Assembly: GCA_963965975.1 (NCBI GenBank)
Contig: OZ014414.1
Location: 4,315,501-4,379,500 of the forward strand
Direction: 5' to 3'
Source: Xestospongia bergquistia
Taxonomy: Eukaryota; Porifera; Demospongiae; Haplosclerida; Petrosiidae
Length of the DNA: 64,000 nt
Part shown: positions 1-64,000 of the stretch, piece after piece
How positions within the stretch are numbered: position 1 is the first letter of the stretch
Layout of the letters: each line of letters begins with the position of its first letter
Notes under the pieces: generated by a model
What the model was told of the DNA's origin: nothing
Database searches by the model: none
The model's input: the letters and a program-made list of their open reading frames with translations, nothing else
Program-made: the position numbers and the translations under genes

Positions 1-3000
1 AGTAAGTTAGTTTGCATTACGCTCTAAAGTCTTTAAGTTAAAGACTTTAGAAGGTTTAGACTATTGAGAGAATTTTATAAAATAAACTGCTCCGTCTAAA
101 GGACCTTATGGCACTAACTAAATAAACGGGTATTAAAAGTTTAGTAAGTTTGTTTGCATTAACACTCTAAAGTCTTTAAGTTAAAGACTTTAGAAGGTTT
201 AGACTATTGAGAGAACTTTATAAAGTAAACTGCTCAGTCTAAACGACTCTATGGTACTAACTAAATAAACAGCTATTAACAGTTTAGTAAGTTAGTTTGC
301 ATTAACGCTCTAAAGTCTTTAAGTTAAAGACTTTAAAAGGTTTAGACTATTGAGAGAAATTTATAAAGTAAACTGCTAAGTCTAAAGGTCTTTATGGCAC
401 TAACTAAATGAACAGCTATTAACAGTTTAGTAAGTAAGTTTGCATTAACACTCGAAAGTCATTAAGTTAAAGACTTTAGAAGGTTTAGACTATTTAGTGA
501 ATCTTACAAAATAAACTCGTCTGTCTAAAGGACTTTATGGCACTAACTAAATAAACAGCTATTAACAGTTTAGTAAGTTAGTTTGCATTAACGCTCTAAA
601 GTCTTTAATTTAAAGACTTTAGAAGGTTTAGACTATTGAGAGAATTTTATAAAATAAACTGCTCAGTCTAAAGGACTTTATGGCACTAACTAAATAAACA
701 GCTATTAACAGTTTAGTAAGTTAGTTTGCATTAACGCTCTAAAGTCTTTATGTTAAAGACTTTAGAAGGTTTAGACTATTGAGAGCAGTTTATAAAGTAA
801 ACTGCTCAGTCTAAAGGACTTTATGGCACTAAGTAAATAAACAGCTATTAACAGTTTAGTAAGTTAGTTTGCATTAACGCTCTAAAGTCTTTAAGTTAAA
901 GACTTTAGAAGCTTTAGACTATTGAGAGAAGTTTATAAAGTAAACTGCTCAGTCTAAAGGACTTTATGGCACTAATTAAATAAACAGCTATTAACAGTTT
1001 AGTAGGTTTGTTTGCATTAACGCTCTAACGTCTTTAAGTTAAAGACTTTAGAAGGTTTAGACTCTTGAGAGTTTATAAAGTAAACTGCTCGGTCTAAAGG
1101 ACTTTATGGCACTAACTAAATAAAAAGCTATTAACAGTTTAGTAAGTTAGTTTGCGTTGACTCTCTAAAGTCTTTAAGTTAAAGACATTAGAAGGATTAG
1201 ACTATTGAGAGAAGTTTATAAAGTAAACTGCTCAGTCTAAAGGACTTTATGGCACTAACTAAATAAACAGCTATTAACAGTTTAGTAAGTTAGTTTGCAT
1301 TAACGCTCTAAAGTCTTTAAGTTAAAGACTTTAGATTGTTTAGACTATTGAGAGAATTTTAAAAAGTAAACTTCTCAGTCTAAAGGACTTTATGGCACTA
1401 ACTAAATAAACAGCTATTAACAGTTTAGTAAGTTAGTTTGCATTACGCTCTAAAGTCTTTAAGTTAAAGAATTTAGAAGGTTTAGACTATTGAGAGAATT
1501 TTATAAAATAAACTGCTCCGTCTAAAGGACCTTATGGCACTAAGTAAATAAACAGCTATTAACAGTTTAGTAAGTTAGTTTGCATTAACGCTCTAAAGTC
1601 TTTAAGTTAAAGACTTTAGAAGCTTTAGACTATTGAGAGAAGTTTATAAAGTAAACTGCTCAGTCTAAAGGACTTTATGGCACTAATTAAATAAACAGCT
1701 ATTAACAGTTTAGTAAGTTAGTTTGCATTAACGCTCTAAAGTCTTTAATTTAAAGACTTTAGAAGGTTTAGACTATTGAGAGAACTTTATAAAGTAAACT
1801 CCTCAGTCGAAAGGAATTTATGGCACTAACTAAATAAACAGCTATTAACAGTTTAGTAAGTTAGTTTGCATTAACGCTCTAAAGTCTTTATGTTAAAGAC
1901 TTTAGAAGGTTTAGACTATTGAGAGCAGTTTATAAAGTAAACTGCTCAGTCTAAAGGACTTTATGGCACTAAGTAAATAAACAGCTATTAACAGTTTAGT
2001 AAGTTAGTTTGCATTAACGCTCTAAAGTCTTTAAGATAAAGACTTTAGAAGCTTTAGACTATTGAGAGAAGTTTATAAAGTAAACTGCTCAGTCTAAAGG
2101 ACTTTATGGCACTAATTAAATAAACAGCTATTAACAGTTTAGTAGGTTAGTTTGCATTAACGCTCTAACGTCTTTAAGTTAAAGACTTTAGAAGGTTTAG
2201 ACTCTTGAGAGTTTATAAAGTAAACTGCTCGGTCTAAAGGACTTTATGGCACTAACTAAATAAAAAGCTATTAACAGTTTAGTAAGTTAGTTTGCGTTGA
2301 CTCTCTAAAGTCTTTAAGTTAAAGACATTAGAAGGATTAGACTATTGAGAGAAGTTTATAAAGTAAACTGCTCAGTCTAAAGGACTTTATGGCACTAACT
2401 AAATAAACAGCTATTAACAGTTTAGTAAGTTAGTTTGCATTAACGCTCTAAAGTCTTTAAGTTAAAGACTTTAGATTGTTTAGACTATTGAGAGAATTTT
2501 ATAAAGTAAACTTCTCAGTCTAAAGGACTTTATGGCACTAACTAAATAAACAGCTATTAACAGTTTAGTAAGTTAGTTTGCATTACGCTCTAAAGTCTTT
2601 AAGTTAAAGACTTTAGAAGGTTTAGACTATTGAGAGAATTTTATAAAATAAACTGCTCCGTCTAAAGGACCTTATGGCACTAACTAAATAAACGGGTATT
2701 AAAAGTTTAGTAAGTTTGTTTGCATTAACACTCTAAAGTCTTTAAGTTAAAGACTTTAGAAGGTTTAGACTATTGAGAGAACTTTATAAAGTAAACTGCT
2801 CAGTCTAAACGACTCTATGGTACTAACTAAATAAACAGCTATTAACAGTTTAGTAAGTTAGTTTGCATTAACGCTCTAAAGTCTTTAAGTTAAAGACTTT
2901 AAAAGGTTTAGACTATTGAGAGAAATTTATAAAGTAAACTGCTAAGTCTAAAGGTCTTTATGGCACTAACTAAATGAACAGCTATTAACAGTTTAGTAAG

Positions 3001-4135
3001 TAAGTTTGCATTAACACTCGAAAGTCATTAAGTTAAAGACTTTAGAAGGTTTAGACTATTTAGTGAATCTTACAAAATAAACTCGTCTGTCTAAAGGACT
3101 TTATGGCACTAACTAAATAAACAGCTATTAACAGTTTAGTAAGTTAGTTTGCATTAACGCTCTAAAGTCTTTAATTTAAAGACTTTAGAAGGTTTAGACT
3201 ATTGAGAGAATTTTATAAAATAAACTGCTCAGTCTAAAGGACTTTATGGCACTAACTAAATAAACGGGTATTAAAAGTTTAGTAAGTTAGTTTGCATTAA
3301 CACTCTAAAGTCTTTAAGTTAAAGACTTTAGAAGGTTTAGACTATTGAGAGAACTTTATAAAGTAAACTGCTCAGTCGAAAGGAATTTATGGCACTAACT
3401 AAATAAACAGCTATTAACAGTTTAGTAAGTTAGTTTGCATTAACGCTCTAAAGTCTTTATGTTAAAGACTTTAGAAGGTTTAGACTATTGAGAGCAGTTT
3501 ATAAAGTAAACTGCTCAGTCTAAAGGACTTTATGGCACTAAGTAAATAAACAGCTATTAACAGTTTAGTAAGTTAGTTTGCATTAACGCTCTAAAGTCTT
3601 TAAGTTAAAGACTTTAGAAGCTTTAGACTATTGAGAGAAGTTTATAAAGTAAACTGCTCAGTCTAAAGGACTTTATGGCACTAATTAAATAAACAGCTAT
3701 TAACAGTTTAGTAGGTTAGTTTGCATTAACGCTCTAACGTCTTTAAGTTAAAGACTTTAGAAGGTTTAGACTCTTGAGAGTTTATAAAGTAAACTGCTCG
3801 GTCTAAAGGACTTTATGGCACTAACTAAATAAAAAGCTATTAACAGTTTAGTAAGTTAGTTTGCGTTGACTCTCTAAAGTCTTTAAGTTAAAGACATTAG
3901 AAGGATTAGACTATTGAGAGAAGTTTATAAAGTAAACTGCTCAGTCTAAAGGACTTTATGGCACTAACTAAATAAACAGCTATTAACAGTTTAGTAAGTT
4001 AGTTTGCATTAACGCTCTAAAGTCTTTAAGTTAAAGACTTTAGATTGTTTAGACTATTGAGAGAAGTTTATAAAGTAAACTGCTCAGTCTAAAGGACTTT
4101 ATGGCACTAACTAAAGAAACAGCTATTAACAGTTT
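1..4135 (+). repeat. Higher-order repeat: 5-monomer blocks repeated
   Basis: A five-monomer block (about 712 bp) starting at 715 recurs at 1855 and 3424, marked by shared variants: TATGTTAAAG, GAAGCTTTAGAC, CTCTAACGTC, TGCGTTGACTC and AGATTGTTTAG in the same order. A different five-monomer block at 1-714 recurs at 2567-3281 with shared variants AAACGACTCTATGG, CTCGAAAGTCATT and AAACTCGTCTGTC. These sets define a higher-order repeat generated by block duplication. Confidence 0.9.
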
Positions 4136-7100
4136 AGTAAGTTAGTTTGCATTAACGCTCTAAAGTCTTTAAGTTAAAGACTTTAGAAGGTTTAGACTAT
4201 TGAGAGAAGTTCATAAAGTAAACTGCTCAGTCTAAAGGACTTTATGGCACTAACTAAATGAACTGCTATTAACAGTTTAGTAAGTAAGTTTACGTTAACA
4301 CTCTGAAGTCATTAAGTTAAAGACTTTAGAAGGTTTAGACTATTGAGTGAATCTTACAAAATAAACTGCTCTGTCTAAAGGACTTTATGGCACTAACTAA
4401 TTAAACAGCTATTAACAGTTTAGTAAGTTAGTTTGCATTAACGCTCTAAAGTCTTTAAGTTAAAGACTTTAGAAGGTTTAGACTGTTGAGAGAATTTTAT
4501 AAGGAAAACTGCTCAGTCTAAAGGACTCTATGGCACTAACTAAATAAACAGCTATTAACAGTTTAGTAAGTTAGTTTGCATTAACGCTCTAAAGTCTTTA
4601 AGTTAAAGACTTTAGAAGGTTTAGACTACTGAAAGAAGTTTCTAAAGTAAACTGCTCAGTCTAAAGGACTTTATGGCACTAACTAAATGAACAGCTATTA
4701 ACAGTTTAGTAACTAAGTTTGCACTAACGCTCTAAAGTCTTTATGTTAAAGACTTTAGAAGGTTTAGACTATTGAGAGCAGTTTATAAAGTAAACTGCTC
4801 AGTTTAAAGGACTTTATGGCACTAACTAAATAAACAGCTATTAACAGTTTAGTAAGTTAGTTTGCATTAACGCTCTAAAGTCTTTAAGTTAAAGACTTTA
4901 GAAGGTTTAGACTATTGAGAGAAGTTTATAAAGTAAACTGCTCAGTCTAAGGGACTTTATGGCACTAATTAAATAAACAGCTATTAACAGTTTAGTAAGT
5001 TAGTTTGCATTAACGCTCTAACGTCTTTAAGTTAAAGACTTTAGAAGGTTTAGACTCTTGAGAGTTTATAAAGTAAACTGCTCAGTCTAAAGGACTTTAT
5101 GGCACTAACTAAATAAACAGCTATTAACGGTTTAGTAAGTTAGTTTGCATTGACGCTCTAAAGTCTTTAAGTTAAAGACATTAGAAGGTTTAGACTATTG
5201 AGAGAAGTTTATAATGTAAACTACTAAGTCTAAAGGACTTTATGGCACTAACTAAATAAACAGCTATTAACAGTTTAGTAACTTAGTTTGCATTAACGCT
5301 CTAAATAAAGTCTTTAAGTTAAAGACTTTAGAAGGTTTAGACTATTGAGAGAAGTTTATAATGTAAACTGCTCAGTCTAAAGGACTCTATGGCACTAACT
5401 AAATAAACAGCTATTAACAGTTAAGTAAGTTAGTTTGCATTAACGCTCTAAAGTCTTTAAGTTAAAGATTTTAGAAGGTTTAGACTATTGAGAGAAGTTC
5501 ATAAAGTAAACTGCTCAGTCTAAAGGACTTTATGGTACTAACTAAATGAACTGCTATTAACAGTTTAGTAAGTAAGTTTGCGTTAACACTCTAAAGTCAT
5601 TAAGTTAAAGACTTTAGAAGGTTTAGACTATTGAGTCAATCTTACAAAATAAACTGCTCTGTCTAAAGGACTTTATGGCACTAACTAACTAAACAGCTAT
5701 TAACAGTTTAGTAAGTTAGTTTGCATTAACGCTCTAAAGTCTTTAATTTAAAGACTTTAGAAGGTTTAGACTATTGAGAGAATTTTATAAAGAAAACTGC
5801 TCAGTCTAAAGGACTCTATGGCACTAAATAAATAAATAGCTATTAACAGTTCAGTAAGTTAGTTTGCATTAGCGCTCTAAAGTCTTTAAGTTAAAGACTT
5901 TAGAAAGTTTAGACTATTGAGAGAAGTTCATAAAGTAAACTGCTCAGTCTAATGGACTTTATGGCACTACCTAAATGAACAGCTATTAACAGTTTAGTAA
6001 GTAAGTTTGCATTAACCCTCTAAAGTCATTAAGTTAAAGACGTTAGAAGGTATAGAGTATATAGTTAATCTTACAAAATAAACTGCTCTTTCTAAAGGAC
6101 TTTATGGCCTAACTAAATAAACAGCTACTAACAGTTTGGTAAGTTAGTTTGCATTAGTGCTCTAAAGTCTTTAAGATAAAGACTTTAGAAGGTTTAGACT
6201 ATTGAGAGAAGTTTATAAAGTAAACTGCTCAGTCTAAAGGACTTTATGGCACTAACTAAATAAACAGCTATTAACAGCTTAGTAAGATACTTTGCATTAA
6301 CACTCTAAAGTCTTTAAGTTAAAGACTTTAGAAGTTTTAGACTATTGAGAGAAGTTTATAAAGGAAACTGCTCAGTCTAAAGGACTTTATGGCACTAACT
6401 AAATAAACAGCTATTAACAGCTTAGTAAGTTACTTTGCATTAACACTCTAAAGTCTTTAAGTTAAAGACTTTAGAAGTTTTAGACTATTGAGAGAAGTTT
6501 ATAAAGTAAACTGCTCAGTCTAAAGGACTTTATGGCACTAACTAAATAAACAGCTATTAACAGTTTAGTAAGTTAGTTTGCATTAACGCTCAAAGTCTTC
6601 AAGTTAAAGACTTTAGAAGGTTTAGACTATTGAGAGAAGTTCATAAAGTGAACTGCTCAGTCTAAAGGACTTTATGGCACTAACTAAATGAACAGCTATT
6701 AACAGTTTAGTAAGTAAGTTTGCGTTAACACTCTAAAGTCATTAAGTTAAAGACTTTAGAAGGTTTAGACTATTGAGTGAATCTTACAAAATAAACTGCT
6801 CTGTCTAAAGGACTTTATGGCACTAACTAATTAAACAGCTATTAACAGTTTAGTAAGTTAGTTTGCATTAACGCTCTAAAGTCTTTAAGTTAAAGACTTT
6901 AGAAGGTTTAGACTATTGAGAGAATTTTATAAAGAAAGCTGCTCAGTCTAAAGGACTCTATGGCACTAAATAAATAAACAGCTATTAACAGTTTAGTAAG
7001 TTAGTTTGCATTAGCGCTCTAAAGTCTTTAAGTTAAAGACTTTAGAAAGTTTAGACTATTGAGAGAAGTTCACAAAGTAAACTGCTCAGTCTAAAGGACT

Positions 7101-9079
7101 TTATGGTACTAACTAAATGAACAGCTATTAACAGTTTAGTAAGTAAGTTTGCATTAACCCTCTCAAGTCATTAAGTTAAAGACTTTAGAAGGTTTCGAGT
7201 ATAGAGTTAATCTTACAAAATAAACTGCTTTGTCTAAAGGACTTTATGGCCTAACTAAATAAACAGCTACTAACAGTTTGGTAAGTTAGTTTGCATTAAT
7301 GCTCTAAAGTCTTTAAGTTAAAGACTTTAGAAGGTTTAGACTATTGAGAGGAGTTTATAAAGTAAACTGCTCAGTCTAAAGGACTCTATGGTACTAACTA
7401 AATAAACAGCCATTAACAGTTAAGTAAGTTAGTTTGGATTAACGCTCTAAAGTCTTTAAGTTAAAGACTTTAGAAGCTTTCGACTATTGAGAGAAGAGTA
7501 TAAAGTAAACTGCTCAGTCTAAAGGTCTTTATGGCACTAATTAAATAAACAGCTATTAACAGTTTAGTAAGTTAGTTTGTATTAACGCTCTAACGTCTTT
7601 AAGTTAAAGACTTTAGAAGGTTTAGACTCTTGAGAGTTTATAAAGTAAACTGCTCAGTATAAAGGACTTTATGGCACTAACTAAATAAACAGCTATTAAC
7701 AGTTTAGTAAGTTAGTTTGCGTTGACGCTCTAAAGTCTTTAAGTTAAAGACATTAGAAGGTTTAGACTATTGAGAGAAGTTTATAAAGTAAACTGCTCAG
7801 TCTAAAGGACTTTATGGCACTAACTAAATAAACAGCTATTAACAGTTTAGTAAGTTAGTTTGCATTAACGCACTAAAGTCTTTAAGTTAAAGACTTTAGA
7901 TTGTTTAGACTATTGAGAGAAGTTTATAAAGTAAACTGCTCAGTCTAAAGGACTTTATGGCACTAACTAAATAAACAGCTATTAACAGTTTAGTAAGTTA
8001 GTTTGCATTACGCTCTAAAGTCTTTAAGTTAAAGACTTTAGAAGGTTTAGACTATTGAGTGAATTTTATAAAATAAACTGCTCAGTCTAAAGGACTTTAT
8101 GGCACTAACTAAATAAACGGGTATTAAAAGTTTAGTAAGTTAGTTTGCATTAACACTATAAAATGTCTTGAAGTTAAAGACTTTAGAAGGTTTAGACTAT
8201 TGAGAGAACTTTATAAAGTAAACTGCTCAGTCTAAAGGACTCTATGGTACTAACTAAATAAACAGCCATTAACAGTTTAGTAAGTTAGTTTGCATTAACG
8301 CTCTAAAGTCTCTAAGTTAAAGACTTTAGAAGGTTTAGACTATTGAGAGAAGTTTATAAAGTAAACTGCTCAGTCTAAAGGACTTTATGGCACTAACTAA
8401 ATAAACAGCTATTAACAGTTTAGTAAGTTAGTTTGCATTAAATCTCTAAAGTCTTTAAGTTAAAGACTTTAGAAGGTTTAGACTATTGAGAGAAGTTTAT
8501 AAAGTAATCTGCTCAGTCTAAAGGACTTCATGGCACTAACTAAATAAACAGCTATTAACAGCTTAGTAAGTTAGTTTGCATTAACGCTCTAAAGTCTTTA
8601 AGTTAAAGACTTTAGAAGGTTTAGACTATTGAGAGAAGTTAATAAAGTAAACTGCTCAGTCTAAAGGACTTTATGGCACTAAATAAATAAACAGCTATTA
8701 ACAGTTTAGTAAGTTAGTTTGCATTAACACTCTAAAGTCTTTAAGTTAAAGACTTTAGAAGGTTTAGACTACTGAGATAAGTTTATAAAGTAAACTGCTC
8801 AGTCTAAAGGACTTTATCGCACTAACTAAATAAACAGCTATTAACAGTTTAGTAAGTTAGTTTGCATTAACGCTCTAATGTCTTTAAGTTAAAGACTTTA
8901 GAAGGTTTAGACTATTGAGAGAAGTTAATAAAGTAAACTGCTCAGTCTAAAGGACTTTATGGCACTAACTAAATAAACAGCTATTAACAGTTTAGTAAGT
9001 TAGTTTGCATTAACGCTCTAAAGTCTTTAAGTTAAAGACTTTAGAAGGTTTAGACTATTGAGAGAAGTTAATAAAGTAA

Positions 9080-12000
9080 ACTGCTCAGTGTAAAGGACTT
9101 TATGGCACTAACTAAATAAACAGCTATTAACAGTTTAGTAAGTTAGTTTGCATTAACGCTCTAAAGTCATTAAGTTAAAGCCTTTAGAAGGTTTAGACTA
9201 CTGAGAGAATTTTATAAAGTAAACTGCTCAGTCTAAAGGACTTTATACACTAACTAAATAAACAGCTATCAACAGTTTAGTAAGTTTGTTTGCATTAACG
9301 CTCTAAAGTCTTTAAGTTAAAGACTTTAGAAGGTTTAGACTATTGAGTTACGCTTATAAAGTAAACTGCTCAGTCTAAATGACTTTATGGCCCTAACTAA
9401 ATAAACAGCTATTAACAGTTTAGTAAGTTAGTTTGCATGAACGCTCTAAAGTCTTTAAGTTAAAGACTTAAGAAGGTTTAGACTATTGAGAGAAGTTTAT
9501 AAAGTAAACTGCTAAGTCTAAATGACTTTATCGCACTAACTAAATAAACAGCTATTAACAGTTTAGTAAGTTAGTTTGCATTAACGCTCTAAAGTCTTTA
9601 AGTTAAAGACTTTAGAAGTTTTAGACTATTGAGAGAAGTTAATAAAGTAAACTGCTCAGTCTAAAGGACTTTATGGCGCTAACTAAAAAAACAGCTATTA
9701 ACAGTGTAGTAAGTTAGTTTGCATTAACGCTCTAAAGTCTTTAAGTTAAAGACTTTTGAAGGTTTAGAGTATTGAGCGAAGTTTATAAAGTAAACTGCTC
9801 AGTCTAAAGGACTTTATGTCACCAACGAAAAAAACAGCTATTAACAGTTTAGTAAGTTAATTTGCAGTTAACGCTCTAAAGTCTTTAAGTTAAAGCCTTC
9901 AGAAGGTTTAGACTACTGAGAGAATTTTATAAATTAAACTGCTCAGTCTAAAGGACTTTATGCACTAACTAAATAAACAGCTATCAACAGTTTAGAAAGT
10001 TTGTTTGCATTAAGGCTCTAAAGTCTTTAAGTTAAAGACTTTAGAAGGTTTAGACTATTGAGTTACGCTTATAAAGTAAACTGCTCAGTCTAAATGACTT
10101 TATGGCCCTAACTAAATAAACAGCTATTAACAGTTTAGTAAGTTAGTTTGCATTAACGCTCTAAAGTCTTTAAGTTAAAGACTTTAAAAGGTTTAGACTA
10201 TTGAGAGAAGTTTATAAAGTAAACTGCTAAGTCTAAATGACTTTATGGCACTAACTAAATAAACAGCTATTAACAGTTTAGTAAGTTAGTTTGCATTAAC
10301 GCTCTAAAGTCTTTAAGTTAAAGACTTTAGAAGGTTTAGACTATTGAGAGAATTTTATAAAGTAAACTGCTCAGTCTAAATGACTTTACGGCACTAACTA
10401 AATAAAAAGCTATTAATAGTTTAGTAAGTTAGTTTGCATTAAAGCTCTAAAGTCTTTAAGTTAAAGACTTTAGAAGGTTTAGAGTATTGAGCGAAGTTTA
10501 TAAAGTAAACTGCTCAGTCTAAAGGACTTTATGTCACCAACGAAAAAAACAGCTATTAACAATTTAGTAAGTTAGTTTGCAGTTAACGCTATAAAGTCTT
10601 TAAGTTAAAGCCTTTAGAAGGTTTAGACTACTTAGAGAATTTTATAAAGTAAACTGCTCAGTCTAAAGGACTTTATGGCACTAACTAAATAAACAGCTAT
10701 TAATAGTTTAGTAAGTTAGTTTGCATTAAAGCTTTAAAGCCTTTAAGTTAAAGACTTTAGAAGGTTTAGAGTATTGAGCGAAGTTTATAAAGTAAACTGC
10801 TCAGTCTAAAGGACTTTATGTGACCAACGAAAAAAACAGCTATTAACAATTTAGTAAGTTAGTTTGCAGTTAACGCTCTAAAGTCTTTAAGTTAAAGCCT
10901 TTAGAAGGTTTAGACTACTGAGAGAATTTTATAAAGTAAACTGCTCAGTCTAAAGGACTTTATGCACTAACTAAATAAACAGCTATCAACAGTTTAGTAA
11001 GTTAGTTTGCATTAACGCTCTAAAGTCTTTAAGTTAAAGACTTTAGAAGGTTTAGACTATTCAGAGAAGTTTATAAAGTAAACTGCTAAGTCTAATGACT
11101 TTATGGCACTAACTAAATAAACAGCTATTAACAGTTTAGTAAGTTAGTTTGCATTAACGCTCTAAAGTCTTTAAGTTAAAGACTTTAGAAGGTTTAGACT
11201 ATTGAGAGAAGTTTATAAAGTAAACTGATCAGTCTAAAGGACTTTATGGCACTAACTAAATGAACAGCTATTAACAGTTTAGTAAGGTAGTTTGCATTAA
11301 CGCTCTAAAGTCATTAACTTAAAGACTTTAGAAGGTTTAGACTATTGAGAGGAGTTTATAAAGTAAACTGCTCAGTCTAAAGGACTTTATGGCACTAACT
11401 AAATAAACAGCTATTAACAGTTTAGTAAGTTAGTTTGCATTAACACTATAAAGTCTTTAAGTTAAAGACTTTAGAAGGTTTAGACTATTGATAAAAGTTT
11501 ATAAAGTAAACTGCTCAGTCTAAAGGACCTTATGGCACTAACTAAATAAACAGCTATTAACAGTTTAGTAAGTTATTTTGCTTTAACGCTCTAAAGTCTT
11601 TAAGTTAAAGACTTTAGAAGGTTTTGAATATTGAGCGAAGTTTATAAAGTAAACTGCTCAGTTTAAAGGACTTTATGGCACTAACGAAATAAACAGCTAT
11701 TAACAGTTTAGTAAGTTAGTTTGCATTAACGCTCTAAAGTCTTTAAGTTAAAGACTTTAGAAGGTTTAGACTATTGAGAGAAGTTTATAAAGTAAACTGC
11801 TCAGTCTAAAGGACTTTATGGCACTAACTAAATAAACAGCTATTAATAGTTTAGTAAGTTAGTTTGCATTAAAGCTCTAAAGTCTTTAAGTTAAAGACTT
11901 TAGAAGGTTTAGAGTATTGAGCGAAGTTTATAAAGTAAACTGCTCAGTCTAAAGGACTTTATGTCACCAACGAAAAAAACAGCTATTAACAATTTAGTAA

Positions 12001-15000
12001 GTTAGTTTGCAGTTAACGCTCTAAAGTCTTTAAGTTAAAGCCTTTAGAAGGTTTAGACTACTGAGAGAATTTTATAAAGTAAACTGCTCAGTCTAAAGGA
12101 CTTTATGCACTAACTAAATAAACAGCTATCAACAGTTTAGTAAGTTAGTTTGCATTAACGCTCTAAAGTCTTTAAGTTAAAGACTTTAGAAGGTTTAGAC
12201 TATTGAGTTACGCTTATAAAGTAAACTTCTCTCTCTAAATGACTTTATGGCCCTAACTAAATAAACAGCTATTAACAGTTTAGTAAGTTAGTTTGCATTA
12301 ACGCTCTAAAGTCTTTAAGTTAAAGACTTTAGAAGGTTTAACTATTGAGAGAATTTTATAAGGTAAACTGCTAAGTCTAATGACTTTATGGCACTATCTA
12401 AATAAACAGCTATTAACAGTTTAGTAAGTTAGTTTGCATTAACGCTCTAAAGTCTTTAAGTTAAAGACTTTAGAAGCTTTAGACTATTGAGAGAAGGTTA
12501 TCAAGAAAACTGCTCAGTCTAAAGGACTTTATTGCACTAACTAAATAAACAGCTATTAATAGTTTAGTAAGTCAGTTTGCATTAACTCTCTAAAGTCTTT
12601 AAGTTAAAGACTTTAGAAGGTTTAGACTATTGTTTGACGCTTATAAAGTAAACTGCACTCTCTAAAGGACTTTATCGCACTAACTAAATAAACAGCTATT
12701 AACAGTTTAGTAAGTTAGTCTGCATTAACGTTCTAAAGTCCTTAAGTTAAAGACTTTAGAAGGTTTAGACTATTGAGAGAAGTTTATAAAGTAAACGGCT
12801 AAGTCTAAAGGACTTTACGGCACTAACTAAATAAACAGCTATTAACAGTTTAGTAAGTTAGTTTGCATTAACGCTCTAAAGTCTTTAAGTTAAAGACTTT
12901 AGAAGGTTTAGACTATTGAGAGAAGTTTATAAAGTAAACAGCTCTCTCTAAAGGACTTTATGGCACTAACTAAATAAACAGCTATTAACAGTTTAGTAAG
13001 TTAGTTTGCATTAACGCTCTAAAGTCTTTAAGTTAAAGACTTTAGAAGGTTTAGACTGTTGAGAAAAGTTTATAAAATAAACTGCTCAGTCTAAAAAACT
13101 TTATGGCACTACCTAAATAAACAGCTATTAACAGTTCAGTAAGTTAGTTTGCATTAACGATATAAAGTCTTTAAGTTAAAGACTTTATAAGGTTTATACT
13201 ATTGAGCGAAGTTTATAACGTAAACTGCTCAGTCTAAAGGACCTTATGCACTAACTAAATAAACAGCTATTAACAGTTTAGTAAGTTAGTATGCATTAAC
13301 GCTCTAACGTCTTTATGTTAAAGACTTTAGAAGGTTTAGGTTATTGAGCGAATTTTATAAAGTAAACTGCTCAGTCTAAAGGACTTTATGGCACTAACGA
13401 AATAAACAACTATTAACAGTTTAATAAGTTATTTTGCAGTTAACGCTCTAAAGTCTTTAAGTTAAAGACTTTTGTAGGTTTAAACTATTGAGAGAAGTTT
13501 ATAAAGTAAACTACTCAGTCTAAAGGACTTAATGGGACTAACTAAGCATTCACTTCTTAACAGTTTAGTAAGTTAGATTGCATTACCGCTCTAAAGTCTT
13601 TAAGTTAAAGACTTTAGAAGGTTTAGAATATTGAAAGAAGTTTACAAAGTAAACTGCTCAGTCTAAAGGACTTTATGGCATTAACTAAATAAAGAGCTAT
13701 TAACAGTTTAGTAGGTTAGTTTGCATTAACGCTCTAAAGTCATTAAGTTAAAGACTTTAGAAGGTTTAGACTATTGAGAGAAGTTTATAAAGAAAAGTGC
13801 TCAATCTAAAAGACTTTATGGCACTAATTAAATAAACAGCTATTAACAGTTTTGTAAGTTAGTTTGCATTAACGCTCTAAAGTCTTTAAGTTAAAGACCT
13901 TAGAAGGTTTAGACTATTGACAGAGTTTATAAAGTAAACTGCTCAGTATAAAGGACTTTATGACACTAACTAAATAAACAGCTATTAACAGTTTAGTAAG
14001 TTAGTTTGCATTAACTCTCTAAAGTTATTAAGTTAAAGACTTTCGAAGGCTTAAACTATTGAGTGAAGCTTACAAAGTAAACTGCTCTGTCTAAAGGACT
14101 TTATGGCACTAACTAAATATACAGCTATTAACAGTTTAGTAAGTTAGTGTGCATTAACGCTCTAAAGTCTTTAAGTTGAAGACTTTAGAAGGTTTAGACT
14201 ATTGAGAGAAGTTTATAAAGTAAACTGCTCAGTCTAAAGGACTTTATGGCACTAACTAAATAAACAGCTATCAACTGTTTAGTAAGTTAGTTTGCATTAA
14301 CGCTCTAAAGTCTTTAAGTTAAAGACTTTAGAAGGTTTAGACTATTGAGAGAATTTTATAAAGTAAACTGCTAAGTCTACAGGACTTTATGAAACTAACT
14401 AATTAAACAGCTATTAACAGTTTAGTAAGTTATTTTGCATTAACGCTCTAAAGTCTTTAAGTTAAAGACTTTAGAAGGTTTAGACTATTGAGAGAAGTTT
14501 ATAAAGTAAACTGCTCAGTCTAAAGGACTTTATGGCACTAACTAAATAAACAGCTATTAACAGTTTAGTAAGTTAGTTTGCATTAACGATCTAAAGTCTT
14601 TAAGTTAAAGACTTTAGAAGGTTTAGACAATTGAGTGACGGTTATAAAGTAAACTGCTCTCTCTAAAGGACTTTATGGCACTAACTGAATAAACAGCTAT
14701 TAACAGTTTAGTAAGTTAGTTTCCATTAACGCTCTAAAGTCTTTAAGTTAAAGACTTTAGAAGGTTTAGACTATTGAGAGATGTTTAGAAAGTAAACTGC
14801 TCAGTCTAAAGGACTTTATGGCACTAACTAAATAAACAGCTATTAACAGTTTAGTAAGTTAGTTTGCATTAACGCTCTAAAGTCTTTAAGTTTAAGACTT
14901 TAGAGGGTTTAGACTATTGAGAGAAGTTTATAAAGTAAACTGCTGAGTCTAAAGGACTTTATGGCACTAACTTAATACACAGCTATTAACAGTTTAGTAA

Positions 15001-18000
15001 GTTAGTTTGCATTAACTCTCTAAAGTCTTTAAGTTTAATGCTTTAGAAGGTTTAGACTGTCGAGTCACGCTTAGAATGTAAACTTCTCTTTCTAAAGGAC
15101 TTTATGGCACTAACTAAATACACAGCTATTAAAAGTTTAGTAAATTAGTTTTCATTAATGCTTCAAAGTCATTAAGTTTAAGACTTTAGAAGGTTTAGAC
15201 TATTGAGAGAAGTTTATAAAGTAAACTGCTTAGTCTAAAGGACATTATGCACTAACTAAATAAACAGCTATCAACAGTTTAGTAAGTTAGTTTGCATTAA
15301 CGCTCTAAAGTCTTTAAGTTAAAGACTTTAGAAGGTTTAGACTATTGAGTTACGCTTATAAAGTAAACTGCTCTCTCTAAATGACTTTATGGCCCTAACT
15401 AAATAAACAGCTATTAACAGTTTAGTAAGTTAGTTTGCATTAACGCTCTAAAGTCTTTAAGTTAAAGACTTTAGAAGGTTTAACTATTGAGAGAAGTTTA
15501 TAAGGTAAACTGCTAAGTCTAATGACTTTATGGCACTAACTAAATAAACAGCTATTAACAGTTTAGTAAGTTAGTTTGCATTAACGCTCTAAAGTCTTTA
15601 AGTTAAAGACTTTAGAAGCTTTAGACTATTGAGAGAAGGTTATCAAGAAAACTGCTCAGTCTAAAGGACTTCATTGCACTAACTAAATAAACAGCTATTA
15701 ATAGTTTAGTAAGTCAGTTTGCATTAACTCTCTAAAGTCTTTAAGTTAAAGACTTTAGAAGGTTTAGACTATTGTTTGACGCTTATAAAGTAAACTGCAC
15801 TCTCTAAAGGACTTTATCGCACTAACTAAATAAACAGCTATTAACAGTTTAGTAAGTTAGTCTGCATTAACGTTCTAAAGTCCTTAAGTTAAAGACTTTA
15901 GAAGGTTTAGACTATTAAGAGAAGTTTATAAAGTAAACGGCTAAGTCTAAAGGACTTTACGGCACTAACTAAATAAACAGCTATTAACAGTTTAGTAAGT
16001 TAGTTTGCATTAACGCTCTAAAGTCTTTAAGTTAAAGACTTTAGAAGGTTTAGACTATTGAGAGAAGTTTATAAAGTAAACTGCTCTCTCTAAAGGACTT
16101 TATGGCACTAACTAAATAAACAGCTATTAACAGTTTAGTAAGTTAGTTTGCATTAACGCTCTAAAGTCTTTAAGTTAAAGACTTTAGAAGGTTTAGACTA
16201 TTGAGAAAAGTTTATAAAATAAACTCCTCAGTCTAAAAAACTTTATGGCACTAACTAAATAAACAGCTATTAACAGTTCAGTAAGTTAGTTTGCATTAAC
16301 GATATAAAGTCTTTAAGTTAAAGACTTTATAAGGTTTATACTATTGAGCGAAGTTTATAACGTAAACTGCTCAGTCTAAAGGACCTTATGCACTAACTAA
16401 ATAAACAGCTATTAACAGTTTAGTAAGTTAGTATGCATTAACGCTCTAACGTCTTTATGTTAAAGACTTTAGAAGGTTTAGATTATTCAGCGAATTTCAT
16501 AAAGTAAACTGCTCAGTCTAAAGGACTTTATGGCACTAACGAAATAAACAGCTATTAACAGTTTAATAAGTTATTTTGCATTTAACGCTCTAAAGTCTTT
16601 AAGTTAAAGACTTTTGTAGGTTTAAACTATTGAGAGAAGTTTATAAAGTAAACTACTCAGTCTAAAGGACTTAATGGGACTAACTAAGCATTCACTTATT
16701 AACAGTTTAGTAAGTTAGATTGCATTACCGCTCTAAAGTCTTTAAGTTAAAGACTTTAGAAGGTTTAGAATATTGAAAGAAGTTTATAAAGTAAACTGCT
16801 CAGTCTAAAGGACTTTATGGCATTAACTAAATAAAGAGCTATTAACAGTTTAGTAGGTTAGTTTGCATTAACGCTCTAAAGTCATTAAGTTAAAGACTTT
16901 AGAAGGTTTAGACTATTGAGAGAAGTTTATAAAGAAAGGTGCTCAATCTAAAGGACTTTATGGCACTAATTAAATAAACAGCTATTAACAGTTTAGTAAG
17001 TTAGTTTGCATTAACGCTCTAAAGTCTTTAAGTTAAACACTTTAGAAGGTTTAGACTATTAAGAGAAGTTTATAAAGTAAACTGCTCAGTCTAAAGGACT
17101 TTATGGCACTAACTAAATAAACAGCTATTAACAGTTTAGTAAGTTAGTTTGCATTAACGCTCTAAAGTCTTTAAGTTAAGGACCTTAGAAGGTTTAGACT
17201 ATTGACAGAGTTTATAAAGAAAACTGCTCAGTATAAAGGACTTTATGACACTGACTAAATAAACAGCTATTAACAGTTTAGTAAGTTAGTTTGCATTAAC
17301 TCTCTAAAGTTATTAAGTTAAAGACTTTAGAAGGCTTAAACTATTGAGTGAAGCTTACAAAATAAACTGCTCTGTCTAAAGGACTTTATGGCACTAACTA
17401 AATATACAGCTATTAACAGTTTAGTAAGTTAGTTTGCATTAACGCTCTAAAGTCTTTAAGTTGAAGACTTTAGAAGGTTTAGACTATTGAGAGAAGTTTA
17501 TAAAGTAAACTGCTCAGTCTAAAGGACTTTATGGCACTAACTAAATAAACAGCTATCAACTGTTTAGTAAGTTAGTTTGCATTAACGCTCTAAAGTCTTT
17601 AAGTTAAAGACTTTAGAAGGTTTAGACTATTGAGATAATTTTATAAAGTAAACTGCTAAGTCTACAGGACTTTATGAAACTAACTAATTAAACAGCTATT
17701 AACAGTTTAGTAAGTTATTTTGCATTAACGCTCTAAAGTCTTTAAGATAAAGACTTTAGAAGGTTTAGACTATTGAGAGAAGTTTATAAAGTAAACTGCT
17801 CAGTCTAAAGGACTTTATGGCACTAACTAAATAAACAGCTATTAACAGTTTAGTAAGTTAGTTTGCATTAACGCTCTAAAGTCTTTAAGTTAAAGACTTT
17901 AGAAGGTTTAGACTATTGAGTGACGGTTATAAAGTAAACTGCTCTCTCTAAAGGACTTTATGGCACTAACTGAATAAACAGCTATTAACAGTTTAGTAAG

Positions 18001-21000
18001 TTAGTTTCCATTAACGCTCTAAAGTCTTTAAGTTAAAGACTTTAGAAGGTTTAGACTATTGAGAGAAGTTTAGAAAGTAAACTGCTCAGTCTAAAGGACT
18101 TTATGGCACTAACTAAATAAACAGCTATTAACAGTTTAGTAAGTTAGTTTGCATTAACGCTCTAAAGTCTTTAAGTTAAAGACTTTAGAGGGTTTAGACT
18201 ATTGAGAGAAGTTTATAAAGTAAACTGCTGAGTCTAAAGGACTTTATGGCACTAACTTAATACACAGCTATTAACAGTTTAGTAAGTTAGTTTGCATTAA
18301 CGCTCTAAAGTCTTTAAGTTTAATGCTTTAGAAGGTTTAGACTGTCGAGTTACGCTTAGAATGTAAACTTCTCTTTCTAAAGGACTTTATGGCGCTAACT
18401 AAATAAACAGCCATTAAAAGTTTAGTAAATTAGTTTTCATTAATGCTTCAAAGTCATTAAGTTTAAGACTTTAGAAGGTTTAGACTATTGAGAGAAGTTT
18501 ATAAAGTAAACTGCTTAGTCAAAAGGACATTATGGCACTAAATAATTAAAAAGGGATAACAGTTTAGTAAGATAGTTTGCATTAACGCTCTAAAGACTTT
18601 AAGTTAAAGACTTTAGAAGGTTAAGTCAAATTAGAGAAGTTTATAAAGTAAACTGCTCAGTCTAAAGGACTTTATGGCACTAACTAAATAAAGAGGTATT
18701 AACAGCTTAGTAAGTTAGTTTGCATTAACGCTCTCAAGTCTTTAAGTTAAAGACTTTATAAGGTTTTGAATATTGAGAGACGCTTATAAAGTAAACTGCT
18801 CAGTCTAAAGGACTTTATGGTAGTAACTAAATAAACAGCTATTAACAGCTTAGTAAGTTAGTTTGCATTAACGCTCTAAAGTCTTTAAGTTAAAGACTTT
18901 AGAAGGTTTAGACTATTGAGAGAAGTTAATAAAGTAAACTGCTCAGTCTAAAGGACATTATGGCACTAACTAAGTAAACAGCTATTAACAGTTTAGTAAG
19001 TTAGTTTGCATTAACACTCTAAAGTCTTTAAGTTAAAGACTTTAGAAGGTTTAGACTATTGAGAGAAGTTTATAAAGTAAACTGCTCAGTCTAAAGGACT
19101 TTATCGCACTAACTAAATAAACAGCTATTAACAGTTTAGTAAGTTAGTTTGCATTAACGCTCTAAATTCTTTAAGTTAAAGACTTTAGAAGGTTTACACT
19201 ATTGAGAGAAGTTCATAAAGTAAACTGCTCAGTCTAAAGGACTTTATGGCACTAACTAAATAAACAGCTATTAACAGTTTAGTAAGTTAGTTTGCATTAA
19301 CGCTCTAAAGTCTTTAAGTTAAAGACTTTAGAAGGTTTAGACTATTGAGAGAAGTTAATAAAGTAAACTGCTCAGTGTAAAGGACTTTATGGCACAAACT
19401 AAATAAACAGCTATTAACAGTTTAGTAAGTTAGTTTGCATTAACGCTCTAAAGTCTTTAAGTTAAAGCCTTTAGAAGGTTTAGACTACTGAGAGAATTTT
19501 ATAAAGTAAACTGCTCAGTCTAAAGGACTTTATGGCACTAACTAAATAAACAGCTATCAACAGTTTAGTAAGTTTGTTTGCATTAACGCTCTAAAGTCTT
19601 TAAGTTAAAGACTTTAGAAGGTTTAGACTATTGAGTTACGCTTATAAAGTAAACTGCTCAGTCTAAAGGACTTTATGGCCCTAACTAAATAAACAGCTAT
19701 TAACAGTTTAGTAAGTTAGTTTGCATTAACGCTCTAAAGTCTTTAAGTTAAAGACTTTAGAAGGTTTAGACTATTGAGAGAAGTTTATAAAGTAAACTGC
19801 TAAGTCTAAATGACTTTATCGCACTAACTAATTAAACAGCTAGTAACAGTTTAGTAAGTTAGTTTGCATTAACGCTCTAAAGTCTTTAATTTAAAGACTT
19901 TAGAAGGTTTAGACTATTGAGAGAAGTTAATAAAGTAAACTGCTCAGTCTAAAGGACTTTATGGCACTAACTAAATAAACAGCTATTAACAGTTTAGTAA
20001 GTTAGTTTGCATTAACGCTCTAAAGTCTTTAAGTTAAAGACTTTTGAAGGTTTAGAGTATTGAGCGAAGTTTATAAAGTAAACTGCTCAGTCTAAAGGAC
20101 TTTATGTCACCAACGAAAAAAACAGCTATTAACAGTTTAGGAAGTTAGTTTGCAGTTAACGCTCTAAAGTCTTTAAGTTAAAGCCTTTAGAAGGTTTAGA
20201 CTACTGAGAGAATTTTATAAAGTAAACTGCTCGGTCTAAAGGACTTTATGCACTAACTAAATAAACAGCTATCAACAGTTTAGTAAGTTTGTTTGCATTA
20301 ACGCTCTAAAGTCTTTAAGTTAAAGACTTTAGAAGGTTTAGACTATTGAGTTACGCTTATAAAGTAAACTGCTCAGTCTAAATGACTTTATGGCCCTAAC
20401 TAAATAAACAGCTATTAACAGTTTAGTAAGTTAGTTTGCATTAACGCTCTAAAGTCTTTAAGTTAAAGACTTTAGAAGGTTTAGACTATTGAGAGAAGTT
20501 TATAAAGTAAACTGCTAAGTCTAAATGACTTTATGGCACTAACTAAATAAACAGCTATTAACAGTTTAGTAAGTTAGTTTGCATTAACGCTCTAAAGTCT
20601 TTAAGTTAAAGACTTTAGAAGGTTTAGACTATTGAGAGAAGTTTATAAAGTAAACTGCTCAGTCTAAAGGACTTTATGGCACTAACTAAATAAACAGCTA
20701 TTAATAGTTTAGTAAGTTAGTTTGCATTAAAGCTCTAAAGCCTTTAAGTTAAAGACTTTAGAAGGTTTAGAGTATTGAGCGAAGTTTATAAAGTAAACTG
20801 CTCAGTCTAAAGGACTTTATGTCACCAACGAAAAAAACAGCTATTAACAATTTAGTAAGTTAGTTTGCACTTAACGCTCTAAAGTCTTTAAGTTAAAGCC
20901 TTTAGAAGGTTTAGACTACTGAGAGAATTTTATAAAGTAAACTGCTCAGTCTAAAGGACTTTATGCACTAACTAAATAAACAGCTATCAACAGTTTAGTA

Positions 21001-24000
21001 AGTTAGTTTGCATTAACGCTCTAAAGTCTTTAAGTTAAAGACTTTAGAAGGTTTAGACTATTGAGAGAAGTTTATAAAGTAAACTGCTAAGTCTAATGAC
21101 TTTATGGCACTAACTAAATAAACAGCTATTAACAGTTTAGTAAGTGAGTTTGCATTAACGCTCTAAAGTCTTTAAGTTAAAGACTTTAGAAGGTTTACAC
21201 TATTGAGAGAAGTTTATAAAGTAAACTGATCAGTCTAAAGGACTTTATGGCACTAACTAAATGAACAGCTATTAACAGTTTAGTAAGGTAGTTTGCATTA
21301 ACGCTCTAAAGTCATAAAGTTAAAGACTTTAGAAGGTTTAGACTATTGAGAGGAGTTTATAAAGTAAACTGCTCAGTCTAAAGGACTTTATGGCACTAAA
21401 TAAATAAACAGCTATTAACAGTTTAGTAAGTTAGTTTGCATTAACACTATAAAGTCTTTAAGTTAAAGACTTTAGAAGGTTTAGACTATTGATAGAAGTT
21501 TAAAAAGTAAACTGCTCAGTCTAAAGGACCTTATGGCACTAACTATATAAACAGCTATTAACAGTTTAGTAAGTTATTTTGCTTTAACGCTCTAAAGTCT
21601 TTAAGTTAAAGACTTTAGAAGGGTTTGAATAATGAGCGAAGTTTATAAAGTAAACTGCTCAGCCTAAAGGACTTTATGGCACTAACGAAATAAACAGCTA
21701 TTAACAGTTTAGTAAGTTAGTTTGCGTTAACGCTCCAAAGTCTTTAAGATAAAGACTTTAGAAGGTTTAGACTATTGAGAGAAGTTTATAAAGTAAACTG
21801 CTCAGTCTAAAGGACTTTATGGCACTAACTAAATAAACAGCTATTAATAGTTTAGTAAGTTAGTTTGCATTAAAGCTCTAAAGTCTTTAAGTTAAAGACT
21901 TTAGAAGGTTTAGAGTATTGAGCGAAGTTTATAAAGTAAACTGCTCAGTCTAAAGGACTTTATGTCACCAACGAGAAAAACAGCTATTAACAATTTAGTA
22001 AGTTAGTTTGCAGTTAACGCTATAAAGTCTTTAAGTTAAAGCCTTTAGAAGGTTTAGACTACTGAGAGAATTTTATAAAGTAAACTGCTCAGTCTAAAGG
22101 ACTTTATGCACTAACTAAATAAACAGCTATCAACAGTTTAGTAAGTTAGTTTGCATTAACGCTCTAAAGTCTTTAAGTTAAAGACTTTAGAAGGTTTAGA
22201 CTATTGAGTTACGCTTATAAAGTAAACTGCTCTCTCTAAATGACTTTATGGCCCTAACTAAATAAACAGCTATTAACAGTTTAGTAAGTTAGTTTGCATT
22301 AACTCTCTAAAGTCTTTAAGTTAAAGACTTTAGAAGGTTTAACTATTGAGAGAAGTTTATAAGGTAAACTGCTAAGTCTAATGACTTTATGGCACTAACT
22401 AAATAAACAGCTATTAACAGTTTAGTAAGTTAGTTTGCATTAACGCTCTAAAGTCTTTAAGTTAAAGACTTTAGAAGCTTTAGACTATTGAGAGAAGGTT
22501 ATCAAGAAAACTGCTCAGTCTAAAGGACTTTATTGCACTAACTAAATAAACAGCTATTAATAGTTTAGTAAGTCAGTTTGCATTAACTCTCTAAAGTCTT
22601 TAAGTTAAAGACTTTAGAAGGTTTAGACTATTGTTTGACGCTTATAAAGTAAACTGCACTCTCTAAAGGACTTTATCGCACTAACTAAATAAACAGCTAT
22701 TAACAGTTTAGTAAGTTAGTCTGCATTAACGTTCTAAAGTCCTTAAGTTAAAGACTTTAGAAGGTTTAGACTATTGAGAGAAGTTTATAAAGTAAACGGC
22801 TAAGTCTAAAGGACTTTACGGCACTAACTAAATAAACAGCTATTAACAGTTTAGTAAGTTAGTTTGCATTAACGCTCTAAAGTCTTTAAGTTAAAGACTT
22901 TAGAAGGTTTAGACTATTGAGAGAAGTTTATAAAGTAAACTGCTCTCTCTAAAGGACTTTATGGCACTAACTAAATAAACAGCTATTAACAGTTTAGTAA
23001 GTTAGTTTGCATTAACGCTCTAAAGTCTTTAAGTTAAAGACTTTAGAAGGTTTAGACTATTGAGAAAAGTTTATAAAATAAACTGCTCAGTCTAAAAAAC
23101 TTTATGGCACTAACTAAATAAACAGCTATTAACAGTTCAGTAAGTTAGTTTGCATTAACGATATAAAGTCTTTAAGTTAAAGACTTTATAAGGTTTATAC
23201 TATTGAGCGATGTTTATAACGTAAACTGCTCAGTCTAAAGGACCTTATGCACTAACTAAATAAACAGCTATTAACAGTTTAGTAAGTTAGTATGCATTAA
23301 CGCTCTAACGTCTTTATGTTAAAGACTTTAGAAGGTTTAGGTTATTGAGCGAATTTTATAAAGTAAACTGCTCAGTCTAAAGGACTTTATGGCACTAACG
23401 AAATAAACAGCTATTAACAGTTTAATAAGTTATTTTCATTTAACGCTCTAAAGTCTTTAAGTTAAAGACTTTTGTAGGTTTAAACTATTGAGAGAAGTTT
23501 ATAAAGTAAACTACTCAGTCTAAAGGACTTAATGGGACTAACTAAGCATTCACTTATTAACAGTTTAGTAAGTTAGATTGCATTACCGCTCTAAAGTCTT
23601 TAAGTTAAAGACTTTAGAAGGTTTAGAATATCGAAAGAAGTTTATAAAGTAAACTGCTCAGTCTAAAGGACTTTATGGCATTAACTAAATAAAGAGCTAT
23701 TAACACATTAGTAGGTTAGTTTGCATTAACGCTCTAAAGTCATTAAGTTAAGACTTTAGAAGGTTTAGACTATTGAGAGAAGTTTATAAAGAAAAGTGCT
23801 CAATCTAAAGGACTTTATGGCACTAACTAAATAAACAGCTATTAACAGTTTAGTAAGTTACTTTGCATTAACGCTCTAAAGTCTTTAAGTTAAACACTTT
23901 AGAAGGTTTAGACTATTGAGAGAAGTCTATAAAGTAAACTGCTCAGTCTAAAGGACTTTATGGCACTAACTAAATAAACAGCTATCAACAGTTTAGTAAG

Positions 24001-24700
24001 TTAGTTTGCATTAACTCTCTAAAGTCTTTAAGTTAAAGACCTTAGAAGGTTTAGACTATTGACAGAGTTTATAAAGTAAACTGCTCAGTATAAAGGACTT
24101 TATGACACTAACTAAATAAACAGCTATTAACAGTTTAGTAAGTTAGTTTCCATTAACTCTCTAAAGTTATTAAGTTAAAGACTTTAGAAGGCTTAAACTA
24201 TTGAGTGAAGCTTACAAAATAAACTGCTCTGTCTAAAGGACTTTATGGCACTAACTAAATATACAGCTATTAACAGTTTAGTAAGTTAGTTTGCATTAAC
24301 GCTCTAAAGTCTTTAAGTTGAAGACTTTAGAAGGTTTAGACTATTGAGAGAAGTTTATAAAGTAAACTGCTCAGTCTAAAGGACTTTATGGCACTAACTA
24401 AATAAACAGCTATCAACTGTTTAGTAAGTTAGTTTGCATTAACGCTCTAAAGTCTTTAAGTTAAAGACTTTAGAAGGTTTAGACTATTGAGAGAATTTTA
24501 TAAAGTAAACTGCTAAGTCTACAGGACTTTATGAAACTAACTAATTAAACAGCTATTAACAGTTTAGTAAGTTATTTTGCATTAACGCTCTAAAGTCTTT
24601 AAGTTAAAGACTTTAGAAGGTTTAGACTATTGAGAGAAGTTTATAAAGTAAACTGCTCAGTCTAAAGGACTTTATGGCACTAACTAAATAAACAGCTATT
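9080..24700 (+). repeat. Large satellite super-repeat, about 10.0-10.3 kb offset
   Basis: The unusual variant CTCAGTGTAAAGG at about 9086 recurs at 19372 (offset 10286). The run of TATGTCACCAACGAAAAAAAC variants at about 9817-11960 recurs at about 20100-21980. TATTGTTTGACGC at 12631 recurs at 22632 (offset 10001). A block of about 70 monomers therefore appears duplicated, with a few monomers lost or gained since. Confidence 0.8.
12100..18540 (+). repeat. Higher-order repeat: 22-monomer (about 3.14 kb) tandem duplication
   Basis: Diagnostic variants appear in the same order in two adjacent blocks. TATTGTTTGACGC lies at about 12631 and 15773, 3142 bp apart. The variants ACTAAGCATTCACTT, GATATAAAGTC and TTGACAGAGTTTATAAAG repeat with a similar offset. 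A third copy of this block begins near 22100 (TATTGTTTGACGC at 22632) and runs to about 24700. Confidence 0.88.
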
Positions 24701-27700
24701 AACAGTTTAGTAAGTTAGTTTGCATTAACGCTCTAAAGTCTTTAAGTTAAAGACTTTAGAAGGTTTAGACTATTGAGACAAGTTTATAAAATAAACTGCT
24801 CAGTCTAAAGGACTTTATGGCACTAACTAAATAAAGTGCTATTAACAGTTTAGTAAGTTAGTTTGCATTAACGCTCTAAAGTCTTTAAGTTAAAGACTTT
24901 AGAAGGTTTAGACTATTGGGAGATGTTTATAAAATAAACTGCTCAGTCTAAAGGACTTTATGGCACTAATTAAATAAACAGCTATTAACAGTTTGGTAAG
25001 TTTGTTTGCGTTAAAGCTCTAAAGTCTTTAAGTTAAAGACTTTAGAAGGTTTAGACTATTGAGAGAAGTTTATAAAGTAAACTGCTCTCTCTAAAGGTCT
25101 TTATGGCACTAACTAAATAAACAGCTATTAACAGTTTAGTAAGTTAGTTTGCATTAACTCTCTAAAGTCTATAAGTTAAAGACTTTAGAAGGTTTAGACT
25201 ATTGAGAGAAGTGTATAAAGTAAACTGCTTAGTCTAAAGGACTTTATGGCACTAACTAAATAAACAGCTCTTAACAGTTTAGTAAGTTTGTTTGCATTAA
25301 CGCTCTAAAGTCTTTAAGTTAAAGACTTTAGAAGGTTAGACTATTGAGAGAAGTTTATAAAGTAAACTGCTCAGTCTAAAGGACTTTATGGCACTAACTA
25401 AATAAACAGCTATTAACAGTTTAGTAAGTTAGTTTGCATTAACGCTCTAAAGTCTTTAAGTTAAAGACTTTAGAAAGTTTAGACCATTGAGAGAAGTTTA
25501 TAAAGTAAACTGCTCTCTCTAAAGGACTTTATGGCACTAACTAAATAAACAGCTATTAACAGTTTAGTAAGTTAGTTTGCATTAACGGTCTAAAGTCTTT
25601 AAGTTAAAGACTTTAGAAGGTTTAGACATTTGAGTGACGCTTATAAAGTAAACTGCTCTGTATAAAGAACTTTATGGCACTAACTAAATAAACAGCTATT
25701 AACAGTTTAGTAAGTTAGTTTGCATTAACGCTCAAAAGTCTTTAAGTTAAAGACTTTAGAAGGTTTAGACTATTGAGAGAAGTTTATATAGTAAACTGCT
25801 CAGTCTAAAGGACTTTATTGCACTAACTAAATGGACTGCTATTAACAGTTTAGTAAGTTAGTTTGCATTAACGCTTCAAAGTCTTTAAGTTAAAGACTTT
25901 AGTAGGTCTAGACCATTGAGAGAAGATTATAAAGTAAACTGCTCAGTCTAAAGGACTTTATGGCACTAACTAAATAAACAGCTCTTAACAGTTTAGTAAG
26001 TTAGTTTGCGTTAACGCTCTAAAGTCTTTAAGTTAAAGACTTTAGAAGGTTTAGACTATTGAGAGAAGTTTATAAAGTAAACTGCTCAGTCTAAAGGACT
26101 TTATGGCACTAACTAAATAAACAGCTATTAACAGTTTAGTAAGTTAGTTTGCGTTAACGCTCTAAAGTCTTTAAGTTAAAGACTTTAGAAGGTTTAGACT
26201 ATTGAGTGACGCTTATAAAGTAAACTGCTCTGTCTAAGGGACTTTATGGCACTAACTAAATAAACAGCTATTTACAGTTTAGTAAGTTAGTTCGCTTTAA
26301 TGCTCTAAAGTCTTTACGTTAAAGACTTTAGAAGGTTTAGACCATTGAGAGACCTTTATAATGTAAACTGCTCAGTCTAAAGGACTTTATGGCACTAACT
26401 AAATAAACAGCTATTAACAGTTTAGTAAGTTAGTTTGCATTAACGCTCTAAAGTCTTTAAGTTAAAGACTTTAGAAGGTTTAGACTATTGAGAGAAGTTT
26501 ATAAAGTAAACTGCTCAGTCTAAAGGACTTTATGGCACTAAATAAATAAACAGCTATTAACAGTTTAGTAAGTTAGTTTGCATTAACGCTCTAAAGTCTT
26601 TAAGTTAAAGACTTTAGAAGGTTTAGACTGTTGAGAGAAGTTTATAAAGTAAACTGCTCAGTCTAAAGGACTTTATGGCACTAACTAAATAAACAGCTAT
26701 TAACAGTTTAGTAAGTTAGTTTGCATTAACGCTCTAAAGTCTTTAAGTTAAAGACTTTAGAAGGTTTAGACTATTGAGTGACGCTTATAAAGGAAACTGC
26801 TCTGTCTAAACAACTTTATGGCACTAACTAAATAAACAGCTATTAACAGTTTAGTAAGTTAGTTTCCTTTAATGCTCTAAAGTCTTTAAGTTAAACACTT
26901 TAGAAGGTTTAGACTATTGAGAGACGTTTATAAAGTAAACTGCTCAGTCTAAAGGACTTTATGGCACTAACTAAATAAACAGCTATTAACATTTTAGTAA
27001 GTTAGTTTGCATTAACGCTCTAAAGTCTTTAAGTTAAAGACTTTAGAAGGTTTAGACTATTGAGAGAAGTTTATAAAGTAAACTGCTCTCTCTAAAGGAA
27101 TTTATGGCACTAACTAAATAAACAGCTATTAACAGTTTAGTAAGTTAGTTTGCATTAACGCTCTAAAGTCTTTAAGTTAAAGACTTTAGAAGGTTTAGAC
27201 TATTGAGAGAAGTTTATGAAGTAAACTGCTCAGTCTAAAGGACTTTATGGCACTAACTAAATAAACAGGTATTAACAGTTTAGCAAGTTAGTTTGCATTA
27301 ACGCTCTAAAGTCTTTAAGTTAAAGACTTTAGAAAGTTTAGACTATTGAGTGACGCTTATAAGGTAAACTGCTCTCTCTAAAGAACTTTATGGCACTAAC
27401 TAAATAAACAGCTATTAACAGTTTAGTAAGTTAGTTTGCATTAATGCTCTAAAGTCTTTAAGTTAAAGACTTTAGAAGGTTTAGACTATTGAGAGAATTT
27501 TATAAAGTAAACTGCTCAGTCTAAAGGTCTTTATGGCACTACCTAAATAAACTGCTATTAACAGTTTAGTAAGTTAGTTTGCATTAACGCTCTAAAGTCT
27601 TTAAGTTAAAGACTTTAGAAGGTTTAGATTATTGAGAGAAGTTTATAAAATAAACTGCTCAGTCTAAAGGACTTTATGGCACTAACTAAATAAACAGCTA

Positions 27701-30460
27701 TTAACAGTTTAGTAAGTTAGTTTGCATTAACGCTCTAAAGTCTTTAAGTTAAAGACTTTAGAAGGTTTAGACTATTGAGAGAAGTTTGTAAAGTAAACTT
27801 CTCAGTCTAAAGGACTTTATGGTACTAAATAAATAAACAGCTATTAACAGTTTAGTAAGTTAGTTTGCATTAACGCTCTAAAGTCTTTAAGTTAAACACT
27901 TTAGAAGGTTTAGACTATTGTGTGACGCTTATAAAGTAAACTGCTCAGTCTAAAGGACTTTATGGCACTAACTAAATAAACAGCTATTAACAGTTTAGTA
28001 AGTTAGTTTGCTTTAATGTTCTAAAGTCTTTAAGTTAAAGACTTTAGAAGGTTTAGACTATTGAGAGAAGTTTATAAAGTAAACTGCTCTCTCTAAAGGA
28101 ATTTATGGCACTAACTAAATAAACAGCTATCAAGAGTTTAGTAAGTTAGTTTGCATTAGCGCTCTAAAGTCTTTAAGTTAAAGACTTTAGAAGGTTTAGA
28201 CTATTGAGAGAGGTTTATGAAGTAATCTGATCAGTGTAAAGGACTTTACGGCACTAACTAAATAAACAGCTATTAACAGTTTAGTCAGTCAGTTTGCACT
28301 AACGCTCTAAAGTCTATAAGTTAAAGACTTTAGAATGTTTAGACGATTGAGAGAAGTTTATAAAGTAAACTGCTTAGTCTAAAGGACTTTATGGCACTAA
28401 ATAAATAAACAGCGATTAACAATTTAGTAAGATAGTTTGCATTAACGCTATAAAGTCTTTAAGTTAAAGACTTTAGAAGGTTTAGACAATTGAGAGAAGT
28501 TTATAAAGTAAACTTCTCAGTCTAAAGGACTTTTTGGCACTAACTAAATAAACTGCTATTATCTGTTTAATAAGTTAGTTTGCTTTAATGCTCTAAAGTC
28601 TTTAAGTTAAAGACTTTAGAAGGTTTAGACTATTGAGAGAAGTTTATAAAGTAAACTGCTCTCTCTAAAGGAATTTACGGCACTAACTAAATAAACAGCT
28701 ATTAACAGTTTAGTAAGTTAGTTTGCATTAACGCTCTAAAGTCTTTAAGTTAAAGACTTTAGAAGGTTTAGACTATTGAGAGAAGTTTATAAAGTAAACT
28801 GCTCAGTCTAAAGGACTTTATGGCACTAAATAAATAAACAGCTATTAACAGTTTAGTAAGTTAGTTTGCATTAACGCTCTAAAGTCTTTAAGTTAAAGAC
28901 TTTAGAAGGTTTAGACTATTGAGTGACGCTTATAAAGTAAACTGCTCAGTCTAAAGGACTTTATGGCACTAACTAAATAAACAGCTATTAACAGTTTAGT
29001 AAGTTAGTTTGCTTTAATGCTCTAAAGTCTTTAAGTTAAAGACTTTAGAAGGTTAAGACTATTGAGAGAAGTTTATAAAGTAAACTGCTCTCTCTAAAGG
29101 AATTTATGGCACTAACTAAATAAACAGCTATTAAGAGTTTAGTAAGTTAGTTTGCATTAACGCTCTAAAGTCTTTAAGTTAAAGACTTTAGAAGGTTTAG
29201 ACTATTGAGAGAGGTTTATGAAGTAAACTGCTCAGTCTAAAGGACTTTATGGCACTAACTAAATAAACATCTATTAACAGTTTAGTAAGTTACTTTGCAT
29301 TAACGCTCTAAAGTCTATAAGTTAAAGACTTTAGAATGTTTAGACGATTGAGTGAAGTTTATAAAGTAAACTGCTCAGTCTAAAGGACTTTATGGCACTA
29401 AATAAATAAGCAGCTATTAACAGTTTAGTAAGATAATTTGCATTAACGCTACAAAGTCTTTAAGTTAAGGACTTTAGAAGGTTTAGACTATTGAGAGAAG
29501 TTTATAAAGTAAACTTCTCAGTCTAAAGGACTTTATGGCACTAACTAAATAAACTGCTATTAACAGTTTAATAAGTTAGTTTGCTTTAATGCTCTAAAGT
29601 CTTTAAGTTAAAGACTTTAGAAGGTTTAGGCTATTGAGAGAAGTTTATAAAGTAAACTGCTCTCTCTAAAGGAATTTACGGCACTAACTAAATAAACAGC
29701 TATTAACAGTTTAGTAAGTTATTTTTCATTAACGCTCTAAAGTCTTTAAGTTAAAGACTTTAGAAGGTTTAGACTATTGAGAGAAGTTTATAAAGTAAAC
29801 TGCTCAGTCTAAAGGACTTTATGGCACTAACTAAATAAACAGCTATTAACAGTTTAGTAAGTTAGTTTGCATTAACGCTCTAAAGTCTACAAGTTGAAGT
29901 CTTTAAAATGTTTAGACTATTGAGTGAAGTTTATAAAGTAAACTGCTCATTCTAAAGGACTTTATGGCACTAACTAAATAAACAGCTATTAACAGTTTAG
30001 TTAGATAGTTTGCATTAACGCTCTAAAGTCTTTAAGTTAAAGACTTTAGAAGGTTGAGACAATTGAGAGAAGTTTATAAAGTAAACTTCTCAGTCTAAAG
30101 GACTTTATGGCACTAACTAAATAAACTGCTATTACCAGTTTAGTAAGTTAGTTTGCATTAACGCTCTGAAGTCTTTAAGTTAAAGACTTTAGAAGGTTTA
30201 GACTATTGAGAGAAGTTTATGAAGTAAACTGCTCAGTCTAAAGGACTTTATGGCGCTAACAAAATAAACAGCTATTAACAGTTTAGTAAGTTAGTTTGCA
30301 TTAACAATCTAAAGTCTTTAAGTTAAAGACTTTAGAAGGTTTAGACTATTGAGAGAAGTTTATAAAGTAAACTGCTCAGTCTAAAGGACTTTATGGCACT
30401 AACTAAATAAGCGGCTATTAACAGTTTAGTAAGTTAGTTTGCATTAACGCTCTAAAGTCT

Positions 30461-30464
30461 TTAA
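30461..30464. repeat. TTAA target-site duplication, left side of piggyBac-1
   Basis: The satellite reads CTCTAAAGTC then TTTAA, followed by the CCC that opens the piggyBac terminus. The matching TTAA is at 33306-33309, after which the interrupted satellite palindrome continues with GTTAAAGAC. Confidence 0.95.
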
Positions 30465-30475
30465 CCCTTTTCGCG

Positions 30476-30492
30476 CTTGCCCATAAAGCAAG
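30476..30492. promoter_or_regulatory. Subterminal hairpin, left end of piggyBac-1
   Basis: CTTGC and GCAAG flank a seven-base loop just inside the left terminal repeat. It differs in sequence from the right-end palindromes but sits in the same relative place, so it may bind transposase; this is inference. Confidence 0.5.
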
Positions 30493-31110
30493 TAATTACT
30501 GCCAACGCACGAGTATTTTCAGGGTTGGAGTGGTTGCGTTTAAGCTCTTGTATCATCTCTAAACTGTCTCCTAGAAGTTTAGCTGTTTCAAGTTTGCTTC
30601 AATATGGATACCTGGATGTTTTGTTCTTCTAATGAATTTTGTATTCGTCGTCTACAAGGTAAGCATTATGTTATAACTACGCACACATTGTAAATGACGT
30701 ATAAAGCATCTTTCAAGAGTCCCTATTTTTTTTTTATTTGAAATAGACTTAGATGATAGTAGGAATGAGTAGAATGTTTCTTATTTCTTCGTTGCAGTGT
30801 TTTTTTGCGTTGTAGTACTAGTTCTTTGAGTATGCGTGGACTTCTGTTTTTGGAATGTACTTATCTTGTGGTTGTAAAATAGAACAATTAGGCATTTTTG
30901 AGGATAGTGAAATAGGTGATCACTTGCTACAGTGTAAGGTTATTAGATGAACAAAAAGCTTCAGCCTTAGTATGTTGCTTTTGTGTGTAGCAAGACATGT
31001 GAAGCTTCTAGTAAGATGTATCATAATTACAAACCACAATTTCAAGACAATAGTTATACAATGCAATACAACACAGTACAAACAGTGACAAGGAAGTAAT
31101 ATTTATATAG

Positions 31111-31116
31111 TTTATT
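31111..31116 (-). promoter_or_regulatory. Possible poly(A) signal AATAAA of the piggyBac-1 transposase
   Basis: TTTATT on the plus strand reads AATAAA on the minus strand and overlaps the last base of the transposase stop codon TAA. In such AT-rich sequence the hexamer may be coincidental. Confidence 0.35.
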
Positions 31117-33083
31117 TATGTAGCTAAATGATAATTAACAAGTTCGTGGTAACGTTCAAAACAAATGTCAGGGTGTAATGGTGGATTATGTGTGCATGTT
31201 TTACAATAAAAGATAGTGTCATGTCTTTGTCCTCTTTTAGCATTGTTGCATACAATACACCTATGTCTTGACTGTCCTCGTTCAATATAATGACGTCCCT
31301 CGAACCTCCCCTCCAACCTGGTAGGCCGCATGAGCTGTCGTCTTACATCTCCTACAGGCAACCCCTCACACAATCCAACTACAAGCTTACGCCGATAGTC
31401 AGAATGTGACAAATGATTTGAGGAAGTTGCCTTATAGAGGATATAAGAATTCACAAGGCTGACCTCCAGCAACCAGAACATGAGCTTCCTCCACCACTTG
31501 ATACTCCTCCTTCCAAATGAATAGTAACATCCATACTGATCAGCTATATCAACTCCACCCATGCTCTGGTTGTACTTGTCAACAACCAGAGGTTTCTCCC
31601 TTGTTTCTCCACGGTGACCTCGAACTGTCGTCATTGACCCCTGATAGACAGTGGAGATCATTACTGTTGGCTTCCCTTTGTCCCTCCATGCCAACACCAA
31701 TTTCTTTCTATCTCTCCACGCCTTAGTTTCTCCCTTGTTCAATTTGAAACTTTTGCCTCTTACCACACTTGGAAGCTGTTGCCGAGTCCTAACTAATGTC
31801 CCAGTGTAACCAGTGTTACACCTCTCTAGCTCATCAACCAAAGGGACACTAGAATAGAGCCGGTCAGCATAAATATGATGACCCTTGTGAAGATAATTTT
31901 CAACAAGAGCCAACACTATCTGGGTGAGGCTTGGGAGTTCAGGGTTACAATTTGACAGATATATGTCCTTTGTCTCACCTCCAGTGTACGGGATTATATT
32001 GAGAATAAACCCTGTAGCACTATCAGCAAGAACAAAGGACTTGAGGCCCCATTTAATCGGTTTCAGTGGACAATATTGGCGAAAACCAACCCTACCCTTG
32101 AAACCAACAATTGTTTCATCCACTGAAATCTCACGTCCAGGGTAGAAAACACTCTGAAATGTTGTAAGCAGTTGATCGAGAAGAGGCTTAACTTTGTCAA
32201 TTCGTCGTAGTCTTGTTGATGTTGTGTCTTCTCGTAGATGTAACATCCAGAAGATTTCTTCAAATCGGTTACGTGGAAGAACATCATGAAAGAATGGTAT
32301 ATAACACTCCCATCATGTCTTCCAATAGCTAGCTCGTTCCGGGCAGTGCATTACCCCCATGTTTATAATAACCGCCAGGACCGCCTTCATCTCTTCTGTG
32401 GTGACTGGTCTCCACTTCACCCATCTGGATTTTGGAGTTAATTTTCCACCTCTCTCCTTCTCAGCAATAACATCACCAGCATACTCATTTGTACCATCAA
32501 CAAGCATCTGAATTATTACGTCATTAAAGAAAAGAGAAAAGAAATCCAGTGGGGAAGAGTCTGCTGATAGTGAAATTTTTGGTCCTGGCTGTTCCATGAA
32601 TGGGATAGCTGTTGGTGGAATGTCAGCATGGAGGCCATCCACCGGTATCCACGGTTCAGCTCCATCACCTCCTTTCCCGTTACTATTACAACCACCTCGT
32701 CCCCTAACACCACTGTAACAACCACCTCGTCCTCTACCACAACCTCCACGTCCCCTGCCACGCCTATCACGACCTCCACGTACACTTCCACTACCACTTA
32801 CTATTACAGGTAAGTTTTATAATGATAATACAATATATTGCAAAGTAATTTTTATCTTACAATTCAATTGTTTTTTTTCAGTCTCATCAACCACAACAAT
32901 ATTATCAGCTACTACATCAATTTCATCATCTATATATATATATAATTTTTTGCTTTATTGAAATAAATTATAATTAAATATTATAATACCTAAGTCTTCA
33001 TCAAAAATGTCACTAAAATCACTCTCATCATCATCACTAAACAGCCTTACAATAACATCTTCTGTGGTCAACTTATCATCCAT
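31116..33083 (-). pseudogene. piggyBac transposase, three exons, single in-frame TGA
   Basis: Proposed exons on the minus strand are 33083-32990, 32929-32861 and 32800-31116. Introns begin GTATTA and GTAAGA and end TATAG and AATAG, and the phases agree across both junctions. Exon 1 starts at ATG 33083 and encodes an acidic N-terminus (LFSDDDESDFSDIFDEDL). Exon 3 opens with a Gly/Arg-rich stretch, then the DDE_Tnp_1_7 fold. Catalytic Asp candidates are in SVDETIVGFKGR, HIYADRLYSS and GGVDIADQ, the last giving the third Asp plus the Asp three residues on. The C-terminus is a Cys/His zinc-binding domain (RCIVC...YCKTC...HPDICFERYH). One defect is visible: TGA at 32313-32315 after ASYWKT, with the same frame continuing through WECYIPFF. 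About 615 codons in all, near the usual length. Read-through or an assembly error could mean it is still functional. No host role is implied. Confidence 0.9.
32643..32800 (-). other. Gly/Arg-rich (RGG-type) segment in the piggyBac-1 transposase
   Basis: In the transposase frame this stretch encodes repeated RGG/GRG tripeptides with interspersed Cys (for example GRGRGGCGRGRGGCYSG). It lies between the acidic N-terminus and the DDE domain. RGG motifs are known to bind nucleic acids; that role here is inferred. The reverse strand reads as a Thr/Ser-rich ORF, which I take to be a shadow of this composition. Confidence 0.6.
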
Positions 33084-33232
33084 TGTCTAATGTTTTCACA
33101 GCTGCTAACTAAGGTGTTTTACGGTATAAGGGAGTGGTTTATTAAAGTAAAATTGGAAAAAAGGTCATGTTCTGCCAAATACTGAAGTTTCTGGGTAAAA
33201 CGATCAACGTACGAGATGTTATATACACGAAA

Positions 33233-33294
33233 CGCATAAATGCGTCGTCGGCGCTGGTGAACAATCAGCCACCGACGCATAAATGCGTCGGTGG
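33233..33294. promoter_or_regulatory. Paired subterminal palindromes, right end of piggyBac-1
   Basis: CGCATAAATGCG occurs at 33233-33244 and 33276-33287, 43 bp apart. The second is the core of a perfect 26-bp palindrome (33269-33294, arms CCACCGACGCAT). It lies 11 bp inside the element's end, a position suited to transposase binding. The other piggyBac ends in the window have the same layout with different sequences. Confidence 0.75.
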
Positions 33295-33305
33295 CGAGGA
33301 AAGGG

Positions 33306-36300
33306 TTAAGTTAAAGACTTTAGAAGGTTTAGACTATTAAGAGAAGTTTATAAAGTAAACTGCTCAGGCTAAAGGACTTTATAGAACTAACTAAATAAAC
33401 AGCTATTAACAGTTTAGTAAGTTAGTTTGCATTAACGCTCTAAAGTCTTTAAGTTAAAGACTTTAGAAGGTTTAGACTATTGAGAGAATTTTATGAAGTA
33501 AACTGTTCAGTATAAAGGACTTTATGACACTAACTAAATAGACAGCTATTAACAGTTTAGTAAGTGAGTTTGCATTAACGCTCTAAAGTCTTTAAGTTAA
33601 ACACTTTAGAAGGTTTAGACTATTGAGAGAAGTTTATAAAGTAAACTGCTCAGTCTAAAGGACTTTATGGCACTAACTAAATAAACTGCTATTAACAGTT
33701 TAGTAAGTTAGTTTGCATTAACGTTTCAAAGTCTTTAATTTAAAGACTTTAGAAGGTTTAGACTATTGAGAGAAGTTTATAAAGTAAACTGCTCTGTCTA
33801 AAGGACTTTATGGCACTAACTAAATAAACAGCTATTAACAGTTTAGTAAGTTAGTTTGCATTAACGCTCTAAAGTCTTTAAGTTAAAGACTTTAGAAGGT
33901 TTAGACTATTGAGAGAAGTTTATAAAGTAAACTGCTCAGTCTAAAGGACTTTATGGCACTAACTAAATAAACAGCTATTAACAGTTTAGTAAGTTAGTTT
34001 GCATTAACGCTCTAAAGTCTTTAAGTTAAAGACTTTAGAAGGTTTAGAATATTGAGAGAAGTTTATAAAGTAAACTGCTCAGTCTAAAGGACTTTATGGC
34101 ACTAACTAAATAAACAGCTATTAACAGTTTAGTAAGTTAGTTTGCATTAACGCTCTAAAGTCTTTAAGTTAAAGACTTTAGAAGGTTTAGACTATTGAGA
34201 GAAGTTTATAAAGTAAACTGCTCAGTATAAAGGACTTTATGGCACTAACTAAATAAACAGCTATTAACAGTTTAGTAAGTTAGTTTGCATTAACGCTCTA
34301 AAGTCTTTAAGTTAAAGACTTTAGAAGGTTTAGACTATTGAGAGAAGTTTATAAAGTAAACTGCTCAGTCTAAAGGACTTTATGGCACTAACTAAATAAA
34401 CAGCTATTAACAGTTTAGTAAGTTAGTTTGCATTAACGCTCTAAAGTCTTTAAGTTAAAGACTTTAGAAGGTTTAGACTATTGAGTGACGCTTATAAAGT
34501 AAACTGCTCTGTCTAAAGAACTTTATGGCATTAACTAAATAAACAGCTATTAACAGTTTAGTAAGTTAGTTTGCTTTAATGCTCTAAAGTCTTTAAGTTA
34601 AAGACTTTAGAAGGTTTAGACTATTGAGTGAAGTTATAAAGTAAACTGCTCAGTCTAAAGGACTCTATGGCACTAACTAAATAAACAGCTATTAAGAGTT
34701 TAGTAAGTTAGTTTGCATTAACGCTCTAAAGTCTTTAAGTTAAAGACTTTAGAAGGTTTAGACAATTGAGTGACGCTTATGAAATAAACTGCTCTGTCTA
34801 AAGAACTTCATGGCACCAACTAAATAAACAGCTATTAACAGTTTAGTAAGTTAGTTTGCTTTAATGCTCTAAACTCTTTAAGTTAAAGACTTTAGAAGGT
34901 TTAGACTATTGAGTGACGCTTATAAAGTAAACTGCTCTGTCTAAAGAACTTTATGGCACTAACTAAATAAACAGCTATTAACAGTTTAGTAAGTTAGTTT
35001 GCTTTAATGCTATAAAGTCTTTAAGTTAAAGACTTTAGAACGTTTAGACTATTGAGAGATGTTTATAAAGTAAACTGCTCAGTCTAAAGGACTTTATGGC
35101 ACTAACTAAATAAACAGCTATTAACAGTTTAGTAAGTTAGTTTGCATTAACACTCTAAAGTCTTTAAGTTAAAGACTTTAGAAGGTTTACATTATTGAGC
35201 GAAGTTTATAAAGTAAACTCCTCAGTCTAAAGGACTTTATGGCACTAACTACATAAATAGCTATTAAAAGTTTAGTAAGTTAGTTTGCAGTTAACGCTCT
35301 AAAGTCTTTAATTTAAAGCCTTTAGAAGGTTTAGACTACTGAGAGAAGTTTACAATGTAAACTGCTCTGTCTAAAGGACTTTATGGCACTAACTAAATAA
35401 ACAGCTATTAACAGTTTAATAAGTTAGTTTGCTTTAATGCTCTAAAGTCTTTAAGTTAAAGACTTTAGAAGGTTTAGACTATTGAGAGAAGTTTATAAAG
35501 TAAACTGTTCAGTCTAAAGTACTTTATGGCACTAACTAAATAAACAGCTATTAACAGTTTAGTAAGTTAGTTTGCGTTAACGCTCTAAAGTCTTTAAATT
35601 AAAGACTTTATAAGTTTTAGACTATTGAGAGAAATTTATAAAGTAAACTGCTCGGTCTAAAGGACTTTATGACACTAACTAAATAAGCAGCTATTAACAG
35701 TTTAGTAAGTGAGTTTATATTAATGCTCTAAAGTCTTTAACTTAAAGACTTTAGAAGGTTTAGACTATTGAGAGAAGTTTATAAAGTAAACTGCTCTGTC
35801 TAATGGAGTTTATGGCACTAACTAAATAAACAGCTATTAACAGTTTAGTAAGTTAGTTTGCATTAACGCTCTAAAGTCTTTAAGTTAAAGACTTTAGAAG
35901 GTTAAGACTATTGAGTGAAGTTTATAATGTAAACTGCTCAGTCTATAGGACTTTATGGCACTAACTAAATAAACAGCTATTAACAGTTTAGTAAGTTAGT
36001 TTGCATTAACGATCTAAAGTCTTTAAGTTAAAGACTTTAGAATGTTTAGACTATTGAGAGAAGTTTATAAAGTAAACTGCTCAGTCTAAAGGACTTTACG
36101 ACACTAACTAAATAAACAGCTATTAACAGTTTAGTAAGTTATTTTGCATTAACGCTCTAAAGTCTTTAAGTTAAAGACTTTAGAAGGTTTAGACTATTGA
36201 GAGAAGTTTATAAAGTAAACTGCTCAGTCTAAAGGACTTTATGACACTAACTAAATAAGTAGCTATTAACAGTTTAGTAAGTGAGTTTATATTAACGCTC

Positions 36301-37027
36301 TAAAGTCTTTAAGTTAAAGACTTTAGAAGGTTTAGACTATTGAGAGAAGTTTATAAAGTAAACTGCTCTGTCTAATTGACTTTATGGCACTAACTAAATA
36401 AACAGCTATTAACAGTTTAGTAAGTTAGTTTGCATTAACGCTCTAAAGTCTTTAAGTTAAAGACTTTAGAAGGTTTAGACTATTGAGTGAAGTTTATAAT
36501 GTAAACTGCTCAGTCTATAGGACTTTATGGCACTAACTAAATAAACAGCTATTAACAGTTTAGTAAGTTAGTTTGCATTAACGCTCTAAAGTCTTTAAGT
36601 TAAAGACTTTAGATGGTTTAGACTATTGAGAGAAGTTTATAAAGTAAACTGCTCTGTCTAAAGGACCTTATGGCACTAACTAAATAAACAGCTATTAACA
36701 GTTTAGTAAGTTAGTTTGCATTAACGCTCTAAAGTCTTTAAGTTAAAGACTTTAGAAGGTTTAGACTTTTGTGAGAAGTTTATAAAGTAAACTGCTCTTT
36801 CGAAAGGACTTTATGGCACTAACTAAATAAACAGCTATTAACAGTTTAGTAAGTTAGTTTGCATTAACGCTCTGAAGTCTTTAAGTTAAAGACATTAGAA
36901 GGTTTACACTATTGGGAGAAGTTTATAAAGTAAAGTGCTCAATGTAAAGGATTTTATGGCACTAACGAAATAAACAGCAATTAACAGTTTAGTAAGTTAG
37001 TTTGCATTAACGCTCTAAAGTCTTTAA
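33306..37027 (+). repeat. 143-bp satellite continued, about 26 monomers
   Basis: The monomer split by piggyBac-1 resumes at the TTAA (33306) and runs in the same orientation and phase to the second piggyBac left end. Variants TTGAGTGACGC and TTTGCTTTAATGC are shared with the 26-30 kb part. This supports one array before insertion. Confidence 0.97.
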
Positions 37028-37577
37028 CCCTTTCACGGGCAGTTGCGCAATTTTGCGCAGGCGAATGTAATTATTGAGTGGGCGGTAGTGCAATTTTGCG
37101 CTGCAGCCATTACCAGGACACCTAGACTTTTTTTTGAAAGCAACAACGCGAAAGCATTTGTAAATACTCGTTTGCAAAGCTAAAGACACAGCGAAGGCAT
37201 CATCGCTTCGTAAGGCAGAATGTTCATGCAGTTGCCTTCTGTAACAGACCTCCAATTGATAGCTCCACCCAAATAAATTTACAGGATATGATTATTTCAT
37301 TATGAGATGTGTCCAAGAAAACCTTCGTTGTGCACTTTGTTTACATCGTTTGGCTTAGAACAAAGTATCAACAGACTCCCCACACAACGAAGAGATCAAC
37401 TGTATGCTCATAAAGATGATCAGTCGAGTTCTTCTGTTTCAGATATGGCTTCGAAATGTAAGCGTTTTTTGTCGTAGTATAGTACAGAGTTGAGCTTTCA
37501 TTATACGGCTTTTCTTGTTGTTATGGTAAGAACAACAACCTATATATCCTGTCACACTAGTTTGATTTTACAGAAGA

Positions 37578-38746
37578 ATGCACAGTCGGTTTTCTAGGAA
37601 GTATGAGAATGGTTATGATCTACCTGACATCAGATATGAAAAATGGAAAAAAATATTCCATCCTGAAGAATTATCTTTAGATGCTACAGCATGTAAATCC
37701 AGTGATGGAGACATCAGTCTCAGTGAAGTAGATGAGAATAGTAAGTGATACAGCCTGAGGTTAATTATACTTTGAATTTATGGCTTGCTATTTTAGAAAG
37801 TGCACTAGAACAGTCACCAAATGTTCTCAAATTTCCAGTATGTGTAATGTAGATATATATTTTAGTATTTTTGAGTTAATTATACTTGTTACAGGGAGGA
37901 AGAGATGTACCAGAAGTACTAGCAAGAGAAGTGAAGAAGAGATAGGACTCTATGAATATGACAAGAATGGACTCAGTGATAATGGTATGTGACATTATAT
38001 TATAATTAACCCTTTAATAGTGGCTTGCCATTTTAGAAACTACACTAGAGCAGTCAAAGACATTACCTAAAAATTCTCAAATTTCCAGGATGTGTAATGT
38101 ATATATATTGAAGTATTTTAAAGTTAATTATCCTTGTTACAGGGAGGAAGAGATGTACCATAAATACTAGCAAGAGAAGTGAAGAAGAGATAGGACTCTA
38201 CGAATATGACAAGAATGGACTCAGTGATAATGGTATGTGACATTATGTTATAATTAACCCTTTAATAGTGGCTTGCCATGTTAGAAACTACACTAGAGCA
38301 GTCAAAGACATTACCTAAAAATTCTCAAATTTCCAGTATGTGTAATGTACATATATTGAAGTATTTTAAAGTTAATTATCCTTGTTACAGGGAGGAAGAG
38401 ATGTACCAAAAGTACTAGCAAGAGAAGATAAAAAAAGATAGGACTCAGTGAATATGACAAGAATGGACTCAGTGATAATGGTATGTGACATTATACTATA
38501 ATTAACCCTTTAATAGTGGCTTGCCATTTTAGAAACTACACTAGAGCAGTCAAAGAATAACCTGACAACCAGTATGAAAATATTCACAATATAATAATAC
38601 AATTCATGTATTTCATTACAGAAAAACTATCAGCATGTTCTAATAATTTATGTTTTCACACTAAAGCGACTAATTGGGTGGAATGTGAAAAATGTTTCCA
38701 GTGGTACCACATGGTATGTCTTGGGATCAAGAAAGAAAATCACTAA
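37578..38746 (+). pseudogene. Spliced gene remnant ending in a PHD finger
   Basis: Exon 1 (ATG 37578 to 37740, donor GTAAGT) encodes a Lys/Glu/Asp-rich segment. Three tandem copies of a 90-nt exon follow at 37895-37984, 38143-38232 and 38391-38480. Each has acceptor TTGTTACAG and donor GTATGT, and each encodes RRKRCT...EEEIGLYEYDKNGLSDN. The last exon starts at 38622 after CATTACAG and encodes CSNNLC...NWVECEKCFQWYH followed by MVCLGI, then TAA at 38744. That is the C..C-WYH-C pattern of a PHD zinc finger, a reader domain for histone tails in known proteins. Phases match: each repeated exon is phase 1 to 1, so duplication keeps the frame. The third copy has TAA at 38429, so the complete reading is broken unless that exon is skipped. 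It could be a captured host gene or an accessory element protein; I cannot name it. Confidence 0.65.
37737..38530 (+). repeat. Tandem 248-bp exon-plus-intron duplication, three full copies
   Basis: The exon ends at 37984, 38232 and 38480 are exactly 248 bp apart. The intron sequence between copies (TAATAGTGGCTTGCCAT, CAAATTTCCAG...TGTGTAATGTA) repeats with few changes, so whole exon-intron units were duplicated recently. Confidence 0.92.
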
Positions 38747-39307
38747 ATTTTGTTTGTTTTATGTGTGACATATAATAATTAACTACTAGACTTTTTGTAG
38801 TAAAATTATTTTTTCATGCACAGTGAATTTGAATAATTAATAAACAGTATTTGTGATTGTCAAGTTTGAGTTAATAAATATCAAGAACTTATCACCTACT
38901 TTAGAAAAGAACTTCTCTTAAATGTCCGTTTATTCGTCCATGAGTTCATGTTTTCAAAGAGATGTATATTCAGAACTGTACGTAGAAATTTCTCCAAATT
39001 TTGACAGTTAATTCTTTACATATTATATACTGTTCAAAAGCAGAGATAATGTTCAAGCTATAATTGTTATCAAGATATGGTCATCGTTCAAATCTACATA
39101 AGAATGTCCGTTTTATCATGATCTCAAGTGTACAGGATATATGCTTGTAAATTGTGGAAAAAGGTTTCTTTTTCAGTATATTCTTTGCAATAACTATATG
39201 ATGGATTGGGGCACTCGAAGCTGGTGTCGAAAGTCAGCTTCGAATGCTCTGTTTATTTAAAAACAGTAAAAACACCAGAGTGTCCGATCATTGAGCCACG
39301 CCTCTAA
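38747..39307. other. AT-rich spacer with one hairpin
   Basis: No ORF or repeat family is recognised. A 13-bp arm hairpin with one mismatch (GCACTCGAAGCTG and CAGCTTCGAATGC) lies at 39211-39247 with an 11-nt loop. Satellite resumes at about 39308. Confidence 0.6.
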
Positions 39308-40033
39308 TGGGACTAACTAAATAAACTGCAATTAACAGTTTAGTAAGTTGGTTTGCATTAATGCTCTAAAGTCTTTAAGTTAAAGACTTTAGAAGGTTTA
39401 GACTATTGAGTGAAGTTTATAAAGTAAACTGCACAGTCTAAAAGACTTAATGTGACTAACTAAATAAACGGCTATTAACAGTTTAGTAAGTTGGTTTGCG
39501 TTAACGCTCTAAAGTCATTAATTTAAAGACTTTAGAAGGCTAGACTATTGAGTGAAGTTTATAAAGTAAACTGCTCAGTCTAAAGGACTAAATGGGACTA
39601 ACTAAATAAAGTGCAATTTACAGTTTAGTAAGTTGGTTTGCTTTAACGCTTTAAAGTCTTTACTTTTAAGACTTTAGAAGGTTTAGACTATTGCGTGAAG
39701 ATTATAAAGTAAATTGTTCAGTCTAAAAGACTTAATGGGACTAACTAAATAAACTGCTATTAACAGTTTAGTAAGTTGGTTTGCATTAAGGGTCTAAAGT
39801 CTTTAATTTAAAGACTTTAGAAGGTTTAGACTATCGAGTTAAGTTTATAAAGTAAACTGCTCAGTCTAAAAGAGTTAACGTTACTAACTAAATAAACTGC
39901 AATTAACATTTTAGTAAGTTGGTTTGAATTAACGCTCTAAAGTCTTTAATTTAAAGACTTTAGAAGGTTTAGACTATTGAGTGAAGTTTATAAAGTAAAC
40001 TGCTCAGTCTAAAGGATTTAATGGTACTAACTA
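39308..40033 (+). repeat. Divergent satellite subfamily, direct orientation
   Basis: Five monomers are related to the main satellite but carry fixed differences: GTTGGTTTGC, CTTTAATTTAAAG in the palindrome, and TAATGGGACTAAC. They are more diverged from one another than monomers of the main array, as expected at an array edge. The block is cut at a TA by the Tc1-like element. Confidence 0.9.
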
Positions 40034-40827
40034 TACTCTGTCTGAGTTGAGAAAAGCCCTTTATTAAAAAAAAGGTGTTTTATGCATGGAATGTAACGTG
40101 AGGTATTTCCTCGCCTGTTAGCGCTGAAGTACGTGTTAAGTGTATTCGTTATTTGTTCACGTGGATGTCATGCGAACACACCACGTTTTTTCTCGTGCTT
40201 GTAAGTGGAGAAAGATTCCGATCACAAACAAAGGAGGTTGCTGTGAATGTCTATGAATATTTCGAGGAACTTGGCAGGCGCAAACGAACTGAAGGATCTC
40301 TGAAACAAACCTGTGATGCCCCAGGACTTTCACGTTCCAGTATCAATCTGACAGTTCTGATGACGAATGATTTTAGACATTTTCAGTTTTCCTTATTTGT
40401 CAAAAGGTTTTTTTCAAAACCATGTTGGCTTTATAGCTGCCCAAAATTGCAAAAGACGATACCTGGTTATCATTTTAATAGTATAATTGATACAAAGGCA
40501 TTTATTTTTATAATTAGAATTGTAATTTTGACTTGCCACGTGATAGTCGGCTGGCTTCTCGGTGATAGTTGGCTGACTTTTCGAGGTGAAAATCGATTTT
40601 TGTTATCTGCTCGAAGGTGTGCAATTTAAAGTATGCAAAAGGGATGCCATTCAAAATGTATGGAGTTTTATAGTTTGATACTTTATCGTAGCGCTAGAGA
40701 GCCAAATTTTATATATAAAATGCACGTTTGCAAGCTGAATCGATTGGTGCAAGTCCCATGTGGATAGCACGTAAAACGGCAAAGTTATTCACACGTCTGG
40801 GTGGCTTTTCTCAACTCGGACAGAGTA
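40034..40827 (+). mobile_element. Tc1/mariner-like element, 794 bp, TA target duplication
   Basis: Terminal inverted repeats of 25 bp with one mismatch open TACTCTGTCTGAG at 40034-40058 and close at 40803-40827. TA flanks both ends (40032-40033 and 40828-40829), splitting a satellite ACTAACTAAATAAAC. A TA duplication and short TIRs are typical of Tc1/mariner. The element is too short for a full transposase and is probably non-autonomous. A second, truncated inverted copy is at 56066-56394. Confidence 0.88.
40153..40629 (+). pseudogene. ORF with possible transposase N-terminal remnant in the Tc1-like element
   Basis: A 158-codon ORF. Residues 23-62 (FRSQTKEVAVNVYEYFEEL, then GRRKRTEGSLKQTCDAPGLSRSSIN) resemble a helix-turn-helix DNA-binding head of Tc1/mariner-type transposases, where a basic stretch precedes a short SRSSI recognition helix. 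After about residue 66 the sequence loses any recognisable pattern and no DDE/D catalytic block is seen. The resemblance is by pattern only. It is probably a truncated leftover rather than a working protein. Confidence 0.45.
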
Positions 40828-40829
40828 TA

Positions 40830-40985
40830 AATAAACTGCTATTAACAGTTTATTTGTTTGTTTGTGTTAATGCTCTGAAGTCTTTAATTTAAAGACTTTA
40901 GAAGGTTTAGACTGTTGATTGAAGTTTATAAAGTAAATTGCTCAGTCTAAAAGACTTAAAGGGACTAAATATATAAAGGGACTAT
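40830..40985 (+). repeat. Satellite monomer right of the Tc1-like element, direct orientation
   Basis: TAAATAAACTGCTATTAACAG continues the interrupted monomer and runs one unit to AAGGGACTATTGG, where orientation switches. Confidence 0.85.
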
Positions 40986-42520
40986 TGGGTGTACTTTTTA
41001 AAGTAGTCTAAACCTTCTAAAGTCTTTAAATTAAAGACTTTAGAGCGTTAATGGAAAGAAACTTAATAAACTGTTAATGGCAGTTTATTTAGTTAGTCCC
41101 TTTAAGTCCTTTAGTCTGAGCAGTTTACTTTATAAAGTTAACTCTACAGTCTCAACCTTCTAAAGTCATTGAATTAAAAACTTTAGAACGTTAATGAAAC
41201 AAAGTTAATAAGCTTTTAATGGCAGTTTATTTACTTAGTCCCTTTAAGTCCCTTAGTCTATGCAGTTTATTTTATAAACTAAACTCAATAGTCAAAACCA
41301 TATAAAGTCTTTAAATTAAAGACTTTAGAGAGTTAATGCAAACAAACTTAATAAACTGTTACACACCAACTTAGTAAACTGTTAAATGCAGCTTATTTAG
41401 TTGGTCCCTTTAAGTCCTTTAGTCTGAACAGATTACTTTAGAAAGTTCACTCAATAGTCTAAACCTTCTAAAGTTTTTAAATTAAAGACTTTAGTGCTTT
41501 AATACAAACCAACTTAATAAACCGTTAATTGATGTTTATTTAGTTAGTCCATTTAAGTCCTTTAGTCTGAGCATTTTCATTTTTAAAGTACACCCAATAG
41601 TCTAAACCTTCTAAAGTCTTTAAATTAAAGACTTTAAAGCGTTAATGCAAACAAACTTAATAAACTGTTAATGGTAGTTTATTTAGTTAGTCGTTTTAAG
41701 GCCTTTAGTCTCAGCAGTTTATTTTATAACCTTAAGTCAATAGTCTAAACTTCTAAAGTCTTTAAATTAAAGACATTAGAGCGTTATTGGAAACAAACTT
41801 GATAAAATGTTAATTCCAGTTTATTTAGTTAGTCCCTTTAAGTCTTTTATTTTGAGCAGTTTACTTTATAAAATTCACTCAATAATCTAAACCTTCTAAA
41901 GTCTTTAAATTAAAGACTTTAGAGCATTAATGCAAACAAACTTAATAAACTGTTAATGGCAGTTTATTTAGTTAGTCGGTTTAAGTCCTTTAGTCTTTGC
42001 AGTTTACTTAATAAACTGAAATCAATAGCCTAACCCTCTTGAAGTCTTTAAATTAAAGACTTGAATGTTTTAATACACACCAACTTAGTAAACAATTAAT
42101 TGCAGCTTATTTGGTTGGTCCCTTTAAGTCCTTTAGTCTGAACAGATTACTTTAGAAAGTTCACTCAATAGTCTAAACCTTCTAAAGTCTTTAAATTAAA
42201 GACTTTAGAGCATTAATGCAAACAAAGTTAATAAGCTGTTAATGGCAGTTTATTTACTTAGTCCCTTTAAGTCCCTTAGTCTCAGCAGTTTATTTTATAA
42301 ACTAAACTCAATAGTCTAAACCTTCTAAAGTTATTAAATTAAAGACTTTAGAGCATTAATGCGAAGAAACTAAATATATTGTTAATGGCAGTTTATTTAT
42401 TTAGTCCCTTTAAGTCCTTTAGTCCTAGCAATTTACTTTATAAAGTTAACTCAATAAAATGCAAAGTGCTTAGACTAAAGGACTTAAAGAAACTAACTAA
42501 ATGAACAGCAGTGAACATTT
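40986..42520 (-). repeat. Divergent satellite subfamily in inverted orientation, about 11 monomers
   Basis: From about 40990 the same monomer reads as its reverse complement (TCTAAACCTTCTAAAGTC, AACTGTTAATGGCAG, TTAGTCCCTTTAAGTCC). Decay increases toward 42500. The direct-to-inverted junction is near 40985. Confidence 0.9.
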
Positions 42521-43070
42521 TTTAATTAAACTGCCTAGGTTAAAGGACTCAGAGAGTATAACTCAATAAACTGCAATTGACAGTTTATTAAGTTCATTTC
42601 CATTAAATCTTGAAACTCTTTAATTTAAAGGATTGTTAGGGTTTACAGTATTTTGGTAAACTTAACAATGCGAACTACTTACAATAATGGGTTTATACTT
42701 ACCACTCCAAACTATTTGCAATAAAGGCTTAAAGACATTTAGTCTATTAACTGGAATAGAGTCTTCTATTGCTAAAATGTATATTTTAATGTGTATATTT
42801 TTTGTGGAAATTGCAGTTTTTAAAAACTTTTTTCTATGTTTTTGGTGCCAAAATATGCAAGTCCTAATTTTTTTTGTGCCAAAAATATGTGTTTTAACCC
42901 TTGTTTAAAAATTTTTTGGCAGCAAAATGTGTCAATTGTCACAGTCTCTTTAGAAAGCATTTTAGTACGAAAATTGCACATGTTTTAAACCCTTTTGCTA
43001 ATTTTTTTAGGTGCCCAAAACGCTGATATTTGAAAACCCATTTTGCTAAAAAAAGGAACAGGTATTTATG
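42521..43070. other. AT-rich sequence with homopolymer runs
   Basis: It starts with a heavily decayed satellite trace and then has T-rich and A-rich runs with recurrent TTTTGTGCCAAAA-like words, also seen at 48290-48640. No supported gene; the short ORFs here are low complexity. Confidence 0.5.
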
Positions 43071-43248
43071 TGAACCCTTTAACGGGTGGTTGCGTAATTA
43101 TGAGCAGGCGGATGCAATTATTGAGTGGGTGGAATCGCAATTTTGCACAGTAACTATTACCGAGGCACCTGGACTGTTTTTCGAAAGCAAGAACGTGAAT
43201 ATGATTGCAATCACTGGTTTGTAAAGCTATCAACATGGCTAAAGCGTC

Positions 43249-45165
43249 ATGGCATTGACATGCAGAAGGTTTATACAGTTGCCTTCTGACCCAGACCTCC
43301 TTTTACAGTGTATTGATGGTGCTGAAAGTGACTATTCAGACAGTGATTTCTACTGCTACATTGATGAAGAAGAAGCACTGACAGATCCTTTGCAAAGCCA
43401 TTTACTAGCAAGGCTGACTTCTGAAAGCTTTGTAATAAATGTAACTCTTCAGCTCCACCTTTACCAGCAAGAAGCAGTTTCCTAGCTCCACCTACACCCA
43501 CGGATAAGATGATTTTACACACATGTACAAAATAATAATAATTATTGTAGTTCATCCATTGGTTGCCACCTCTCCAGCAACAGCTTTGCCCTGTACTAGC
43601 ACTACTGCTACAGCTAGCCTACCTATAGTTAACTAAAGACTACCAATAATAGCAAAGTAACTTTATAGTTCATCCATTTACTGCATCACCTGGGCTTACT
43701 CTTGATATAACCAACAAACCACCACTTGCTTTCTTCAATCTATACTTTTCATCAGCAGTAAAAGATTTGATCTTTGTGGAAACAGCTACCTATCCTGTGT
43801 CAAATTGAATCTTACTTGCATGATCATCCCAACGCTCTTGGTCATGACTGGAGTAGAAATCTGATAAAGCATGAGGAAGTTGACCCATTACTAGCCATAA
43901 TAATTACAAAGGGACTAGTTAGATATCTGTCTGTGAGGTATTCATTATAACCAAGGAAATAGATTGATATGAATTGCAAGTTTTATTTATTACACTTACT
44001 TGTAATTGTAATTTTATTAGGAAGCCCTAAAAATTTGTGAATTTCCTGTACAACTTACTTATTTGTAGATCATACTGGAGCAGCAAATGGTCATTTCATA
44101 GTGATATAGTCAGTCATATCATGCAGAAGGTTTGAATTATTGATGAAATCCTGATCAGCTTAACGAGTCATTCTAGTTGGTTTATATTCCCAATAGAGAA
44201 ATTGCTGTTGATGAGAGTATCATTGGACACAAAGGAAGACTCTCGTGGTTCTAGTACATGCTCAAGAAGCCCACTAAATGGGATATTATACTTACTATAA
44301 TGGTTGTTAACGAGTCATACAGGAAAAGAGAAGATGGTGTCCCTGAGCAAGGGCTAGCGTACAAAGTGATCTCATGTCTCCTTTATCAATAAGTGGATAT
44401 CATGTGTGTACCAATATACACTTTTCGCTGAATCAGAAGGGATTGAGTAGAGAATTTCAATTAGTAAAATTAACAAATGGTAAAAAGTAACAATCAACTG
44501 TACTTACGTTAGCCTAAAATGTAAGATGTAGGTTAAGTCTATTCTTATTATGCAACAGATGGATTTTCGTGTCCGAAGTGGTCTGACAAGCTAGTGGTAC
44601 ACATGTTATCAACCTTGCATAATGAAAATATGATAGATAAGCGGAGGAGAACCAGAGCAGTAGATGGAGGAGTAGACGTGGCAAAAGTAGTTGAAGAATA
44701 CAATACGATATGGGCGGAGTCGACAAGTGCAATCAACTCCTACTATATTATGGATATGTACGCAGGTCAGGCAAGTAGTGGAAGAAAGTATTATTTCACT
44801 TATTTGATGTATCCATTGTTAACACCAATATTTTGCACAATATAGTTGCTGAAAACCTTTACCACACATTGGCAGCCGGATACTAGACGGTCATAAATAA
44901 CCAGTTGACAGAAGGCACATTGCCTCAACAACAGTACTTCCAATGAGATTGAGCGAACATGGATTTCCAGAACCTGTTCAAAAAGATGCACCTTATGGAG
45001 TACGTCCCAGTCTAATGTATGCAAGGCCCGAGGAAAAAAGATCACAAAAACAGTACCAATGTAACATTTGTAAAACTCATTTGTATGTACTCCCATTTTT
45101 TAAAGATTACCATACCATACCAAATTACATTATGAATACTAAGAATCATCCTCATATACATCAAT
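43249..45165 (+). pseudogene. piggyBac transposase pseudogene
   Basis: Fragments in order: an acidic N-terminal ORF from 43249 (ESDYSDSDFYCYIDEEEALTD); about 43680-43790, PLAFFNLYFSSAVKDLIF, matching the DDE_Tnp_1_7 start; about 43860-43930, a helix like EVDPLLAIIITKGLVRYLS; about 44190-44280, REIAVDESIIGHKGR with the first catalytic Asp, then KKPTKWD; about 44690-44830, reading in shifted frames as MGGVDKCNQLL and VLFHLFDVSIVN, with the later Asp pair; and about 45050-45090, a Cys-rich YQCNICKTH tail. Several stops and frameshifts separate these blocks, and the second Asp region is not recognisable. It is dead as a protein. Together they support a plus-strand piggyBac gene. Confidence 0.75.
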
Positions 45166-45319
45166 AACAATCTTTGTGTCTAGACTTTATGTACACTTGT
45201 GTAATAATATGTATATACATTGTCATGAATCGTTCCAAATGGCCTTACGATAGTCCAATTTGATCATATACGATTTCAATAAGATTGTTAAGAAGAAAAA
45301 TACAAGACTTCACACTGGT

Positions 45320-45392
45320 GTTGAAGAAATCATTAAACCTGTGATGATAGAGGACTACAATCAATACATGGGTGGGGTCAATCTAAGTTAAG
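45320..45392 (+). pseudogene. Second piggyBac transposase scrap
   Basis: This reads IKPVMIEDYNQYMGGV before diverging into AT-rich repeat. It duplicates the motif already present near 44690 and lies downstream of the Cys-rich tail, so it comes from another piggyBac copy or an internal duplication. Confidence 0.6.
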
Positions 45393-45411
45393 TCTAAGTT
45401 AATCTACTAGA

Positions 45412-45438
45412 TTATATATATTTAATTATAATTACATA

Positions 45439-45474
<36 letters not shown>

Positions 45475-45482
45475 AATATATA
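45412..45482. repeat. AT microsatellite
   Basis: (TA)n and ATATAC runs, imperfect. Confidence 0.9.
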
Positions 45483-45796
45483 TTATCTATTCCTGATAAC
45501 AAGAAAACACACACACTTACATTATACTTACATCAGCAATCAATTATAATGTATTGTTTCACTTTGCCATACTGTGTGTTGTGTCTATGTACACGGTTCT
45601 CTAACTGTCTCTTTGTATGTGTATTATAATATATTGCTCCACTTTGCCTGACTGTGTATTGTGTCTATACATACATGCTTCTTTTCCTCTCTGTGTGTAT
45701 ATGCACTTACATTATACATACACTACCTATCAGTTTTAATATATTCCCTGACTGTATGGTGTCTCTACATGGACATACGTCTCTTCCTTTCTGTGT

Positions 45797-45841
45797 TTGT
45801 GTGTGTGTGTATGTGTGTGTGTGTGCGTTAGTGGTGTGTTT
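45797..45841. repeat. GT microsatellite
   Basis: GTGTGTGT runs broken by TATG and CG inside a T/C-rich stretch (45540-45840) with repeated ACTGTGT and CTCTGTGTG words. Confidence 0.85.
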
Positions 45842-46009
45842 AGCAGTGGGTCTTTATAGAAGATACTATATTCACCTAGTTATAAATCATCCAAAAGGAA
45901 GATTACAAGTTTCACTTTAAGTACTATCAGCAAAGAAATGGCAGGCAAAACAGTAATATTATTACAAGAAAGAAAACTTACCTTGCTTTCTTTCCCAATT
46001 GAAAGTTAA

Positions 46010-46260
46010 CTCCACCCAAATAAATTGACAGGAAGTGATAGTGAGGTGTGTCAAAGAAACCCTTTGTTGTGCACTAGTTTACATTGTTTGGCTTAGAACA
46101 AAGTATCAACAGACTCCCCACACAACAAAGAGATCAACTGTATGTTGATCATTAAGTGTTCGTAGCATACTACAGAGTTGAGCATCCATTATATGGCTTT
46201 TATGGCTTTTCTTGTTGTTATGTAGCAACATCAACCTACCTACCCTGTCACACTAGTAAC
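46010..46260 (+). repeat. Copy of the piggyBac-2 internal region
   Basis: CTCCACCCAAATAAATT, CATTGTTTGGCTTAGAAC, CAACAGACTCCCCACACAAC and CCTGTCACACTAG match 37260-37560 in order. It marks the distal part of piggyBac-3 or a related element. Confidence 0.85.
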
Positions 46261-48090
46261 TTACCTGAAAGCATCATCTTGTTGCTAGAGTAAGCTTTTA
46301 AATCGTTGCTATTGTTGAAAAAGCATTATTGGAAAAGTAGCCGCCCATGGGCGTGATTACAGTTAATTTGCCACGCCTGTCAACTAAGAAAAGAAGCATG
46401 TCAGATAATGAACTTATTAGGACTAAAAAGCAACGACTTTGAAATGTGACAAACTTGCAAAGGTACTTCCAAAGATCCGAACTTGATTCTTTTTGAACAG
46501 GTAATTCCTGACACAATGAAAGCATGACTAGTTGTAAAAATTGATCAGGAAGAGCATGGAAAGGATAACACTTAGTAGAGCATCACTTTCATCTAATGGT
46601 TTCATTTTCTTGTTATTATTCACCAGCTAACTGTACTAATTTAGTGTGCAAATTCTTCAAGGGTTGATGCTTGGGAGACAGACCTATAAAGAAGAATTCA
46701 CAACCATCAAATAGTCTATTGACTGTTGGGCACAAGTTAAGTTGACTAATCAATATTGAAAATAATTGATGGAGATACAAAGTTATTTGTGGCTCTATCT
46801 GTTTTATGATAACTTTTAAAATACAATGCAATAGCTTCTAAACTAAACATCAACCTTTTTTCACTTAATGGATATTATTGTTTAATATTGATATAATATG
46901 TCCAAAGTTCAGTTTCAATGTACAATTACTGGAAAAATCATCAGGACTGAATTCATCTGACAGTTTGGTTGTATCTATGAAAAGTAGAAGTGTGTTTCAT
47001 TGTGACTATTGTTAAACTCACCAATTAGTTTAAGTTCCTGATATACATGAGCAACAAGTTCAGTACAAATTAATGAACTGAAGTTATCTTTGTAGTTTTT
47101 GAGAAATTCCAAGTATTCATCATTAACATTTACATTTACTGCAGACAATCAAATCTATTTGTCTCTTTCATACGGTCTTCCTTGAAGCTTCTTACCTACT
47201 TAAAATGTAAATAAAAATTTTAATTAATTATTTCGGTAGCTAACCTTCAACATATCTCACACATTACTTGTCGTTGCTCCTGTTAATTGATAAATTGCAA
47301 CACGATCATACCAGCCAGAGAAAATTTTGTTCTTTAGAGGGAAAACTTCCACTCCTTTATGGACTGTTCCCATATCAACATTAACAAGCCCCACCTTATT
47401 AGTACTGGACTCCCAACCCAAGTGGAATATGGAGGTCGTAATATATATATATATATATATATATATATTTCAAATATTTACACAACTAAACATATTTACT
47501 TACCAATCCAACGTGTGAAAAAACAGCTCCAACAAATATTTAATAATTGCTCCAGAACTTGTCGTCCCTGAAACAAATTATCTCCAGTTACAAATTTCAT
47601 TATATGCCTTTGTGGAAAAATCAGGTGAAGGTCTAATGTAATGTATGATCATGTGAATTATATTACTGAGGACTAACGCTATCTGAGATATTAAAGGTGG
47701 AGGACCAGTAGCTACAGGAGGTAATAAGTGGCAAAGCATGATGAAATGTATCAGGATGTAAATGAATTGGATTTGCTAGCAACTCCTAACTCTTTTTTCA
47801 GACATGATCCAATGTAAATGTATACATTGTTAAACTATGTTGCTCTAGTGTCTCTGCTTCTGTAATCATTCTATGTTGCTCTGGTGTCTCTGCTTCTGTA
47901 ATCATTCTAACTTCTCGAGATGAATACTTGATGACTGCTTCAACTTTCTCTGCAAATTTCAGTGCTTGCAAACATTCTGGACTGTATGAAACCTTCATAC
48001 AGCAACACATTCATTATCTCCATAAAATATTCTGGTAACATCTGAAATGATATGAACATCTGAATGAGTGTCATTAAATTGAGCTACATC
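46261..48090 (-). other. Possible minus-strand exon fragments, unidentified
   Basis: Several minus-strand reading frames look more protein-like than their surroundings: 46616-46831 (LCPTVNRLFDGCEFFFIGL), about 47270-47415 (KVGLVNVDMGTVHKG followed by AIYQLTGATTSNV) and 47798-48010 (SPECLQALKFAEKVEAVIK). The last contains a duplicated 13-residue segment, RMITEAETPEQH. GTAAGT on the minus strand near 46262 could be a splice donor. Stops lie between the fragments and I cannot build one frame-consistent model or name a family. It may be a host-gene relic or part of an element. Confidence 0.3.
47440..47469. repeat. TA microsatellite
   Basis: Uninterrupted (AT)n of about 28 bp. Confidence 0.9.
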
Positions 48091-48094
48091 TAGT

Positions 48095-48280
48095 TGTAGG
48101 TTTTGGGTTTAGAGTTTAGATTTTAAAATTTAGTGTTTACCATTTTGGTTTTAGGATTTAAGGTTTAGGGTTTAGGTTTTCAAGTTTAGGGTTTAGAAGT
48201 TAGGGTTTAGTGATTTAGAAATTCTCATTTCAGGTTTGGGTTTATGTTATAATGTTAGTATTTAGGGTTTATGGTTTAGG
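48095..48280 (+). repeat. Degenerate telomere-like TTTAGGG repeats
   Basis: GGTTTAGGGTTTAGG, GTTTAGGGTTTAGAAG and TTAGGGTTTAGTG recur with spacers over about 180 bp. They resemble decayed (TTTAGGG)n or (TTAGGG)n interstitial tracts. A simple G/T-rich origin is equally possible. Confidence 0.5.
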
Positions 48281-48289
48281 TGTATTTTA

Positions 48290-48640
48290 CGTCTATTTTA
48301 TCCCCTTTGTGGTGCGAAAAATACGCAAATTTTAATCCGATATTACCACAAAAATTCATGAATTTTGAAGACATCTTTTAAAAAGTTTTTGATGAAAAAA
48401 TACATGCATTTTAACCTCTGAAAATACTCATAATTTAAAAGACTTTTTGAAAACTTTTTGGGCATCTTTTCTCTTTTTCTATGTGTTTGGGTGTCCAAAA
48501 TATAGATATTTAGACACCTTTGTGCCAAAAAAGTAAGGGCACACTTTTAAAATTGTGTATTTTATGCACAAGATGTTCAATTTTCACATATATTTTTGCA
48601 AAATTAAATTAGAAAAAAACATTAAAAATTCCTTTATTTG
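48290..48640. other. AT-rich noncoding stretch
   Basis: Self-complementary words such as AAAATTCATGAATTTT and long A/T runs. Nothing coding is supported. Confidence 0.5.
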
Positions 48641-50110
48641 GGTGACAAATTTAGGAAGATATGAGGTTAAAATTTCGTTGCATTTTTGGAGTCGAAAATA
48701 GTTAAAAGTGTTTAAATAATTGCGGATTTTGGTTGCTTTTCAGTAACATATAGTTTGGTATAATTTTGGTGCCAATAATACTTGCAAAAAGTCAAAATTC
48801 ACTTGTTTTCTGTAACAAATTTAGAGAAATAGGATTTACAATTTCACGGATTATATTACTACCCAATATTATGATATTACAACATAACGTACCTCATTTT
48901 ATGTTGTTATCTATATAACGTTTTATTATAATATAATTTTGCCATATAACTACCTCATATTACGCCCTAACGAACATGCCACTTTTCTGTAAATATACTT
49001 CCAAATACCAGTGTCTGTGTTGTAACCTAGCCGAGACAGATTCAACATACAACAACAAATATAAAAGAAAAAACTACTGAACATGTGCTTACACAATATA
49101 TACATGCGCTCATCTGGAATATTCATAGTTATCACATTTCCCCTCTCAAGCAAAATGATCAACTGGTTGAGGTATCAGCTCGAACTGCAGGGGGATCTTG
49201 AACAAAAGGAAATTAGATAAAATCGGTAAGAATTCCTTTTCGGTGTCAAATTTAGGGGGTAGGGGTTAAAATTTTGTTGTATTTTTGGAGTTGAAAATAG
49301 TTACAAAAAGGACTTACATTTAAAAGGAAGTGCTTAAATACTTGTGCATTTTGATTGCAAACTATACTTCTAAAAAATACTTAAAAATTGATAGTGGCAA
49401 AATTTTGACAAAAAGGGCTTAAAATTCACTGAATTTGTTAAGATTTTGCATATTTTCAGTAACAAAAATTATAAGAAAAAAGAGATTAATTAGGCATATT
49501 TTTGGCCCCAATAATAATTGGAAAAACGCATCAAAATTTCAGTAGCAAATTTAGAGAAATAGGGTTTACAATTTCATGTATTACATTACTATCCAATATT
49601 ATAATATTACAAAGTAACGTACCTCATATTATGTTGTTATCTATATAACGTTTTATTATGATATAATTTTACCATGTAAATAGCTCATATTATGCCCTAA
49701 CGAACATGACAACACTATATATGTATACAGTAGTTATCTTATAAAGCATTTCTAGTAATACTTACATGTTATGCCACTTTTCATTTTTAAGCATTATTAC
49801 CTGCTTAACAAGGAGCTATCACTTTCCTGTAAATATACTTCCTTTTGTTTTCTCCAATACCAGTATCTGGGTTGTAACCTGGCCGAGATAGATTCAACAT
49901 AAAACAACAAATATAAACTACTGAAAATGTGCTCACACAATATATACATGTGCTCATCTGGAATATCCCTAGTTATCACATTCTACCCTCTCAAGCTTGA
50001 TGCAGGGGTGCAAAACAATCAACAGGTCGAGGTACATAAGTAGAATGGCGAACAGCAACAGGACGAATTTGTGCAAGTGGTGGTATATCAATTTGAACTG
50101 CAGGAGGATC
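48640..50110 (-). mobile_element. Tandemly duplicated 3' end of an LTR retrotransposon
   Basis: Two direct copies, about 48640-49195 and 49240-50110, share AACGTACCTCAT, TATCTATATAACG, GCCCTAACGAACATG and CAATATATACATG in order. On the minus strand each has a purine-rich GAGAGGG tract just before TGTGATAACTA (TG at 49136 and 49980), which looks like a polypurine tract followed by an LTR start. The right copy is preceded by a pol-like C-terminus. The LTR's CA end, the primer-binding site and the rest of the element were not found. Confidence 0.6.
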
Positions 50111-50326
50111 TGGATTTGGAGTGAACTCGTCTGATATATACCAATCTTCGACTGGTTCCTGTGGAACGTGATCAGAGTAGTTACATCTAAGATGGTCAAC
50201 ATAACCATACTGTATTAAAAATAATGTAGGCGAATGTGGATTAGGCGAAACCTGCATGAATCCTACAATCAGTAAACAATATTCACAAACCTGTACATGG
50301 CTGCAAGCACCACACCCACTCATCAA
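49991..50326 (-). pseudogene. Retrotransposon Pol C-terminal (integrase tail) fragment
   Basis: The minus-strand reading contains QYGYVDHLRCNYSDHV, an acidic/Pro-rich stretch (EFTPNPDPPAV) and a basic end RHSTYVPRPVD. Ty3/gypsy-type polyproteins often end this way: an H/YVD-L-R element after the integrase core, a low-complexity linker and a short basic terminus before the polypurine tract. No catalytic integrase, RT or RNase H domain is present in the window. The first 40 or so codons are probably unrelated flank. Family assignment is by pattern and position. Confidence 0.5.
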
Positions 50327-50496
50327 ACTTCGATAGCCACACCCATTAAATAGTTTGGATGTGGTTTATTTTGACCACACCTCATATTTTAATTAATGCT
50401 CCAGGTAGTCTAGGAAATTAATGCATAGCTGCAAGCACCACACCCAATTATCAAGCCACGATAGCGACACCCATTAATGCTCTACATAATCTCATT
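50298..50496 (+). repeat. Short direct repeat, two copies about 128 bp apart
   Basis: GCTGCAAGCACCACACCCA, then CGATAGC and ACACCCATTAA, occurs at about 50300 and 50428. Confidence 0.75.
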
Positions 50497-50673
50497 TCCC
50501 TCACAAAAGCAGACTAACTAATCTCTTGTGGCTTCCTCGGCTTTCTCTCTGGAAGATATACTCACCTTTATAGTTGTATTCTCGATACTTACCTTTACTG
50601 ACTACTACAAATTGTATAATTGGGTACAATATATAGAGTAGTATAGATACAGACACACCATTTTATCATAAAT
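50497..50673. other. Unassigned unique sequence
   Basis: T/C-rich then AT-rich; no ORF or repeat recognised. Confidence 0.4.
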
Positions 50674-50717
50674 ATGTAATACTACCAAATGTAACACTGC
50701 CAAATGTAATACTACCA
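50674..50717 (+). repeat. Left inverted repeat bounding the exon-like array
   Basis: TAATACTACCAAATGTAACAC followed by TGCCAAATGTAATACTACC is the reverse complement of 54715-54757. Confidence 0.75.
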
Positions 50718-51838
50718 CTCATTAGATTACTTGTCAAAATTTACTGTATGTTGTTAACTTACTGCCCTGGCTCTTTGAGATAGAGGAATTTGAGTCTTGA
50801 TCCAGATGTCTTGAGCTTTGATCCACAAGTCCAGCGAAGCTACATTAATAGATGCATTATGAATTAATGTACTCTAGTACTGTATTCTGTTAACATACTG
50901 CCCAGCGTCTTTGAGATCGTGGAAAATCTTGACTCTTGATCCCAATATCCAGCGAAGCTATAGTAATAAAACAGAAATTGAGAGTAATGTGTATTATGAG
51001 TAATGAGTATTATGAATTATGTACACTAGTACTGTAAGCTGTTAACTTACTCCACAGACTCTTTGTGATAGAGGAATGTCTTGACCTTGATCCTGAAGTC
51101 CAGTGAAGCTACAGTAATAAAAGAGAAATTAAGAGTAATATGCAGTAATAAAAGAGAAAGTAAGAGTAATGATGTACACTACTACTGCATTCTGTGAACT
51201 TACTCCCCAGCGTCTTTGACAGATAGCAGAATGTCTTTGATTCTTGATCCCAATATCCAGTGAAGCTATAGCAATAAAAGAGATATATTTAAGGTTATGA
51301 TGCATTATGAATTACTTTATACTAGTACTGTATGATCTTACTCCATAGACTCTTCGAGATACATAAATGCCTTGAGCCTTACTCCCTAGACTCTTCAGAT
51401 GAATTTCTTGAGCCTTGAGCTTGATGTCGAGCAAAGCTATAGTAATGAAAAAGAGATTAGGAGTATTATGAATTAATGTATTATGAATTAAGACTTATTA
51501 AGTAATGCACACCAGTACTGTGTGCTGTTAACTTACTCCACAGACTCTTTGTGGTAGAGGAATGTCTTGAGTCTTCATCATGATGTCCAGTGAAACCATG
51601 GTAATAAAAGGAAAATCAAGAGTAATGATGTCTTTTTTAAGTAATATACACCAGTACTATATGCTGCTAACTTACTTCCCAGAATCTTCAGATAGAGGAA
51701 TGTCTTGAGCCTTGATCTTGACTTCAAGCGAAGCTACAGTTATACAAGAGAAATTAAGAGCAATGAATTACTTCATACTAGTACTGACTACTGAATGCTG
51801 TTGACTTACTGTCAAAAGTCTTTGAGATAGAGAATTGT

Positions 51839-52399
51839 CTAGCCTCGTACCCAGGCTTTCGCGATAGAAAAGAAAGCTTGGTAACTACTGCTTGTGTATG
51901 CGCTTAATTATTGTAAATTATGTTATATGTTCATATCATAATGACAACATTTTAAATTAAATGACAAGTAAATGGGTCAGGTTTATATTGATGACGTTTC
52001 ATTCACTATTGAGTTTGGGCATGTCTAGCTGAGTTTGTCGGTTCTGCAGAGATTTAATGAAAGCAAAAAGAACGACAAATTTGTTCAGTGCTGTTGGAAT
52101 ACAAAACCACACGAAAATATCTTTTCCATCATATATAGCTTCAATGAACAAGAGTTGCTCCTTTTAAGAAATAGATTTGGCATTGCAAGCAGCTTTAGAA
52201 CATACAGTAGAGCAGAAGAAAACTTTATATCACTGATACAAATAGTCTCATATTACGGGTAAAGGAATTTTGACGTCATAGTTGATGGAGGATTCATAGA
52301 GTATACTAGTTTCAAAGAAATCTGTGGAAATTAAATGCATGCACAAACAGTAGTTACCAGGCTTTCTTTTCTATCGTGAAAGCCTGGGTATGAGGCTAG
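51839..52399 (+). mobile_element. TIR element (MITE-like), copy 1, 561 bp, inside the exon-like array
   Basis: Long inverted ends: CTAGCCTCGTACCCAGGC on the left and GCCTGGGTATGAGGCTAG on the right, continuing inward through TTTC-GCGATAG and CAGTAGTTACCAGGC for about 60 bp. Each end folds on itself (CCAGGCTTTC and GAAAGCCTGG-type arms). Flanks AGAATTGT and AGAAATAT suggest an 8-bp (or 9-bp) target duplication, as in hAT or Mutator groups. Internal ORF 52035-52262 is unrecognised. Confidence 0.8.
52035..52262 (+). CDS. Small hypothetical ORF inside the TIR element
   Basis: 75 codons from ATG 52035 with a hydrophobic/charged mixture and no recognised motif. The second copy of the element (53878-54369) lacks much of this stretch, so the frame is not conserved. 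Probably not a real protein. Confidence 0.15.
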   Translation: MSVLQRFNESKKNDKFVQCCWNTKPHENIFSIIYSFNEQELLLLRNRFGIASSFRTYSRAEENFISLIQIVSYYG

Positions 52400-53877
52400 A
52401 GAAATATCTTGATCCTTGATCCTGACATCCAGCAAAGCTATTGTAATAAAACACAAATTAAGACTATGCTATATTATGAATTAATGTACAGTAATATCGT
52501 ATTTAGTTAACTTACTCTTCAGAGTCTTCGAAGTATAGGAATGTCTTGAGACTTGAGCCAGACATCAAATGAAGCTACAGTGATAAGATGCATTATCAAT
52601 TAATTTATACCAGTACTGTATTCTGTTAACTTACTCCCCCAGCGTCTTGAGATAGCAGAATGTCTTGATTCTTGATCGCAATATCCAGTGAAGCTATAGT
52701 AATAAAATAGAAATTGAGAGTAATGTGTATTATCAGTAATGGGTATTATGAATTAATGTACACTAGTACTGTATGCTGTTAACTTACTCCACAGACTCTT
52801 TGTGATAGAGGAATGTCTTGAGCCTTGTCCCTGAAGTCCAGTGAAGCTACAGTAATATAAGAGAAATTAAGAGTAATATGCAGTAATAAAAGATAAAGTA
52901 AGAGTAATGATGTATTATGACTTAATGTACACTACTACTGTATTCTGTGAACTTACTCCCCAGTGTCTTTGAGATAGCAGAATGTCTTGATTCTTGATAC
53001 TGATATCCAGCGAAGCTATAGTAATAATAATGTGTATTATGAGTAATGGGTATTATGAATTAATGTACACTAGTACTGTATGCTGTTAACTTACTCCACA
53101 GAGTGAGACTCTTTGTGATAGAGGAATGTCTCAAGCCTTGATCCTGAAGTCCAGTGAAGCTACAGTAATAAAAGAAAAATTAAGAGTAATATGCAGTAAT
53201 AAAAGAGAAAGTAAGAGTAATGATGTATTATGACTTAATGTACACTACTACTGTATTCTGTGAACTTACTCCCCAGTGTCTTTCAGATAGCAGAATGTCT
53301 TGATTCTTGATCCCAATATCCAGCGAAGCCATAGCAATAAAAGAGATATTAAAGGTAATGATGCATTATGAATTACTTTATACTAGTACTGTATGATCTT
53401 ACTCCCTATCGAGATACATGAATGCCTTGAGCCTTACTGCCTAGACTCTTCAGATGAATTTCTTGAGCCTTGAGCCTGACGTCGAACAAAGCTATAGTAA
53501 TGAAAAAGAGATTAAGAGTATTATGAATTAATGTATTATGAATTAAGACTTATGAATTAATGTACACTATGATTGTATTCAGTTAACTTACTCTTCAGAC
53601 TCTTTGAGATATAGGAATGTCTTGAGCCTTGAGACTGACATCAAGTCAAGCTATAGTAATAAAAGAAGTTAAGAGTAATCGTGTTTCATGAATCAATGTA
53701 ACCTAGTATTGTATTCTGTTAACTTACTTGACAAACTCATCGAGATACAGGAATGTCTTCATCCTTGACCTCTGACAACCAGCGAATCTATTGTAATAAA
53801 AGAGATTAATAATGCATCATGAATAAATTTATACTAGCACTGACTTACTCCCAAGAGTCCTTGAGATGGAGAAATGT

Positions 53878-54369
53878 CTAGCCTTGTACCCAGGTTTTCG
53901 CAATAGAAAAGAAAGCCTGGTAACTACTGCTTGTGCATGCGTTTATTGTAATTTACGCAATATACTGACATCATAATGGCAAGATTTAGAATTAAATGAC
54001 AAGTAAATGGCTGGGTTTCTATTGATGACGTTTCATTCACTACTGAGTTTAGGCATGGCTAGTTGAGTTTGTTGGTTCTGTAGATACTTAATGAAAGCAA
54101 AAAGAGCGACAAACATGTTCAGTGTTGTTGGAATAGAAAACCACACGAAAACATCTTTTCCATCATTAGCATAGAGTAGAGCAGAAGAATACTTTCTATC
54201 AGTACTACAAATAGTCTCACATTGTGATTAAAGGAATTTTGACATCAATAGTTGACGGAGGATTCCTAGAGTATACTACTTTCAAAGGAGTCTGTGGAAA
54301 TTAAATGCATGCGCTAATAGTAGTTACCAGGCTTTCTTTCCTATCGCAAAAGCCTGGGTACGAGGCTAG
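53878..54369 (+). mobile_element. TIR element, copy 2, 492 bp, same position in the array unit
   Basis: Same ends (CTAGCCTTGTACCCAGG and CCTGGGTACGAGGCTAG) and internal sequence as copy 1 with a central deletion. The flanking octamer AGAAATGT is perfect on both sides (53870-53877 and 54370-54377). It interrupts the same point of the array unit, in the same orientation, as copy 1, and the following units also match. Confidence 0.88.
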
Positions 54370-54714
54370 AGAAATGTCTTGATCCTTGATCCTGATGTCC
54401 AGTGAAGCTATTGTAATAAAAAACAAATTAACAGAAATAATTAATTATGAATTAATGTACACTAGTATTGTATTCAGTTAACTTACTCTTCAGAGTCTTC
54501 GAAGTATAGGAATGTCTTGAGTCTTGAGCCTGAAGTATTATGAATCAATGTACACTAGTACTGTATGGTCTTAACTTACTCCCTAGACTCTTTTGAGACA
54601 GAGGATGTCTTGAGCCTAGTCCTGATGTACAGCGAATCTAGGGTAATAAAAGAGAAATGAGAAGGAATAATATATTTTACACTGACGTTAAAATATGTTA
54701 ATGACAATATTACA

Positions 54715-54757
54715 TTTGCAGTATTACATTTGGCAGTATTACATTTGGTAGTATTAT
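54715..54757 (-). repeat. Right inverted repeat bounding the exon-like array
   Basis: ATTTGCAGTATTACATTTGG then CAGTATTACATTTGGTAGTAT mirrors 50674-50717. Internally it is a 16-bp ATTACATTTGGCAGT-type tandem. Confidence 0.75.
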
Positions 54758-54899
54758 ATTTGTAGTATTAGTTTATGTCAAAATACCAGTTAATGTTATA
54801 CATTTTTATTGTTAATATACTTACCAATTGTTATTTCCTTCATCTGCATGTATGTGTGTGTGTGTATGTTTAAAATAATGTAATATTGTTAAGTTATAC

Positions 54900-56065
54900 A
54901 ATATGAATGTAACATTACACTGATATCTGTATACCTAGAAGGACAACAAATAATGTTACTTGAGTCTATCACGATGTAATACATTACTTTACCATGTACC
55001 GAGGAACATCATTCGCTCAGAAATACTGCAGGGAAGACTGCCAAATGACTTGGCTAAATGGAATGCAACATACTTTAGTAACCAGCATATTTACTTAATG
55101 AATATTACTCAGACTTGCAACATAGTACTAAATATACTTCTTACTAAAGTCAATATATCACAGAGAAAAGGACTAGTTTAAAAGTCAAAGTACTGCTTCT
55201 CTGACCATATTTGTTACTATTGTCTTTCCCTTTTGTTGTAGTCAAGAACATCATTATTTGAGATTTACTACAGAGGACACTGTCAAATGGTTTGGCTGTA
55301 TGGAATCCAGTTCCTTATTCTGTCTTGCTTAACAGCCCTGCAAAGGTAAAGTACTTACAAGTACAAAAACATAAGCTGACACTCATACAAAAATACACGA
55401 TATACTAATACACATGGAGTACCGCTACTCTGACCGTATTTATTTGCCCTTGGGCTGTAGCAAGTAACATCATTGTCTTGGATTGACTTGGCTGAAAGGA
55501 TATAAAGTCTGGTTGCTAAAATGAAGTAATGCACAAAATATACTGATTACTAAAGCCTATACCTTACAGAGAAAAGGACTAGTGAGATAGTATGTTTTAA
55601 AATGACTAGTTAATAACTTGTATAAACACATTCACAAATGATACAGCACACAACTCAAGACTAAATAACACAATATTCATATTTTATAAAGTATGTTGCA
55701 TAGATAACTTATGGTACACATATGATAATAATATTCATAACTATTGCAACACAATAACCAAATAATAATACAGTACCCATTGGTTGCTAAAATGAAGTAA
55801 TGCTGTCTAAGATTTCTAGTACAAACCTCTAGTACCAACCATTACAAGCTCATACTGAAACAAAAGTTGAGACAATGGAGGTAAATAGGCTTGTACTAAA
55901 TAGAAAAACTTGACTAATGTTATTCAGACATTGTATTAAATATACTGGTCACTAAATTCTATATACTACGGAGAAAAGGAACACTCAGATATGTTTGTAA
56001 ATGACTTACGACAGACTTAGTACAGACAACAGATGCACTAAAACTAAGAGATAAAGCTCAATGAA
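54900..56065 (+). repeat. Repeat family with NDLAEWN-type core, first part
   Basis: Cores at about 55037 and 55282 (CAAATGACTTGGCTAAATGG, CAAATGGTTTGGCTGTATGG), plus a partial near 55470. Shared flanks include TACTGGTTACTAAAG, TACAGAGAAAAGGACTAGT and TCTAAGATTTCTAGTACAAA. ORF 54960-55181 contains the first core (RNII...LPNDLAKWN). See the main array at 59098-64000. Confidence 0.75.
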
Positions 56066-56394
56066 CTATAGGCTGTCCAAGTTGAGTAGAGCCACACAGA
56101 TGTGTGAATAACTTTGCCTTTTTACGTGCTATCAACATGAAACTTGCACTATCGATTTAGCTCACAAATGCACATTTTATATATAAAATTTGGCTCTCTA
56201 GCACTGCGAGAAAGTACCAAACTAGAAAACTCCATACATTTTCAATGGCATACATTTCACAAACTTCAAATTGCACACCTTCGAGGGTTTAATAAAAAAC
56301 AATTTTTGCTTTGAGAAGTCACCCATCTATCACTTGGAAATTAAAAATTACAATTCTAATTATAAGAACAAATGGTATATTATAACAATTATTA
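56066..56394 (-). mobile_element. Truncated, inverted copy of the Tc1-like element
   Basis: Its end GGCTGTCCAAGTTGAG matches the right TIR of the 40034-40827 element. GTGTGAATAACTTTGCC, TATATATAAAATTTGGCTC, CTCCATACATTTTCAATGGC and ATTACAATTCTAATTATAA match the reverse complement of 40480-40827 in order. The homology stops where piggyBac-4 begins at TTAA. Confidence 0.85.
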
Positions 56395-56414
56395 TTAACC
56401 CTTTACCGACCAAG

Positions 56415-56474
56415 GTTGCAGATTTGCAACTTTTTGGAACATGCACGAAACGACCAAGGTTGCAAATTTGCAAC
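56415..56474. promoter_or_regulatory. Paired subterminal palindromes of piggyBac-4
   Basis: GTTGCAGATTTGCAAC (56415-56430) and the perfect palindrome GTTGCAAATTTGCAAC (56459-56474), exactly 44 bp apart. Both are preceded by CGACCAAG. Candidate transposase sites by analogy with other piggyBac subterminal repeats. Confidence 0.75.
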
Positions 56475-56718
56475 TTTAATACCAAGTGCTGAAGAAGGAA
56501 TGCACTCAGTCCGAAATCCTCATTAATGTCTATGGAACGAAAATAAGATTTATCAATAAAATGACCTTAGTTTTATTAAGAGTTGCAATCAACGTCGTCG
56601 TAATTGAGCGCGATATTTATAGGCAAATAATTTCATCAAACAGCTGCCACACCCAGCCATAAATTAGTTCTCAGCTGCCACAACCAGCCATAAATTTAGC
56701 TCTCAGCAGTAATTAGCC

Positions 56719-58690
56719 ATGAATTACAGAGCAGAAGATATTGTTGAAATGATTGAAAACGAATGGGAAATTGGTGGTGAGGTTATTTGTGAGTATAGTG
56801 ACGATGATTTTGACGTGGAAGAGGAAGAAGAGATTGAATACAAACGGTAAAAAAAATTGTTGTTATATAGTATAATATATAATAGTTATTATTGTATATA
56901 TAATATGTATAATAATGTGTATGCAGTAACAATATTATTGCATTATAATTAGAAAAACAAACTAAACACTAAGTACTTTTCATTCCATTTTCTTTTACAC
57001 AGAATGGACACCGACGAAAATCTGGAAAGGTAAGATCAAAAGAAAGAATTATTATAACCATGTCTACTGCTTCTGTTATTATACCAACACTCCAAATAAG
57101 TCTTTGATGCTTGTCTTTTCTAATTCTATAGTTGTGATGCTATGGAGATTGATGAACCATTTGAATTTGAGTCAGGTGAATCCTTTTTGAGTCAACTAAA
57201 ACTGGCCTTACTACTGACAGGCCTACTACTGTCCTTCCCTGTACTGTTCCTTGTGAACCTACAGTTCCCCTCTCTCATACCCTACTTGGTATCTTCCATT
57301 TACTTTTCACTCCTGCTCTAATCAATATGATTGCTGAGCAAACTAATGTATACGCTCGAGAAGTGCTATCAACTTATGCCTACGAGAGATTTGACCAAGT
57401 AACACCGCTTGAAATTCAAGCGTATTTTGGATTCATGATTCTAATGGGAATCAATCAATTACCATGCCTTTATGATTACTGGAAATTAGATCCAACTTAC
57501 TATTACTCCCCAGTAGCAGACAGGACATCTCTAAGACGATTCTTGGAAATCTCTCGGTTTCTCCATTTCACGCAGAATGAATCCTATTCAGTTCAGCGAA
57601 CAGATCCTAGCTATGATCGTCTTTGGAAAATCCGACCGGTGATAACTTCCATATCAGAGAGGTTTTTGGAGATATATAATCCTCACAGTCCAGCTCAATT
57701 GATGAGGCCATGATCCCCTTCAATTGATGATCCTCTCTCAAGCAATATCTTCCCAAAAAACCTACAAAGAGTGGGATAAAAGTCTGGATGAGAGCATATG
57801 CTATAAATGGCTATGTTTCTCAATTTCAGGTGTACCTTGGCAAAGTGGGAGGCAGGTCGGAAACACATATACATGAACGGGTTGTGAAAGATCTAACCAG
57901 GAATCATGTTGGCAAACACTATACAGTGTACTGCGATAACTTTTTCACCAGTGTACAGCTCTTCAATGACCTTCTAAAGGACTCGATCTATGCATGCGGC
58001 ACCATTCGATCAAATCGAGTAGGCTATCCTGATGAATTTAAGCCTTTTCTTAAGAAGGGACTACCAGAGAGGGGAGATTACAAGACAATTGAAAAAGAAA
58101 ATTGCATTTTCTCATTGTGGCAAGACAACAAAACAGTAAGTGTTCTCTCTACCAACTGCAGAAATGAAGAAGGCACAGTAACCAGAAAACAAAAGGATGG
58201 CACAAGAAAAACTTTCACCTGCCCCTTGAATGTTATTGACTACAACAAGTATAAGTGAGGGGTTGATTGCAATGACCAGCTACGACATTACTACTGTGTA
58301 CGACTGAAAAGCCACAAATTCTACAAATACATCTTTTGGTTTTTATTTGAACTCACTTTAGCAAATGCCTACATCCTTCACAGGTATGTACCATCAACAG
58401 GGCATGTATACCATCAATACGTTGACTTCAGGTCAGAGTTGGCAAAACAGCTAATTGGGAATTATAACAGTCGAAAAGTTAGAGGTCGCCCTTCCTCTGC
58501 TATTCATCCCTCAGTACCAACTCTACACTTCCCAATGAAGGCAGCAAAGCGAAGCAAATGCTCTCATTGCTACAGGAAGGGAAAACAATTGAAGTGGACA
58601 CAGTGGGAATGCCAAATGTGCAAAAAAAACCTATGCCACACAGGAAAACCAGATAGTGACTGTTTCCTAGCATTTCACAATTATTAGTAT
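56719..58690 (+). pseudogene. piggyBac transposase pseudogene with microexon
   Basis: Exon 1 (56719-56846) is acidic (EYSDDDFDVEEEEEIEYK). A 27-nt microexon (57003-57029) and exon 3 (from 57132) follow, with phase-consistent GT-AG introns. Exon 3 contains FTPALINMIAEQTNVYA, SRFLHFTQNES and SIDEAMIPF (first catalytic Asp). It continues through VYCDNFFTSVQLF (second Asp), GVDCNDQLRHYY (third Asp pair), FWFLFELTLANAYIL and a Cys-rich tail CSHC...CQMC...CFLAFH. Damage: one base apparently lost in the T-run at 57184-57188, a frameshift near 57695, tandem TGA stops at 57725-57730, and TGA at 58256-58258 in the usual MGGVD position. About 620 codons in principle. It belongs to a different subfamily from piggyBac-1, as the sequences differ throughout. 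Confidence 0.88.
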
Positions 58691-60049
58691 TATGTAGTCT
58701 ACACACACACACTCATAGTATCATATCCTCATGCTATTTACGTACTAAATTATGTTATACACATTTTACTCTACAAATGCACTTCAAAGCGTTTCTTTGT
58801 TCTATACAAATACAAGTAATATATGAAACTAACTTTCAATCATAAAGTAGCCCTAGAATAGAACACAATCAAACGCTGTCAGTAAACAAAGAAATGTAAA
58901 CGCGAATTTTGCTACCAACTTCCCTTTATGATGACAAGATCTTGGACAACGTTTCACTATCCTTTTGACTCTTCGTAGAACACAACATGCTAACTTTACT
59001 TCGAGCAAAGGCAAAAGCGTTCACATCACTAACCTTACATTTCTTTCCCTCTACAAACCACAGAAATAATTTGGTCACGGTGTGCGTTTGCGCATGCCAA
59101 ACCACCTAGTAATAAAGATAAAATATTTAATGATAATTATTGCTGTGTCACTCACAAATATCACAGTTTTAGCACCTTCATTTAGTAAAGCTCATTGAAT
59201 TTAAAGTCAAGCTATATATACTAACACACTTCACTGTATTTACTTACCCTTGGGCTATAGCGAGTAACATTATTGTCTTGGATTTACTGCAGAGAAAACT
59301 GTCAAATGATTTGGCTGAATGGAATCTGGTTCCTTTTTCTATCTTGCTAAACAGCCCTGTAGAAATAAAGTCATGAATCTTTGGCTGCTAAAACGAAGTA
59401 ACGATGAACTAAACAAAGGGCTAAAGCTCATTGAATTTAAAGTCAAGCTATATATACTAATATGCTTGACTGTATTTACTTGCCCTTGGGCTATAGCAAG
59501 GAACATTATTGTCTTGGATTTACTGCAGAGAACACTGTCAAATGACCTGGCTGAATGAAATCCAGTTCCTTCTTATGTCTTGCTAAATAACCCTGCTAAA
59601 ATAAAGTCATGACTTTGCTAAAACAAAGTAATACACTCTAAGATTTCTAGCACAAAATTTTACAACGTGATTACAAATGCACTAAACTAAGGGCTAAAGC
59701 TCATTGAATTTAAACTCAAGCTATATATACTAACACACTTCACTGTATTTACTTGCCCTTGGGCTATAGTGAGGAACATTATTGTCTTGGATTTACTGCA
59801 GAGAACACCGTCAAATGATTTGGCTGAATGGAAACTAGTTCCTTCTTCTGTTTTGGTAAACAGCCCTGTAGAAATGAAGTTGTGAATGATTGGTTGCTAA
59901 AACGAAGTAATGCTGTCTAGGATTTCTAGTACAAATCTTTACAAGCTGATACTGATACCAAAGAAGACACAATGGGGGTTAAAAGCCCTGCAGAAATAAA
60001 GTCGTACTCATTGGTTGCGAAAACGCTAAGATTTCTAGTAGACATCGTG

Positions 60050-60213
60050 ACAAGCTTACTGATGTTATCTTTAGTCTTATATGAGGCTCCAACTGTATAA
60101 TATCCTTCAGCAACAGCTGGTACAAGAATTACATCTGCTTTTGCTCTTCCAATAATTGAAATGCCTCCTCTACGATCTCAACTGAAATACTAGGTATATC
60201 AGAACCCACCTAA
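60050..60213 (-). pseudogene. Unidentified minus-strand coding fragment
   Basis: After TTTATTATTAG (acceptor-like) the minus strand reads VGSDIPSISVEIVEEAFQLL. In another frame it continues as ADVILVPAVAEGYYTVGAS before the match ends. The two halves are adjacent and both look protein-like, suggesting one exon with a frameshift. No family recognised. Confidence 0.35.
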
Positions 60214-62037
60214 TAATAAAGATAAAATATTTAATGATAATTATTGCTGTGTCACTCACAAATATCACAATTTTAGCAGCTTCATTTAGTAAAGCTCATT
60301 GAATTTAAAGTCAAGCTATATATACTAACACATTTCACTGTATTTACTTGCCCTTAGGCTATAGCAAGGAACATTATTGTCTTGGATTTACTGCAAAGAA
60401 CACCGTCAAATGTTTTGGCTGAATGGAATCCAGTTCCTTCTTCTGTCTTGCTAAAGAGCCTGTAGAAATAAAGTCGTGACTCATTGGTTGCTACTAAAGA
60501 AGTAATGCTTCTAAGATTTCTAGTACAAACCTTTACAAGCTGATACTGATACCAGAGAAGACACAATGGGGGTGAAAAGACTTTTATACTGGTTATTAAA
60601 GTGTATATATTACAGAGACAAGGAAACGTGATATATGTTTTAAAATGACTTATTACAGGCTTAGTTAAGATAACAAATGCACTAGAACTAAGGACTAAAG
60701 CTCATTGAATTTAAAGTCAAGCTAGATATACTAACACAAATGAAGTATTGATACACTGACTGTATTTACTTGCCCATGGGCTGTAGCGAGGAACATTATT
60801 GTCTTGGATTTACTGCAGAGACCACTGTCAAATGATTTGGCTGAATGGAATCTGGTTCCTTCTTCTATCTTGCTAAACAGCCCTGTAGAAAGAAAGTCAT
60901 GAATCTTTGGTGGCTAAAACGAAGTAACGATGCACTAAACTGAAGGCTAAAGCTCATTGAATTTAAAGTCAAGCTATATATACTAACACACTTGACTGTA
61001 TTTACTTGCCCTTGGGCTATAGCGAGGAACATTCTTGCTAAAATGAAGTAATGCAGTCAAGACTCAATAAAATCTCTACAATATGCACATTTTATAATAT
61101 AAAGTGCATAGATAACTTATGGGACAGGAAGTCTACACATGATAATCATATTCATAAGTATACACAATACAATAACCAACCAATAATACAGCACAAGCTG
61201 ATACTGACACAAACGTAGAGACAGTGAGGGTAAACAGCCCTGCCGAAATAAAGTTGTGACAAAACATTAAAGATAATGCTGATACAAAAGTAGACACAAT
61301 AGGTTTAAAAGGGCTTGTACTAAATAAAAACACTTGACTAACTACTCATATAATGGTAGACATAATGGGGCTAAATAGGCTTGTAGTGATAAAACAATTG
61401 ACTAATATTATTCAGACTTCCTACATTGTACTAAATATACTGGTTACTAAAGTTTATATATTAGAGAAAAGGAATAGTCAGATGTGTTTCCAAATGACTT
61501 ATCAGATGCACTAAAACTAAGGGCTAAAACTGACTCAATTTCTTTTGTTCTAGCGAGTAACATCATCGTATAAGATTTATTGCAGACAAGACTGTCAAAT
61601 CACTTGGCTGCATGTAATACAGTTCCTTCCTCTGTCTTGCTCCACAGCCCTGCAGACGTAAAGTCCTGACAGATTGGTTTCTAAAATGAAGTAATGCTGT
61701 CTAAGATTTTTAATACAAACCTTTACAAGCTGATACTGATACCAAAGCAGACACAATCAGGGTAAAAAGCCTTTTAAAAACACTTGAATATTATTATTGA
61801 GACTTGCTACATTGACTGGCAGTACTTGTTACTACTGTTTTTCCTTCTGTTCTAGCAAGGAATTTCATTGTCTCGGATTTACTGCAGAGAACACTGTCAA
61901 ATGCTTGCCTGTTGGAATCCAGTTCTTTCTTTTGTCTTGTTAAACAGCCCTGCAGAAGTAAAGTCCTGACACATTGATTGCTAAAATGAAGTAATGCAGT
62001 CTATCATTTCTAGTACAAACCACTGTACTTTAGATTA

Positions 62038-62265
62038 TTGGTGATAGCTACTTGTAGTAACTTTTCTGCTGCTCTATTATATGCTATAAATCAGCTAGGA
62101 AAGCCAAATCTATCTTTTAAAAAAGAGCAGATCTTTTCTATTGTAGCTATACATAACGGAAAAGATGTCTTCGTGTGGTTACCAACTGGTTTTGGAAAGA
62201 GTTTGTGTTTCAAAATCCTCCCTTTCATGATGGATTACAAGCTAGGTTATGAACCAACTGCTTGA
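62038..62265 (+). pseudogene. RecQ-like DNA helicase N-terminal fragment
   Basis: 75 codons. From about residue 9 it reads FSAALLYAINQLGKPNLSF, then KKEQIFSIVAIHNGKDVFVW, then LPTGFGKSLCFKILPFMMDY. This is the RecQ-family opening: a KKEQ-type Q-motif region followed by Walker A (PTGFGKS, ATP binding). It stops after DYKLG with YEPTA and a TAG/TGA-type end. No DEAH box or later helicase motifs follow, so it cannot work as a helicase. RecQ-like genes are often multicopy in genomes of simple animals, sometimes linked to transposons. Here it sits inside the NDLAEWN repeat array, next to an inverted TIR-element piece. Confidence 0.75.
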
Positions 62266-62404
62266 ATTCCTCTAGGTCTACAACAGATTTCTCTTGAGAC
62301 ACAATTCGAAGTTTGCACTTCATAAAAATATATGAAGAGAGACTATCATATCATGTCCAGAAACAATAACATCAAGTAAAGCAGTTATTCACGAACCCCA
62401 ATTA

Positions 62405-62649
62405 TTTCACATTCCAACAGCACTGAACAAATTTGTTGCTCTTTCGGCTTCCACTAAATAAATCTCTGCATTACTGACAAACACTCGTGCTTAAACTCGT
62501 GTAGTGAAAAAAACGTCATCAATATAAACCCGACCCATCAATTCGTCATTTAATTTAAAATGTGTCATTATGATGTCAATAATTATGTGCATGCGCAAGC
62601 AGTAATGACCAGGCTCTTTTCTACCGCGAAAGTCTGGGTACGAGGCTAG
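62405..62649 (-). mobile_element. Inverted partial copy of the TIR element
   Basis: ATTCCAACAGCACTGAAC, ATCAATATAAACCCGACCC, GTCATTTAATTTAAAATG and GGGTACGAGGCTAG match the reverse complement of 51839-52110. Only this one end of the element is present. Confidence 0.85.
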
Positions 62650-64000
62650 TACTAAATAAAAACATTCGACTAATTTTATTGAGACTTGCTACATTGTACA
62701 AAATATATTGGTTACTAAAGTCTTTATATTACAGAGAAAAGGACTAGTGAGATATTATATTTCAAAAAGACTTACAATAGGCTTAGTTAAGATAACAAAT
62801 GCACTAAAACTAAGGACTAAAGCTCACTGAATTTAAAAGTCATGCTACATATACTACAGCACATGGAGTACTGCTTCTCTGACTGTATTTGTTACTACTA
62901 TCTTTCCATTTCTAGTACAAACCTTTTCAAGCTGATACTGATACCAAAGCAGACACAATGGGGGGAAAAAGCCTTTTAAAAACACTTGATTAATATTATT
63001 CAGACTTCCTACATTGTACTAAATATACTGGTTATAGGTGAGATATTACATTATGAAATGACATATCACAGGTTTAGTTAAGATAACAAATGCACTAAAA
63101 CTAAGGGCTAAAGCTCATTGAATTTAAAGTCAAGCTAAATATACTAATGCACAATGGGACAATGACACAGTGGGAGTAAAAAGCCTTTCAAAAACACTTT
63201 ACTAATATTATTCAGATTTCCTACATTGCACTAAATATTCTGGTTACTAAAGTATATATTAGAGAGAAAAGATAACAGTCAGATATGTTTTCAAATGACA
63301 GGCTTAGTTTTTGTGTGTCTGACTGAATTTGAAACTCAAACTACATATACTAACTCACATGGAGTACTGCTTACGTGAACGTATTTGTTACTACTGTCTT
63401 TCCCTTTCGTTGTAGCGTTTACTACACAGGAGACAGTCAAATGACTTGGCTGCATGGAATCCAGTTCCTTCTTCTGTCTTGCTAAACAGCCCTGCAGAAG
63501 TAATGTCCTGACCCATTTGCTACTAAAGAAGTAATGCTGTCTAAGATTTCTAGTACAAACCTTTACAAGCTGATACTGATACCAAAAAAGACACAATGGG
63601 GGTAAAAAGCCTTTTATACTGGTTATTAAACTGTATATATTACAGAGACAAGGAAACGTGACATATGTTTTAAAATGACTTATTACAGGCTTAGTTAAGA
63701 TAACAAATGCACTAAAACTAAGGACTAAAGTTCATTGAATTTAAAGTCAAGCTAGATATACTAACACAAATGAAGTATTGATACACTGACTGTATTTATT
63801 TTCTAATGGGCTGTAGCGAGGAACATTAGTGTCTCGAATTTACTGCAGATGCCACTGTCAAATGATTTGGCTGGATGGAATCTGGTTCCTTCTTCTATCT
63901 TGCTAAACAGCCCTGTAGAAAGAAAGTCATGAATCTTTGGTTGCTAAAACGAAGTAACGATGCGCTGAACTAAGGGCTAAAGCTCATTGAATTTGAATTT

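Follow-up and report, generated by a model that had tools for sequence, protein, structure and literature searches.

The window analysed here, a stretch of 64,000 nucleotides from contig OZ014414.1 of the sponge Xestospongia bergquistia, contains piggyBac-type elements of three families, PB-1, PB-2 and PB-4, together with PB-3, a decayed member of the PB-2 family. The features are as follows, where LE is the transposase-side end, RE the opposite end and CRD the C-terminal zinc-finger domain of the transposase.

30461..33309, minus strand: PB-1 element including the TTAA duplications, with TTAA-CCCTTT and AAAGGG-TTAA ends and a PF13843 match with one stop
30465..30530, plus strand: PB-1 RE, without a palindrome at the LE positions
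31116..32246, minus strand: longest open part of the PB-1 transposase, 376 aa, with a zinc-finger CRD near 31130-31259
33232..33245, minus strand: PB-1 LE palindrome 2, ACGCATTTATGCGT, dyad 33238/33239, 43 bp inward of palindrome 1
33272..33291, minus strand: PB-1 LE palindrome 1, CCGACGCATTTATGCGTCGG, dyad 33281/33282, 24.5 bp from the tip
37024..37562, plus strand: PB-2 LE plus the stretch common to short non-autonomous copies, 96% identity
37044..37059, plus strand: PB-2 LE palindrome 1, TGCGCAATTTTGCGCA, dyad 37051/37052
37088..37101, plus strand: PB-2 LE palindrome 2, GTGCAATTTTGCGC, dyad 37094/37095, 43 bp inward, one arm altered
43071..46383, plus strand: PB-3, with its LE end at 43071 and its RE near 46383
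56395..58720, plus strand: PB-4 from the LE to beyond the transposase, with an ORF and Pfam match at 57788-58258
56415..56430, plus strand: PB-4 LE palindrome 1, GTTGCAGATTTGCAAC, dyad 56422/56423
56459..56474, plus strand: PB-4 LE palindrome 2, GTTGCAAATTTGCAAC, dyad 56466/56467, 44 bp inward
58559..58690, plus strand: CRD of the PB-4 transposase, loop QLKWT

The PB-1 transposase runs from right to left, which places the LE of this element at 33305. A search with PF13843 (DDE transposase) gave E-values of 1.2e-54 for PB-1 and 2.8e-24 for PB-4, and the same search recovered a PB-2-type transposase. The TTAA target duplication and CCC tips were observed at both ends of PB-1 and at the LE of PB-2 and PB-4; for PB-4, no RE tipped with AAAGGG-TTAA was seen within the window. 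In PB-4, CGACCAAGG, which stands ahead of LE palindrome 2, is repeated as well. An earlier sequence-only reading had described four divergent piggyBac ends with paired palindromes. The pairs and their regular spacing are real, and the dyads confirm the 43 bp given for PB-1 and the 44 bp given for PB-4, while the spacing of PB-2, put at about 45 bp, measured 43 bp. The count of four divergent families did not stand. PB-3, which had been credited with a pair at 43091 and 43135, 44 bp apart, aligned at ~82-87%, along most of its length, with a PB-2-type copy that looks intact, so that PB-2 and PB-3 represent one family. Its dyads are expected at 43098/43099 and 43141/43142, with a spacing of 43 bp, and at each of them pairing survives at only 4 of the 10 arm positions, so the PB-3 palindromes have decayed; the flanking TTAA is now TGAA. 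PB-4 is a single insertion spread by duplication: on C4 and C6, all 8 places inspected, one of them in the window, have an identical flank, and their copies are 98.3-99.9% identical over ~3 kb. With PB-2 and PB-3 forming one family and PB-4 one duplicated insertion, four independent window families were rejected. The unity of PB-2 and PB-3 is absent from the earlier reading, as are two features described below, the restriction of the pair to the transposase 5' side and the repeat of a core motif.

We inspected 50 loci among the 122 piggyBac transposase matches in the genome, with L011-L040 being the top-scoring matches and the remaining 20 chosen by hand for variety. L032, L042, L002 and L010 are copies of window elements, L032 being the same element as the PB-1 of the window. 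A recognisable LE was observed in 42 of the 50 loci, in 12 of which it was located not by the standard tip but by scanning for a palindrome or a unit. These 42 loci plus PB-2 and PB-4 gave 14 families, among which the inclusion of family F is biased, as this family was discovered through its palindromes. The LE unit was not seen in 8 of the 50 loci (L015, L038, L039, L053, L059, L067, L069 and L071). Homology to the sister copy begins within the element in L015 and L039 and ends short of the LE in L038, L053 and L059, which belong to the PB-4 family; L071 has a possible 43 bp unit that scored no better than control offsets and was not counted. No relatives elsewhere were confirmed in scans of viral contigs.

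The LE unit consists of a core motif near bp 9-14 and a palindrome centred 24.5 bp inside the element (position 27.5 when the first T of the flanking TTAA is numbered 0), and it recurs at a distance of 43 or 44 bp in 13 of the 14 families; in family E, which rests on one or two insertions, the distance is 35 bp. The palindromes and offsets of 13 families, with K left out, were scored against 1000 dinucleotide shuffles. The mean palindrome profile peaked at 27.5 with 7.79 (shuffle maximum 2.64), and a score of at least 5 at this position was observed in 12/13 families (shuffles: mean 0.07, maximum 2); K too has its first dyad at 27.5 with a score of at least 5. The best self-similarity offset was 43 or 44 in 11/13 families (shuffles: mean 0.42, maximum 4), and in family D, which carries a partial third LE unit, it was 87 (= 43+44), with 43 in second place; the remaining family, E, had 35. 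Both copies of the palindrome were clear in 10 of the 13 scored families. In C and I the second copy has almost no palindromic character, and in H it is weak; with these exceptions and that of E, missing pairs or random spacing were not the case in general. The core motif recurs together with the palindrome, with a mean of 4.14/6 at the unit offset vs 1.40 elsewhere (14 families), the repeat being low in D and F (2/6). The palindrome sequence varies among the families while the 43/44 bp spacing stays, and similar words were observed in the related families PB-1/E, F/PB-2 and I/J, in agreement with the earlier proposal of a conserved architecture in which each family has its own palindrome. Where both ends were seen, the pair is confined to the transposase 5' side; the gene start lies at a variable distance from it.

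The RE is organised differently from the LE. In 8/8 families the RE had no palindromes at the positions where the LE has them. The RE tip motif recurs at 32-33 bp in 5/8 families, in two of them (PB-2 and F) by a tie (shuffle P 0.0005, for an offset chosen after family A and the piggyBat paper had been viewed); the repeat was not found in C, D and E among these 8. In a sister copy of PB-1, L026, it recurs at 32 bp. Lone RE palindromes stand at other positions in PB-2 (7.5 at 43.5) and in E and PB-1 (6.2 at 16.5).

The transposases of A, PB-1 and C matched piggyBat at 1e-51 to 1e-56 vs ~1e-31 for piggyBac, and all three compared are thus nearer to piggyBat than to Trichoplusia ni (T. ni) piggyBac. 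The CRDs show a piggyBat-like Cys/His order with a last pair CxxxxH, not CxxC, an ending required by the CRD search pattern, of which G, H, K and PB-2 alone are free. One Cys is lost in the CRD of family K, and the match of the family A CRD to that of piggyBat was weak (i-Evalue 5.1). Family I, whose CRD was unreadable, was left out of the CRD table and of the tree. The palindrome covaries with one residue of the CRD loop, ACG being present in 7/7 families with an acidic residue and in 0/6 with a non-acidic one.

In piggyBat from Myotis lucifugus, the nearest solved transposase, core motif and palindrome recur at 44-bp intervals along an LE that carries two transposase dimers; the RE has no CRD palindromes, and its core motifs stand 32 bp apart, at bp 12 and bp 44 (PMC11707139; preprint PMC13405395). 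The sponge families share the LE repeat of core plus palindrome; the 8 with a scored RE have no palindrome there at the LE positions, and 5 of these repeat the tip motif at 32-33 bp. piggyBat differs in having three LE units, the innermost inhibitory, whereas the sponge families have two (with the partial third in D); further, the sponge spacing is 43 or 44, the motifs are others, and some REs carry their lone palindrome elsewhere. In T. ni piggyBac, a CRD dimer sits on an LE palindrome that spans bp 17-33 and has its centre near bp 25, and this position, the TTAA target and the asymmetric ends are shared; however, the minimal LE35 contains a single site, the palindrome occurs on the RE as well, the CRD has another fold and the transposase is more distant (PMC7351741). 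The human relics MER75, MER85 and Looper also have inverted repeats below their tips, at one end only in MER75B (PMC12324416).

Because the LE/RE layout fits that of piggyBat and the three transposases compared are nearer to piggyBat, pairs of CRDs very probably dock on the palindromes. The fact that the spacing is kept while each family has its own word likewise makes transposase docking the most likely function, and recognition by the transposase would be expected from the piggyBat and piggyBac structures and from homology. Each palindrome would dock the CRD pair of one transposase dimer, and the catalytic core may read the short motif just outside it. Two tandem sites on the LE, 43-44 bp or just over four helical turns apart, would align two dimers, presumably as a tetramer, of which the outer one at the tip is predicted to cut and join and the inner one may help to keep the two ends together. 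The LE would be bent round the CRDs and the RE would be straight, which would fit an RE that lacks these CRD sites and, in most of the families examined, has its tip motif again about three turns (32-33 bp) in. Palindrome and CRD would have changed together in the families, with positions fixed. We consider this combination of paired CRD docking, tandem dimer sites on the LE and co-change at fixed positions to be highly likely.

Paired palindromes are typical of operators, and their place on the transposase 5' side would suit operators or promoter elements. Expression would then be controlled by the binding of the transposase itself or of some host factor, with the spacing reflecting cooperative regulation. 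This explanation is unlikely, since the distance is fixed to the tip (24.5 bp) and not to the gene start, the core motif recurs with the palindrome, and the positions are those at which the CRDs of piggyBat and of T. ni piggyBac bind (PMC11707139, PMC7351741); operator function could be an additional role. That the palindromes work as a hairpin or cruciform, and not as a sequence that is read, seems very improbable to us. The arms of family B, perfect over as many as 10 bp, would favour such structures, as would their discussion for the human relatives (PMC12324416), but the arms are imperfect in several families, the bases near the dyad covary with the CRD residue, and piggyBat palindromes are contacted in duplex form (PMC11707139).

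Functionless ancestry, with similar ends left from recent duplication or a coincidental spacing, has equally little probability. Some families do have similar words, copies inflate the counts (PB-4 being one insertion), and the two strongest dyads of a 143-bp satellite likewise lie 43 bp apart. Nevertheless, shuffles fail to reproduce the pattern, dissimilar palindromes occupy one position, six families have 3 to 9 distinct flanks apiece, and six aligned transposases share 29-38% identity with the PB-1 transposase. A link of the satellite itself to piggyBac ends was dismissed as coincidence, its best three dyads lying 43, 53 and 47 bp apart with odd-length centres.

Within the docking explanation, the covariation suggests, tentatively and with somewhat more chance of failing than of holding, a specificity code in which half-site bases -7 to -5 are dictated by the CRD loop residue corresponding to piggyBat E545. 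The pairings, equally tentative as part of the same reading, would be ACG for an acidic residue, GC at -7 and -6 for Q or T, TCA for L and TTG for W, counted from the dyad. Families might then become independent by a joint change of loop and LE half-site, with the 43/44-bp LE and 32/33-bp RE spacings as a fixed ruler, and the genome would hold a panel of mutually orthogonal transposon systems.

The two-dimer type of LE, described for one mammalian transposon, appears to be the rule in these 14 families of a single genome, which points to an old and general piggyBat-type build. A 2021 paper saw no straightforward correlation of end organisation with CRD fold (PMC8086355); the present set of families offers one. 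The matched sites and CRDs lead to a testable recognition code and could supply orthogonal gene-delivery systems.

The window (C4:4315501–4379500) belongs to a genome of 146.46 Mb in 21 contigs, probably that of an animal to judge from introns and piggyBac elements. A PF13843 search of this genome gave at least 122 matches, of which 50 loci were inspected: the 30 best-scoring with 1.5-kb flanks (L011–L040), plus the sequence upstream of 20 more (L053–L072). An LE (the element end on the 5' side of the transposase) with a repeated unit, composed of a core motif near bp 9–14 and a palindrome, was observed in 42 of the 50. Among the best-scoring loci it was found in 27/30, 20 via the tip TTAACCCT and seven via tip-independent scans, and among the further loci in 15/20, ten via the tip TTAAC(C/T)C(T/A) and five without it. 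Together with the loci of the window elements PB-2 and PB-4 (L041–L052, L001–L010), these form 14 families: PB-1, PB-2, PB-4 and the further families A to K.

LE unit spacing and separate insertions, counted as distinct flanks
43 bp: B, D, F, G, H, I, PB-1, PB-2
44 bp: A, C, J, K, PB-4
35 bp: E, in all five loci (L036, L055, L056, L057, L063)
Distinct flanks: PB-1 nine; PB-2 eight (PB-3 included); D five; A four; B four; C three

The first LE dyad lay at 27.5 from the first T of the flanking TTAA (0-based; 24.5 bp into the element), with a score of at least 5, in 12 of 13 families, the exception being I (3.2); family K, outside the 13-family statistics, likewise had it at 27.5. The mean palindrome profile of the 13 families was 7.79, compared with at most 2.64 in 1000 dinucleotide shuffles, and the best self-similarity offset was 43 or 44 in 11 of them, compared with at most four in 1000 such shuffles. 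The core motif recurred with the palindrome (mean 4.14/6 over 14 families versus 1.40 at other offsets), with a low repeat (2/6) in D and F, and LE bp 35–40 were close to background at the unit offset (1.5). Single-base losses displaced some copies (43.5 in L016 and L014; first dyad at 26.5 in L057), and the family D LE also matched itself at 87 (43 + 44), a partial third unit. The conserved paired architecture proposed in the sequence-only reading was thus supported, as the unit repeats at 43/44 bp in 13/14 families and the shuffles do not match it. The pair expected at 43–45 bp in other families held for spacing, except in E, and less well for the second palindrome, which scored at least 5 in 10/13 families and was weak in H (4.3), C (1.1) and I (0). 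The five E loci are all on C2 and derive from one or two insertions; E holds its 35-bp spacing while its sister family PB-1 has 43 bp.

In the window itself, the palindromes reported earlier are present, and the spacings of PB-1 (43 bp) and PB-4 (44 bp) were found as read. The PB-2 pair exists, at 43 rather than about 45 bp; in PB-3, read as 44 bp, a 43-bp frame is kept and the palindromes themselves have decayed. The count of four divergent families did not stand: PB-3 is an old member of family PB-2, and PB-4 is a single insertion, because a common flank was seen at the eight places inspected, with 98.3–99.9% identity.

A 143-bp satellite array spans window 1–37027, with elements inserted within it. 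Its unit consensus has dyads at 37, 80 and 133, the first two 43 bp apart, apparently a coincidence with the piggyBac spacing. Several piggyBac copies occupy TTAA sites within the satellite unit's central dyad. The same insertions recur in one orientation every ~65–220 kb, in one region per contig (C4, which includes the window, C6, C10, C13, C7, C5 and C15 of genome G000), an arrangement that might reflect duplication of giant satellite-centred tandem units, perhaps pericentromeric, and their sharing between chromosomes.

Further features of the window and its satellite
30461, 33306, 37024: piggyBac copies in satellite TTAA sites (elsewhere L012, L025, L035, L049)
37824–38563: 248-bp unit present three times in tandem, within the PB-2 region
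Near 38620–38750: apparent PHD-type zinc-finger exon after the 248-bp repeats (by eye)
40035–40830: ~800-bp stretch with inverted ends CTCTGTC[TC]GAGTTGAGAAAAGCC and a 158-aa ORF (by eye); a relative lies near 56065, beside PB-4
51840–52400, 53885–54370, 62590–62650: foldback-like repeat with inverted ends CCTCGTACCCAGGCTTTCGCGATAGAAAAG (by eye)

On the opposite end (RE) of eight families (A–F, PB-1, PB-2), no dyads were observed at the LE dyad positions (scores up to 1.8). Lone palindromes occurred elsewhere, in PB-2 (7.5 at 43.5) and in E and PB-1 (6.2 at 16.5). The RE tip motif had its best repeat at 32 or 33 bp in A, B and PB-1 and tied for best there in PB-2 and F, and no such repeat was observed in C, D and E; the total of 5/8 has P = 0.0005 in 2000 shuffles, the offset having been chosen after family A and the piggyBat paper.

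piggyBat is the closest known system. The transposases of A, PB-1 and C matched piggyBat (9c0f) at 2.9e-53, 8e-56 and 2.5e-51, versus 1.9e-31, 7.3e-32 and 8.4e-32 for piggyBac (6x67); taken separately, the C-terminal zinc-finger domain (CRD) matched that of piggyBat modestly in PB-1 (0.001) and C (0.011) and weakly in A (5.1). According to PMC11707139, the piggyBat LE carries GCGGGA at bp 11–16, 55–60 and 99–104, each followed by an imperfect palindrome, the outermost bound by two CRDs, and its RE is described there without such a palindrome, with motifs at bp 12–15 and 44–48. The preprint PMC13405395 describes two dimers on the LE, the inner one inactive, and a bend of over 90 degrees in the LE around bp 25, with an essentially straight RE. 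For T. ni piggyBac, PMC7351741 places a CRD site at LE bp 17–33 and reports that a 5-bp RE insertion cut activity by about half and that adding a CRD site to the LE increased integration roughly two-fold. By analogy, the palindromes are read as predicted sites for CRD dimers on an LE of the piggyBat type, and the LE and RE spacings together would reflect an asymmetric complex in which the LE is bent.

The view of family-specific palindromes as putative docking sites in a fixed frame was supported; half-site words differ between families. In piggyBat, R543 and E545 touch C19, G-19 and C-20 (PMC11707139); we assigned both residues to the R-x-E-T loop of 9c0f via an inferred numbering offset of 6, and scored bases -7 to -5 in the outer half of palindrome 1.

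Residue at the E545-matching position and half-site
Acidic, ACG: A, B, E, G, H, K, PB-1
Q: C (GCT); F and PB-2 (GCG)
Other: J, T (GCA); D, L (TCA); PB-4, W (TTG)

In the suggested comparison of ends with Cys-rich domains, ACG accompanied the acidic residue in 7/7 families and occurred in 0/6 others (exact probability 1/1716, kinship ignored). The idea arose from the first families, so that the fit is partly by construction. The acidic residue of K was predicted in advance and then found, and the Q of PB-2 had been anticipated on the basis of F but was recorded only afterwards; both tests are mild, because both families have close kin in the set. In a tree of the C-terminal parts (7/12 inner branches weak), both strong main clades hold acidic and non-acidic members, implying at least two residue changes. 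These sequence comparisons suggest a possible CRD loop recognition code. No report of the spacing across families or of such a code was found in the open-licence literature searched, which includes the structure papers on piggyBac and piggyBat. The piggyBac pairs described here are a further case of an already known type, and the new part is the possible recognition code.
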